Shown here one piece after another: positions 1 through 64,000 of a stretch of DNA of 64,000 bases. Below the pieces are notes generated by a model. The model worked only from the letters and a program-made list of their open reading frames with translations. It had not been told where the DNA came from and did not search any database. The stretch is taken from contig JAULBX010002556.1 in assembly GCA_032358255.1 (NCBI GenBank), forward strand, positions 80,546 through 144,545, in the 5' to 3' direction. The DNA comes from Heterotrichella gracilis. Its lineage: Eukaryota > Sar > Xanthophyceae > Tribonematales > Xanthonemataceae. A program made the translations under genes and the position numbers. Numbering within the stretch: the first letter of the stretch is position 1; every line of letters starts with the position of its first letter.

Positions 1-1313
1 TGGCTTGCACATCAGCAAACATCCTGAATTTGTATGTCCCATCCTGCAGTCCAATAATGTTTGTCAACCCTGGGTTAACCCTAAAGTCTGACCTTAAACC
101 TTAAAAGCTAAACACAAATAATGGATTCGCACAGGTCAGGGGGGAATGGCATAGAGCTTATACCGGCAGCACTTCGATTGTGGTGACATTTGCGGTATGC
201 AATCTATCAACAAGCAAATGCACATATATTACATCTTGTGCGCAGGCAATTTAGCAAAAATTCCCATGCTTAATTGACCTGCAGGCATGGAAGGCGGCTG
301 TCTTGCTGGTGTGGAAACATCTCAACCAGCCAACTATGTATCTAAAGCTTAACCTGGCCCATTTACGTACCTGCGGTACATGCAGGCATGCAGAAACTGA
401 CAGCTGAAAGTCACCCGCCAGCAGGTTGTCTTTATTTACTGATGGGTGGCAAAGGCTAGCAGTGGAGTGGCTGTGTTTGGTGGCTGGGCTTTAAAACCTG
501 AGAGGGGCAAGATGCAAAAGATTTCAGAAGACACAAAAGAAAAGCCTCCAAAAGGAACACAGTTATGCAGCCTGTCTGGGTTAGCCATGCACGCTTGTCA
601 AGGGAGACTTTAGTCAGCAAAGACAAAGACCAGCGTCAACAAAGACAAAGACATTGGTCCACTCAATAGTATGTCCTCCACCATGTGGGTCAACCTTCAA
701 ATCCTAAACCCTAAACCCTAAACCCCTACCTTGCAGGGGGTCAACCCTGTACTGGCCCTCGTGCTCATCCATGCTGTTGAAGTAGATGTAGGGCTCAGTG
801 GCGGTGAAGCTCGGCTTGCTTGGCAGCGGTGCAGGGTCGGTACCGGATGCCACATCATTGAGCGGCTGGTAGGGCCCATAGTCTTGCATGTTGTTCGGTA
901 GTGAGGACTGGCCCCACCAGTAGTACTTGACCTTGAAACCTGACGGGGTGTGGGTTTGGGGTTAGGGGTTGCAGGCAAGGGTGCGAAAGCTGTCTAGGGT
1001 TTAGGGTTTGGGGACTGGCCCATCAGTAGTACTTGACCTTGAAGCCTGCACACGTCGTTTGGGTTTCTACACCTAAAGGGTTTGGTGGACAAGGCCTAGA
1101 GTTCCTAGGGTTAGGTTTGACTGAACCCTAGTATGTGCTACATAGCACCTGCCTCGCTGCCACCGGTAGTTTAAGGTTTAGGGTTTTGGGTTGAGGTGTT
1201 AGGGTTTAAGCTTGCTGCCTACCTGCCTCAGCTGCCACCGTGGTGGGTCTGCAGCACAGCGCCAGAAGGGTTATCATCAGCCACATCAGCATGCGTTGCC
1301 TGCTACTGCCCAT
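1..1313 (-). CDS. Secretory-pathway protein, N-terminal part, cut by window edge
   Basis: Three minus-strand exons join in phase: 1313-1223, 939-730 and 69 to beyond base 1. The first encodes a hydrophobic signal peptide (LMWLMITLLALCC) ending near VAAEA. The second continues GFKVKYYWWGQSS and runs to YRVDPLQ; it is rich in aromatic residues and proline. The third reads LTNIIGLQDGTYKFRMFAD and leaves the window open. The start is either the ATG at 1313 or the in-frame ATG at 1292; both keep the signal peptide. The protein should enter the secretory pathway. I do not recognise the family. The intron between 1223 and 939 holds decayed copies of both of its exon edges. Which exons are real is inferred from splice sites and phase only. 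Confidence 0.5.
700..728. repeat. Interstitial telomere-like repeat at a splice donor
   Basis: Tandem CCCTAAA units (TTTAGGG on the other strand) run straight into the donor of the 939-730 exon, so that minus-strand intron begins GTAGGGG followed by TTTAGGG units. The same plant-type motif sits at many other introns in the window. Confidence 0.85.
1020..1165 (-). repeat. Shadow copies of both exon edges inside the first intron
   Basis: At about 1022-1045 there is a copy of the 5-prime edge of the 939-730 exon with its acceptor (TAGTACTTGACCTTGAAGCC on the plus strand). At about 1147-1165 there is a copy of the 3-prime edge of exon 1 (CACCTGCCTCGCTGCCACCG). Both lie within the intron they would bound and both are diverged. 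Confidence 0.65.
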
Positions 1314-2767
1314 GGTCACCCTCAGGGAGGAGACAGCAAAAACACCCATCGATGCTGTGCACGCGCGCTTGCCGAATGCTGTGGCACGACCAGATTGGGA
1401 GCGAGCCATGGAGACACGGTAGCCCTGGGTAACTCACGGATGCGGTTTCTGCGCTGCGCTACCGTTTGTCTTGCGGCTCTCGTCGGGTGCAGTGTAAGGT
1501 TGCTGCGCGGGATCCCCGCGGAACCAGCAGGGTCTTGAGAAATTGGGATGCAGGCTTGGGACAGTTCCGCTGCACACATGTAAACGTTGTGGAGGGATTC
1601 TTTACGCAATTTACGGGCATCAGTGCATACACAAACAGGTATTGAGCTTCAGGAAATCAGGTGATTGGGTGCATGCATGCTTGTGCGACAGACTCATCGC
1701 ACAGACTGGTTGACTTGAATCGAAGGCCAATTTAAAAGTACGGCAGAGTTGTCATACAAGTCACGCACTCTGCACGACTGTTGGACTTTGGACGTTTGCA
1801 GGCATGCATGCATGCGAAAGTAGTGGGCAAGACGTTCGCCAACCCACCATCTCCAGCACTGACTCGCCGCTGTAGCTAATCACAGATCAACATATCGCCC
1901 CTTTTACCCATCACCAATATGTTTCTTTCTATGCCGAGCACAGTGCAGTTATTCGTCGCATAGGTGCGTACAGCTGTGTCGCCCACCCCGATACCGTATC
2001 CAGCAATAGCTACGCACACACGTACGTCACTGTGACTCAAACTGCACACGAATTGCAAAGCAGAGACTGCGCGGAATATGCACGTACCTTCCAGCCGCAT
2101 CCCCGCTTTGTTAGAGCTCTCCCAGGCAGGGTTTTGGGCTTAGAATAGCTATAGCAAGGAAGGTGAAAGGCCCCAGAACCATAAACCCTACCTTAGGGTG
2201 ACCTGGTAGAAGAAGGAAGGGGCTGAGGCTTTTCGGAAGGGGTAGAATACCAATTCCTGCTATTAGAGTGTGTGACCCTGTCTGTGTTGACACCCGAGGG
2301 TGCATCAGCGGCATGGCATGCCAATTTACCAACGGATGATCGAGGTACTTCTTGAGACTTGCATATTACATTCGTTGACAACCACTCATCAGGGCCGCCA
2401 GCATATGTTCCACCACCATTGCTCATACAGTGATCAAAATGCTCAATGGTCTCAACGGTATGTGGTACTACAACTACCCATGAATGTCCTTGCCACCCAT
2501 GTGCCAAGGTTTTAAACCCTAAACCCTAATCCCTGAACAGGACCACCAGGTCCTGGCGCAAGGCAACTCCTACTAGGTCAGACTGTCCATCTTGCCGCGA
2601 CCTGTATACATAATAAACCCGCAGGGACGGATTTTGGAGTTGGGGATCTTGTAGACCTAAAACCCCACCCCCAAAAATAATGACTTACAATGGCGTGATT
2701 CCAAATAAAGAATATCTATTTCTTTCCTAACCACAATGAACCTATCCACCATTAAGTGTTTGATCAG
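1314..2767. other. Spacer with one possible minus-strand exon
   Basis: No gene can be assigned. Around 2460-2310 the minus strand has an open stretch of coding-like composition (GGGTYAGGPDEWLSTN) with a possible GTAAAT donor near 2313, but no family, start codon or neighbouring exon could be tied to it. Telomere-like CCCTAAA repeats lie at 2513-2530. The 3-prime end of MUTS2 starts at 2768. Confidence 0.3.
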
Positions 2768-5700
2768 TCACGCCAGGTACGCCACGCTGCACCCCCCTGC
2801 CGACATCTCCTCCAGTTCCCACTTGGCCACCTGCGGGTGCCGCGTCAGCAGCGCCTGCACCTCGCCACGCACACGCCCAGTGCCCACGCCATGCACCACA
2901 AACAGGCAACCGGTGCCGGGCCTCGCTGACCCGATGGCGCTCTCAACCTGCAGGGAGAGGCTCACGGTTTAGGGGTTTTGGGCTGAAATTGGGGTTCAGT
3001 GTTCTCTTTGCCAAGGGTTTCATGCGCACGTAGTGCACCACAGACAGGCACTTGTTTTGCCCTGAAACGACAGGGCTTGTTGACACCACAATCATCGACA
3101 TCACCACCCCATGCCAATGCAATGCAGGCCCATACAGAAGACCTTACCCTACAATAAGGCAATTATCCCCTTTCCACCCCTCTCCCCACCCACCTGGAAC
3201 ACAGCATCCTCTGCATTCATCCCCCGCACATCCACAGTGTTGAAGCTCGTCTGAATGCTGACCACCTGCCTGTCCTCCCTCCCCGCTCCCTCCTGCTCCA
3301 CCCCCCCTTCACCCCCCGGCCGCCACCGCCGCTCCTTCAGGCTCTGCTGCTGCTGCTCTTTGCGCACTGCCACCTGGCGAGCCTGGCATGCAAAACAATT
3401 GATTGAGATTACGAATAGATATTTGAATATTTACTCCACTGTTTGCCATTGTGCCAAAAACGTGCCGGGACTCGATTTATATTTGTTTATTTACTCCAAT
3501 GTGACCATTCTACCACAAGGTGACAAAAACGTGGCGGGACTCGATAGATATATGAAGCAATAGTAGAACCAAGCCAAGCAACCCTGAGCCATTGTGTTGG
3601 TTGAGGAACAGGAGCTAAAAACGAGAAGGGCATTGCAGCATGGTTTGCAACCCTACTGCCCACGATGCCCCGACCTTGCATGCCAAGGGCTGCTTGGCCC
3701 GGCCCGGTGTCATGTTTGAGTTTTAGGTTTTAGGGTCAGGTTCAGGGTTATGGTTTGGGTATATGCTACCTTGGTGTTAAGGGCTGCTTGTTTAGGATTT
3801 AGGATTTCAAACCCTAAATTGGGATTAGGATTGGGGTGAAGGCTACCTTGCATGCCAAAGACTGCTTGGCATGGCCAGCAATGTCATGCTTTAGGGTTTA
3901 GGATTAGGGTTGAGGTGAAGGCTACCTTGCTGCTTGGCCTGGCCTCGTGTCATGTTAAGGTTTTAGTTTAGGGTCAGGTTTAGAATTATGGTTTGGGATG
4001 TATGCTACCAAGCGTGCGAAGGACTGCTTGGCTTGGCCCGCAATGCCATGGTTTAGGGTTTGAAGTTTAGGGTAATGGATTGGGGTGTAGGTTACCTTGC
4101 GTGCCAATGACTGCCTTGCCTGGTCCGCAGTGAGTGGCGAAATCTCTGACAGCCGCACCTCGATGGCCAAGGTGCCAACCTTGACGCTCAGCTTGTTGCC
4201 GGACTTGCCTGCATGCAAAGTGCATCACTCAGCGTGGTTTATGGTCTGCCAGAGACTGTAGTACACTGGGACAAAGACCGAACCCAAATTTCCAAGCTGC
4301 CGGATGCACATGTCAGCAGTGTACACACTTGCCGGATTTGCCTGCTTCCAAAGGTCCGTGCCACTCACTGGTGGTTGTGTTGGGCAGACAGTTGAGCGTA
4401 TCTAGCCAATACCGAGTACAATCCCCACGGTATGCTGCAGTAAAATTGGTGGAAAGGGAACCCTGCACACCATGCTGTGCCATGACTGCACGTTGCTGTG
4501 CACATGCTTAAGTCATTGGCCAAACCCTAAACCCAAAACCCTACACCCTATATTCTATACCCTTACACCCAAGCTGGCTGCCTCACCTGCCCCCTTGACC
4601 ACCTGGCCGATCGCCCCCCCCATCTTCAGAACCTTAACGCTCTCCCCATCAGCCGGACGCCACTCCCCGTCGCCACTGGTACCTGCGCCACCCCCCTCCT
4701 CCCCCCCTTCACCATCGCTCCATTCCTCCCCTGCCGCCTCCCCGCCTCCCAGGCTGGCAGCAAATCGAAGACCCAGCAGTCCCGCTGAGGCAGCTTTTGC
4801 AGCCCTGATTTCCGCCTGTAGACCAAATCTGTGCTTAGAAACCATACGAGGACACGTGTTATTCAAATGAGGCAAATCCACCGAGCATGGGACTGCCTGT
4901 ACTACTATGGTATTGGTCAGCCACACGCCATCCTCCCTGCTTCTTAAAACCTGCTGCCGAGTAGCATGATCCTCAAAAATTACCATTACTCACTCCTCAG
5001 TCCAATGGGCCTGCCATCACCCACCTCAATCGCCTGGATGACCCCCTGCGCCTCCTCCACACTCACGCTCCCCCCTTGCACCCCAGCAACCGCCGCCTTG
5101 AGCTGGCCAGTAGCCCTCTTCACATCCTCCCGCACCCCCCGCTGCCCCTCCTTCATTAATTTCTTCTCCCGCTCCCGCAGCGCGTCGAACTCCTGCTGGG
5201 TTGAGGCGCGCTGCTGCTCCGCCACCTGGCGCCGCCGGGCGGCCTCCTCTGCCTGCGAGGGTTTTGTGCAGGGCTTGAGATGTAGTCTGTTCTTGGGACG
5301 GCAAGTATGGATCCCGTATTGCATGCCGCCGTGCCCCTGTGAAGGGTTCGCCAATGCAACACCTCTGATCTAATCACACTTTACATGTACAGGGGTTCTG
5401 TGTAGGGTTTACCAATATAAAGGGCCCTGGTTCAACCACACTACACCCACCTGCTTCTTCAGTGACCCACTTCCCACCGTTCACATTACCCTACCTTAGG
5501 GTTCAACGCTGCAAAACCCTGATGTAGGATTCCACCCACCTGCTGCCTGGCCGCCTCCACCTGCTCCTCCAGCGACCCAGCCAGCGCACTCCCCTGCATG
5601 GTCCCCATATCGCTCCCCCCTTGGCCCCTCCCCCCCCGCATCTCCACCACCACCCGCCGCGCCTCAGCCACCACTGCCCGATCAAACCCTAAACCCTCAG

Positions 5701-8700
5701 CCACCGCCAGCGCATTGGATGCGCCTGCCTGGCCCCAGAGCAGGCGGTAGGTGGGGCGCAGCGAGGCCAGGTCGAATTCCATGCTGGCATTGACAAAGCC
5801 CGGCTGGCTGGTTGCTAGATCCTGTGGCCAGAAACATTTAAGGATAATTCAGTTTGATTATGAAATAAGGAAAATGGGTATTACATGAGTAGGTGGGGCG
5901 CAGCGAGGCCAGGTCAAACTCCATGCTGGCGTTGACGAAGCCCGGCTGGCTGGTTGCTAGATCCTGTGGCCAGAAGCATTTAAGAATAATTCAGTTTGAT
6001 TATGAAATAAGGAAAATGGGTATTACATGGGTAGGTGGGGCACAGCGAGGCCAGGTCGGAGTACATGCTGGCGTTGACAAAGCCAGGCTGGCTGGTTGCC
6101 AGGTCCTGGAGTAGAAAGAATGAAGAATAAGTCATGTTGAATGAGGTGTGCAGGAAAGTCGTTCAGGAGTGGATGGTCAGGAATGCTTGCATGAGCATGT
6201 TTTCTCAGCATGGTGGGTTCTTGTCCAAGAATGGTTGGTCACGAATGAATACTAGCACTGCTGCCAAACTGCGGTTCAAGGCCGGTTGCTCAAAATCGGT
6301 TGTTGCAGAGTGGTGTGTCAAGATTCGCCCTGTTTGTTCCACCGTGGCTTCCTCACCTTGAGCTCAGCATGGTGCGTGGTTGCAAAGGTGAGTGCCGCTC
6401 GATCCGCCAGGGTTTCCAAAATGGCGGCCGCAAGGGCGGAACCCTCGACAGGGTCTGTGCCGCTGCCCACCTGGCAAGGGGAGGGAACACAAGAGAGGAT
6501 CAACCAGAGGAACTGGATACCGGACTCCTGTATGGTACAGGTTTTGTTGAGCCTCGTTGTTGTGATTATGTTGTTATGTTTGTGCATAACATGATGCTGC
6601 CTCCCCTGGTAAAGGGGAGAACACATGCAAGGATGGACACATGGTGAGGGACCGCGTGATGGTCAGTATTGTGGTGCTGCCCCTATAAAAGGGTTCTGGA
6701 GACACACACATCTGAACAAGGGGCAAAGTCAACCCTCGACAGGTAGAATTCACATCTCCATCAGCAGGGTCAGACCTCCCACCGCCCCCTCTACCACCAT
6801 CCCAACCCTCCATTTACCTCATCCAGTAGAACCAAATCTCCCTTCCCAACCGCCACCAGCGCATTGCTGATGCGCCGCACATGGCCACTGAAGGTTGACA
6901 GGTTCTGCTGCAGGCTCTGGCCGTCACCCACATCAGCAAGCACCTGGGGCAGCAGGGTTTAGGGTTTAGAATGTAGGGTTTCAGGTGTAGGGTTTGGGGT
7001 TTAGGTTCTGCTGCAGGCTCTGGCCGTCACCCACATCAGCAAGCACCTGGGGCAGCAGGGTTTAGGGTTTAGAATGNNNNNNNNNNNNNNNNNNNNNNNN
7101 NNNNNNNNNNNNNNNNNNNNNNNNNNNNNNNNNNNNNNNNNNNNNNNNNNNNNNNNNNNNNNNNNNNNNNNNNNNNAGGTTCTGCTGCAGGCTCTGGCCG
7201 TCACCCACATCAGCAAGCACCTGGGGCAGCAGGGTTTAGGGTTTAGAATGTAGAATTTCAGGTGTAGGGTTTGGGATTTAGGTTCTGCTGCAGGCTCTGG
7301 CCGTCACCCACATCAGCAAGCACCTGGGGCAGCAGGGTTTAGGGTTTAGAATGTAGAATTTCAGGTGTAGGGTTTGGGGTTTAGGTTCTGCTGCAGGCTC
7401 TGGCCGTCGCCCACGTCAGCAAGCACCTGGGCAGCAGGGCATAGGTTTTAGCTGCAATGACAGCAGGGTTTAGGGTTTTAGGGCCAAGAGTGCAGGGTTT
7501 AGCTACAAGCGGGCAGGCCCTGAAAAGCCCACCTCTGCATATGCAGCACCAGGTGCAAGGGTTTTGATTTAGGGTCAACATCATGATTGGCACATACCCG
7601 ACCCGAGTGTACACATGCACCTACCTTTTGGACCCACATCATGGTGGGCTGCTCCCCATTCCCTGTGTGATTTAGCCAAGGATTGGGGCAAAGGATTTGG
7701 GATTTGGATTTGAACTACCGCTTTTTTACTTTTCCCTTTTTTCCTTTGGTGCATTAATGCACATCGGTGCATGCAACTCGGTGGATGCTAGGCATGGGAT
7801 ACACATGCCCTTGTACATACCTTTTGGAACCACATCATGGATGGCTGCTCCCCGCTGCCCGTGTGGACAAACAGCCCCGCCTTGGCCATCAGCACGCACA
7901 GGCCAAGCAGCTTGAGCGAGGCGGTTTTCCCCCCCGTGTTGGGCCCCGTAACAGCCACCACCTTGATGCCAGGGGGCACCATCAAATCAACAGGACGGGG
8001 GAGGGGGTTGGGCTCTGCCGGTGGCGCCGGTTCCCTCCCCTGTGGCGCTGCTTTGGGTGCTTCCCCCTTGGGGGTTGCAAAGGGGGAGGCGGCATCCATG
8101 TAGTTGTTTTCGAATGCTGCCATGTCAGCCGCGGGGGGGGAGGGCAGGGGGGGGAGGCATGATTCTAGGAGAAGGGGGTGGCGCGCCTGCAAGGGGGTTG
8201 GGTGCTGCTTACAACAGGAAATGCTAGGAAGACTACCACGTAATGTTGCATGTTTCATGGACTTTGAGTCGCCTATTGACTGTGCATGAGCCGGACTAAA
8301 TGGAGGTATGCATGCACAGGGTTGTACCAAATCGTGTTGCCATACACAGTCCCACTACACAGCCACATGCAAAGAAATACAAGGTTTGGCAGGCTGGCCA
8401 TCACTGACGCCAGAACCAAGGGTGAAGTTTTCAGTCAAATTCAGCATGAGCCCAATAAGACTCATATTTTGCAAACAATGTGTGTCACCCCGCACCTGTG
8501 GCACGTGCACCAGCCCCTCAGGCCCCCCTGTGGTGAAGCGCGGTTTCACCCCCTGCAGCCATGCCGCGTGCCTCCCCCTTGCAGCCGCCAGGTCAAGGTC
8601 GCGGATGGATCGAAGCACACACAGGATGCGCGCATGCTCGGCCCCAACCTAGAGTGATACAGAAGGGTTTTGCTTGTTAGGGTGTAGTTGCTGAGAAGAG

Positions 8701-11404
8701 TTTTGGGTCAAGGGCGGGTTTTAAAGATCATGATTAAATACGACAGACCAAAAGATACCACGTGCAGACCAACCCCCCACCCCCCACCATGACAGCCTGG
8801 TACTCTGATACCCTCCGCTCCTCCACCATCCTCAACCCCCATAGGTAAACACATCCCACAAAGAAATACCATCAAACCCACCACCGCCACCACCACCACC
8901 GCCACCACCACCCACCATGGCCGCCAGCTCAGCCAGCACCCTCCCCTCCTCCTCAGCCACCGCACCCCCCAGCATGGCCTCAGCATTGTTAAGGGGCACC
9001 ACAGGGGCAGGCTCCATGTACTGCGTGGACCCACTCCCGCTGGCGGCCAATGTCACGCTGCCACGTGGCAGCTCGCCCTGGCGGGAGGAGCGCACTGCCA
9101 CACACAGGCGATCGCGCCGGATGACAACCTGGGGTGGGGGTTGAGGCGGGTGGAGACGTCTGGGTACACGCCAGAGGGGCAAAAAGGAGGAGACAAAGTC
9201 ACAGGCCACAGGCAGCAACTCGAGAAGTACTAAAGGGTTTCCATAGGTTTTCGCACGATTTTTGTAGGGGTGAATCATGAGGATTTGCCCACCTGCGGCC
9301 GCTCCGAAACCTGTTGCTGGTGCAGCGTCCTGGCCCAAAGAAAACACTGATTGTAGCGTTTTTGTAGGGTGCCCTAGGGTTTTTGTGCGGGTAAAGTCAA
9401 GAGGTTCTGCCCACCTGCGGCCGCTCCGACACCCCTTGCTGGTGCAGCGTCCTGGCCCACTCATCCACCGAGGCCCTGAGCTGCTGCATGTTGGCGGCGC
9501 GCTGGGCCCGTAGGGTTCGTAGGGTCTCACTGGCACCATCCACGATGTACCCATCTGGACCCTACACAAGGGTGTGTCAGATGGAAAGCCAAAGGGGATT
9601 TATCCGAAGTGGGAAATAATTAGCGGGAAGGAGCTTATCTGGCTGTACTGCTGGAATGTAAGTAAGCTTGCATTAATGGATTTCAAGTATCCTCATGTAG
9701 GCCATTCCTGACCGCATTTTGACACAAGTGAGCACAATTTTGAATGTTACGGTGCTGTCTGGCTGCTGAAGGTGCATGTGAGCTACGCTGGTCCTGCATG
9801 CAAGGATGCAATCGGATACCATTCCTGCCCCCGCCAAACATCGATACACCTCCGAATGGCAGCCTAAACCCCGAACCTGAACCCTAAAATGTAGCCTAAA
9901 CTTTAAACTCTATCCCCCATACCTTAATGCACCTCCTGATGGCAGCCCTCAGCTCAGGCAGGGCGCCCCCGATGCCACCTGCCAGCTGGCACAATGCAGG
10001 GAACTCCACCGCTGACGTGGCGCCATTTGACTGCCTGCCTGCTGACGTGGCGCCATCTGCTTGGCCGCCAGCGCCCACCGCCAACTCCAGGGCATGTGCA
10101 GCTTCCAAGGTGGATGCTACAGCGTGGAGGGCGAGGGGGTGCAACACCGAACCCGAGGCCGCGGCGTCCACTGCTGGGCGCAGGTCGTATGTCCCATCAA
10201 ACCTGCGCCGCCAAAGCATGTGGGTGGGGTGGGGTGGGGATTGGCATGGTTGCACACTGCTGGCGGGATGAAAATGCAAAATGCGCGCGCTCGACCCCTG
10301 TGAGGGCGGAGGTGATCTAGAATGTCCCTTTTATTTAAATTTAGCCGGCAGAAATCGACATCATACTTTTCCGAGCATGTCGTAAAACCCTAGCTAATTC
10401 CCGCTAAAACCCTCCCTGAGCCCCGCCACCTCGTGCCTCCTCCGTCTCCTATTGGCAACATCTCCCCAAAAGCCCTAGCTCATCCCAGCCAAAACCCTAG
10501 CTCATCCCAGCCAAAACCCTAGCTGATCCGCCAAAACCCACCTGAGCCCCGCCGACTGTGCCTCCTCCGTCTCCTGCAGCAGGCGCTGGCTGTGCTCCAG
10601 GGATGCGCCAAGTGGCAGGCGGGCAGCCAGTGCCACCTCAGCGGCCAAGGGGGTGCGGGTGAAACAGGCAACCTATGGAAGGGATATAGCATTTGAAATT
10701 GGTTAGCGTTCAAAAACAAAGCCGCTGGTTGTGGGGTGAAACATGCAAGGGGTTGAGCAAGCAGCGCATGGATTTTTGCGGTGCATGGTACGCGGCAGGG
10801 AGGTTGGCTTCGGAGGGCGAGCGTGTGCATCGCCAACCCTTAGGGGTTCTCCCAAAACCCTACCGGCCATTCCAGCGACTCCCGCTCAGCTGCAGCTGCC
10901 GCATGGCGGATGCGGCTAGCTGGTCAAGCAGCGCATGGATGTGGCACGAGGTGGGATGCCATGCATGGAGATAGCTTCAGAGTGCTCTTGCGCATCTAGT
11001 CTTTGGGTCCCTGACCCAACAGGTTTTTGCCCAAACCCTTAGCAATGCCCTACCTGTCGGCACACTGCGGGCCACTCCAGCATGGCCAGTGACTCCCGCT
11101 CAGCCGCAGCTGCCGCATCACTCCGGGGTTTGTCACCGCCACGCTCCCTGCCTCTTTGCTTTCCCCTCCCCTGCTCCCCTTGTAGCTCGATGCCGGGTGG
11201 CGCCTCCTGAGTGGCTGGGGTGCTACTTGCCTGGCTGCGGATGATGCCTGTTGGCCGCACACCTGGCGAGCGCCTGGGGTGGTGTGATGGTGGCGGTGCC
11301 CGGAGGTGGTGGCTGTGGGTGGGTGGTGGGAGCGGTGGGTGGGTGGTGGGTGCTGTGGGTGATAGCCAGTGTCTGGTAGGGCGCTGTGCTGGGACGTGCG
11401 CCAT
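2768..11404 (-). CDS. MUTS2: MutS2-type ATPase with C-terminal Smr domain
   Basis: Fifteen exons: 11404-11054, 10672-10542, 10202-9923, 9561-9415, 9128-8916, 8648-8496, 8186-7821, 6943-6818, 6470-6357, 5821-5540, 5252-5025, 4815-4587, 4208-4096, 3382-3194, 2947-2768. They sum to 1034 codons (1033 residues). Residues 1-117 are a Ser/Pro/His-rich, basic leader, probably a chloroplast transit peptide. The core follows, with ARHPLL, Walker A GPNTGGKT (506-513), the LVLLDE Walker B strand, GSGTDP and TTHHAELK. Next come a charged coiled segment (EEAARRRQ) and an acidic Gly-rich linker. A Smr nuclease domain ends the protein ([25 protein letters not shown]). MutS2 proteins act on recombination intermediates or collided ribosomes in bacteria; plant copies are organellar. 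It is longer than bacterial MutS2 (about 780 residues), mainly through the leader and linkers. The introns are full of copies of neighbouring exon edges. The ATG at 11404 is the first in frame after an upstream open stretch. Confidence 0.93.
3655..4130 (-). repeat. Decayed tandem copies of a MUTS2 exon end and donor
   Basis: The 3-prime end of exon 4208-4096 (encoding QARQSLARK) plus its GTAACC donor recurs downstream in the intron at about 3676, 3846, 3924 and 4010, at roughly 80-90 bp spacing. Each copy keeps the TGCTTGGC core, and most are followed by the motif TAGGGTT. The copies are diverged and none continues into the real exon. Confidence 0.75.
5747..6170 (-). repeat. 142-bp tandem triplication carrying a MUTS2 exon start
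   Basis: Three copies with exactly 142-bp spacing: GTAGGTGGGGCGCAGCG (and close variant) starts at 5747, 5889 and 6031. Each holds an acceptor and about 75 bp of exon encoding [14 protein letters not shown] and the following residues, plus about 65 bp of intron. Only the copy with acceptor at 5821 continues into the rest of the exon. The copies at 5963 and 6105 run into intron sequence and a stop. Confidence 0.95.
6901..7436 (-). repeat. 103-bp tandem array carrying a MUTS2 exon start, interrupted by the gap
   Basis: The segment starting GGTTCTGCTGCAGGCTCTGG occurs at 6901, 7004, 7178, 7281 and 7384, with exact 103-bp spacing outside the N run. Each unit has about 43 bp of exon ([14 protein letters not shown]) with its CAG acceptor, then TTTAGGG-like intron sequence. 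Only the 6901 copy continues into the exon (STFSGHVRR). The real copy number is unknown because the assembly gap lies inside the array. Confidence 0.95.
7077..7176. other. Assembly gap (100 N)
   Basis: Exactly 100 N inside the 103-bp array. The round number suggests a placeholder rather than a measured size; collapsed tandem copies are the likely cause. Confidence 0.98.
7621..7672 (-). repeat. Shadow copy of a MUTS2 exon end with donor
   Basis: Sequence here (ACCTTTTGGACCCACATCAT and on to the GTGTG) repeats the 3-prime edge of exon 8186-7821 with its GTA donor, which lies at 7818-7865. It sits downstream in the same intron and is about 90 percent alike by eye. Confidence 0.8.
8880..8915 (-). 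repeat. GGT-rich tract immediately after a MUTS2 donor
   Basis: Right after the GTGGGT donor of exon 9128-8916 the minus-strand intron continues as repeated GGTGG and GGCGG units. On the RNA this is a G-run tract that could fold as a G-quadruplex at the 5-prime splice site. A similar tract follows a donor in the tryptophanyl-tRNA synthetase gene (15748-15820). Confidence 0.7.
9288..9342 (-). repeat. Shadow copy of a MUTS2 exon end with donor
   Basis: The end of exon 9561-9415 (encoding [13 protein letters not shown]) and its GTGGGC donor are repeated here, 127 bp downstream in the same intron. Only a few bases differ. Confidence 0.85.
10384..10540 (-). repeat. Shadow copies of a MUTS2 exon end plus short CCCTAGCTCATC repeats
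   Basis: At about 10412-10465 the text CCTGAGCCCCGCCACCTCGT repeats the 3-prime edge of exon 10672-10542. Between 10468 and 10530 a short unit of the form CCCTAGCTCATCCCAGCCAA occurs in tandem. Confidence 0.7.
10855..10915 (-). repeat. Shadow copy of the end of MUTS2 exon 1
   Basis: The minus-strand sequence reads GCGGCAGCTGCAGCTGAGCG, then a Glu-Trp-Pro-like segment and a GTAGGG donor. It copies the last 50-60 bp of exon 11404-11054 inside intron 1, with small deletions. Confidence 0.7.
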
Positions 11405-12188
11405 TGTGCCCTGCTTGTGTATAGTGGGCTGTGGGAAGTAGTGCTTCAAATGTGCCACGGTGTAAAAGACTGGAAGCAAGTGGCTGCAACTAGTGTGTTT
11501 TGAGGACTAGGCAGGAGCCCTCACATGAGACGAAGCAGAAGAACTCGTGGCCAGACAAGCCCTAAGGGATGCAGGTCACCCAATTGGGTGTAAACTAGTC
11601 GCTGAGTGGTTGGAGCACAGCTGCCAAGCGCTGTGGCAGCGCCAGAAGTCGTGCAAGTTGTCGTGTGGTTGAGGTAGCATGCCAACCACATGTGCTTCCT
11701 AGCACCCCTCACGGACTTCCCCCCTACAATCACCCTTGTCAAAACAGGCAACGCGGTTGTTTTTACAGCGCTCGCACCTCCTTGTTACCTCATTTGTGTT
11801 CAACACATGTAAACCCAGTGTGCACTCTGATGCCTGCTGCCACGTGTCGCTTTCAGAGGATCAGTGCCGCCTCGAACAAAGAGACTGATGCATGCACACA
11901 TGCTTTCTCGCTTTCTAAGCGTGCCTAGACTTTCTTCAGGTTCAAAATTGGATGTTCGCTTGTGCTCGACATCCTTTCGCTGCTGGGTGGCTACTTGTGC
12001 GCGTTTGACTGCTTCCAGAACGTCGTTGCAGGCTTGTCACTGGACCAGCTCCCATCGGCAAACACCAACTTTGCGTTCTCCAGAGCTGCAATTAGCTTTT
12101 GCTGGTAGACAGGTCATATTTACTGTAACCCAGTAGCTGTTGAAAGCGTTTACCAAGGCGGGAGCGCACCAGTGGTGCATCAGGGGCA
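11405..12188. promoter_or_regulatory. Divergent spacer between MUTS2 and the tryptophanyl-tRNA synthetase gene
   Basis: The two genes point away from each other, so both promoters should lie in these 784 bp. I see no TATA box or other convincing motif. An open minus-strand stretch continues upstream of the chosen MUTS2 start to about 11479 without a closer ATG. Confidence 0.4.
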
Positions 12189-15100
12189 ATGACGGAGGTG
12201 GTCCCAGATGCCCCTACAGTGGAAGAAAATGGCTCCACCGAGCAGGTTAGACAGCACACTGACTACAGAGACTTTCCAACTATCTATATGCATGGTGCTG
12301 AATGCCCCCTTGGTACTTGACCTGGCAATGTGGACGTCATGGGTTGTCTAGGGGCATGGGGGTGGGCATCCCAATGGTGGTATTCCTACCTGGTTGTGAA
12401 GGTCGAGTGTCTAGGGCTGAAACCCTGCGCTTGATGCAGGTTGTGACACCATGGGATGTGGCTGGAGGTTCCGATGGGGCCATCAACTATGACAAGCTGG
12501 TGGAACAGGTGAGTGCCACCCCTTGCATTTGGCTCTAGCATGCTTCGCACACAGCAAAAGGGTCCACTGCTGCACCACAAGTTAAACCCTAAATCGCTGA
12601 CAATCTGTGTTCCACCTGTGTGCAGTTTGGCTGCTCAGCCATCGACGATGCCCTGATCGCAAGGTATGCCGCCACCTGCCTGTGAGGCACCTGACCAGCC
12701 TGGCTGTGAGGCACCTGACCACACTGCCCTGCACCCCACCAGGCCTGTGCGCCTGCTATCCACCAGTACTGTAGCTGGCTAATACAGCCAGAATACCAGT
12801 CAATTCTGCACAAGCAGGGCCGAGGAACCTCATAATGCCTCTTTTTAAAATTTAACCAGTGATCCCCTGATCCCTGTGGGCTGTGCAGGATAGAGCGGCT
12901 GACCAAGCGGCCCGCCCACCCCTTCCTCAAGCGCGGGGTGTTCTTTGCACACAGGGACTTGAAGGAGTTACTGGACTGCTACGAGAAGGGGGTGCCTTTC
13001 TACCTATACACGGGACGGGTGAGTGGCCATGTGGGGGGGGAGCGAGTGGGTGCTGACCCACTCACTCACTCACTCACTCACTCACACATACAACCCAGGT
13101 AGTATGAGTATGCTGGTGAACTGCGGCAGCCATCTAACAAAGCGCACGACAGATAAGTACTGTATGATTGTTGCGCCCTGGGGGCTTATAATCCTCGATT
13201 GCATTGCCCCCATGGGAAACATAATCTGTGCACGCCAGGCACCTTTGCCACTTCGTGCATGCAATGTATGCCTTAAACATGGCATCCCAACCCTACCAGC
13301 CCTGCAGGGCCCTGCCTCTGAGGTGCGCCACCGGGGTCACAAATTTCATCCCCCCCCACCCCTGAATCTGATCATTTCCATCCTCTCCCCACTCAGGGCC
13401 CCTCCTCCGAGGCGCTCCACCTTGGCCACCTGGTGCCCTTCATGTTCACAAAGTGGCTCCAGGAGGCGTTCAACGTGCCGCTGGTCATCCAACTCACGGA
13501 CGATGAGAAGTACCTGTGGAGGTGGGGCGCGCACACACTTTAGGGGTTAGGGTTGGGGTTTAGGGTTCAGGTGTGCAACGTGCCGCTGGTCATCCAGCCC
13601 ACCGATGATGAGAAGTGGAGGCGAGCTGCGCACACGCCTTAGGGTAAAGGTGTCGGGTGTAGGGTGAAGGGTCATTGGCATGCATGCACTCCCCGCGCGC
13701 ATTGCCGCCCATGAATTGCATGTATGCACTGGCCTGGGGTGAGGGGTGGGCTGTATCACTGGCACGTACCCTGTGGAATGCGGGCCCTGCATTCCTGGCA
13801 TGTGGAGCGCTGGTCATCCAGCAGGATAACGAGAAGCGCCTGTAGAAAAGAGGCACAAGCATCCATTGGCATGTATGCCGCTGGCCACGGACGGCGACGA
13901 GTAACAGTTAGGCACGAGCACACATTGCAATTGCCCCTCCTATATAAATGAGGCACCCGCTTCCATTGGCACGTCTCATCCGAGACCGAAGCTCCATGTT
14001 TCCCCCTACTAGGGGTCTAGAGGTGGACGAGGCGAGGCGCCTGGCGCGGGAAAACTGCAAGGACATCATCGCCTGTGGGTTTGACGCCAGCAAGACGTTC
14101 ATCTTCTCGGACTTTGAGTATGTGGGCGGCGCCTTCTACCGCAACATTGTGCGGGTACAGAGGTGCGTGGGGTTGGGGTTGGGGATGGGGATGGGGATGG
14201 GGAAAGTGGGGAAAAATTGTGTGTCTGTGCAGTACTCATGTAAGGCATGGAGTGTGCTGGGATGGGTGGGCGGGGTGGGTGAATGGTGGGGATTATATGT
14301 GGGGGGGGCATATGGGTGGGGTGAAGATTGGGTTATCATTGCTGTGTCCATTGGTACGGGAGAAGCATGGAGCATACACATTTCATACCACAGCCCCATC
14401 CCTCCGTCCATATGCCCAAGCCCTCCCCAGAAGTAAGTAAGTATGTGCATTCCAAATTTGAAGGGAGACTAGCATGCCTATGTATTCCTTACCTCCTATG
14501 TATTCCTCACCAAGAGCCAACCATTCTCACCCTCCCCTCCCTCCGCGTCCCAGGTGTGTGACCATGAATGCCGCGCGGGGCATTTTCGGGTTTACCATGG
14601 AGGACAACATTGGCAAGATCGCATTCCCAGCGGTGCAGGCAGCGCCTTCGTTCCCGGACTCCTTCCCGCACATGTTTGGCACGCGCAAGGACGTGCGGTG
14701 CCTCATCCCCTGCGCAATCGACCAGGACCCATACTTCAGGATGACGCGGTGAGCGGTGGGATGGGGAATGTGGAGGGTGGAGAGGGGTGGAGGGGGGGAT
14801 TTATCATGGTGGGAGGGCTGTTGTGCTGCCATGTGCTGCTGTAGCACACCACCTTAAATCAGTCCCCTATACATCTGCTTGAACCGTTCCCCTTCACTGC
14901 GGTCCCCGCCAACCAGGGGGCTAAGAACCAACACATCAATGGTTTGCAAGGGGAAATGCATGTGCCAAAGTAATGCCGGGGCACCTGGCAGTAGGACAAA
15001 GGCTGCGCATGGGCCACTGTTAGTGACGCCCTCCTCATACCCACCACCAACCCCACCACCCGCAGGGACGTGGCGCAACGCATGGGTCACCACAAGGTGG

Positions 15101-16175
15101 CGCTCATCGAGTCCCGCTTCTTCCCCGCCCTGCAAGGGGAGAGCGGTAAGATGAGCGCCAGCGACACCTCCTCCGCCATCTTTGTCAGCGACACCCCCAA
15201 GGACATCAAGAACAAGGTGAACAAGTACGCATTCTCGGGTGGGGGGGTCACCGTGGAGGAGCACAGGGAGAAAGGTGAGGAGGCGAGGGGAGGAAACCCT
15301 ACATTTAGGGTAAGGGAGCCCTAGCATGCGGTTCGTATCCAAGTGTGAGCTTGCACAGTTGGCTTGTAGTAATGCTGATATGCCTGCATGTGGAGGGTGT
15401 CTCAAAGGGGCACCATTGCACGTGGTTATAGAGGGTCTCCTTGTATCGGGCGACAACCCTTGTGTAGGGTGTTCTTGGCTGGTTGAAAACCCTTATGCTG
15501 GGTAACCCCTGTCCTGCAGGCGCCAACTTGGCTGTGGATGTTTTTGGAAGTACCTCAACTTCTTCATGGAGGATGTAAACCCTTACCTGGGGCATTTCCC
15601 TGTCCTGCAGGCGCCAACTTGGCTGTGGATGTGTCTTGGAAGTACCTCAACTTCTTCATGGAGGATGACGTGAGGCTGGCGGAGATAGGCACAGAGTACG
15701 GGGCAGGCAGGATGCTCACAGGGGAGATCAAGGGGGAGCTCATCAAGGTGGGTGGTGGTGGTGTGATGGCGGTGGTGGTGGTAGTGGTGGTGGTGGCGGC
15801 GGCGGCGGCGGCGGCGGTGATATGGCTTTGGGGTTAGGGTATGATGGAGTTGAGGGGCGGGTAGGGTGCAGAGTGAGCAGAGGTGGAGCAGATGGAGGGA
15901 TATGGTGGTGGTGTGGTGGTGGTGGTGATGATGCTGCAGCACCTTTTGTACCCTCCATGGTTCACAAACACCCACCCACACCCACCGCCAACACAGTTTT
16001 TGCATGCATCCCCCACCCCCACCATCACCCCCACCCCCCCACATGGACCACCCCCCACCCCCCGCAGGTGCTTACAGACATGGTTGCCCGCCACCAGCAT
16101 GCGCGCGCAGCTGTCACCGATGACGTGGTTGACCTGTTCATGGCGGTCAGGCCAATGACGCGGCTGTGGGACTGA
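12189..16175 (+). CDS. WARS: Tryptophan--tRNA ligase, eukaryotic cytosolic type
   Basis: Ten exons: 12189-12245, 12440-12508, 12626-12663, 12889-13018, 13397-13521, 14013-14162, 14554-14748, 15066-15274, 15611-15747, 16068-16175. They sum to 406 codons (405 residues). It charges tRNA-Trp. The class I signature motifs are present: HLGH at residues 106-109 and KMSAS at 283-287. Segments [18 protein letters not shown] and NKYAFSGG are typical of the archaeal/eukaryotic type rather than the bacterial or organellar type. The N-terminus ([10 protein letters not shown]) is short, with no targeting peptide or WHEP domain seen, so cytosolic action is inferred. Partial copies of exon edges lie in two introns and after the stop. 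Confidence 0.96.
12680..12727. repeat. 24-bp tandem duplication in a synthetase intron
   Basis: CTGTGAGGCACCTGACCA occurs at 12680 and again at 12704 in the intron after exon 12626-12663. Confidence 0.85.
13058..13085. repeat. CTCA microsatellite
   Basis: About seven tandem CTCA (ACTC) units in the intron following exon 12889-13018. Confidence 0.95.
13546..13850 (+). repeat. Two shadow copies of a synthetase exon end
   Basis: The 3-prime edge of exon 13397-13521 ([17 protein letters not shown]) is repeated at about 13571-13640, reading [15 protein letters not shown]. In this copy the donor GT has become GC, and the copied intron start (GCGCACAC then TTAGGG) is present. A more decayed copy, reading [11 protein letters not shown] then a stop, is at about 13808-13845. 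Confidence 0.85.
15505..15580 (+). repeat. Shadow copy of a synthetase exon start, frameshifted
   Basis: The text TGTCCTGCAGGCGCCAACTT and about 50 following bases repeat the acceptor and start of exon 15611-15747, about 98 bp upstream. The shadow lacks one base in the run encoding DVSWK, so its frame is broken. Confidence 0.93.
15748..15820 (+). repeat. GGT/GGC-rich tract after a synthetase donor
   Basis: The intron begins GTGGGTGGTGGTGG and continues as GGT and then GGC repeats for about 70 bases. The RNA would carry a long G-rich tract at the 5-prime splice site. Confidence 0.85.
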
Positions 16176-17634
16176 GGCCAGGGAAGGGATCACCCAGCTC
16201 GTCATCCGGCAAAAATCAACCAGCGCATCAAATTAGGAAGACTTTCCAATGATGCGGCTGTGGAATTGAGGCTAGGGAGGCAAGTCAGAGCAGCAACTTG
16301 GAGAACCCGCCCCGGGGGCACAAGCAGGGCATCACCCACCACGTAGAATCAGGGGCCCATCTTCGTGAGGCTGGGGATCAACCTGGGACCATCTTGGTCA
16401 AAGTGTGGCGGGGGCCGATGTCATGGTGGACCCGTTTATGGCGGTTATGCCATTGACATGGCTGTGGGACTGGGCACTGGGCACAGCAACGAGGAGCTCA
16501 CCCCGAGAGTACATCCAGCATACCATCCAGCAAATCACAGCTATTGGCTTGGGAGCCATCTTGGCCAGTTGCGCCTTGAGGCATGCGCAGTGCACACGTC
16601 GGTATGGCGGTCAGGCCCCATTGGCGAGGCTGTGCTTTGGGAGCGGGCCGCAGCAAACCCAGGGATTAACTCATACGGGTATACAACTGGCTGGTGGCAT
16701 CCAGCAAGTTAAACAAGGCAGCCAGCACAGCAACATGTTGACAAGGTCAAAAGCCTAGTAATTGATCCCAGGGATTAACCCTAAGATTTACCAACAAATC
16801 TGCTGTGCCTGTGCCTTATCTTGACCACAGCAACGAACCCCAGGGCATCCATCAGGTCAATCCATCATAATGACTGGTCCTAAACCTGGCGCATCAATAT
16901 GGAGCCACAGGAAGAGTTGGCTATGATGCCACAAGGGGCTTGCAAACGAAATATCACTTGTATTGTGCACTACATTGCAATTGCAATTTCGTTGTACATA
17001 TGGTAATCTTGGCAATTGTGCGGCCTTATTTGATACCCCCTCGTGCGCAGTGCCGCTTTCACTGCCGCACATAGTATGGCAATTGGGCACCAGGGCATTG
17101 CCCCGAGATGAGGTGTGGCTGTTGTGAAGCCCGCAGACTGCACCAGCAGGCAGGCCAGCCAATTATGGTCCTGGCTGTACTCCGAGGGATCGGGATACCC
17201 CTTGGCCCTCATTTGGTCGCATGTCTATTGAAAGGGTTTTCAGTCAGAACACCCTAGCCTAGGGCCTGAGGGCAGGTTCCTGGCAGCTGCAGGATTGTGG
17301 AGATGCAGGACTGTACACAAAGCAACCGCTTGCTGATAGACTGGGCAAAGCAACCGTAAGGCAACAATTAACAAGGACATTCAGGGAGGTTTTGTGGATG
17401 TCTGTCGAACCTCACTGGCTTTCGCGTGTCCCACCTGAGTACCGATTGAGTGAGCCCCAGTCTTGTGAACATAAGGATTGAACTGACAGGTCGAGAAGAG
17501 TTTTGTACAGCAGTCGTACGTGTTGGGTTTGGTGTACGTGCAATAAAGGCACGGTCTTTCAACTATCTGTGTCACATTCGCACAACTGCCTGCAAAGCAA
17601 GAAAGGCACGGTCGCAAGGCATTAGCTAATAGCC
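16176..17634. other. Spacer with decayed copies of the synthetase C-terminal coding end
   Basis: The last 40 bases of the synthetase coding region (TGGCGGTCAGGCCAATGACG to the stop) recur in diverged form at about 16250, 16440 and 16604. No open gene is seen. The hexokinase promoter should lie near the right end. Confidence 0.6.
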
Positions 17635-20600
17635 ATGGCAGCAGCTTTGGTCCTGGAGGTCCCACTGGAGGCCCCAGCGGCGGTCGCAGACGGCGTCATG
17701 GATCTAGCAGACGTACGCATTGAAGTGTTATCTTTGCCACATCAAACCGGTGTGAGGGAATGTAGTTCTGGCTTGGCCCATATGCATGCATGCCACATAA
17801 AATTGCACCTCTGACCACCTCTGACCGTCTCTGACCGTCTCTGGCCTGCCCCTGCTGCAGTATGAGGCAGTTTTGGACGTACCAGTTGAGACTCTTCGGA
17901 CGATACGGGACGATTTCGTGCTCGAGGTACGTGCGAGCACCTCTCAAGCAGTGCATAGTCAGTCACCCACAATTGCTGACTGTACAATCGCAGATTGCCT
18001 CGATGGTGATCCACACCCAATTGACTCCTTACAACAACGTCTACACAGCATTCCCTGCCAAAAGTGCCTTTAGCAAGGGCCAGGTTGGGTTATCTGTGCC
18101 AAAGTGCACTTACGTGTCCATGTCTGAACCCTAGACCCTAGACATTGAACCTACACCCCCACAAACCCTTTGGTGGTATATGCAGATGGCCAAGGGTCTG
18201 GCGGCTGAAAAGGGCGCTAAAGTGCTGATGCTACCAGCTATGCTCGACGGTTTGCCAACAGGGTGAGCAGTGAGCAATTGTTTGCAATCAACTGCACCCC
18301 AGTGTGCTGCACAATTTTGCAGGCTATCCATCGTGATCTATTGAGTGCTATGGACAAAACCTTCCTGCTGCTTGGCTCTGAAATTATTTACACGACAGCC
18401 CTCTCAACAAACATTGTTCGACTAATTTACATCTAGTTAAGTTTGATTTGTGTACTTATCAATCATGTGCCACTCCGCCACGGTGTCCTTTTAAGTGGAT
18501 GCTGCTCGCACTCCTGCGCAGGCACGAGACGGGGGAGTGCTTTGCCATCGACCTGGGAGGGACCAACTTCCGAGTGATGTACATGAAGCTGTCAGACACG
18601 CACCATGGAGTGGTGCGCAGGCTTTGAAACCCTACAGCAACTTTAGCTTGTGGGGCCCGTTGCCATTGTTAACCCTGTGGAATGAATACCATATGAAACT
18701 CATTGCTCTCTGTCAACTCCACCGACCTCATCTACTTCCACCTGACTACTTACTCACAGGGGGTTCAGCCATCTAGCCAGGTCAGCAGTCAGTCCTTATA
18801 TGTGTTGCAACCAGTTTCAACCCACCCACCCAACTTGCTGGTATCATATAACCCTGTCATACCTGCAGCCTCCAAGAAGTTTTCCATTGCCACATGCCGC
18901 ACCTGTTTGACTATCTCGCCACCTCCAGAACAGAATCAAACCGGTGGCCCATCAAACCCAATCAAGATCCAACACTTGGCCTGCAGGATCGCATGGAGGT
19001 TGAATCTGTGCCCATTCCTGAGGAGCAGTTCCACTGCCACGCCACCGAGCTGTTTGATTACATCGCGCGCCACATGGTCAACTTCATGCAAAAATGGTGC
19101 GCAGGGGACGCGCAGGCGGGCCAGGGCTTAGGGGGTTTAAGCAGGCCACATGCGAGATCAAACATGCAGCAGTGTTGGCGTGTATTATATAATATAATAA
19201 TTTATATCCAATATTGGAATTTGGATTCCAATATCCAAATATGGTAAATTTCCCCCAAAATTGGGTCTTCGTAGTTGCTTGGTCTACCGTGTACAGGATT
19301 TGCATAGATGTAAGTAGTCACTAGGGAGCCAACATGGGCGGAATTCAAGAATGGTATTGCGGCAGGTGGGGACAGGCAGTATGAACTAACCATGTATTTC
19401 CCCTCAAAATGTTGCAGCTGAATTCAGCGCCCTACTCCCCATGCGTCAATGCAGCGCCACCCCCCTCCCACCGACCATTGTCACCGGTGCACAGTGCGCA
19501 AGACCCACCCTCACCCTCAATGAGCGGGCATGCCCCTCACACACACACCCCCACCCACCACCCGCAGGGCAGAGTGCTGTCAAGATGGTGCCCATCGTGC
19601 GGTGTGGGTTCAGCCTCCCCATAATGCAGTGCGCTCTGAACAAGGGAAAGTATAACCCCTAGTCACAAATATGAATACACCCCCACCTTCCACACCCTCA
19701 GCCCCACCCTACCTCACCCTCACCTCAGCACGCCACCCCTCGCACCCTGAAGCCCACCTCTCCTACCCCTCAACCCACCACATGCAGGGCCTCCGAGTGC
19801 GCAAAGACTGTACCCGTGGTGGGTTTTGGGTTCAGCTTCCCCATGGAGCAGTGCGCTGTGAACAAGGGCACCCTCATCAAGTGGACCAAGTCGTTCACCA
19901 ACGAGGGCGCGGTGGGCGAGGATGTGGTGAAGTTACTGCGGGAGGCGTTTGAACGACAGGGGAAGAAGGTCAAGGTGGGTGGGGGGCACTGTATGCAGGT
20001 ATTGGTTTGTGTCCTTGCCATGCACCGACAAGGCTGCAGTCTTAAGCAATTGCTCGAAATGGTATTTTTGTGGGGGGAAAGGAGGGTGAAAGGATTCCCT
20101 TGGGCCAATAATGGGGGGATTCAAACCACAGGGGAGGGCGGTGAAGGTAGTTGGATTTGGAACAGTATACAAACTACAGGGCTCTGGGTAGAGAGTGGGT
20201 CAGCAAATCTGGGATCCAGGCTTGTGCTACCATTGTTGCAATCTGGTGCCCCATGCAGCGCCAGGACCCTTTCATGCATCCCTGTCAAATTGGCCATTGT
20301 GTGATTCAATTTCGTCAATGCCGTCCCGTTTTTAAGAACCATGCGGTACACATGTGATCAGATAGCGCGGTTCTTCGTGCAAGAGTGCACAACACCCACT
20401 TCCACCCTCCATCGTGCACACTCCATATATCTGAATGACACTGCTATCATTGTCCTTTTCCAACACCATTCACCCCCTCCTTAAGGTCCTTGCAGTGGGA
20501 ACAACACGGCACTGCTATGCTCTCTCCCCCTTCCAGCATACCCCCTTCCCACATCCCCCTTCCCGCATCCCCTCCCCACACACACCGCTGCACCCCCTTC

Positions 20601-22171
20601 TGCAGGTCCTTGCGGTTGTGAACGACACCGTTGCCACCCTGGCCGCCGGTGCCTACCACGACGACGCGCGCATAGGCATCATTCTGGGTACAGGCACAAA
20701 CGCAGCGTACGTGGACAAGATCGCAAACGTGAAGCGGCTACCGGGTGAGTGCGGTGGGTCACACGCGCCTGTGCGTGTGGTGGGCACTGAGGAAGGGAAG
20801 GGGGGAAAAGGGGTTGCACATGTTCATGTGCATGTGTGCGGTGACATTTGGGTGGTGATGCGCATTCCCGTATGTGCGCGCTGTGCCCTGAGGAAGTTTG
20901 TTGCCCAAGATCCTCCTCCATCATCCCTAGGCTTGGACCTCACTCTCATTCCCATCCCTGCCACCACCCTGCAGATGACTACACCCCATTGCCAGGGAGG
21001 GACGAGATGGTGGTCAACACCGAGTGGGGCGCCTTTGACTGCGCCGCCCTGCCCAGGCTGCAGGAGGACAGGGAGTTTGACGCGGTCAGCGCCAATCCCG
21101 GGGACCAGGCCTTTGAGAAGATGGTTTCTGGGATGTACCTGGGGGACGTGGCACGCAGGATTGTGCTGAGGTGGGTGGTGGCAGTGGGGATGAGGGAGGG
21201 GGGGGTATTGTATGACCGTGGGGAGGTGGGTGGGTTGGAGGGGGTTGATCAAAGGTGACCCATCCGATCATCGGGAGTCGGATGACACAGAAGGGGGATG
21301 ATCATTGGGATGCCTGATATTGCAGAATAGGCCATGGGTGTCGATGCTTCAAGACTACTACTGAGTGTGTAGGGCAGAAGGTTGATTACTGTTGCTCCAG
21401 GACGGGTGTGGTGTTGAGCGGGGGAGTGATGAGGGAGGAGGCCATTCACGCCCCCTGTTCCCTCCCCTAACATGTTCCCTCCCCTGACAGGCTGGCAGAG
21501 GCAGGCAAGCTGTTCAAGCGTGTGACCCCCGAGATGCGCGACCCCGAGCAGTTTGAGACCCCCCACATGGCCGCCGTGGAGGGGGTGGAGGAGGAGGATG
21601 TGGCTGGGGTGTCGGCAATAGTGTGTGAGCGCTGGAGGCTGGACCCAGAGGAAGTGAGCGATGAAGACTGCCGCACGGTGAGGGGTGGGATAGCGGGCGC
21701 TGACGGCATGTCGGGTGAGGGGTGGGGGCGGAATGGGCTGCTGGCCAATGAAGGGTGCGGGGTGAGGGAGTTGCCAGTAGTACCTACCCATGCATGACTT
21801 GCCACCCCTGCCCACCTGCACAACAACCCCCACTCACGACCCACCACCCCCACCTCCAGGTGCGCAAGATCTGCTCCCTGGTCGCCCTGCGCAGCGCCAA
21901 GCTGGTGGCTGCCGCGGTCGCCGCGCTCCTGCAGCGCAGCGCCCACCTGCCCGCCCCCACCGGCATCTCCACGCAGCGCCACGTGGTGTGCGTGGACGGG
22001 AGCGTGTTTGAGCTCTACCCCTCCTACAAGGAGCGGCTGGGCGCCAGCCTGAAGCGGCTGGTGGGGGACGAGGAGGCGGAGGAGATAGGGGGGGTGGAGT
22101 TCATCATGGTGGACAACGCGTCCAGCAGGGGGGCGGCGTACGTGGCGGCGGCGCAAGCGTGTGGGCAATAG
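17635..22171 (+). CDS. HXK1: Hexokinase
   Basis: Ten exons: 17635-17712, 17861-17926, 18186-18262, 18522-18612, 18987-19096, 19788-19974, 20606-20744, 20975-21170, 21491-21677, 21860-22171. They sum to 480 residues. It phosphorylates hexoses with ATP, the entry to glycolysis. The fold markers are in order: MLPAMLDGLPTG, the phosphate-binding DLGGTNFRV (residues 84-92), FGFSFPMEQ, TLIKWTK, VVNDTVATL, ILGTGTNAAYV and NTEWGAF. The C-terminal lobe has VCVDGSVF and near the end EFIMVDNASSRGAA. Length matches plant and algal hexokinases. No clear transit peptide or membrane anchor is seen, so the location is open. Donors after 18612 and 19096 share the text TGGTGCGCAGG. Three introns hold copies of the exon start that follows them. 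Confidence 0.95.
17806..17846. repeat. Short CTCTGACC tandem repeat in hexokinase intron 1
   Basis: Four to five imperfect units of the form CTCTGACCGT lie just upstream of the exon 2 acceptor. Confidence 0.85.
18860..18930 (+). repeat. Shadow copy of hexokinase exon 5 start
   Basis: Bases from about 18876 (AAGTTTTCCATTGCCACATG on to CTGTTTGACTATCTCGCC) match the segment of exon 18987-19096 that encodes QFHCHATELFDYIA. The copy lies upstream in the same intron, has its own CTGCAG, and is frameshifted. Confidence 0.75.
19560..19650 (+). repeat. Shadow copy of hexokinase exon 6 start, frameshifted
   Basis: A CGCAG acceptor at 19567 is followed by a copy of the first 75 bases of exon 19788-19974. 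It reads VPIVRCGFSLPIMQCALNKG against the real VPVVGFGFSFPMEQCAVNKG, then leaves the homology. One extra base near the start puts it out of frame with exon 5. Confidence 0.93.
20483..20525 (+). repeat. Shadow copy of hexokinase exon 7 start
   Basis: AAGGTCCTTGCAGTGGGAAC and the following bases match the start of exon 20606-20744 (VLAVVNDTVA). The copy is about 120 bp upstream and its acceptor AG is kept. Confidence 0.8.
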
Positions 22172-23440
22172 GGGGCGCTGGCGCTGGTGACAAGCCTTGG
22201 GCGGCTGAGCTAAGGAAATAACAATGATCAAGTCAGTCCGCGCCTCCAAGTGTAAAGGCGTTTGTTGAGGAAGATACAGAGTGAGGGAGAGCCAGCATTG
22301 GAGGCTGGTCATGACCTCCCGTGTCCCTACAAAGTATAGTGTTGGTGGAAAGGCAGGGGAGGGAAGTATATATAGAGGGAATGGTTGAATTTTCATTTTT
22401 ATTATAAGGGTTCAGCAGCAGCGGAGATATTGTGAATGGCTGATTCTGGTTCGAGTTTGCATCATACGCTCCTGCTGACGGTTCTGAGGCCAGTGCCATT
22501 GGCGGTAGTGTGAGTGTGGGTTTGGGGATGGAAGGGCGTTGAGGGCTGAGGGTCTATGTTTGCAGTGTGACATGACAAGACATGTTTAATGATACCAACG
22601 ACGGCCTGCAGAGATTCAACACGAGTGTCATGCTTGCCAGTGCAGTGGAGTGGGTGAGGCGCATTGCCTCCCCAGTAGTGGTGTGATGCACTGCGTTCAG
22701 CACCGTTTTATTGCATGAAATCTTACATGCTGAGGATCCCCCTTGTGCTGATTTTATCATGAGATGTGGAGGGATAGTATGGAGGTTGGCTGCTTGCCAT
22801 ATCTTTATGTGCATGGGTCGGCGAGTGGTGTTTTGAACGCAGATGTAGTGGGAGGGGCCCCGTTTTGGCACATTCTGCACTGTTAAACCTTATATGAAGC
22901 CAGTTAAATTCCTGCTATGCAACCTCTGAATTTGTGCCTGAAGGTGCACGCTTCTGGATTGTCAATAAACGGGTTCAATTGGCATGGCGCTGAAATTCAA
23001 TGGCGCGTTGTGAATCTCAGACTAGTGGCTTTGGATATAGCCACTGACACCTTGCTCGCTAACCAAGTAAAGTGAGCATTCTTTTGCACGCCCCGTGCCA
23101 CTTGATGCTGCTTTCAACTTGAAACTACACGAAGCCTGATCCTAGTCGCTAGGGTGTAGGGTTTCTCCTGATGGGGAGTGGTGCACAATAGGCGGACGGG
23201 GTGGTCAGATAGGGCCAAAAAGTGGCACCGTGGCGGCCAGCAGTGCAAAACAGGGTCTACAACTAGACAGTCTCCGTCAATTATGCCATTTTGCGACTGG
23301 TATTGCAGCCTAACGACCAGCACCTTAGAAATCACCCATCGGATACTTACCTAGTTGGTCCTTGCTGTTTGCGTCGAGCCTGCTCTGAACACAGTGCCCA
23401 CTGCATGTCTCGATAAATTTTCTTCCATTTGCTTCGAGAC
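22172..23440. other. Spacer between hexokinase and CGS
   Basis: No open gene or RNA gene is recognised. At about 23371-23403 and 23431-23462 an imperfect direct repeat (GAACACAGTGCCCACTGC against CAACACAGTGCCTCCC) spans the CGS start region. Confidence 0.5.
22251..22255 (+). terminator. Possible TGTAA polyadenylation signal of hexokinase
   Basis: TGTAA is the common poly(A) signal in chlorophytes. This copy is 80 bp after the hexokinase stop; no transcript evidence is available. Confidence 0.4.
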
Positions 23441-25123
23441 ATGTGCCTCAACACAGTGCCTCCCAGGCAGCAGGGGCAGGTCCGGTGTCCTGCCTCCTCT
23501 TCCATCCCCAGGAGCTCCTTGCATCAGAGCCGATTGTCCAACAGCAGCGGCGCAGTGAGGGCCGGCAGATGGCCCATGGCTGGCACAGTGCGCACCTCTG
23601 CAGTGGCAGATGAGGTGGTGGAACGGGAGCAGGAGGGCAATGTGAACGGCAACTCGCCTTCAGGGCTCACCCAGCACCTGCCCTCTGGCACCATGGCTGT
23701 CCATGCGGGGGAGAGGGGCGGCAGGCCCAGCGTGCGGGACTCCTTGACCACGCCCATCGTGCAGACTTCAACGTACACCTTTCAGGACACGGCGGAGATC
23801 ATCGCCTACCAGGAGGGCACGCACCGGTCCTACGAGTACGGGCGTTACGGCAACCCCACCACCAAGGTCGCTGAGGAGAAGATCAGGGTGCTGGAGGGCG
23901 CAGAGGACTGCCTGCTGTCTGCCTCCGGGATGTGTTCAGCCACAACTATGCTGCTGGCCCTGGTACCGGCGGGCGGCCACATCGTGACCACCACCGACTG
24001 CTACCGGCGGACGCGGCAGTTCATCTCCACGCTGCTCCCCAAGATGGGCATCACCACCACGGTGATCGACCCATCGGACATCGCAGCCCTGGAGCGGGCC
24101 CTGGAGGAGCACGACGTCTCCCTCTTCTTCTCAGAGTCGCCCACCAACCCCTACCTGCGCTGCGTGGACGTGGAGCGCATCTCCAGCCTGTGCAAACCCA
24201 AGGGGGCCATCGTGTGCATAGACAGCACCTTTGCCACCCCCTTCAACCAGAAGGCCCTGGACCTGGGGGCAGACCTGGTGCTCCACTCAGCCACCAAGTA
24301 CCTGGCGGGCCACAACGACGTGCTGGCTGGGGCCCTGGCAGGGAGGGCTGAGCTGGTGGGCAAGGTCAGGGACCTGCACAACGTGCTGGGGGGCGTGCTG
24401 GACCCCCACGCGGCCTACCTGCTGCTGCGGGGGATTAAGACGCTGGAGCTGCGGGTGCAACGGCACAACGAGTCTGCCATGATTTTGGCCACCAGGTGAG
24501 GGAAGCAGTGGGCAGGAGGGCAAACGTGCCCTTATTGCAGACTCCTGTTCCTTAATCGGCGTGCCTGTTTAGGGACATGCTGCGGTTGGTTAGTTACTAG
24601 CAGCGCAGCCAGGTTAGCAGTCAGTACTTTGCACATGCGGCGCCAACCAGTTCAGTCCTGGCACAGTTAGTACCACGTCTTGGTCTTGCACAATCTAGGG
24701 TCTTGCTGGGTGAGCCCATGTGGCCGCGTAGTGACTCAATTCTCATGTATTTTTGCCACCAGGCTTGAGGCGCATCCCAAGGTTGCGCGGGTGCACTATC
24801 CCGGGCTGGAGTCACACTCAGACCACCTCATCGCCAAGCGCAACATGCCCAACGGCTTTGGCGGCGTGATCAGCTTTGAGATTGCGGGGGGCCTGTGGGA
24901 CGCAGCCAAGTTCATCGACAATGTCAAGGTGCCCTACTTGGCGCCCTCGCTGGGGGGGGTGGAGTCTCTCATTGAGCAGCCCACAGTGGTGTCCTACTGG
25001 GATGTGGGCCCCGAGAAGCGTGCTGCTCTGGGGATCAAGGACAACCTGATCAGGTTCAGCACAGGGATTGAGAGCGTGGAGGACTTGTGGGCGGACTTTG
25101 AGCAAGCCTTTGAGAAGATCTGA
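23441..25123 (+). CDS. CGS1: Cystathionine gamma-synthase, chloroplast precursor
   Basis: Two exons, 23441-24495 and 24763-25123, give 471 residues. The enzyme condenses O-phosphohomoserine with cysteine, the committed step of methionine synthesis in plastids. It is a PLP enzyme of the Cys/Met family: YGRYGNPT, SASGMCS, the SESPTNPYLR strand, CIDSTFATPFNQKAL and the PLP lysine in HSATKYLAGHND. The C-terminal part has PSLGGVESLIEQP and IRFSTGIE. Residues 1 to about 65 are Ser/Arg-rich, poor in acidic residues and look like a transit peptide. The land-plant MTO1 feedback region is not recognisable. The start is the first ATG; the frame is open a little upstream without another ATG. The intron is flanked by a direct repeat. 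Confidence 0.93.
24483..24764 (+). repeat. Direct repeat flanking the CGS intron
   Basis: TTTTGGCCACCAGG spans the exon 1 donor (24483-24496) and TTTTTGCCACCAGG spans the exon 2 acceptor (ending 24763), with one mismatch in 14. The intron of 267 bp lies between. This is the footprint expected if the intron arose by duplication of an AGG-containing segment. Confidence 0.9.
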
Positions 25124-26894
25124 GCCAGCTGGGGTGGGGGCAAGGGGCCGCTTTGGGTTGCGAGAACAATTTTGGGGGTATCTAGGGCGGTCCATGTATT
25201 TTTCACCGGGTAGGAGGTGTGCCAGGCGCAGCTTGGTGCCAACCATACATATTCATGCGATGTAGGAGGTGTTGCTAATCTGGCTGTATTGCTGGAAGGA
25301 ATGTAAGTAAGAAGGTATATGCAGTGAGAGATGTGAAACGGTATGGAGAACTGACTGTACTGCCACGCACTTCCACCAGAAAACAGATATTTTGCAAGCC
25401 ACTTGAGAATGAACTAGATGCTGTAGGTTTGAAATTCAGGCAGGTTCGTGACTGCTCACTCAAGGCTGCACACCTGCGTTTCCTTTGCCGGCAAGGTGTA
25501 ACACGATGGCCACAGGGAAACTTAGATTAAAGGTACTGTGGTGCTAGGAGCTACTGGGTGGTGGGCACTGGCAGGCACGCCACTCCCTTGCTGCCATAAC
25601 ACTGGTGCACATCAGGAGATGCATCGCTGCATGCCCTGTGAGGACTGGGTAGGGAAGGAAGGGGGCGCTCTAACCAACTTTGGGAGCCAGACATCCTGGC
25701 AGACTGGCACAGCAGGGGCGCTGTGGTGAGCACCTATTGTGTGCACAACCAACCTGTGCTGACAGTAGCACCATGAGGAGCACACCATGCCTTTGCCTTG
25801 GCTTCCACAGCTGCTGCAGTGTTTGTCTCTCCCTGGGGAAATACTAGTAGCTTGCACTGCTGGGTACTTGTGTTGATTCCAAGCCTTCAAAGCTACCATT
25901 CCGGGCCCTCATGTGGACCCTAACAACTACTAGTGACTTTGCAGTACCTGTCAACTTGAAGTGGCGTGCATGGCCCTTTCGCCAAGTTACATTCTTTCTT
26001 CTCAGTGACCTGGACTGTTAACTTCGGCGTTCCAGTTTTTGTCACACAAGGACAATAATAACAAAGCATCAGATCAGGTTTGCACATCGAAACTGCGCCC
26101 AAAATGTGCAAATCAGCTTCCACCCATTTAGCCCAATAATTGGCAAACCATTTGAAGCCATGCGTTGCCCAGCCAAAACAGAAAATGAGTCACAGGTGTG
26201 GTACTGCAACAACTCACACTACAGACTATTGCCTCCGCAATGCTTGGTACAGGGAAAACCTACAAAAAGTTCACTGATATTATGTGTTACCCCATACATA
26301 TTACCCATAGTTATGCAGCCCCCTGGCAAGCGGTGACAGTATTTTGTTTCCTTTCTTGCTCACTACCGGTACACTACATACCCCCCTGCAAGTGCCCCTT
26401 GCTAACGAGTGCGTACAGTTCTGGATTCCATTATTGTCCCAGTCAAAGGATAAACCAGACCATTCCAAAGGGTTCCCTTCATGTCACACCACCCCGGAAA
26501 AGCTCCTCATGCATACCCCAACCACGCCAAAATCTCAACACCGAAAAACAAACAGATCTTCTCATAATTATCTTCTCAGGCATATGAAGCGGTAAAGTAC
26601 ACCTCGTTAGTTGCAACACCGTGCTCTCTCTGTAAACACGACACAGATGCCGATATGGTTGTCGTCTAAATCGCCCCTTGAAAATCACAAATGTCCTCCC
26701 TTCCTCAAAAGATTTTACTTCCCTGGATTGCTGACCATCTACAGCATTTATGGCTGCCATCCAAGCGTTGCAAAGTGCCCCATGAAACCTCAATGCCACA
26801 CACTACCAGCCCATGCCGAGCCCGCAGGTGTCCAATCGTGGCAGCCCAAAATGCCCCATCAATCCCTCACTGACTCGCCCCCATACTCCAACGA
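25124..26894. other. Convergent spacer between CGS and PPH1
   Basis: Both flanking genes end here. No open gene is recognised. At about 25278-25310 there is a copy of a motif (CTGGCTGTATTGCTGGAA then TGTAAGTAAG) also found at 9639-9670 in a MUTS2 intron. Confidence 0.5.
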
Positions 26895-29703
26895 TCAAAA
26901 CCATCCAAACAGGCCCTTCTTCTTCCCCTTGTCGCCCGCTGCCCCTGGCGTGCCAATACCCTTGAGGTCGACTATCACCACTGCCACGTTGTCGGTGGTG
27001 TAGCGCTTGCCGGCCAGCTTTGAGAGCTCATCGGAAATGGCCTGCGCGTGCATACCCCTGCTGAACTGCTTGCTCACCCAGCTCACAGCATCCTCGCTCG
27101 GCATCACATCCCTGCACATGGGGAGCAGCTGCGGTCTATACACACGTGACACAGGTGCCATGCATCCACCAACAGTGGCCACCCGCCATGCACTCCTGTT
27201 CTTGCAACCTGCTGTCAAGTACAAGCCATAGACCACATGTTCCGTCTTCATGCATGTATGCAGCATGCTTACAGCCAGCATGCCCTGTGCCACCAGCCAA
27301 TCATAACAAGGACACTAGTGCCATCACCCTGGTCAACTTCACTCACTGACATGGCAGAGTGGCGCATGCTGGTGACAAACCCTAAACCCTACACCCTAAA
27401 GTTGTAACCACCCAAGCCATCCGTAGCCATGGTGAATGTCGCAGCATGAGGCTTACCACAAGCCATCAGTGGCGATGATCAAGAAGGAATCCTCTTCTGT
27501 CAGCGGCTCCACAACCACATCTGGCTGGGAGATCACCAAATCGCCCTTGAAGTCCACACCATCTGCAAATTCCTGGGACCACATGCCCTCCCTGGGATGC
27601 GCACCACACCACGTCAGCCATGGGGAAGCTCACATCACAACCCAATGCTGTGCCATAGTGTTGAGACAACATAGGCATCGGCACCTAACACCCTGCAGTT
27701 TGCACGTCGAGACCATAAGAAGCTGTTGTGCGGACCAGATGCGTGCTTGCACCAATATATGTTCCCTTGGGAAGCACTTAATTGTAATAATGCACCACCT
27801 ACACTATGTGCATGCTGTTCATGGCTGGCAGAGGTGAAGGAGGTGCTTACTTGACGCCCGTTTGTAGCATGTTCTGCAAGCCAGCACCTTTGAAGTCCAC
27901 GTCGCCAAAGGCTCGGGACACCGCCAGTATGTCGCACACCCGCCCATCGTGCACCCAGCCACCCAGGGACTCAACACGCTGGATCTCCTCCTCAACTGAA
28001 GCTCCCCGGCCATGCAACCTGACGTACCATGCATCACAGCAGTCAGAAACTAATTAGCTTGAGCTTTACTTAGTAAAAAAGGCGCCAAAATTGACCTTGT
28101 GAGATCAGCACTCACAAGCTGCGCAAAATGAAGGGATAATATATGAAGGGATAATATATTGGGGAGCAGCCTGTGTAACAGTATTGATCTCGCTGTACGG
28201 CTTAATTGCATGTGACTCACAACTAGCAGCCATACAGAATGGCAGGCAATAGCTTGCCTGACTGCAGTCAGTGCAGCAACTCGCACACACAAGCAGGCTC
28301 TGTCATAACGCCTGCAGCGTTAGTCAGGTGGTGGACAAGAGGACCATCCAACGACAGAGGGGTAGATAGCCAGTAGACATCCAGCTTCTGATTGGCTCGC
28401 CAAAGTCATCGGTTCTCACTGGCTGTCTTGCTGGAGGGTTTAAGAGGATAGAGCCCTAAACCCTAACCCAATGAACTATCTAATATGTTCACTCACCGGT
28501 GCTCTGCTGACAGGTTCAAGGCCCTGCCATTCCGACACAGCACTGCCCGGCTGTCGCCTATGTTGGCAACCACCACCTGGTCGCTGCGAACCAGTGCCAC
28601 GGTGGCTGTGGCGCCAGAGTTGTGCGCCTCCGGTTCTACCTTCCCAAGAGCTGTGGCAGTGGGAGTTCAATGAGAACCACCGGGTGGAGTTAGAGCAGTG
28701 GGGTGCAGTGTGCGAGTGTTGTTTGGTATATGAGCTACGTAGGGTGCAGTGTGCAAGTGTTGTTTGGTGTATGAGCTCCGTACCTGACAAGTGCTTGAGT
28801 ACCGCTTTGTCCGCCTTCTCGAAACATAGCCGCATCACTTCTTGTATGCCTGCAGAAAGGACCCAACTTCAGCACTTCGCAACCCGGTATGGTCATTGTT
28901 AAAACTGCAACCTGAAAGCGCCCCGGCACAGCAAGCTGTGCAACGAAACCTTGGAAACCACGTCACCTTCAAGCTTGGCAGGGTTCTTTGCAAGCCTCTT
29001 GGCGTCCACTGTCTCAGAGAAGCAGGAGTACAGCCCCTCGCTCAGGAACTCTGCAGCTTGGTGCCCGCCATGGCCATCAAACACAACTGCAGATGGTCCA
29101 CTCCGTCTTGGAGAGGGTCCAACAGAAGACAGACAGGAGACCACACAAAACAGTAACCTTTGCCTGGTGCACAACCCCACCAGGTTTAATATCAGCCACC
29201 TGCCCCCAGCAAACAGGAACCCCAGGCGCCCACAAAGAATGACCTAAGTGTAGTCCTAGAGGTTGTACAGTTCCCACCCAACACCTCAGAGACCATATGA
29301 AATAATGATTTTTGCCTGGTGCACAGCCCCACCAGCTCTGAAAACAGTGCTTACCGGCAAACAGGAACCCCAGGCGCCCACGGGGGACGACCACAATGTA
29401 GTCTTCCATGCTCTCACGAGGGCCTTGCAATGCAGCTGTGCCATAGAAGAGTGGCTCGCTGTACTTGTGATCCCAGGCTTCTGCGTCCAGGTCGATGCTG
29501 CTCTCACCAGGGGAGGAGGTGTTGGGTGGGAACTGCAGGCTGTTGTCTGTCACAGCTTGCAGGCGATGGGTTCGAGTCGCATGCCGTTGATGCGGCAAGC
29601 CTCGTTGCAAGGTTGGGCAGGAGGTGACTTCCACCCTCCTGAAGGTTGTACCTTGGAGGTGGCTGGTGCTGTGCGTTGCAGTCATACCGTACTGTGCTGC
29701 CAT
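26895..29703 (-). CDS. PPH1: PP2C phosphatase of the PPH1/TAP38 type
   Basis: Seven exons: 29703-29355, 29086-28967, 28849-28784, 28650-28497, 28018-27851, 27591-27457, 27111-26895. They sum to 402 residues. PPH1/TAP38 dephosphorylates light-harvesting antenna proteins at the thylakoid and drives state 2 to state 1 transitions. PP2C motifs are intact: GPRESMEDYIV (about 95-105), VVFDGHGG (117-124), SGATATVALV, ANIGDSRAVLCRNG, LAVSRAFGD, IIATDGLWDVM and TTDNVAVVIVD. The order and spacing follow the plant PPH1 family, including ESLGGWV and FKGDLVISQPDV. Residues 1 to about 60 are Arg/Thr/Ser-rich and look like a transit peptide. The plant C-terminal membrane helix is missing; the protein ends in a basic tail, KGKKKGLFGWF. 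Assignment to PPH1 is from memory of the family. Confidence 0.88.
27401..27434 (-). repeat. Shadow of a PPH1 exon end
   Basis: ACCCAAGCCATCCGTAGCCA repeats, with changes, the end of exon 27591-27457 (ATDGL segment with its donor), about 50 bp downstream in the intron and next to CCCTAAA repeats. Confidence 0.5.
28701..28783 (-). repeat. 41-bp tandem duplication at a PPH1 donor
   Basis: GGGTGCAGTGTGCGAGTG and about 20 more bases at 28701 recur at 28742. The second copy abuts the GTACGG donor of exon 28849-28784. Confidence 0.9.
29155..29250 (-). repeat. Shadow copy of PPH1 exon 1 end and intron start
   Basis: The block TTTGCCTGGTGCACAACCCC to AACCCCAGGCGCCCAC repeats 29308-29380, which holds the end of exon 29703-29355 (RLGFLFA) and its intron start. 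In the shadow the donor context is altered to CAGCAAAC. Confidence 0.88.
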
Positions 29704-30385
29704 GCTTTGCTGCCCTAGGTGCTGCTATGGACTAGCCCGGTTTCAGGTGGCCAATACCCCGAGCAACAAAGCAGGAGGCTTGCGCCTCTAAGCTCACTGA
29801 GATTACTAACAGCTCAGTGCCATACACCCTGAAGATTCGACCAAAATTGTGTGTGCATGCATACAGTAGGGGTTTAGCTAGGCTGAACACACGACGCCGG
29901 GGAACGCAGCAACTGCTTCAAAATGACTCTGCAGCACCAGTAACAGGTACTGGCAGGCCCGTCTGGGTGAAAAAACCCATGCATGGAGTTGACGGTCCAT
30001 AAAGGAGAGCTGCAACGCAGAAAGCGAACGGTTCACGAAGTGGGTCCAAATGACCAAGGCGCCTCATTTGCACAAAATCTGACCAAATCCATGTGTTTGT
30101 TCGGGGCACAATGTTTTGTTCCAACAAGGGTTTTCGTTAGGGTTTGTCAATCTTCCCGCCAATTTTACGGCGAAGGCACAGCCAAAATAAAGGCACAGGT
30201 GTATTGTTCGTGATGCTGATGGGCGTCTTCCAAGCTCCCTTTTGACGGTTCCTGTGAGGTTTCTGGAGGTTCCGTTATCTTGGGCAGGTGCTGGATTAGG
30301 GCATTGAATATCGTTATCGTCGTCAGAAGGGCAGCGTCGCTGTGCCAAACGACACCAGAGCTCCCAGTAGGTAGCAGAGGTCGTG
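29704..30385. promoter_or_regulatory. Divergent spacer between PPH1 and CKS1
   Basis: The genes are divergent, so both promoters should lie in this 682 bp. No gene and no clear TATA box is seen. Confidence 0.4.
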
Positions 30386-31374
30386 ATGGCCTATCCTGAA
30401 GAACCACCGATACAGTACAGGTAACAACGAGTGATCCCTTATTGTCAAGTGGTTGTGGCAGTTTTACCACGCAATAACTTTGCAATTAGTGACACTTTCA
30501 CAAGGACCATGGGAGGGGTTTCTGCTGCAAGCATAACGTGATGGCACTCGCCTTTGGCGTTGGCGACAGGATCTAACGCTTTGTGGCCGTTCTTGCAGTG
30601 AGAAGTATTATGATGAGGTCTACGAGGTGTGTGGATTCCTTTGATTCCGCTGTTGGGTCCTTTTTTCCTGGGGTTGCTTCCCTCAAAGCCGCTGCTCATT
30701 GCTGACCCCCTGGTGTGCTTTGTGCAGTATCGCCACGTTGTTTTGCCACCTCATGTAGCCAAGAGGCTGCCAAAGGTACTGCAACTTGAGGCTGCATACC
30801 ACAGCAGCCGAAAACAAGTTCCTGGAATGTTGCTGTACAGAACACTGGTGCCCCTTGGTGGAGATGGGTTCTTGCCTTGCTCAAGCTCATAGTGGGGCAG
30901 TCCTTACCATTTTGAGGCTTCTTTCAGACTCTTTCAGACAGCTCCAACCTTCTGGGTGCAACCATACTCACCTGTGTCATTTCTGTACACAGGGAAGACT
31001 GCTCAGTGAGAATGAGTGGAGGTCACTTGGGGTGCAGCAGTCGCGCGGGTGGTGTCACTACTCCATTCACAGGCCTGGTGAGAACGGCCTTCAAGCCCTT
31101 CCTCTGGCAGCTCTTACCATATAATTTTGTGTGCACCACTGGTGGTGATCAAACTCTGGCCTTTTCAACACCGCTAGGTTTGCTGGTGCAGAACCCCACA
31201 TTGGTCTAACGCTCCACGGTGCAATGTTGCTCTAACGTTTAACGGTGTGCTTCTGATGTAGAACCACACATCCTATTGTACAGAAGGCCACGCACGGACC
31301 TGCCTGTGCAGCAGCTCCAAGGCCACGTCCAGCAGCAGCAAGCAGTAGAGCCTCAAGCTCATCATCTCAAGTGA
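30386..31374 (+). CDS. CKS1: Cyclin-dependent kinase regulatory subunit CKS1
   Basis: Five exons: 30386-30420, 30599-30626, 30728-30775, 30993-31077, 31262-31374. They sum to 102 residues. CKS proteins bind cyclin-dependent kinases and help them recognise phosphorylated substrates. The family core is complete: [49 protein letters not shown] and the final LLYRRP strand. The hinge HRPEPHI is present. The C-terminal tail after RRP is Gln/His-rich and longer than in yeast or animal proteins. The last intron ends in a TAG acceptor, and a second, diverged acceptor copy lies upstream of it. A complete extra copy of the terminal exon follows the stop. Confidence 0.94.
31182..31250 (+). repeat. Shadow copy of the CKS1 exon 5 acceptor
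   Basis: GCTGGTGCAGAACCCCACAT resembles CTGATGTAGAACCACACATC at the real exon 5. Splicing to this AG would keep phase and give [14 protein letters not shown] then a stop, losing the final strand. Confidence 0.75.
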
Positions 31375-31402
31375 CAGTATGCTTGTCCGGAGCGCATCAT
31401 TT

Positions 31403-31501
31403 CACATTATGCTTTTCCGGAGGCCGCGCACAGACCTGCCACCGCAGCCTCCCGTGCACCAGCTCCAAGGCCAAGTCCCAGTGCAGCAAGCAGACGTCTA
31501 G
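31403..31501 (+). repeat. Intact duplicate of the CKS1 terminal exon
   Basis: Thirty-three codons read [17 protein letters not shown] and on to QVPVQQADV and a TAG. They align with the real last exon ([16 protein letters not shown]). Over RRPRTDLP the two copies differ only at synonymous sites. The acceptor of the copy has been lost, and the upstream AGs (31377 and about 31392) give the wrong phase. Confidence 0.85.
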
Positions 31502-33070
31502 CTGCCACTGGCTCCGTCCCTTGAGCCCTAAAATAACTATACAGCAGGTGTGCACCAAGGCAAACGTGACCAAATAAAGGCGCTGGCCCCAAGTGCTGTT
31601 CTGGCTGACGCCGTACCCCGCAGAACAACAGGTGCTTGTTGCCTCACAGCCGGTACTTGGACAGCATCCCAGCACCACTGTACCGCCCACCCATTTTTAC
31701 AGCAGTCGTCTACACATTCTTACTTGAGCCAAGATATTTTGGCAAACCCTTATCCACAGCACACACAAGATTTGTTCCACCAGCTTGCAAGCTTCATCGC
31801 TGAACTTCCACCTTAGTTATTGGTGGTCACCACCACTTTTTTGCAGGAGCGTTGCCACTCTTCTCCTTTCCAACCTCTTGGACAGTTGCACAAATACCCC
31901 TGCAGCTTTACCCTGCGCTGTGCCCCGTAGTGGTGTGGTGCCACAGTGGCATGGTGCCAGTAGAAACCGGTCTGCCTTCACACTAGGTAGCTAAGTAGCC
32001 TCCTAATTAAAAGTATGCTCACTCTGTGCGTGTGCAGTCGTGCAGCTATGCGTCCTGTTGACCTGCACTGCAAGTAGCTATCATGGGTTGACAGTGCAAT
32101 CTATAAGACACACAACAGTGCCTCTGAGCCAGGGCACGCAGGCTGACAAAGCTGCCAGTACCTGCTTGTAATTACCCACTTTGGGGCAGTGGGGACTGGG
32201 GCCCCATAAAACGCATCCCAGCAAGACCTGTCGAGAGTGAGAACAGCAGCAAAGTGAAGCCAAAGATCACCAAAGGCAAAGGATCTTGTAAACCAAAATA
32301 ACAGAATAATTGGCAACAGGAAAGAGATACTTCTCCCCGAGCACAACATTCAAGCCATTAAACGAGTCAAGCCAGCGTCAGGAAAAATCAGGAGAGCTAG
32401 CACCTGCACCCCGTCATGGTGACTACTGCTGCCCCGACAACCTTCAGCCGGGACCCCGGGTGCATATGGTTAGCGACAAAGACTTGCGAGCAGCTGCAGC
32501 TGGTGCAGCCATGCCCAACCATTCTGATACTCCGGGATGGGACCCATCAATTTGATATTGCACTTGAACGTAGAGAGAAAAGGCAAACAAAATAGGAGGT
32601 GCTGAATCAGATGGCAAACAACAGATGCGCACTCGCTTAAACACAACAGGTTGCACTCGCACAGAATTAAAAGTGAAAATAAAACAACAGACCATGAAAA
32701 CCAATGGGAATCTACCTAGGATGTATCCTGTCATGCCCGCACCCAAGGCAAAAATTGTGGGCCCTCACGCAGTAACCGCCCCTCCAAAAAAATATCTTAA
32801 TAACCCATTTTCAATCCTCTGGCCCAGGCAAACTGTTTGCCAAGCGCACTACCACGCAGCCCAAGGTCCCCTTCCACCAGCAGGGTAGCACAGTGCTTGA
32901 GTGAACACAACCCATACCAAGGTCATGCACTCTCCTCGCGTTAAAAGACATTCCTTCTTGCAAATAATGAAAAATATCAAAGACCGGTTGCGCCTGTGCA
33001 ATGACAGTATGCCAAATTGTGCGGCATCAAGTACACAGACCCGCTGCCCTCCCCTACTACATTTCCTCCC
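31502..33070. other. Spacer with possible small minus-strand exons
   Basis: No gene is recognised. On the minus strand, short coding-like stretches occur near 32775-32732 (TIFALGAGMTGYILG, followed by a GTAGAT donor), 32550-32460 and 32230-32165. They could be parts of a small membrane protein but could not be joined in frame. Confidence 0.3.
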
Positions 33071-36000
33071 CTACGACGACAGCTGCATGACCTTCACGCT
33101 CCCCTGGCTGTTTGCGGCTAGTAGCGTGTGGCTCTTTGGCTTCCAGCACACCGCGCTGATGAACTGCGAGCTGTCGTTCAGTGGCGGACTGGTCAAGCCA
33201 GAGAAATGGAGGCTGGCCATGGGCTTGGACATGGACTTATAGTACACAAACACCTGGGGCAGGGGGGAGGCAGGGGGGGTCAGCAAGGATCTCAATTTCA
33301 ACCATTGTGATTTTGTGCGGCCACAACTGAATACAGGCAATAAGCCAATGTCGGCTTGGTACACCTTTCACTGTGTCTGTAATACACATGTCGACTGTGA
33401 GGTGCCTGGCCAATGCAGACTGCGCCATAATAGCCAAGTTCTGCCAGGTGCACGCCACCCCTCAGCTACAAACTACATCCCTGTACTCATAATCCTTTTC
33501 TCCACCCAGATTTATCCACCAGGTCAATCCCACGCTCAAACCACAAACAATTTAGAAGCCACACCGACTCCATGCACCCTAGCCCAGGTGCACAAGCAAA
33601 CCCCCCACCCACCTCATTCGACTCGCTCCCGCATGCCACCAGGTCGTTCTCCACGCTCAGCCCCACAAAGTTCTTCTCGTTGGTGTGGCCGCTGAAGGTG
33701 CGCGCTAGGCACATGCGCTTGTTGTCCCACAGCTTGAGGGTGGAGTCGGTGGAGGCGGACACAACCTCGCTGGTGCTGATGTAGCGCACATACGAAACAG
33801 CCTTGCGGTGGCCTGGGGGAGGGGGGAAATCCAGTCACTTGTGCATGTTTTGAAGGGATATTTTTGTCAACTTTGCATGTATTTTGGTGGAGGTTGACAC
33901 CACCTCGCTGGGGCTGATGTAGCGCACATCTGAGTCAGCCTTGCGGTGGCCTAAGCAGGGGAGAAGTCTTTTGGGACCCTGGTCAGATGGCCAAGACAAG
34001 ATCCCTTCCAAGAATTCCTGAGCAGTGGCCCTTGGAGGCAGAGCAATTTTGTTGCATTTAACACATTACCAAATTGTATTTTGGTAATGTCGACACTTTG
34101 TTGACGCTTCTGTATCGCACTATACACGCACTCCTAAATAAACTCTACTGCATTTTGCTACAACGAATCACAAAGTGGTAAATTTTTGGTGAACAACGAA
34201 GGACTTGGCACCAAGCTGCGCACCTTTGAACATGTGCAGCGGCGCGGTGGGGTTGCGCAGGTCATAGAGGTGCACATTGTGGTCTGCGCTGCCCACCACC
34301 ACCTCGTGGCTGACCATGGGGTTGTACTTGACGCAGCACACGTTGGCCTTCACGTCGATGCAGCTCACGGCGCCTGGCTGCTTGGTGGACCATACCTGGG
34401 GGAAGAGGGAGTGGGGTGTGGGTTAGGGTTATTTTGGTGGATGTTAGAGTTTAGGATTTAGGATTGAAGTTTAGAATTCAGGGTTTAGGTTTAGGCGGCC
34501 GGCTGCTTTCCTGGGGGGAAAGGTTGGTAGCGCATTTTGAGCTTATGATGATGACTGCACAAATTAATCAAAATGCACACTCCATATTTGGACGAATCTC
34601 TGTAGAATCGCATTGATCATTATTGATCACTTGCACCACCAGGTTGGCCCAACGCCCACACCCATTCATCGCTTCCATCCCATTCATCCACCACCCCACA
34701 TTGTCAATACCACCCCCATCACCCCACCATACATCCCACCTAATCCTCCCCCACCACCCAGCCGCACCTTGACAAAGCCATCATCCGACCCCGACACCAG
34801 CAGCATGGGGTCCACCTGGCAGAAGTCCACCGACCAAATCCGCTTCTCATGCGCCTCGTACTCCATCACCGTGGTGGAGTTGCTCACGTCCCAGATGGTC
34901 AGCATGCCCTCGTAGTCGGAGCTCACCAGGTAGTGCTTGATGTAGGCGTTCCAGGACACGCAGCTGAGCTTGCTGCGGGTCATGAGCTCCAGCACCGGGA
35001 GGTGGTTCTCGGCCCCGGGGTTGGCCACGATGGTGGGGAACTCGTAAAAGCTGGCGGGGACGGAAAACGTTTGTTAGCTTGTTTGTGTGTGCGTTTTGAA
35101 GGCTTCTTTTTGCTTTCCATGGTGAGGAGAGTGTATAGGCAGTGGACAGGCCCTCCAGGACAAGAGATTATCACCAGAGAGGGAAGCATTGACAGTGTAA
35201 AGGATGTTTGCAAACGCGGCAACGGCCAAGCCGCTTCCTGCGCGCTATACCTCAAATGCAAGGCCACAGGCACACGACCCAGGGCACACCCTTTCCATAA
35301 CACCCCGGGCCAGTGAGGACATACGCAGGTGCAAATATGATGCCAGAATGGGCACCACTGGCTCAGATTTTCTACTTCAGAGTTTAGGAGCCCATGCGCA
35401 TGACCATCATACCTGATGCGCTTTGAGACTCCTGCTGTTGCAAACAGTCGCCCGTCCCTGTCAAACTCTATTGAGGAGAGGATGGAGGTGGAGCCGCGCT
35501 GGTTGGTGCGGGGGATCTCAGCCACAATCTGCAGGGAGCGGGCAGGGGTGAGATATGGGTATGGGTAAGGGTATTGGTGAGGGTAGTGATAAGGGTATGG
35601 GTAAGGGGGGCAGGGTGAGGGTGAGGGAGCAGGCATTGGCGATGAATGGTGCATGGCCAGCCACCAATGCGCAGCATCCAAGCTGGTAGGCCTGTCTGGT
35701 GGGGTGTGGCTGTGCATGCATGTTCCGTGCACCTTGAGCTTGGTGCCTTTCACAGATCGGAAGCCATAAGCTTTAAACTCTAACCTCTACACCCTACACA
35801 GGGCAGCCCCGTGCACCTTGAGCTTGCTGCAATTTGTGAAGACCGACAGCATGCGCGAGAACTCGTGCAGCGCGGAGCGGTTCTGGGGCGCAGCCGCGGC
35901 TGCAGCAGCAGCAGCTGCGGGCGCCAAGGCCTGGTCCGCCACCGCTGCCGGTGCTGCTGCTGCGGGGTCGCCAGGTGGCGCAAGGGCGGGTGCTTGGGGG

Positions 36001-39000
36001 TCCACGCGCGGCCGCTTGGCGGTGGGGCCCTCGTCTGCGCCCAGGTCTGCAGCCGCAGCCTCCTGCGTGGCGCAGCGTGTGGGGTTACGGGAAACGTTGT
36101 AAAGCAGGCTTCCAGGCTGAGCACCGACTTGTGCCACATTTGGAAGCGTGCGTTGATAAAGACATGGAGGGTGGATGCGATGTCTGGTGGCGACAACAGC
36201 CACGGCAGACGAATGCCCTTGAGGGTGCCCTAAACCCTAAACTATAAACCTATAACAGGACACCCCAGCATACACTCACCCAACAAGTACAAATGGCAAC
36301 TACCCACCACGACTACAGTTACAGATACAGATACGATTACAGGCACATGCCCATTATATCACATTACCAATCACACCCACGATCACAGCTGCAGTCACCA
36401 AGACAAGCTGTGCACACACAAAACATAAGAATATTTTTGTTCCACAGTTTTTTTTGCACAAAAGCAACAAATTACACAATCAACAACGTATACACTCACT
36501 GCAGTGGCCGCCACCATGGCCGGTGCGCGCAGCGACAGGTAGCACTGCTGAAGGTCCTCAAACTGGGACAGCACCCGCCGCCGCCGCTCGCGCTGCTCAT
36601 TCGCGCGCTTCTCCGGGTCTTGCACGCTGCTGGGCGCCTCGCCACCCACGCTCTCGCCCTCGCTGGTGGGCCGCGGGTGGGTTGGAGGGGGGTGCATGTG
36701 TGCACGCGCGGCTGCAGAGGTGGGGCCAGGGAAGAGTGGGTGGCGATGCAGATGGATGGACCCAGCATTAGGTAAAGCAGTGCATTGGGTAATTGGTAAA
36801 TGCAATTGTGAAGTAGTGACACACAAACTCTGGCTATGTATTTCAATAATTTTCGTTAGGATTGGCAGTGGGGTGGAGGTGCCAGTGATAGGTACCCACA
36901 ACCTGTATCAATCATGCATTTTTCCTTGCAAATATGCATGCATATTCACTCATGCTACCATGTGCAAAAAACAACAGCCATGCACTTTGGATTGGACTTG
37001 TGCAAACAGGCCCTGCCAACCTACCTCGTCCAGTGTAGAGTACTAAAACGTGCAGGGTTGAATTTCCGCTGCTTTGAGGCGGCGGTACATACATGAAAGG
37101 CCAGGTTTAAGGTTTAGAACTTAGGCAGGGCCAGATTTAGGGTTGAGGATTTCATGCCACCTACCGCTGCGCCTGCTCATGCTCAGCGAGTCATCCGATG
37201 TCTCAGTGACCATCGAGTCCGAGTCGTTGGATGGGCTGGGCTGGGGATCTGCCGAAGGGCTGGGGCTGGGGTGGTGAAGCTGGGGCTGGGGCCCTGGGGG
37301 CAAGGCCCCACTGGCCTGTGCCGCGTTGGAGTTTGCAGAGCCCGGGTTGGAGGGTTGCGACCCCGGGTTGGAAGGTTCCGAGCTGTGGTTGGACACCTGG
37401 ACACCATGTGCATTCAGGGCACAGTGTGAGGCCCAATCCACACAGTAGTAGATTCCATTCCACAGCGTCATTCCAATAGTGTGATACAAGGTTGATTGTG
37501 GGAGCGCGCCATGAGCTGCGTTGCCAGTGCTGAAACCCTAAACCCCAGACCCCAAACCCTAGCTTGAAAACACGGCGTGCATTGGGTGCCGCCACCGCAA
37601 CAGCGTCTACTGGATGGGGGGGCTGTTATGACGTACCTGTGGCTGTGTGGTGGGAGGTGGCATGAGCTGGGTAGCCGTCAGCGCTGAAGCAGCGCCAGGG
37701 GGTCGCTGCAACGCTAAATGCTGCTGCTGAGGAGGAGGAGGAAGAGGTGGCGTACCTGCGAAAGCAAAGGGTCCAACATGGCACACGTAACAGTGAAAGA
37801 GGTATCGGGGGCAAGCTGCAATGGCGTGAACCCTGGAGTGCCAAGGTTGTACAATAGGTAAGGGTGTTGCAAGTCATATGGCCTGCCCTGACCCAGCATG
37901 ACCTCAGACCGCCCAAGGTCAACACATGGTATATCAGTGCCACGCAGTCCGGCTGTACTGCTGTAGTGCATGTAACTCCCTAACTGACTCAACGTTCACT
38001 TAGCACTGATGCCCACTACACCGGGTGTGCGGCTGCACGCTGAGTGGTCCGCACCAAAGACCTGCAGCATACCTTGGCTTGACAGCGCCCCTGACGAGCT
38101 TTCCTGCAGCCTGCGCTGCAACCTCTGCACAGAGGTCTCCACAGTGCCCAGCACGGAAGGTGCTGGCAGCTGCGGCAGGGGAGCCTGCCCCAACTGGGAC
38201 CCCTCCACCACGGTGATGTCCTGGTCCAAGCAGCTGATCTCGCCTTGGAGCAGGCGCAGCTTCTTTAGCTTCTCCTCTCTGCAGGCACCAATGTGGGTTG
38301 TCAGGAGGGTGCATGCCTGGGGAGAGTCTGGTGCGGTGCAGGTCGAGGATTTTAAGGGTGAGGTGAAACCTCCTGCCATTGTTTGGCTGCTGTCATGGTA
38401 TGTGTGGTGCGCAACAGGCCACGGTGGGGTTGAAGGGATGCATGCTGTGCACTCTGCCACCCACAATTTGTGCTGCGCAGCTTCATCTGGGGTCTCATAT
38501 GTGCAATGCACGACTGGTGGCACCCCCTTGGCTCACTGTGTGGCAGGGCTTTGCCATGGGGGGTGCACTGCAACGCCATCGGAAGTGTAGCCCATATGTT
38601 ACGCACCTTGAGTGCTGCAAGAAGTGCAGCAGCAGCTCCAGGTTTGCCTCAGCTTGCCTGTGCTCCAGCTGCTGCCGCTTCTCCCACAGGAGCTTGAGCA
38701 GCGCATCTAGCTCCTTGATACCAAAGCGCATGGTGTCTTCCAAAATAAGCTTCCTCAGCTGGTCAAAGCTAGAGGGAGTGGTGCAGAGCTTGGTCACCGC
38801 TGCCCCAGCGGCAATCTATGCAAAGGGGGACGGGTTTTCAGAGCAGCTGTGGTGGTGCACAGGGCAGGTTGGGAAAAAACATGTATGCTGCCAATGCACC
38901 ACCCACCTTGCTCAGCAGGAAGTTTGGGTAGATGTGGTCGCTCGTGAGGTACTCCGAGCAGCAGGGGCAGTTGTTCCTGAGCTGCAGGTGCTTTGCTATG

Positions 39001-39176
39001 CAGCTGTAGCAGAACGTATGGCCACAGGTGGTCACAAACGGGTCCTTCAGCAAGGCCATGCATATTGGGCAAAGCAGCTCCCTGTCAACGTCCAGAGGAG
39101 GTTGAACCGATCCTGACCGGTCCTGGCCGGAGCCAGAACCCTGCTCAATGGTTTGCTCCTCCATTACGGCTAGCAT
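33071..39176 (-). CDS. COP1: COP1-type RING/WD40 E3 ubiquitin ligase
   Basis: Twelve exons: 39176-38907, 38815-38607, 38278-38073, 37755-37637, 37396-37161, 36662-36500, 36062-35817, 35528-35413, 35050-34768, 34395-34224, 33812-33613, 33253-33071. They sum to 800 residues. COP1 ubiquitinates light-signalling transcription factors. RING finger at about 36-73 ([22 protein letters not shown]), then YPNFLLSK. A coiled coil follows ([29 protein letters not shown]). The linker (230-480) is rich in Pro, Gln, PSNPGS repeats and a poly-Ala run, with AKRPR as a possible nuclear signal. WD40 repeats fill 484-800 ([49 protein letters not shown]). One donor (after 37161) is GTGGCA, weaker than the rest but required by phase. 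Two introns carry shadow edges. Confidence 0.95.
33885..33960 (-). repeat. In-frame shadow of a COP1 WD40 exon start
   Basis: A CTTAG acceptor is followed by bases encoding [20 protein letters not shown]. The real exon 33812-33613 begins [20 protein letters not shown]. Acceptor phase and frame are kept for about 65 bases, after which homology stops. It lies in the intron upstream of the real exon. Confidence 0.9.
35722..35760 (-). repeat. Shadow of a COP1 exon end with donor
   Basis: CCGTGCACCTTGAGCTTGGT repeats the donor and last bases (encoding KLK) of exon 36062-35817, found at 35809-35830. Confidence 0.75.
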
Positions 39177-40027
39177 GCATTGTCCATGGGTGACCGAGTT
39201 TCACCCTTTCCAAAAACACGTTAAACACCCAGCTACGCCTACTGCATTCGTACTAATAAAACTTGCAATACTAAATAAGTGTAGTGCGCGTCCAGCGGCA
39301 AGTCATATCAAAGTTGCCACGCAGTACGATATCTTTACCAGGTTGGATGTCGTGGCCATAGCTACTGACATGGCTAGGGTCTAAACTGGTGGGCCCGTGC
39401 GGTTTTAGGAGGGAACGCACCGAGGAGATCACATGCAAAAGGGAGTTTGTGCACTTATAGCTGAACCACGCTGTCCAAAGTACCCTGTGTCCTGGCCACT
39501 TGCATGCCTTTGAAAAAGCTTCACTTTGAAGGGCCACCATAAATGGCATGGAATTACGGCTTTCTGTGGTCTATATATTGCGCATTTTGTTCTTAATTCC
39601 GGATTATTGTCCCTCAAGAGGTTGGGACCTGTGCCCTGTAGATTGGCTTTTCGCTCAGCGCAACACTCAACTCCCAAATGCTACATTACAGTACAGGATA
39701 TACGCATCATTGGGCAGTTGCAGCCCATCACAGGAGCCCAACACGGGCCAACAAAACAGTGCGCATCAAAAATTCCGGAAAAGAAGTGTCTTCAAAAGCT
39801 ATTGCAGTACGGATATCCCATCATTGTCAGTTTCCATTGAGGATCACAAACCACAGGAGAAAAGAGAATATAAGTTGAATCAGTGGCTGCAAGCTATTGG
39901 CTAGCGTTCTGTCAGACAGGCTCAGTGCCGCCTAAATTGTCCTAGAACCAGTCAGACAGCAGTCTGCGTAATGATGCCTGTTGATGATAAAATTTCCTTA
40001 TGTATTCCCAGTTTTCCTCGGCGAGCT
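39177..40027. other. Spacer between COP1 start and HFM1 end
   Basis: The COP1 promoter and the HFM1 3-prime region lie here (both genes on the minus strand). No gene or clear motif is seen. Confidence 0.4.
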
Positions 40028-43000
40028 TCAAAACAATCCGTCAAACACTGCATCAAACATGTTCACCCCGGCGCCCAGGTCTGGTGCGGTGGCATGATCA
40101 TCGCCTGTGGATGTGGTCAATGCGCGCGCACTGACCTGGAGTAATGCTGGCTGCTGGCAACCATTGCGTGCACTGTAGCCGTTGAACTCCTGAACTTTTA
40201 TTGGTGATGAAACGGCTTGGTGCGCAGTTGTGGTGCCAGCACTTCCCCCTGCAGGCAACTTGGCAGAGCTTGCAGCCTTTTTGCTTGCAGGCATGTCATC
40301 CATTGGCTGGGTTCCAGTGTGCTCGCTCCCCTGTGTTGCTGCACGATGCTGGTCATTGCTGCTGAGTGGTGCATTTGAGCAGAGTCTCCCTGTGCTGCCC
40401 ACACCAGTGCTTATGCGCAGTCCCAATGGGTCCGCAACCATCCGTCTGCGCTTGCCAGCGACTGGCTGGGGAAGATGCGGGCCCACATCCAAGGGTGCAT
40501 GAACAGCAGTGCCTGATTGCAACCTGGGGACAGCATTGCTGAAGCTCCTCCCTGGATCACCATCGCCAATGCCAATGCCATTCAATGTACCAGGCAATGC
40601 TTGAGACACCCTCTGTGATTTTTGCAAGAAGGGATTTTGGAAGGTGTTGTCAGGGCTTTTGGCATTCACTGACGGCTGAACTGATCCTGTCCCATGCAGC
40701 GGTGCTGCGCCACACATTTTGCTTGCCACATCAATGGCCCTGGAGCGCTGTTGGTTTGCAACTGTTTGGCACCCACCCATGGCCGCCAAACTGGTTGATG
40801 GTGTGTCGCTCATGTTGTTGCGCAGAGCGCTGTGAGATCCCCCCGCAGGCGTAAGATGCTTTGCCCATCTAGCATGAAGGGAGCCATCAGAGCTGCCTGC
40901 ATATACCAAACAGATGTCTTAGCACACAGGGAGTGATGAATGTCGAAGTGGCAGTTGACGGTATTGCAAACACTGGGGAAATTTACTGGCTGTAGTGCTA
41001 CAGGTGGGACTGTATGCAACAAACTAACGTACCATTCCCATTCCTGACTCCTGCATGTGCCTGTCGGTCACCATAGTCTGCTGCTTGCTGGGTAGATGGA
41101 TACAGGGTCCGATGCAGAGCAGCAGTCTTGGACTGCAGCTGGGTGCTGAGGGTTACAGCGGCAATATCCTTTGTGTCACTGTCAACATTTCCTCCCTGGT
41201 ATGTAGGCCCTTGAGTATACCCAAACCTGCACTGGTGGCGCACTGCACTGTCGTCGAACTGCTGTGTCCCAAGCCAGTCATGCGCAGGCACTGATTGCTC
41301 CCCATTGCATGCAGTACGTGGAAGTGGTGAAGGCGGTGAGTCTGTGAGATCAATCTGTGAGGTCTTCTTCTGCTTGCTGACAGTGGTAGGTTCTGAGGAT
41401 TCAACTCTGTCCATTGAATCATCCTGTGGTGTGCTGTGTGGATTTGCAGTTGATGGGAGCACAGCTGGGCTAGGCCTGCAAATGGGTTCCAAAACTGCCT
41501 TGGCTGCGGCGCCCTGGGGTGACTGATTCACTGTGTTGTCCAAAGGCTTTTTTAGCACTGCAAGTCTGGACGATGCTGATGCCTTTATGGTCTTCACGAC
41601 GTCAATTCCAACATACTTGTCATGGATGATTGCTGCCACAATGTCAGTCCCATCTGCACCAGGAGACGGTGGGGATTGTGTGGAGACTCTGACGGTGTAT
41701 GGGGATGGCAGTCGCTCAAGTATCAACGCCTGCACAGACAAGCGACCAAATCTTGTTACAGAGTTGACTTAATTTAATCAGCACGCCACAGTGTCACAGG
41801 CACATACCATCATGATGATACCTTGGTCCAAAAGCACTATCAAAAAAGCTGTTTTTTATTTAAGTGATGATCATTCCCAATATATTGGCCTACATCCATA
41901 TAAGTAATGCACCAATGGTACATCATGTCCAGGGTTTAGGGGTACAGGGTGCTTTAAACCCAAACCCTAATCAGATACTATCATAGTTGACATTTACCTC
42001 CTGGTACAGCAAGGCATCATCGTGAGTACTCCCCAGTAGCAGCCGGGCATAGCTCAATGAGTTGCTGCTGTTCTCATGCCCCGACTCAACTTTGGCTAGA
42101 TGGACCTCCAGCTGTATTCTTCCTCCAGGAAGCCTCCCTGTTGGCAACGCAATACACAGCAAGATGTTGGAACCTCATCAATTGGACCAGGTGCGTTTGT
42201 GTCAGGTTACTGTGACAGCACGTTTGACTGTGCTGTAATGTTGCCATATTAATTTTCTGGCATGACAATCTGTAGCCCTTGGAAAGACTTTCATACTGGA
42301 CTAAGGTAGACGCTGTTGCCCAAAACTGGCAGGAACCCAACATGAGTGCATGCACGGTCCCTAACACTAAAGTACAGTCAATCATTAGACTGGGCCAGCA
42401 ACATCACATTATCAGACTTTTTTTGAAAAGAAAAGAAGATATACTTGTGTATTCACATGCATCAACCAAAAGTGCCATTGGTGACCACATCCCATGTATG
42501 CACTGCTGTCCTTCACAAGCTGCTGACAGATGCTAGGGCATGCATTTATTACCTATTGCAGTAATGGTGATGTCAATCAGTGGCGGCAGCCTGGTTTTCA
42601 AGTCTTCCTTTACTTGTGTGCCTGTAGCCAATGCCCGATCCGTGAGAGCAAGCTTTTGGCAAGAACAGCAGTGTGCAACAGCACTGTGGTCATGCGGCAG
42701 TCACACTGTGTGAATGCCAGGTTGTGATTCTTACAGGCACTGTATAGCAAGTATATACATGCATACAATGACCGGACAGGCTTTGCCGCAAAGATGTGCT
42801 GCATACGTGTCGGCAGATTGCACATGATGTCACAGGCTATTGCGGTTGGCCAATGCAGATGGCAATGCATTTATCATGAAGGTTGGCTACAACCTACAGC
42901 TTAAACACAGCCGCAGCAGTGATTTTTACCTGAGAAGTTTGGTTTACTGGCATAGTATGCGCGGCAACTGTAGTAGACAGACCGTTTGCAGACAGCTGAT

Positions 43001-46000
43001 TGACTGTTGTTAACGTGACTTACCAAAGGGATAGTGGCGCTGTGTAATTGTCTCGATGCGGCGAGCGTCAGTCTCCTGCAGCTGCCGCAGCGTGTTGACT
43101 CCAGCAACTGCCAGGCGTTCACTGAGAGTGGGCCCTATGTTGGGCAACTGCTTGCACTGCTTTGTGCTCTCAGGCCATAGCCGGTGTCTCAGGCACTTGG
43201 TCAAAAGTCCTGCGTGTGCCGTTGCGGCAAATCTCCCTGTGTGCTGGAAATATTTGAACATGCAAGCGGCAATCCTCTGGCCATTTTTCACCTGTAGGAA
43301 ATATGAGAGTATCTCAGATTAATATGGCATGAGTGGATGAATACGCAGATGGAAATCAGTTTTCAATGGTACGTACAATTGTATCCATTTCCTGCTTCAT
43401 GCCCCAGTCAACAGTGGAGGATGGGTTGTCTGAAAGAGCCTCATTTGCCTGTAGATGACAAACAGAAGGTGAAGTAATGCTCATTACATACATTGATTGG
43501 GACGGGGCACACGCAAAACCAGCATACACGCCAGTTAGAAAAGCATATAGAGCTGATGGGCGCAGCCTAATTCTATTGCGTGTGGCAGTGGTTCTTGGCG
43601 AGGATGGCTAGCTGCCAGGTGCACTCATATCCATGGAACATTGTGAACATTTCTGACTGCAGTCTCAAGTTTAGGCACACATGTGGGGACTCACCAAGAT
43701 GATGATCTTCTCTGCAGCTGTGGTTATTCTTTCTTTTGTTCTGTGATTTTTGCTAGCATCAGTGACAGGGTAGCGTGTGGATGTTTCATCGCGATGGTTC
43801 AACTCATTCAAAACCTGCATGTACCATGATGGTAAGAACATCGGATCAACACACTGGTGCAACTTGCCATAAAAATTTGACAAAAAAAAAAAATTCCAAA
43901 TTCAAGCTCGCACTGCACATATTATCCTATATGCAACAGTGACCCAAGGGACATGCCTTTTTCTCGCTTCTCCTGAGCTTAATACTGGAGCACTCAACGC
44001 TGGTGGCAATAACTTCCAGAAGGTCTGGCATGCTGGCACGCGCTGGCATCTGGCATATGGATGCCATTGTGTGGAAGCGCAGGTAATGTTGAGCCATGAA
44101 GTCTCCTGCAAGTTGGGGCTCGAGCCCAAAGCCGTCGTCTGCTAGGGTTACCTGCATACACACAGGAGGCACAAATTTATTACACTGAACACTGTGCATT
44201 CAGTGTTTGCAAGAAATGCCAAGGTGTGCAGGGGTTTATGAACACACGTTATATATCATTGGCAATGTGCTGTCTCCGCATCCAAACCTACCAGGTTGTT
44301 ATTGCTCAGCTCTGAAACAGTGCTAATTATGAATTTCTCCCGCAGAACGCGAGTGAAGACCTCATCACTTGCCTCAACACCGCATGGAACTTTGTACAGC
44401 TTGGGGTTTCTCCTGGCCTGCATAGGGGTGAAAATTGAATGCAATTCCAATGCATGGCCCGTAGCAGGGCGTAGCAACATTGACTGCAATTGCTGCATGC
44501 ACTGTAGCAGCTGCTGCTACAGTGGCCAATCATTCTTGGGGGAATTTTACAATCTTGCCTATGTATTTAAACCAATGTGTCCTTACCCGGGTGTACAGGA
44601 ATGTGCTTTTCAGCCACTCGATTGCCATTGGTATGTCTTTTATAGTGCGAAGTGACAGTTCAGCGTTGAGAAACTCTGCCAGGCAGTCGTGAAGCTGACT
44701 CTCAACAACTTCTGCCCCCTTCACCAGACTGGTGTAGAGTCCAACAACCTGCATGACATGTGCACATTGTGCCATGAGTTGCCACGTTGAACTACAGCGG
44801 GACTGCTAAAAACCCACTTCCAAATAGCCAATGGCGGCCACCATACTGATTCTCCTGCTGTTGGACATTGATTGAGCAGGTACACGCAGTGTCCAGAGCA
44901 CCCAGTTTTGCGCAAATATTATGCTCTTGCTGATTCCATTCTGCCAGCGTGCAACATCAGTGATGCAGGATTTGAGGGTCAGTGTAACAACAAATGTGTC
45001 CAAGTACATCCCCGCACTCGGATACCGTATTCATGGCATGCCGTCACACCATGCTGCTAGATCATGTGGTACCATTCCTTAGTGGATGGTCTTACCTTCT
45101 TCTGTGTCATGATGACAGCCACCCCCTCAGTGTCAAACTGCGGCCTGCCAGCCCTGCCAACCATCTGAAGGCAGGTGCTGCGATCATACTCCTTGTAGCC
45201 TGATCCTTCCTTGTTGTCACTTGTCCACCGGCGTGTTCCTGTTGCAACAAAGTTATGTTTAACTGTGGATAATGTCAAATTGGGATGGCATGGTCTATCA
45301 ATGATTTGCAACAACATGGTTGCACAATGGCCTATAACAAGTCGCAGATTGAAAATAACCAAGCTGGATTGCACAAAGTGACGTTTGCTGCATAATTTGG
45401 AGCAGAATGTGTTCGTCAGCTTTCTTGGAGCGCTGCCCTTCACATAATAATAAATTGAACAACACACAAGCATCATGATATGTCCTGTACACACAAAATT
45501 TAGGTTCCATTGTTTGTCCACTTGCACAGGGCTAGTAGTACCGTACACTCCCCTTTTGAGTACGCACCAACCCACCTTTTAGCACAACCAGATGCGCTGG
45601 CAGATTCACACCAACTGCAAGGGTGGATGTAGTGCATAGAACCTGCCGAGACAATCCATTTGTTAGTTTTGTGACAAACATCAAGCTTTGTCACCAATAC
45701 TGCACCTAGGATGACCCCACAAGCGGCTCTTGATATTATTCCCACAGTGGCTACTGCAGCGGCTAAACCAGGAATATTTTGCGGTGTACACGAATTGCAG
45801 TGCATATTGCCACGCATGCCATCACAATACTCAATGCGGCCAATGACGGGAGTGGGAGCGGTGCTGCACTAGCAGCATGCAGTATTATATAATAGCTGTA
45901 CCAAGACAGTCAGATATATACACCGCAAGATTACTCTACCGCCTGGCTAGTGACAGCTGTGTAACACCGTACCAGTACGTCGGCATTAGTGAAAAGCATC

Positions 46001-49000
46001 TCCACAAGATTCCGCTCTTCTGGGTCCATGGCCGCATGATGGAAACCTATACCAGCACATAGGCAGTTTCCCAGCTGCTTGTTGCTTGTCTGGGATGCTG
46101 CCTGTCTCAAACGTTCAAACTGCTGGGCTGAGCGCACATACGGGCTTGGGGACGTGCTTCCAGACAGTTTCTGGCATTGGGCAAGGAGATGGACTGCGGT
46201 TTCAGATGTCCCCTTGCGAGAGCTGCAAAGCATGTGAGATTGTCAGACGTCAGAGGTTTGTCATCAACATGGATTCATTGGGTGGATTGTCTACCAATGC
46301 GTGCACCAGGTCAGGGCAATTGCCACCATGCCGCCACCATACATTACATTAAATTATAGTTAATATCAAATGACACACTGTCAGGGAGGATGCTTGCACT
46401 TATTGCCTTTGTCCATGCAAGATGATGGTACTGTACCATCAGTGACCTACATGGAAAATGGATTACCCGACTTTTATCACAATCCACCATTATGATATGA
46501 TATTATTTCACCTGCAAAAGATCAGCGTTGGCTTCCCCTTGCTGTGCTCATTGACCACGCCGTATATGTGATCATTCAATCGTCTCTCAAACAAAAAATC
46601 TGCGCAGATGTGACAACGCCAATGTTATTTGAGAAGGGATGTATATGCTCGCAGAGGAACATGCATGAGACAACCTTGCTGCATTATTCTAGCCGCTAAG
46701 CAAGGTGATCGGAAGGGGGATTAATTGAATTCCACGGCCCCTGCAACTTTAGGAAATCCTGGTTTCAGTTAGGTACACTCCCGGAGTTGGGTTGAAAACA
46801 ATTTTGAAGCCCGCTGAGAACAACGGGGAATGCACATGGTTTACCATATGCAGGTTACTCAAGGGGAAGGGTACACTTTACGCGCCTGTCTTGGATTCGT
46901 TGTAGCCTTTCACTATGGTTGTTAATTTTACTGGCCGCATTTCCTCCCCAAAGCTTTTCAGGCCATCAGGTGGCACTTGCAGCCAATCAGCAAGGTCTTG
47001 GATGTTGGGAATTGTTGCAGAAACAGCAACAAATCTGACGTTGCCAATGGGTAGCTGCACAAGCACAACAATTATAGGCACAGTCACAACATTTCAAGCA
47101 TTGGATGCACCGAATTCAGATTGGCAGACCATTGGATTTGTAATGATACCAATTTTGAAGTACATGTGGCACTGAGGTGGAGAGTACTGAGGGGGTCAGC
47201 ACCATGCTTCTGATACCTGATCCCATCGCATCTGCGATGGTTGGTAGTAATTTAGAAGCGGCACAATGGCTGTCATATATTTGCACATGGACAGTGACTG
47301 CAGCCATTGTGACTGCAAGAATTTAAATCCATTCACAAATGGATTCACATGCAAGCCTGACAAACCCAATGATTGCCTGCAGGATGGCGCGTTTGTGATC
47401 CATACCTCCTTCATCTCAGGCAATTTGCTGATGAGTCTGATTCTAGATACCACGCCAGCTTCAAGGACAGCCCCTCGGTCTTCGTTCAACAGGTGCACCT
47501 CGTCGATCAGGACCAGCGCAATCTGCACACGTGCCGGATGCAAATTGTTTAAAATTCATAAAAAAAATGTGCCAGTGCCACTTAATTTACTTGCACATTG
47601 CGCGCACATGTGCATTTTTTTATCAGTAGCGTGTCCAACAGTTCAAACGCACCTCGCCGAAGAAGCCCAGCCCTCCTTGGCTCTTATTTTTCCTTGTCAT
47701 TGAGTCAAACTTCTCCGGAGTAGTGCATATGATGTCAGCTGCATTGACCCCTGACAGCTGCCCTTCATCAGTATCCCCTGTGACCTGTTGAAGTGGTGAT
47801 TATGGAGCTGGTCAGCTGAAGGTTGCTTGAGCATGTCTCAGTAAGCTCAGTAGTAGTAGTAAGCTCAGTAGTAGTGAAGTGGCACAGGGCTTTATGTCAT
47901 ATGCACATTCTCACATGGACAGTCCACTACTGTTTAACACAATTGTGACCTGGGGTATGGAAATGCTCACAGGTGACAGCCCAAGTGGGGCACACAGAGT
48001 GTGTGGCAGCCAGCTGACCAGGCATTCACTCAGGCTGCAGCCTGTTGGCTCAGAGCATGCAATACAAGACCGAGCAAAAGCAAAACCTTGCTACTGGCAA
48101 TAACAGAATTTCTCCCCACAGGACTCATATTCTGTGAGGGGGAAAGTGCACTCATGAGCAACTCTGTGGCGCGCAAGACCAAAAATCCTGTCAGTCATAG
48201 TAGTATTACCTCCATGCACACCCACAGGTGACAGCCCAAGTGGGGCACACAGAGTGTGTGGCAGCCAGCTGGCCAGGCATTCACTCAGGCTGCAGCCTGT
48301 TGGCTCAGAGCATGGAATACAAGACCGAGCAAAAGCAAAACCTTGCTACTAGCAATAACAGAATTTCTCCCCACAGGACTCATATTCTGTGAGGGGGAAA
48401 GTGCACTCATGAGCAACTCTGTGGCGCGCAAGACCAAAAATCCTGTCAGTCATAGTATGTAATCCTGTCAGTCATAGTAGTATTACCTCCATGCACACCA
48501 GCCCGATGGCACCAAACTTGGACTGCCAATCCTTCACCCGTTCTTGTATCAGAGCCTTGTTTGGCGCAATGTACAAAACCTTTTTAGTGCCGCTTCTGAG
48601 CTGCAGGATGTTGCTTGCATCGAGCTGCTTTGAAAGTAAGCCAAGGATACAAAGTTCCATGATTCCTGTCTTGCCAGAGCCAGTTGGGGCAGACACCACC
48701 ACGTTCTTTGAAGTCTTGTAGGCCAGCTCAAACGTCTCTGATTGCACTGCATTGAAGTACCTGCCAGAAAGTTGAGGTCTCTAATCCCAGGGCCTGATGA
48801 ATTAGTTGTTTTTGTGTATTCTGATTGTGCGCATGCTTTGAGACTGTGATGCGCTTAAACAGGTGCCAATGCTGAGCATGTAGATGCATGGATGGTGTAT
48901 GGATGATTGCAAAGCTGCCGCATGTCAGTCCACTTGAATACTCACATGGACAGGATTCAAAGCTGGGCTATATATATCTTGGCTATATATATCTTGGCTG

Positions 49001-49413
49001 TCAGCTTAGCCATTGAGTTCCTGACGGTGCTCGGCATCACACATTATGATGGGACCGCAATGCATGGCATGCAATGTTTGGCAATTGCTTAAGCAGGCAG
49101 ATTTGCTCACCTGAAGTTGAATATTGTCTGAAAACAAGATGGAAGCTCAGAAACCATGTGGATTTGGTCATCTTGGAGGTCTCTGCTTCCACTTGTGCTC
49201 ACCCTGGGGCCCATCATGTGTAGACGTGTTCCAGGCTGATGTTGCTGCCTACTGAACTGTTGCGTGCCACTGGATACATTGCCCTGACTGTAATCTCCAC
49301 CATTGTAGCCCTGACTGAAAACCCCTCCATCGTAGCCTGTCACAGTGTCGCTGTGCTCACGATGATACATACTGCCTAGCTGAGCATGTATCAGTTGGCC
49401 CAGGGGCAGCAAT
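40028..49413 (-). CDS. HFM1: Meiotic crossover DNA helicase HFM1/MER3, 5-prime end unresolved
   Basis: Nineteen exons: 49413-49111, 48760-48487, 47784-47653, 47522-47406, 47054-46886, 46599-46512, 46222-45973, 45642-45576, 45238-45096, 44748-44587, 44417-44292, 44151-43957, 43814-43695, 43448-43377, 43291-43024, 42621-42553, 42137-41998, 41729-41033, 40896-40028. They give at least 1420 residues, like the human protein. MER3/HFM1 unwinds recombination intermediates to promote meiotic crossovers. Ski2-like helicase motifs are in order: SAPTGSGKT, CTTPEKFDSMTR, LIDEVHLL, AVSATIPN, TLIFCSSRKG, HHAAMDPEER, TSTLAVGVNLPAH and QMVGRAGRPQFDTEG. A winged-helix/Sec63 region follows, then IGPTLSERLAVAG and ETDARRIE, then PPLIDITI. 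The C-terminal 490 residues are low-complexity with a KRRR patch. Two introns start with GC (after 43957 and after 46886), set by phase and alignment. The first listed exon begins in mid-codon, so at least one upstream exon is missing from this model. Confidence 0.94.
47970..48490 (-). repeat. 255-bp tandem duplication in an HFM1 intron, including an exon edge
   Basis: CAGGTGACAGCCCAAGTGGG starts at 47970 and again at 48225 (period 255), with only a few differences across the unit. The end of the first unit copies the end of exon 48760-48487 and its GTAATA donor (ATTACCTCCATGCACACC on the plus strand). A short extra copy of GTCAGTCATAGT sits beside the real donor. Confidence 0.95.
48964..48998. 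repeat. Short AT-rich tandem repeat
   Basis: Two adjacent copies of GGCTATATATATCTT in the intron before exon 48760-48487. Confidence 0.85.
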
Positions 49414-51031
49414 CTGCACAGAAACTGTCACCATGGTCAGTGACACCTGGTCTCCCCAAGCAAGTATTGAACGCTAGGGCATAATTTTATTTCAGCTACC
49501 TGGAGTGCATGGAGGATGCATTGTCATGAATAAATGGGCCCAATGGGTATGCCTACGTTGTGTACTCAGTGTTTGTTATCATGGCAAACTTCAGTTTTAG
49601 AGCCTCTACTGAGTAGCAGCCTGAGGGACACATCTACAGTGACTGTCATGGCCACTCCCATGTTGGGTGGAAGCCCACCTGCTTGTCTCAGGCCTCAAGT
49701 ATCAACGTTGTACAGATATGAGAAACCTTACAGGTACCTTACTGATATGAGAAACCGGTCTCAGACTGTAAGAGCACGCCTTGTTATATTGCCACACACT
49801 GTCTTTCTCCTGTGGAAGGATGCTCACCTGAAAGCTGAGCAGAGCTGCAAGCCTGCCTGTTGGTGGCAGCCACTGACTTCAGTCTGAGAGTGACTCAGAC
49901 ATTTCTTGCAGTGGTCCTCCGGACTGAACGTCACGACACTGTCAGTCACAGGTGCTGAAATACATCTGGTGATTCACATGGAGGACTGTCCTTTCAAGCT
50001 GATGTTGATAACGCAGGGTGTTCAGCAGTCAATTTTGCCACGAGGTTGACAACAGGCACAATATCGTTTTGGACGCACTGTTCAAGACCAGAACGGTTTT
50101 GCCACGACGGACTTTCACAAAAACTGTGGCACTGGGTGGCACTAGCACGTGCAAACTGTGAGAGACTCTAGCACAAGTTTATACACAAAGGTGAATGGCT
50201 TGGGATCAATAACCGTTCCCCTCGAAGGACCCAGGGCCACAGGCAGCAAGGGACAATTTTTAATAAAGATTAGTTTAACCTGGACGTTTTCATATTGGAT
50301 ATGGCACTCATCATTTCAAGTTGGGATTTCAAGTTGGCACCCGGTGGCCAATGGCATCTAAGTTATGCGGACCGACATAGGATGCTCCGGTCACTGCTGA
50401 ACACTACACATCAATCCTGGATCCCGGATGGCCAGGCCATAATTTATCATGCAGGACCGGTACCATATCCATCTGATGATTCATCGCCATGCCCTTCAGG
50501 GCTCACAATGAGTTACCAACACCTGTTGCCAAAGTTACAATGTGTAATCTTTAACTTCACAAAGGGGTACAAGATGCACACCGCTGGCGTACTGTTCAGT
50601 ACTAGCGCGTGACCAGCGTCTGTGACACATGCAATGTGCTCAGAGCTAGCCTACCAGGTGTATACAAAACAGTCTGATTGGTACCAATTGGAAACACAAG
50701 GCCTCAAAGTGACTAGCTTTGAAAGCTCCAGGGATATACTGAATATATCAGTGCTTTCCAAGCGCTATTGAAACTGATAAAATTGAATAGTGCTAGCTCA
50801 ACTACAAACATCAAATGTCCTAGAGACAAGACACTGAAGCCACGTGTTGCTAAATAAGGTAGATATTTAGTTCTACCTACTACAACAAAGCTTGGTTATT
50901 CGCCCCCCGGATGCTGCCCCTCCTGTAGCCTGTACTTGACAACCCGATGATCTTCTATTCCTGATTTAAATTCCTCAATTGCGTGCATATGGCGCCTCCC
51001 TCCGAGCTTGACAGTTGTACCCAATTCAGTA
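49414..51031. other. Spacer, probably with missing 5-prime HFM1 exon(s)
   Basis: No gene is assigned. A minus-strand open stretch near 49950-49880 (SVVTFSPEDHCKKCL) looks coding but none of its donors fits the phase needed by the 49413-49111 exon. Confidence 0.35.
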
Positions 51032-53876
51032 TTACACATTCAATTTTGGACCTGCGTGACAAGACGTTACTCAAATGCCTGCCTCCATGACCAGATCAGC
51101 ATCTTGGGTATAGCATTATCAAGCATTATCAGTACCCTACAAAGTATGCAAAACACAATGCAAACCGGTGCAAGCACGTGCCAGACCATGTTATCTTGCT
51201 GAATGCAATAATTGATCGTACACATGGCAGGCAAACTTATACAGTGCAGATTTGGAGCATCCAATGGACTTACATGCGCTGTTGAGAGGCCCAGAAATGC
51301 TGAACATCAACGATTTTGGAGCAAATGCAAACACGCTGGAGGGCGCCGTGAAGCTGCATGTGTCTCCGCTGCATTTTGTGAAGTCAAAGCTGCGTGACTG
51401 CAATTTACTGACTGCAGTGGCTGCTTGTGTGGCATTCACCCTGAAGAAACTGAATTTGGTGGTGCCGATAGCTTGTTGGCAATTGCTATAAAACGTCAGC
51501 TTGCTGCCGCATGCCGCATAATTCAGCCCAGTGTTGAGGCAAGTGCAGGCTGCTTGAATCGAAGTCAGGCTGCCCAAAGCCTGCATAGACCACAGAGTCG
51601 GTATTCACACCAAAAACCATGCTGTGATGCTGATCAAGCACCAGGAACCAGCATGCGCATAACCCAATTACCTTGGTCGAAGTTGCCAAATCTATCGTAG
51701 TGTTGAATTTTGCAAGCTGCTGGGTCCAAGTTGAAGAGAACTTGGTGCACTTCTTAGAAGTGCCACACAGGTTCACATCGCACCTCACTGTGGGCTCTGC
51801 AACAAGCAACCAACCACGAACAGGTCAGCAGTGGTGGGTTGTGCGGCTGTTCTGGAACAGATTCATGCTTGGCAATGCGATCCCAGGTATGGACACACAA
51901 ATATATTCAATGCCATCCTAGGGAGGCTTGGCAATGCGATCCCAGGGATGGACCAACGTTTGCGATTCAACCAGGGACAGGGAGGCTACACCCACCTGAG
52001 AACAATGTTTGGTCAACCAGCACATCCAGTGCGTTATTTGTGGCGACCAGGGCTTTCGAGGTGGTGGGAATAGTAAAAGTGCAAGCCTTTGAGGGCGTGC
52101 AGGTGCTCAGCCCCTGTGGCCCTGTGAGTTTTGCCATGCTGCCCTTGCTACCACGCACGATGAGTGTTGCATTGCTCAAAGAGCTCTGGCATGAAGCTGC
52201 ATCAGCTGAACACGTGCACTTCACTGAGAAAGCCCTCGCTGTCCCATTCCATGCCTGCGCATCCCATGTGGGCAGTATGAGGTGTCGAGAGGTGCCGGCA
52301 TGTAGGCTCCATGGAATTCAAGGCATAAGAAAACGGCAAACGCAATGCAGCAAGCTGGCAGCAGGTGTTCTGTCATTGCTTTCAGCCGCACAGTGCATGG
52401 CACGCTAAACCCTAAACCCTACCGTGCGCTCGTAGTTGCGGCTTGAGTACGCCTGGCGCGCTGTTGAGGACCATGACACCACCCAGCTGGTATTGATGAA
52501 TTTCTTCTTGCTGTTCAGCGCTTTGACAGTGCAAGTGATATCAGCTGCACATGCGGCACACGTGTACTGGGTACATGTGAGTGGGTGGGAGGAAGCACAG
52601 ACACAGCTGGACAATGTGTGGCTGATGTGCTGCAAACAGAGCAGAGCGAGCACAGGGAACAAGCTAGTCCTTGCCGTTCATACGGCGTGGGTTGCAACTG
52701 CAAGGATGGCTAGAGCTGTACAGTGCTGCAGCACTCACATCTGCACTTGTCCTTGCCCTTGTACCACTTGCAGCTCGGGGTTGTACTGCCCACATCTGTC
52801 ACACAAGCGCCGTCGCCTCGTATCATTGAGTTGTCTTTCAACCCATAGGTGTAGGAGTCAACGCAATTCTGGGTTGGCTGATCTGCCACCACTGCACGCA
52901 ATGTCACATGTCACAATCCGATGTAGCCCTAAACCCTAAACCCTAACCGTTTGTGCGGCAACTTGTTGCGTACAGGCTCAAGTGCCAGACAACAAGCTAC
53001 AGGCAGAAAGGCAAGTGATGCTCAGCACTTACGCATGCAGTAATCCCACGCTTGTCCATTCTGGTCGAAGAACGGTTGCGTGGCGCAGGTTTTTGGGTCC
53101 ACATTGCAGCGGGCTGTGGTGGAGTCTGGCCCCGAGTACAGGCACTTCCCTGCCCCCGAATTCCAGAGCACCTGGCCATTGTACGTTGATGAAACCACAG
53201 GCAGGTAGCTGCATAGGCAGCCGTTGACTGTTGTTGCGCCGGCAGCTGCAGCACACCACAGACAGCTGTGAGCACACGGTACGACACGTGTGCTTGGACC
53301 CTCGTCATGGCAGCACAGTTGTGACTATCCTGCTCACCTCGAATCAGCTTCTTGGTCTGCTTGTTGAATAGGTCGCCTGTATGAAGGGAGTGGACGGTTG
53401 GTACACTTGAGGCAAGTATGCTTACAGGTGGCAAACAAGAGCGCTCAACCACTCACCAACAGCGTTGAACCCATATGCTGTGGAAGCCTGCAAGGCAAGG
53501 GGGCAACTAGTCAGTACAGGGGGTGAAGAATGTGCCTCCAGAAGAGTGTTGCAGCGTATTTTGGGACACCAAGGACTGTGCAGCAGGTGGTGCATACGAA
53601 TCCACCTCCACGGAATGAGTCATGGGGTGGAGGTGGCAAGGCATTGCAGGGCACCTCCACACGGCACAACTGCTTAGTGTTGACAGCGTTCACATAGGGT
53701 GTGTAACTTTGCGTCTTCAGGCACACTCTTTGCTCAGGAGATAGTGCGAGGCGACACCACCAGCCAGAGTTCACCCACACAGGTTGAAACGTGGCAGGGT
53801 GAAATGTAAGTCCATGCGCGTGTGGGCTCACCGTTAGACAAGCCAACAGCAACCCCACGGTGAAGGAAAAACCCAT
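51032..53876 (-). CDS. Secreted cysteine-rich protein of unknown family
   Basis: Ten exons: 53876-53655, 53487-53457, 53376-53338, 53245-53033, 52891-52739, 52544-52423, 52254-51996, 51796-51672, 51580-51274, 51051-51032. They sum to 496 residues. The ATG at 53876 starts a clear signal peptide (SFTVGLLLACLTVS, ending near PHAHG). The mature part has over 30 cysteines and N-glycosylation sites (NTSW, NATL, NTTI, NATQ). Two regions look like repeats of one module, each with CXC near the start and C..(4)..C-[TS]-F-T before its end: CTCSADAASC with CTPSKACTFTIP, and CTCLNTGLNYAAC with CSGDTCSFTAP. This suggests a wall, matrix or surface protein. I do not recognise the family; pherophorin-like and lectin-like folds were considered without a match. 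The end of exon 1 and the last tiny exon are the weakest calls. Confidence 0.7.
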
Positions 53877-54598
53877 ACTGTTAACGGGGTACCACCTCCC
53901 ACAAGTGATAGGGCGCAAGTGGCAGAGTGGGCTGTGGCGCTAGTGATTGCTAGGTGCCTTGCTTTCCAGTGGCGAAGACTGGCAAGGGCGATACAGGGGT
54001 GCTGCGTACGAACCGCAGTACCAACCACAGGTGAAGATCGTGCTTCTCGCACGGAAGTGCGCCGATTTCAGCTGTGTCTAGCCAGAAACGTGGCACATGC
54101 ATACAGTGTCTAATACGCATGCATATCGATCTGGCTGAACCTCTGTCGGCTGGCAAGTGAACAGAGGCAGTAAGTGCTGGCAACTTTTGCACTGAGTGAG
54201 TGGTGGTAAGTACCAAGCTTTCAGAAAGGAGCAGAGCTTTGTATACAACTCTTGCGCTAGCGCGCCCACTGCATTTTCGCCCCGTGTCCACTCTACCGTA
54301 TTCAGCTGCCACCTGGCAACGCATTCAGGTGCCACTGGCAGTACCGCGGGTGCCCACGTCTTTGCATAGCTTAAACTTTGACTCTAAAGTCGAGGAAAAG
54401 AGTTCCTGCTGGCACCAGCAAACCCTTCGCCTGCATCCCGAACACTGCGCCTACAATCCTCTTCACACGTTCGGCATGTGCATGCGGCTAGGCTACCCAA
54501 CAGAGCTAGGTGGAGTATTTTGGCGTGCAATGTTTCTCCAGTGACTAGTTCGGGCAGCAATCACCCCGGTTGCCGTTTTGAGAAGGACACTCTGACAA
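53877..54598. promoter_or_regulatory. Divergent spacer upstream of two genes
   Basis: The cysteine-rich gene (minus) and the SPATA4-like gene (plus) diverge, so both promoters should be here. No gene is seen. Confidence 0.4.
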
Positions 54599-57520
54599 AT
54601 GGAGCAAGGCATCCCAAGAAATCTGCTGCGATGGTTGAACGGATTAGAGTTGACATATCCAGTGAAAAACCTGAAGAGGTATGTGTATAGCAGTGTCACA
54701 TACCTGTTATAGCTCCTTATGTTGAGACCCTTTCTTACCCTTTTTCCAACTGCCAATAGGGACTTCTCCAATGGTTTTCTGGTGGCCGAGATACTCAGCA
54801 GGTACTACCCACAAGCAGTCAGCATGCACTCCTTCTATTCAAGCACACAAAGCGAGAAGAAGAAGGCAAACTGGAGAATGGTTTCCAAGTTCTTCAAGGT
54901 CTGATTTGGCTTTGCAGAGGCAGTATGGCTGGCAGGCAAACACTGTTGTCCTTGAACTCTGAGCGCAGGGCCACCAAAGAGGGCGATACTGACAGTAACC
55001 TGTACTTGTCCTGCAGAAGCACGCCTTCGATGTGTCAGACTACGAGGTTTCGGAGATAGCAGACAACAACCCAGATGCCACAGTGAAGCTCCTGCAGAAA
55101 CTGTACAACGTCATGCACAGAGTCCAGTTGCCAGGAAATGCAATACACAGATCAGCCGGCATGTTTCAAAGTGATCAGCCCAATACTATGTCAGATACAT
55201 ATGAGGTAAATGCAAATATTTGAACAGTCCATTTTCACACTGGGCGCTGGTGCCAACACTCCTGCCGAGTGTGCTGGGATTACACAACTTGGTTTAGGGT
55301 TCAGGGTTCAGTATTTAGGTTGCGCACTCACTTTCCTGCCAATGCCATTGCCGCAGGATGACACGCCAAACATGCTGCCTCTGCCCCCAATCATGTCCAG
55401 CGCCCACGCCGGTGTGGTGTCGTTCCAGCAGTACGCAGATGCGCAGCCCTACTCCAAATTCCCAGGTGGTGGTGCCCACACAGGGGAGGCTGGTGCAGAC
55501 TTCATTGCGCCGGTGCTGCCCGCCTCTCCCGTGTTCCAGCGCCGCACACGCATAGTGAACCCCGAGGTCACCACCTCGCAAGTCAGCGCCACCTGGATAG
55601 CCCCAGCAGATGCGGCAGCTCATGCACCATCGCCACAGCCCCTTCCTTCAGTTCATGCCCAGCTTCCAGCAGCCCTGCCCCTGCACTCCAGCCTGTTCCC
55701 TTCCCACATAGGGGCCAGCCATGTGCAGCCAGGCGCACCCACCTCTATAGGTCACAGCGCGCCTCCTGGCCACTACCAGCAGGGCCTGCTGCCCGCCCTT
55801 CACAAGCTGCAGCAAGCTACAGCGGCTCTCAACAACAGCACCACAGCGCAGTCCCCTCCAAGGGCAACCATCATGGCAGCTTTGCCATTGCAGCACAGCC
55901 AGAGAGTGAACACCATGGCTGCCAGGTGTCCCCACGCACCCACCACCAGCTTGCACGCAAATCATGCTGGTGCGGCACTTGGTGCACACCGCAGCCCAAA
56001 ACACAGCGAAGCAAAGCGGCGCGGCTCCAAGCACATGCAGGATCAACAGCATGCAAGCGACCGTGGCCACTCCTACAGCCCTGGCAGGACAAGGAAGGAC
56101 CTTGAAGGGGGTAGGAGAGGTGGCAAGGAAAGCCATCCGGGGCACCTGCTCAAGCCCATACCAGACAGCAAACCCTTTGTCCCTCATGGCCCAAAATCAG
56201 TCCATGGTAGGGTCCAATTGCACACAAATCAGAGGAGTCCTGAGCAAGACCACAAAAGGGATGACAGGAGCCCTGAGAATAATCATCATCACAATTCTCC
56301 TCCTGCACATCACTGGGCGCAGGACCAGGATTGGGGCAGTGAAGTGACACTCGCTTTTGACAAACGGCCGCGCCCAGTCAATTTCAAGCCATACACATGT
56401 CAAGATTTCAGGTGTGTCATGGTTGCCCAGCATGAGACATGACGTGGTCATGCAGGATTGTATGATGGTGAATGCACCTGATTAGATTGCTGGATAATGG
56501 ATGTAGCATCAATAATGCAGTGTACTGGATGTGTGATGGATGTCGTGATTCACAAGTTTATTCCACCTATGCTATGGTGATGGCAGGGGGAAGCAATTTG
56601 ATGCCAAAGCCCTTGACAGCTATTGGGAGCTTGGGAGGCTTGGACCAGACTTGGAGACGGAGACCCTGCAAGCCAAGCGGGAAAGGCTGGCTCGCATCAA
56701 GGCTCTCGCTAAACAGGTCCGGCGAGCAAATGCTGAGAACATTGCAAAGGTATGCAGCAGATACCTTATGCTCCCCTCCCAAGCACCAGATGGCGATAGT
56801 GGTGCTAGGGAGCTAGTGAGGGGGGGCTAGAGTGCTAGAGCTAGTGAGGGGGGGCTAGAGTGCTAGAGAGCTAGTGAGGGTGGTGCTTGGGAGGGGGGGC
56901 CAATCAAGATTTCTTTTTTGCACCCCAAAAATTCACAAAAAAAATACTTCCACTTGCTAACAGCAACTGGCGCGTACATTTGTGCCGTGCTGGAGGACAT
57001 TTGCGTTTGATTTTCAATATTCTGTATTAAATATTGCGGTTAATTCCCCACTTTTTTCAATATTCTGTTGTAATTCTAATGCTGGTGCTTGCAGGCCAAG
57101 GAGGTGGCAGCATCCAGGCGGCCCGTTGCCAGTGCTCCTGAAGCTAGCTCAGTCAGGGACAGGGCATGGGCCTTTGCTGCCACTGTACCCAGGCCAACTA
57201 ACACTCGGCGGCTGAGCATGGTCAGTGAAAAGGTTGTAGATGGACACACACGCACAGCAGCAATGACAGGGGTCAACACACCAACCCACAAGGTTAACCA
57301 ATGGGGCTTCCCCATGGTGGGGCTGGTTTCGAGTACACCTACAAGGAGCGGGATGATGACACCAGTCAGCGTCAGCACACAACCAACAATTGCGCCACAG
57401 CACAGTTTTGGGGGCAATCTTGCTCGCCTGCAGTTGCAGCATGCAGCCGACCACCTTCAGGTTGAAAAAATCAAGCAGGATTTTGTTAGCAGGCGCACTA
57501 GGTTGTCCCAAACCCAGTAG
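54599..57520 (+). CDS. SPATA4-like protein with N-terminal CH domain
   Basis: Six exons: 54599-54678, 54760-54898, 55017-55205, 55357-56411, 56620-56749, 57095-57520, giving 672 residues. The N-terminal 135 residues match the CH-like domain of SPATA4/SPEF1 (CLAMP) proteins: PRNLLRWLNGLELTYPVKNL, DFSNGFLVAEILSRYYP and KLLQKLYNVMH. Such proteins bind microtubules in cilia and flagella. The middle 350 residues (exon 4) are low-complexity, rich in His, Pro, Ser and Ala. A charged coiled coil follows (ETETLQAKRERLARIKALAKQ). The start is the ATG at 54599, which keeps the conserved PRNLLRW; a shorter ATG at 54631 is out of that frame. The 3-prime end is uncertain: splicing from 57501 to 57638 would keep phase and replace the last residues with SILQEANLMINALAMNSF up to a stop at 57977. 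Confidence 0.82.
56785..56900. repeat. CTAGTGAGGGGGGGCTAGAG tandem repeats
   Basis: Three imperfect copies of a unit of about 35 bp, each containing CTAGTGAGGG and AGTGCTAGAG, in the last intron of the SPATA4-like gene. Around them, CCTCCCAAGCACCA and its inverse TGGTGCTTGGGAGG form an inverted repeat. Confidence 0.85.
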
Positions 57521-58550
57521 GCGCTTGGTATGTGCCACTAACATTGCGGAGTTGCTTTGCCGCCTTGTTCACGCGTTTGGCTGTAATTGTTGTTCTTTTC
57601 CTGTGGTTATTCAATAATTGTTAAAATTTCCGTACAGTATCCTTCAGGAAGCCAACCTGATGATCAATGCTTTGGCCATGAACTCGTTCAAGACTTGCAG
57701 GCTAATAAAGCACCGGCCGGGTCCTGGCGCATGGGGGTATCAAAGGTCAATGCATGAACATGGCCTGAAGGTGCTGAAAGGTGACCATAGCCTGTCACTG
57801 AGCAGAGCTCAAAGCCTGCAAACCTCTTGTTTGGTGCTGTTACAGCCCAGCAGTAACACAACACGTACGTGTGCGGCTCGTGGCCCAGGCAGTACAATTG
57901 GCATCATTCCACATGCAGTCACTCCGGGCTGTAATTTATGCAATTTTCTGTACACAATTGAACAAAAAATAAGATAGGCTGTTGTGTAGAATCGTTTCCT
58001 TGCATGTGTGTAGAAGCGCTGGGGAAACAAAATCACGGCTGTCAGTACTATGGCATTCCTTGACAACCCTGTCACAGTGAAGCCATAACCCTAGACAGCA
58101 GCTCAATATCACTGCATTGCAAAGTACTCTGGAAATAAAACACTGTGTGCAATTACTGAATACGGTAGCTATTGAATAGATAGTCCAGCTGCATTGCTGC
58201 CACTAAGTCCACTGCATCGCCTGCTGGAGCATGCGGCATTCTGTGATGGGGAAATAGGCTGTCGATGATGTAGGTTGAGGGACATGTGCAAAGCTGTCAC
58301 AGGGGTATTGACAAGCAAAAACGCCTCCCAAGCCATGGCGCAGGCGGTCGCATGGTATGCGGGGCCAGCCGATGGGTCACTGGATGCTGCAACATTGCAT
58401 TGCATGGATCAAATTGAGCAATCCAGGGCACAACAGCCCCCAGCTCTACAATGATGCTGGGGCGGTCAGTGGTCAAATTGCCAAACCCTCCCCACCCCAC
58501 CAACAGCTATTGCGCCCCCAGCATCCTCCCACTTCAGCTTTTAGCGCTCG
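57521..58550. other. Convergent spacer, with a possible last exon of the SPATA4-like gene
   Basis: 57638-57977 is open on the plus strand in the phase that would continue the SPATA4-like gene (see that entry). The rest holds no recognised feature; TIM22 ends at 58551 from the right. Confidence 0.45.
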
Positions 58551-59436
58551 TCAATGATCCATAAACTTGTCAATCAAGGCTGAAAATGCTGCAAAGGTGA
58601 CGCATCCTGCACACATCGCCTTTGGCCCAGCGCTGTAGGCCAGCGCACCCCCTGTGAAGCACCCAGCGTATATGCTGTTGTACCAGTCGTGCTTGGCTCG
58701 TATTTTTTCAGTCACACATTCTGAACCAGCAAACATGGCGCCCATGGCTCCAAAGCCCTTGGCGTATGACCTGCAGAGCATTAAACGAGTCACTCGGAGC
58801 AAACCAGGTGCATACAAGGGCCATTTCTTGATATTTTTATCCATTTAATTTTACATGTGCTCACGCCACACCATTTTAGTTGTGTGATAGAAAAATTTGG
58901 AACAAGCAGTTTGTTTTGCGGCGCATCCTTACCAGCTGCGTGTCCGAGCCGTGGACATCATCTGCTTCACGGTTTCTCGTACCGTCACGGTTTTCGTTGC
59001 ACCGAGGTTCCCATCCATCCCAACGCCCTGCATTACACAGCAGCATGACGTGACTGTGCAATTCACCAGCTAATTTCAGCTAGAACAATGGCCAGCAGAG
59101 CTCCTACTGGTAGAACTACCACTAGAAAGGCTTGCATTGCGGCACCAGTATAGGGCAAAAGCATGGGATTTGTGGACGCACCGCTCCATCCATGCTGCCC
59201 ATCACTATCCCAAACACGACGCCCAGGCCCATCCCCATGACTCCTGACAACCCGGTGCGGACAGCGCAGTTGTTCATCAGCTCCTCTTGCGCCATCTGCT
59301 CTGCGGAAGGCATCTGTATTTGCCTGTACTGCTTCTTCTGCTTAGGGGGCTTGGCTTCAGGTGGCTTGGGCTTATCTGCTTGTGGTACTTCACTGGCCTC
59401 CACCGCAAACTCCTCAAACCGCCCTGGCTCCCCCAT
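58551..59436 (-). CDS. TIM22: Mitochondrial inner membrane import channel TIM22
   Basis: Three exons, 59436-59182, 59027-58933 and 58770-58551, give 189 residues. TIM22 inserts carrier proteins into the mitochondrial inner membrane. The Tim17/22/23 fold shows glycine-rich membrane segments: LSGVMGMGLGVVFGIVMG, then FGAMGAMFAGSECVTEK, IRAKHDWYNSIYAGCFTGG and GPKAMCAGCVTFAAFSALID. The C-terminal half fits TIM22 better than TIM17 or TIM23. The N-terminal 50 residues are Lys/Pro/Glu-rich. The start chosen is the ATG at 59436; the frame stays open upstream to an AG near 59551, so an upstream exon adding about 38 residues or more is possible. Confidence 0.9.
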
Positions 59437-60119
59437 CCTGACTGCTAGGTGCTGGCCAAGCTCGCTCAGCTTGATCAAAACAGTAGTGTCTGCTAAGCAG
59501 GTAGTTTGCAGGTTGCCTTGCTCCAACAACTGCAGCAGATCGAAGCCTGCCACCAAAGGGTATGTTGAGTAATTAGGTTACGCGTTTTTTCCAGTCAACG
59601 GGTCCAGAAGTTGATAAGATCACTCGCTGTGCGTATCAACAAGGGGCTGCAATAATTATGCATGCATGCATTACAGATGGTGCGGGAATTTGCCTTACAG
59701 CAGAAAGCGACCAACGTTGGCAGTCATGAGTTGGCAGCTTTAGGCGGCTGGTCTAGTCTGTAACAGCACTTATCAGTGCCTGCAGGTGGGTTGTCACGGG
59801 GTCGTTGGTATGCCCTCAAAAAGTGAAGAAGTGGTGGCGCCAGTGCCCCACCCCAGGGATCTACGAGGTCCGGAAAATCGTCTAGGGACCAAACCCACCG
59901 TTTGCCCCAAAACGAAGGAATGCATTCACAGTGAAAAGCTCTTGGAGAGCGTCAGTCACAAAGTCCCTGCTGTGCCTAGACACATGAACCGTTTGTTACC
60001 GCTGTGTTACCTTGTTTGACAGCCTGCAACGTTGACGCCTTCTAAACGCCACCGTTCCCATCCACTGGTCCGATCTCTTCACATTCTGCAGAAGCAGCAA
60101 CCTGCTCAAAAAGGGGACA
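59437..60119. promoter_or_regulatory. Divergent spacer between TIM22 and the syntaxin gene
   Basis: Both promoters should lie here. A possible extra 5-prime part of TIM22 occupies the first 110 bp. No motif is recognised. Confidence 0.4.
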
Positions 60120-61649
60120 ATGCCTCCCGCGTTCAGTTCTGGCAGCTGTAGGGACAGGACTTCGGAGTTTCTGTCGGTGGTGGACAGGTTCCAAAAGCTT
60201 CAGGTGATGCTGGATGGGACTTGTACGAAGGGGGGGGACTTGCTGAGATCCCTGGCTCTAACTTGGGTAACATACCTTGCAGGGTGGACCTTCAACCTCA
60301 GGCACACAAGACCATGGAGGTGCGTAGCCTGGCTTTGGGTTTCGTGCAACCTTTGAGTGTCCAAGCCTGCAACAGGGTCCTCACGTCACTCACCCCATTC
60401 CAGGTGTCAGGCAAGGGCAAGGCAAGGACCATCCACAGTCTGAGTTCACCAAAAAGGCAGCCAAGATTGGGTTGGGGATCCACAGTACCTCGCAGAAATT
60501 GCAGAAGCTTGCTCAGTTGGCCAAACGGACCTCCATGTTTGATGACCCTGCTGGCGAGATCAGTGAGCTTTCAAACCTGATCAAGCAGGACATTGAGGCG
60601 CTGAAAACAGCTTGTGCAGAGCTGGAGCTGGTGTCAGGCAGCAGCAGGGAGCCCAACAGGCAGAGTGCAAACCACTCCCACACAGTTGTGGACAACTTGC
60701 GAACGCGACTGAAGGACACAACCAAGGAGTTCAAAGACATCCTCACGCTGCGCTCTGAGAACCTCAAAGTACATGAGGAGCGCAGGTCCATCTTTTCCAC
60801 TTCTGGACCTTCTCCACCAGTCTTTGGGTCAGGTAAACCACCATCATGGATGTTTTGCTTGGAACATTGTGCATGCATGCCATTGGACCTAAGCTGACTG
60901 TGGCTTTGCAGGCTTGCACAACGCCCTCCCCGCGCGTACGGCTGCAGGGCGTTCATCACAGAACCCGTTCAGGGTAAGTACCACACCGGATACCACCCAC
61001 GCTGCTACTTTACGCAGTTGCATCCTCTGAAGCAAGTTGTGTGCTCATGACAGGGGAACCTGCAGGGTGAGGCCTCCACTAGCGGCAGCCAATATGAGCA
61101 GTAAGTGTGCACTCTCGCATTACCGTATCCTGTGTTCACGACTCCATGAAATGGTTCTTGGATGTGATGGAGTGTAGCAGTGCTTTTTGTGCCTGACTTG
61201 GCCTTGTGTTTCTGCAGTACCCCCCTGCTGTCTCAGCAGTCTCAGCTGCTCGTTCCGCAAGAAAGCACGTACATGAACAGCCGAGCAGAGGCGTTGCAGC
61301 AAGTGGAGTCAACCATATTGGAGCTGGGCAGCATATTCCAACAGCTGGCACACATGGTAGGTGTTTGAGGCCGCTGTGTGAAAAGCTTTGCCTTTGTCAC
61401 GTTGTAACACCAGTCAGCCCAAAGATTGTTGCACAAACCTTGCTCTCTGCTCCTTAACAGGTCCAGGAGCAGGGCGAGCTGGCAGTGCGATTGGATGAGA
61501 ACGTGGATGATACGCTAGCAAACGTGGAGGGTGCCCAGGGGCAGCTGCTCAAGTACTTGAACAGCATATCGTCAAATCGATGGTTGATCATCCGGATCTT
61601 TGCGGTGCTGGCCCTCTTCCTCATTTTCTTCATAGTATTCATCGCCTAA
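60120..61649 (+). CDS. SYP31: Qa-SNARE syntaxin 5 (SYP31/SED5)
   Basis: Seven exons: 60120-60203, 60283-60319, 60404-60832, 60912-60973, 61054-61100, 61218-61356, 61461-61649. They sum to 328 residues. It is the Golgi Qa-SNARE for ER-Golgi and intra-Golgi fusion. The Sed5 N-terminal peptide is present (CRDRTSEFLSVV, residues 9-20). The Habc region has SEFTKKAAKIGLGIHSTSQK and LAKRTSMFDD, then LTLRSENLKVHEERRS. The SNARE motif runs from RAEALQQVESTILELG to DENVDDTLANVEGAQ with the central glutamine in FQQLAHMVQEQGEL. The C-terminal anchor is WLIIRIFAVLALFLIFFIVF. The tiny second exon (37 bp) is required by phase. Confidence 0.95.
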
Positions 61650-62574
61650 TCAATGCACAAGGACTACACCAGAACTGCAGCATTTGCCATGGTGCATTGT
61701 GAACTTTGGGTGAGTTTGGATCCCCTGATTATTGTCTTTGCGCAACGAATAGCTACTAGTTCACCCACCTGCGGCAGTATTGTGCCGTAGCAAGTATTTG
61801 GGACAGTCAGGTGGCATGGCAGATGCATTTAGTAGCAAAGGGCAGGACGCTGTCTCATGGTGGGTCCTGCGTCAGCAAAAGTGGGGTCATGAACACCGCC
61901 TGTGGCTGTGCAATGGGTTTCTGTTGGCAGCGAGGCCAGCGCGGAAAGATGTGACACTTGCTCTTAGGAAATTCCAGTGGCTTGTAAACATCACCTCTTT
62001 TATTCAGGCAGCATGACATATGGCATTGGTAATGTTGTGCCACAACAACGGACTGGGTCCAGTCAGCATGCCTCCCACGGCGTGTCACTTTTGTCTGCCT
62101 CATCATGATGTGGTGTGACAGGAGTCATCTTGGCTTTGCCTTGCAGAACAGCTGGCTGATACCTTGTATGGCTGCAACTCAAGCTTCATTCATGTCAGCG
62201 GTTCGTTTTCGAAGCACGCTTTCAGCGCCTGGTTTTACAAGTAGGGTTTATCAGGGGATGACAGGGTTTTGTGTCAGTGACATCAATTGAGAGGATTCGG
62301 TCAGGAGACTTGACAGACTTGAAAACGAACCATGACCCACATCCAGTCTACTTACTGGTTGCAGTGCCACTATTGGTTGTTTTTGTGAGCGCCCTGCTCT
62401 GTTCGGGTTCAACTCGCTCGCGGAATGCCATGCATGCCATACATTCTCCCTCACGAATGATGAACACACAGCATACACTTCCCCTTTTTTCAGCCTTGAT
62501 CACTTCGTTTATTTATTGCTGCTAAATCTGGGCGTGCCACAAGTGACCTGGATAGTAGTTTGAACACTTCCAGT
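61650..62574. other. Spacer between the syntaxin gene and CCDC61
   Basis: It holds the 3-prime region of the syntaxin gene and the promoter of CCDC61. No gene is recognised. Confidence 0.4.
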
Positions 62575-64000
62575 ATGGCTGTGAACGGAGAGGGGCCAGC
62601 CCCAGGAAAGCTCGTGGAATCGGTGCGTGCAGGCAGTGATAGCGGTGTACGGATATGCATTACGTTGCCATGTCGGTGCTAACAACGCCCCGTGTGCCGT
62701 AGATCGAAAGCAGGTTCAACGGTCAACCCTACTGTGTGGTGATCACTGCTGAGGGTGACAACGTCTGCGTGGAGGTGGAACACATAGAGGAGGCAACGAC
62801 ATGGAGGGGAGAGTTCACTGCTCGCTGTGAGTGGCCTGCATGCTTGTTACAAAGTCTATAGAGGCACCAAGCAGTGCACTGACCACTATCCTGCCCTTGC
62901 AGATATTGAGGACATAACAGCCAAGACTGGGAACTTCAAAAAGTATGGTGTGTTCCTGCGGATGCTGATTGCTGCCCTCAGGAGGGAGTCAGACAGCGTC
63001 TTTGTTGACCTCTTGACATACAGCGATCTGGAAGTCTTGAAGAGCAGGAGGTCAGGAGCACAAAGCGCTGCCGGCCAACAGCAAACCCCCAACACCAAGC
63101 GGTACCTCATCCTCACGTATGCAGCAGAGTTTGACCGCGTCCACTACCCACTGCCCCTGGTGTATGACGAGCACCCAGACCCTGAGCACCTCAAGCACAC
63201 CATACGGTCCCTGCGCAAGCAGTTGAACACACACAGCAGCACCCCGGTAGGGCCAGTCGGTGGTGACCTCAGCCATGGTGAGGTGGCAGCTGTCAAGGAA
63301 GAGAATGCAGCACTGAAGAAGCAGCTTCGTGCCCATGAGCAAGGCTTGGTGGCTGCCAATTGTGGCAGCATGGCCTCAGAGTTGAAGAATCTGCACCAGG
63401 AGTTGAAACAGGCAAGGCAGTCTACAGCAGTTTCCGTATTGGCAGGGGAGTTGTTGCATACGTATTGACCCACTTGGTTCATACCACTCATCCTCGTGCA
63501 GGCCAAGAAAGAACGAGAGACGCTGTTGAACAAATGCAGTGTCCTGGAGTCTGAGCTTGAGAAGCAGCGGACCCTGTACCGGCGGGAGATGCGCAAGAAG
63601 CTGCTGGAGGTTGAGGCGTGCAAGGAGGACCAGCAAGCCCTGAAGGAGCAGATACGCGAGCTCAAAACAAGGTGCCTGCAGTATGCCCAAGACGCTGACT
63701 TGCTCTCAAGGCGGCAACGTGGTGGCAGGTGAGGGGTTGCTACCAACAGCATTGTGTTGCTGGGACATTGGGTCTCAAATTTACCATATGGGTCACAAAG
63801 AAAAGAAAGTAAAAATATGTCATAGCTAGGGTTGTGCGAATGCGTATAAATTTGGCCCATATACTGCCATATACTGGTATATACCAGTATATACCGTATA
63901 TACTGGTTAATAAAGCGTATATATTTTGATTATTACAGTTTTGAATCAAATAAGCTGAATTGAACAGCTAAACAGCCCATGTAAACCCTGCCAAGGCACA
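62575..64000 (+). CDS. CCDC61: CCDC61/VFL3-type basal body protein, N-terminal part
   Basis: Exons 62575-62622, 62703-62826, 62903-63411 and 63502-63728 join in phase; the gene continues past the window. CCDC61 (VFL3 in Chlamydomonas) is needed for basal body orientation and rootlet assembly. The N-terminal XRCC4/SAS6-like head has CVEVEHIEEATTWRGEFTAR, EDITAKTGNFKKYGVFLRML, VDLLTYSDLEVLKSR and KRYLILTYAAEFDRVHYPLPL. A long coiled coil follows (LKHTIRSLRKQL, then KKERETLLNKCSVLESELEK). Exon 3 probably uses a GC donor (CAG then GCAAGG at 63412); a GT donor 18 bp downstream also keeps phase but is weak. The first residues (MAVNGEGPAPG) have no membrane or targeting signal. Confidence 0.92.
63869..63892. 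repeat. 24-bp perfect palindrome
   Basis: ATATACTGGTAT followed by its exact reverse complement, within a longer run of ATATACTG and TATACCAGTATA units (63858-63925) inside a CCDC61 intron. Confidence 0.9.

What the first reader, a model, noticed from the sequence alone, without database searches (positions are those of the whole stretch)
1..49000. Shadow splice edges: introns across many genes carry copies of the adjacent exon edge
At least eight genes (the first secretory gene, MUTS2, WARS, HXK1, PPH1, CKS1, COP1, HFM1) have 25-90 bp of an exon edge plus its splice site duplicated inside the neighbouring intron. Some copies are near-perfect and tandem, others decayed or frameshifted, so the process seems continuous. 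I found more than 20 cases left of 49 kb and almost none right of it. Tandem duplication across splice junctions is a proposed route for intron gain, but such density in ordinary genes is unusual. It would produce decoy splice sites, trap reads and confuse gene prediction.
Basis: partly seen in the sequence, partly recalled or inferred. Interest (0 to 1): 0.88.

Follow-up and report, generated by a model that had tools for sequence, protein, structure and literature searches.

The report
Break-repair scars across algal splice junctions
In this stretch of a green-alga-like genome many introns carry extra copies of the neighbouring exon's edge; they look like neutral scars of DNA-break repair, sometimes with telomere-like filler, and they matter mainly as decoy splice sites and as a record of how introns grow.

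Summary
In 62 modelled introns, 26 of 124 exon edges have a copy in the same intron at the lowest attainable p (0.005; about 0.6 expected); 25 of them are among the 96 edges left of 40 kb, 14 donor and 11 acceptor. Near direct repeats of score>=50 number 27 (arrays give several pairs), near inverted ones 0.

Intron interiors are duplicated about as often as exon edges (22 of 150 vs 18 of 96 segments), and the copies decay neutrally (30 synonymous, 38 nonsynonymous differences). Edge events exceed a random model modestly (14 of 18 vs 47-54%, P 0.008-0.034). AGGT-type intron-gain geometry is almost absent.

New here: in 7 of 12 tested events the homology stops too early for a simple tandem repeat, and degenerate TTTAGGG repeats (45 hits; 0-1 in shuffles) are often flanked by such copies (8 of 27 loci; matched control 2.3, P=0.001). 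I read the pattern as fill-in repair of staggered breaks, sometimes with telomeric filler. No genome of the organism was available.

The parts
902..1066 (-). First (unidentified) gene: acceptor edge of model exon 730-939; edge 902-957, copy 1009-1066, telomere-like spacer 958-1008
   Evidence: 83% identity, offset 107; spacer telomere score 29, p 0.03 vs random non-coding. Exon model has no Pfam match
2881..3050 (-). MutS2: exon stretch 2881-2908 (exon 2772-2947) and weak copy 3023-3050 in the intron
   Evidence: 82% over 28 nt, score 31; p 0.005
3673..4132 (-). MutS2 intron 3374-4119: array with telomere-like stretches; the last copy reaches 13 nt into the exon at 4120 (donor edge)
4196..4353 (-). 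MutS2 acceptor edge of exon 4120-4208 (4196-4220) and copy 4329-4353
   Evidence: 88% over 25 nt; p 0.005
5447..5579 (-). MutS2: exon stretch 5557-5579 (exon from 5540) and weak copy 5447-5469 on the donor side
   Evidence: 87% over 23 nt, score 31; p 0.005
5747..6140 (-). MutS2 acceptor edge: three copies of a 142-nt unit (exon head + intron tail); copies 1 and 2 differ at four exon sites, all synonymous
   Evidence: the protein with a single copy aligns without a gap here to MutS2 of PDB 7qv3
6900..7451 (-). MutS2 acceptor edge of exon 6818-6943: array of a 103-nt unit (44 nt exon + 59 nt telomere-like), interrupted by 100 N (7077-7176)
7616..7865 (-). MutS2 donor edge of exon 7821-8186 (7812-7865) and copy 7616-7669, decoy GT kept
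   Evidence: 83%, offset 196, spacer not homologous to either flank
9259..9459 (-). Donor edge of exon 9415-9561 (9380-9459; upstream part of the MutS2 model, no Pfam match) and copy 9259-9337, decoy GT kept
   Evidence: 88%, offset 121, spacer not homologous to either flank
10384..10575 (-). Donor edge of exon 10542-10672 (10513-10575) and copy 10384-10450, decoy GT lost; AAACCCTAGCT-type minisatellite in the spacer
   Evidence: 87%; TRF
10872..11118 (-). Copy 10872-10904 of exon stretch 11086-11118 (exon 11064-11206); the gene finder also read 10864-10915 as an exon
   Evidence: 94% over 33 nt; p 0.005; spacer partly homologous to the flank, p 0.002
13305..13429 (+). WARS acceptor edge of exon 13397-13521 and copy 13305-13340, AG kept
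   Evidence: 78% over 36 nt, score 32; p 0.005
13464..13665 (+). WARS donor edge of exon 13397-13521 (13464-13566) and copy 13569-13665, decoy GT lost by reading of the alignment; telomere-like intron part
   Evidence: 76%, offset 105, compatible with plain tandem; exon verified
15481..15667 (+). WARS acceptor edge of exon 15611-15748 (15571-15667) and upstream copy 15481-15575, frameshifted, AG kept
   Evidence: 89%, offset 90, plain tandem; the extra residues are absent from WARS of PDB 1ulh
19545..19868 (+). HXK acceptor edge of exon 19788-19974 (19765-19868) and copy 19545-19646, frameshifted, AG kept
   Evidence: 76%, offset 220
20471..20628 (+). HXK acceptor edge of exon 20606-20753 and copy 20471-20507, AG kept
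   Evidence: 82%, offset 120
29137..29403 (-). PP2C57-like (PPH1) donor edge of exon 29355-29555 (29289-29403) and copy 29137-29255; decoy GT lost by reading of the alignment
   Evidence: 74%, offset 152; best PDB match protein phosphatase 2C 57
31258..31500 (+). CKS1 last exon in two copies ([15 protein letters not shown]... and [13 protein letters not shown]...)
   Evidence: 31303-31345 vs 31451-31493, 84%; three-frame translation; CKS Pfam match of the preceding exon
33516..33669 (-). COP1 donor side of exon 33613-33812 (33636-33669) and copy 33516-33547 (weak)
   Evidence: 82%, score 30; p 0.005
33748..33952 (-). COP1 acceptor edge of exon 33613-33812 (33748-33814) and copy 33886-33952, AG kept
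   Evidence: 88%, offset 138, spacer not homologous to either flank; exon verified
35725..35830 (-). COP1 donor edge of exon 35817-36062 (35809-35830) and copy 35725-35746, GT kept; telomere-like spacer 35747-35808
   Evidence: 95% over 22 nt; spacer telomere score 28, p 0.035
47968..48499 (-).
   Evidence: 98.7% and 100%; p 0.005; DEAD Pfam match of hand-joined exons (query partly from expectation)

Best explanation
These are scars of local DNA-break repair that build up neutrally in introns. Steps: (1) two nicks tens to about 150 nt apart, or a break with long single-stranded ends, open the DNA [inferred]. (2) Both ends are filled in and joined, which leaves the sequence between the nicks on both sides of the joint; extra filler DNA, sometimes degenerate telomere repeats added by telomerase, may be joined in between [the result, copy-filler-copy or plain tandem, is what the sequence shows; order of events and enzymes are inferred]. 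(3) Selection removes events that alter the spliced product, so survivors lie inside an intron or straddle one splice junction, where one copy stays in use and the other becomes a decoy in the intron [geometry shown; selection inferred]. (4) The decoy then decays by point changes and frameshifts at about the neutral rate [shown]. No targeting of exon edges is needed for most of the pattern.
For: Direct but not inverted, near but not far. Donor and acceptor edges hit alike, 14 of 48 and 11 of 48 left of 40 kb. Copies fade with distance from the edge: 2 of 67 exon segments at 60-120 nt, against 15 of 94 at the edge. Intron interior is duplicated about equally often (23 of 153; masked 22 of 150). 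Exon-part divergence 11.8% (72 of 611 sites) and aligned intron-part divergence 15.8% (59 of 374) are roughly what one against two unconstrained copies give; 30 synonymous and 38 nonsynonymous differences, and frame-breaking gaps inside the exon part in 5 of 14 copies, fit unselected decoys. Intron homology too short for a simulated tandem model in 7 of 12 testable events. Telomere-like sequence between the exon-edge copies in 6 of 22 (Fisher-combined p 2.7e-5), and 8 of 27 telomere-like loci flanked by direct copies against 2.3 in locally matched controls, P=0.001. Precedents, passages read: staggered breaks give small tandem duplications by CST-Pol alpha fill-in (PMC8355091); telomeric repeats inserted at breaks with duplication of the flank in 6 of 130 rodent and 4 of 25 primate loci (PMC2246262); filler DNA in maize end-joining (PMC2686159).
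Against: Edge events are more frequent than the random model gives (14 of 18 at score>=34, 19 of 24 at >=30, 11 of 14 at >=40, against 47-54%; P 0.001-0.055), so a preference for junctions is not excluded. Spacer tests are mixed: of 18 spacers, 7 show some similarity to a flank at p<0.05 in at least one of two tests (10872 and 31303 at 0.002), more than chance, as an eroded tandem repeat would; among the seven events that fail the tandem model only 902 does, at 0.048. 16 of 22 spacers are not significantly telomere-like, and two of the six that are (6900, 13464) are the intron part of a tandem unit, two (6900, 3673) are arrays. A rank test over all flank scores of telomere-like loci was not significant (Mann-Whitney p 0.07); only the >=30 threshold is. 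Several fresh events (5747, 6900, 15481, 47968) are plain tandem repeats, which slippage could also make. No empty allele or relative was available, so no event was polarised. MutS2 copies 1 and 2 differ only synonymously (4 of 4), which a neutral decoy does not predict.
Confidence: 0.58

Rival explanations
1. Splice junctions are true hotspots: transcription- or splicing-linked nicks (for example at R-loops) make breaks preferentially at exon-intron borders, and repair duplicates the border.
For: Edge events 14 of 18 (P 0.008-0.034 against the random model; 0.001-0.055 over three thresholds and two models); a per-segment simulation gave an expected edge share of 16-24% against 11 of 21 and 12 of 27 observed.
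Against: Intron-interior segments are duplicated as often as edges per segment tested (Fisher p 0.48). The expected share depends on the assumed unit lengths, which were taken largely from the edge events themselves. Few events.
Confidence: 0.2
2. Plain tandem duplication by replication slippage or unequal exchange, later eroded by intron deletions; telomere-like repeats are bystanders.
For: Fresh cases are tandem (units 142, 103, 90, 255 nt). 7 of 18 spacers keep some similarity to a flank at p<0.05. Introns cannot keep growing, so deletions must occur as well (inference).
Against: In 7 of 12 events intron homology stops after 2-34 nt although the exon part is 79-94% identical. Telomere-like loci are flanked by copies about 3.5 times as often as matched sites.
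Confidence: 0.25
3. Exonisation or intron gain in progress: some copies are spliced in as new small exons, as in the potato RdRp case, and are kept by selection.
For: MutS2 copies at 5885-5956 and 6027-6105 were chosen as in-frame exons by the gene finder, and copies 1 and 2 differ only synonymously, 4 of 4. Decoy acceptors keep AG in 11 of 11 by reading of the alignments.
Against: Across 12 copies the differences are 30 synonymous and 38 nonsynonymous, and 5 of 14 have frame-breaking gaps in the exon part. The extra peptide would interrupt a conserved stretch of MutS2.
Confidence: 0.1
4. Assembly artefact (unmerged contig ends or collapsed repeats).
For: A 100-N gap at 7077-7176 with identical 74-nt ends.
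Against: Most copies differ by 5-25% and many carry indels, which misassembly does not create; only one gap in 64 kb.
Confidence: 0.03

Closest known systems
Small tandem duplications at staggered double-strand breaks (CST-Pol alpha-primase fill-in and end joining; PMC8355091, passages)
   Same: Local direct duplication of the sequence between two nicks
   Different: The passages read concern induced breaks in mammalian cells with overhangs of 43 and 50 nt; here duplicated segments reach about 140 nt, are natural and often seem to carry filler
Interstitial telomeric sequences inserted at double-strand breaks (PMC2246262, passages)
   Same: Telomere repeat between duplicated flanks
   Different: There a minority of mammalian loci (6 of 130, 4 of 25) shown by comparison with empty alleles; here degenerate TTTAGGG in introns of an alga-like genome, not polarised
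[quoted passage not shown] reviewed in PMC3443670, passages)
   Same: Tandem duplication inside genes involving splice signals
   Different: Here existing junctions are copied and existing introns lengthen; AGGT geometry in 2 of 120 comparisons
Junction-spanning duplication in potato RdRp (PMC4974935, passages)
   Same: Copy of intron 3' side plus exon 5' side, as in the acceptor cases here
   Different: There the copy became a new intron plus exon; no transcript evidence here
Internal gene duplication (Gao and Lynch 2009; seen only as a citation in PMC3443670 and PMC4974935)
   Same: Short duplications within genes
   Different: Could not be compared in rate; the paper was not read

Membership tests
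Tandem genomic duplication intron gain (AGGT type) | Intron begins like the start of the downstream exon and ends like the end of the upstream exon | tested here: not met
   2 of 120 comparisons in 60 introns at p<=0.0034, about 0.4 expected; one, CGS 24496-24762, score 26, is a weak candidate
Junction-spanning tandem duplication (potato RdRp type) | Copy includes exon edge, splice site and adjacent intron | tested here: met
   Alignments crossing the junction; 26 of 124 edges. Four exon-matching events do not reach the edge (2881, 5447, 10872, 33516)
Junction-spanning tandem duplication (potato RdRp type) | Copy is spliced as a new exon and intron | not testable with these tools
   No transcripts available; an in-frame parse exists in MutS2
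Tandem duplication | Copies adjacent, offset equal to unit length | tested here: inconclusive
   Met in 5747, 6900, 13464, 15481 and 47968; a simulated neutral tandem model is rejected for 7 of 12 events, yet 7 of 18 spacers keep some flank similarity
Interstitial telomeric insertion at a break | Telomere repeat lies between duplicated flanks | tested here: met
   8 of 27 telomere-like loci at score>=30 (matched control 2.3, P=0.001; rank test p 0.07); examples 958-1008, 6944-7002, 13522-13568, 35747-35808
Interstitial telomeric insertion at a break | Absent from the ancestral empty allele | not testable with these tools
   No genome or relative available
Functional alternative exons | Coding constraint on the copy | tested here: not met
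   30 synonymous, 38 nonsynonymous over 12 copies; frame-breaking exon-part gaps in 5 of 14; exception MutS2 copies 1/2, 4 of 4 synonymous

The most novel reading that the evidence does not exclude
In this alga, breaks at or near splice junctions are routinely healed by fill-in together with telomerase, leaving exon-edge / TTTAGGG-filler / exon-edge scars; this one pathway supplies much of the intron length, seeds decoy splice sites in about half of the introns of a region, and occasionally a decoy (as in MutS2) is taken up as a new exon.
Probability: 0.18. Interest if true: 0.78.

Novelty: new variant of a known kind. Interest (0 to 1): 0.52.

Why it matters
If the density holds genome-wide, this organism would be a natural record of break repair in genes: introns would keep datable, base-resolved scars, so the share of fill-in duplication, filler and telomeric healing, and any preference for splice junctions, could be counted directly. 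It would also show how introns can lengthen without transposons, and it warns gene predictors that near-perfect decoy splice sites are common here. A link between telomere-like repeats and duplicated exon edges in introns did not appear in the listings of the searches, which cover only the open papers held and show only the best-ranked ones.

Tried and rejected
Tried without gain: whole-genome search (no genome held); relatives through COP1 in genome contigs and WARS in viral contigs (no relative); two scripts that timed out with no output, redone in smaller form. The first gene-finder run was over-permissive (356 exons, many tiny) and was dropped. Spacers as copies of other places in the window: 8 spacers searched; the listed hits for two of them (902 and 35725) fall at telomere-like stretches elsewhere in the window, 10872 has a 16-nt exact match nearby (10758-10773), the other five gave weak hits.

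Considered and rejected: introner-like elements (no direct repeat of score>=50 farther than 600 bp); an RNA splicing motif as the reason for TTTAGGG in introns (both orientations occur relative to the genes, my reading); assembly artefact in general (copies diverged).

Limits: gene models are home-made; one model exon start in MutS2 (5814) is probably 5820 by reading. One search left out the one intron with N (94 of 96 edges). Searches masked telomere-like stretches and microsatellites; one search shuffled single bases; on the right it found 7 of 23 interior segments and 1 of 28 edges, the 7 presumably from the 47968 duplication. One search left out offsets under 40, so the 41-nt tandem repeat at 28698-28779 is not counted; one of its four interior events (7014-7047|7291-7324) belongs to the 6900 array (14 of 17 without it, P 0.003-0.015). 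could test 12 of 14 events (two have exon parts under 20 nt). The gap counts printed cover intron parts too; one search separates them. One search's automatic register scored AG in 9 of 11 decoy acceptors (nine edges, two of them with two copies) and GT in 6 of 7 decoy donors; reading the alignments gives 11 of 11 and 4 of 7, which I use. In one search arrays inflate the 18 of 41 count; the 27 loci were collapsed by hand from the 45 hits, leaving out one inside an exon (5685). In one search the spacers for 6900 and 13464 are intron parts of tandem units. The 36.5-kb boundary and the score-30 flank threshold were chosen while looking at the data. Papers were read as passages only.
Full report
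What the window is. It is eukaryotic and looks like a green alga: intron-rich genes, plant-type telomere motifs in introns, matches to plant COP1 and protein phosphatase 2C 57, hexokinase, WARS, MutS2, a gene I read as cystathionine gamma-synthase, Tim17/22, syntaxin and a CH-domain sperm-protein family gene. That it is a chlorophyte is my inference. No genome is held, and two collection scans found no relative. I built a small gene finder and checked WARS, HXK, COP1, PP2C57-like and MutS2 against solved structures.

Noticed in passing
7077-7176: 100-N gap inside a 103-nt tandem array; 7003-7076 and 7177-7250 are identical, so the two contigs may overlap rather than be separate copies.
   Followed up: partly
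5747-6105: MutS2 exon-head copies 1 and 2 differ at four exon sites, all synonymous, and the gene finder reads the copies as in-frame small exons: possible exonisation.
   Followed up: partly
1-8000: Telomere-like TTTAGGG/CCCTAAA stretches are densest here (23 of 45 hits, several from one array), in both orientations; possibly subtelomeric sequence.
   Followed up: partly
31258-31500: CKS1 last exon present twice, with different C-terminal tails.
   Followed up: partly
decoy splice sites, left half of the window: By reading of the alignments decoy acceptors keep AG in 11 of 11 while decoy donors keep GT in only 4 of 7 (Fisher p 0.04).
   Followed up: partly
24496-24762: Cystathionine gamma-synthase intron: its end resembles the end of the upstream exon (score 26, p 0.003), the one weak candidate for AGGT-type intron gain.
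   Followed up: no
28698-28779 and 56802-56880: Short tandem repeats of 41 and 28 nt, in a PP2C intron and near the CH-domain gene; minisatellite-scale duplication also occurs right of 49 kb.
   Followed up: no
42000-52000: GC falls to about 47-49% here against about 51-60% elsewhere in the window, coinciding with few duplications.
   Followed up: no
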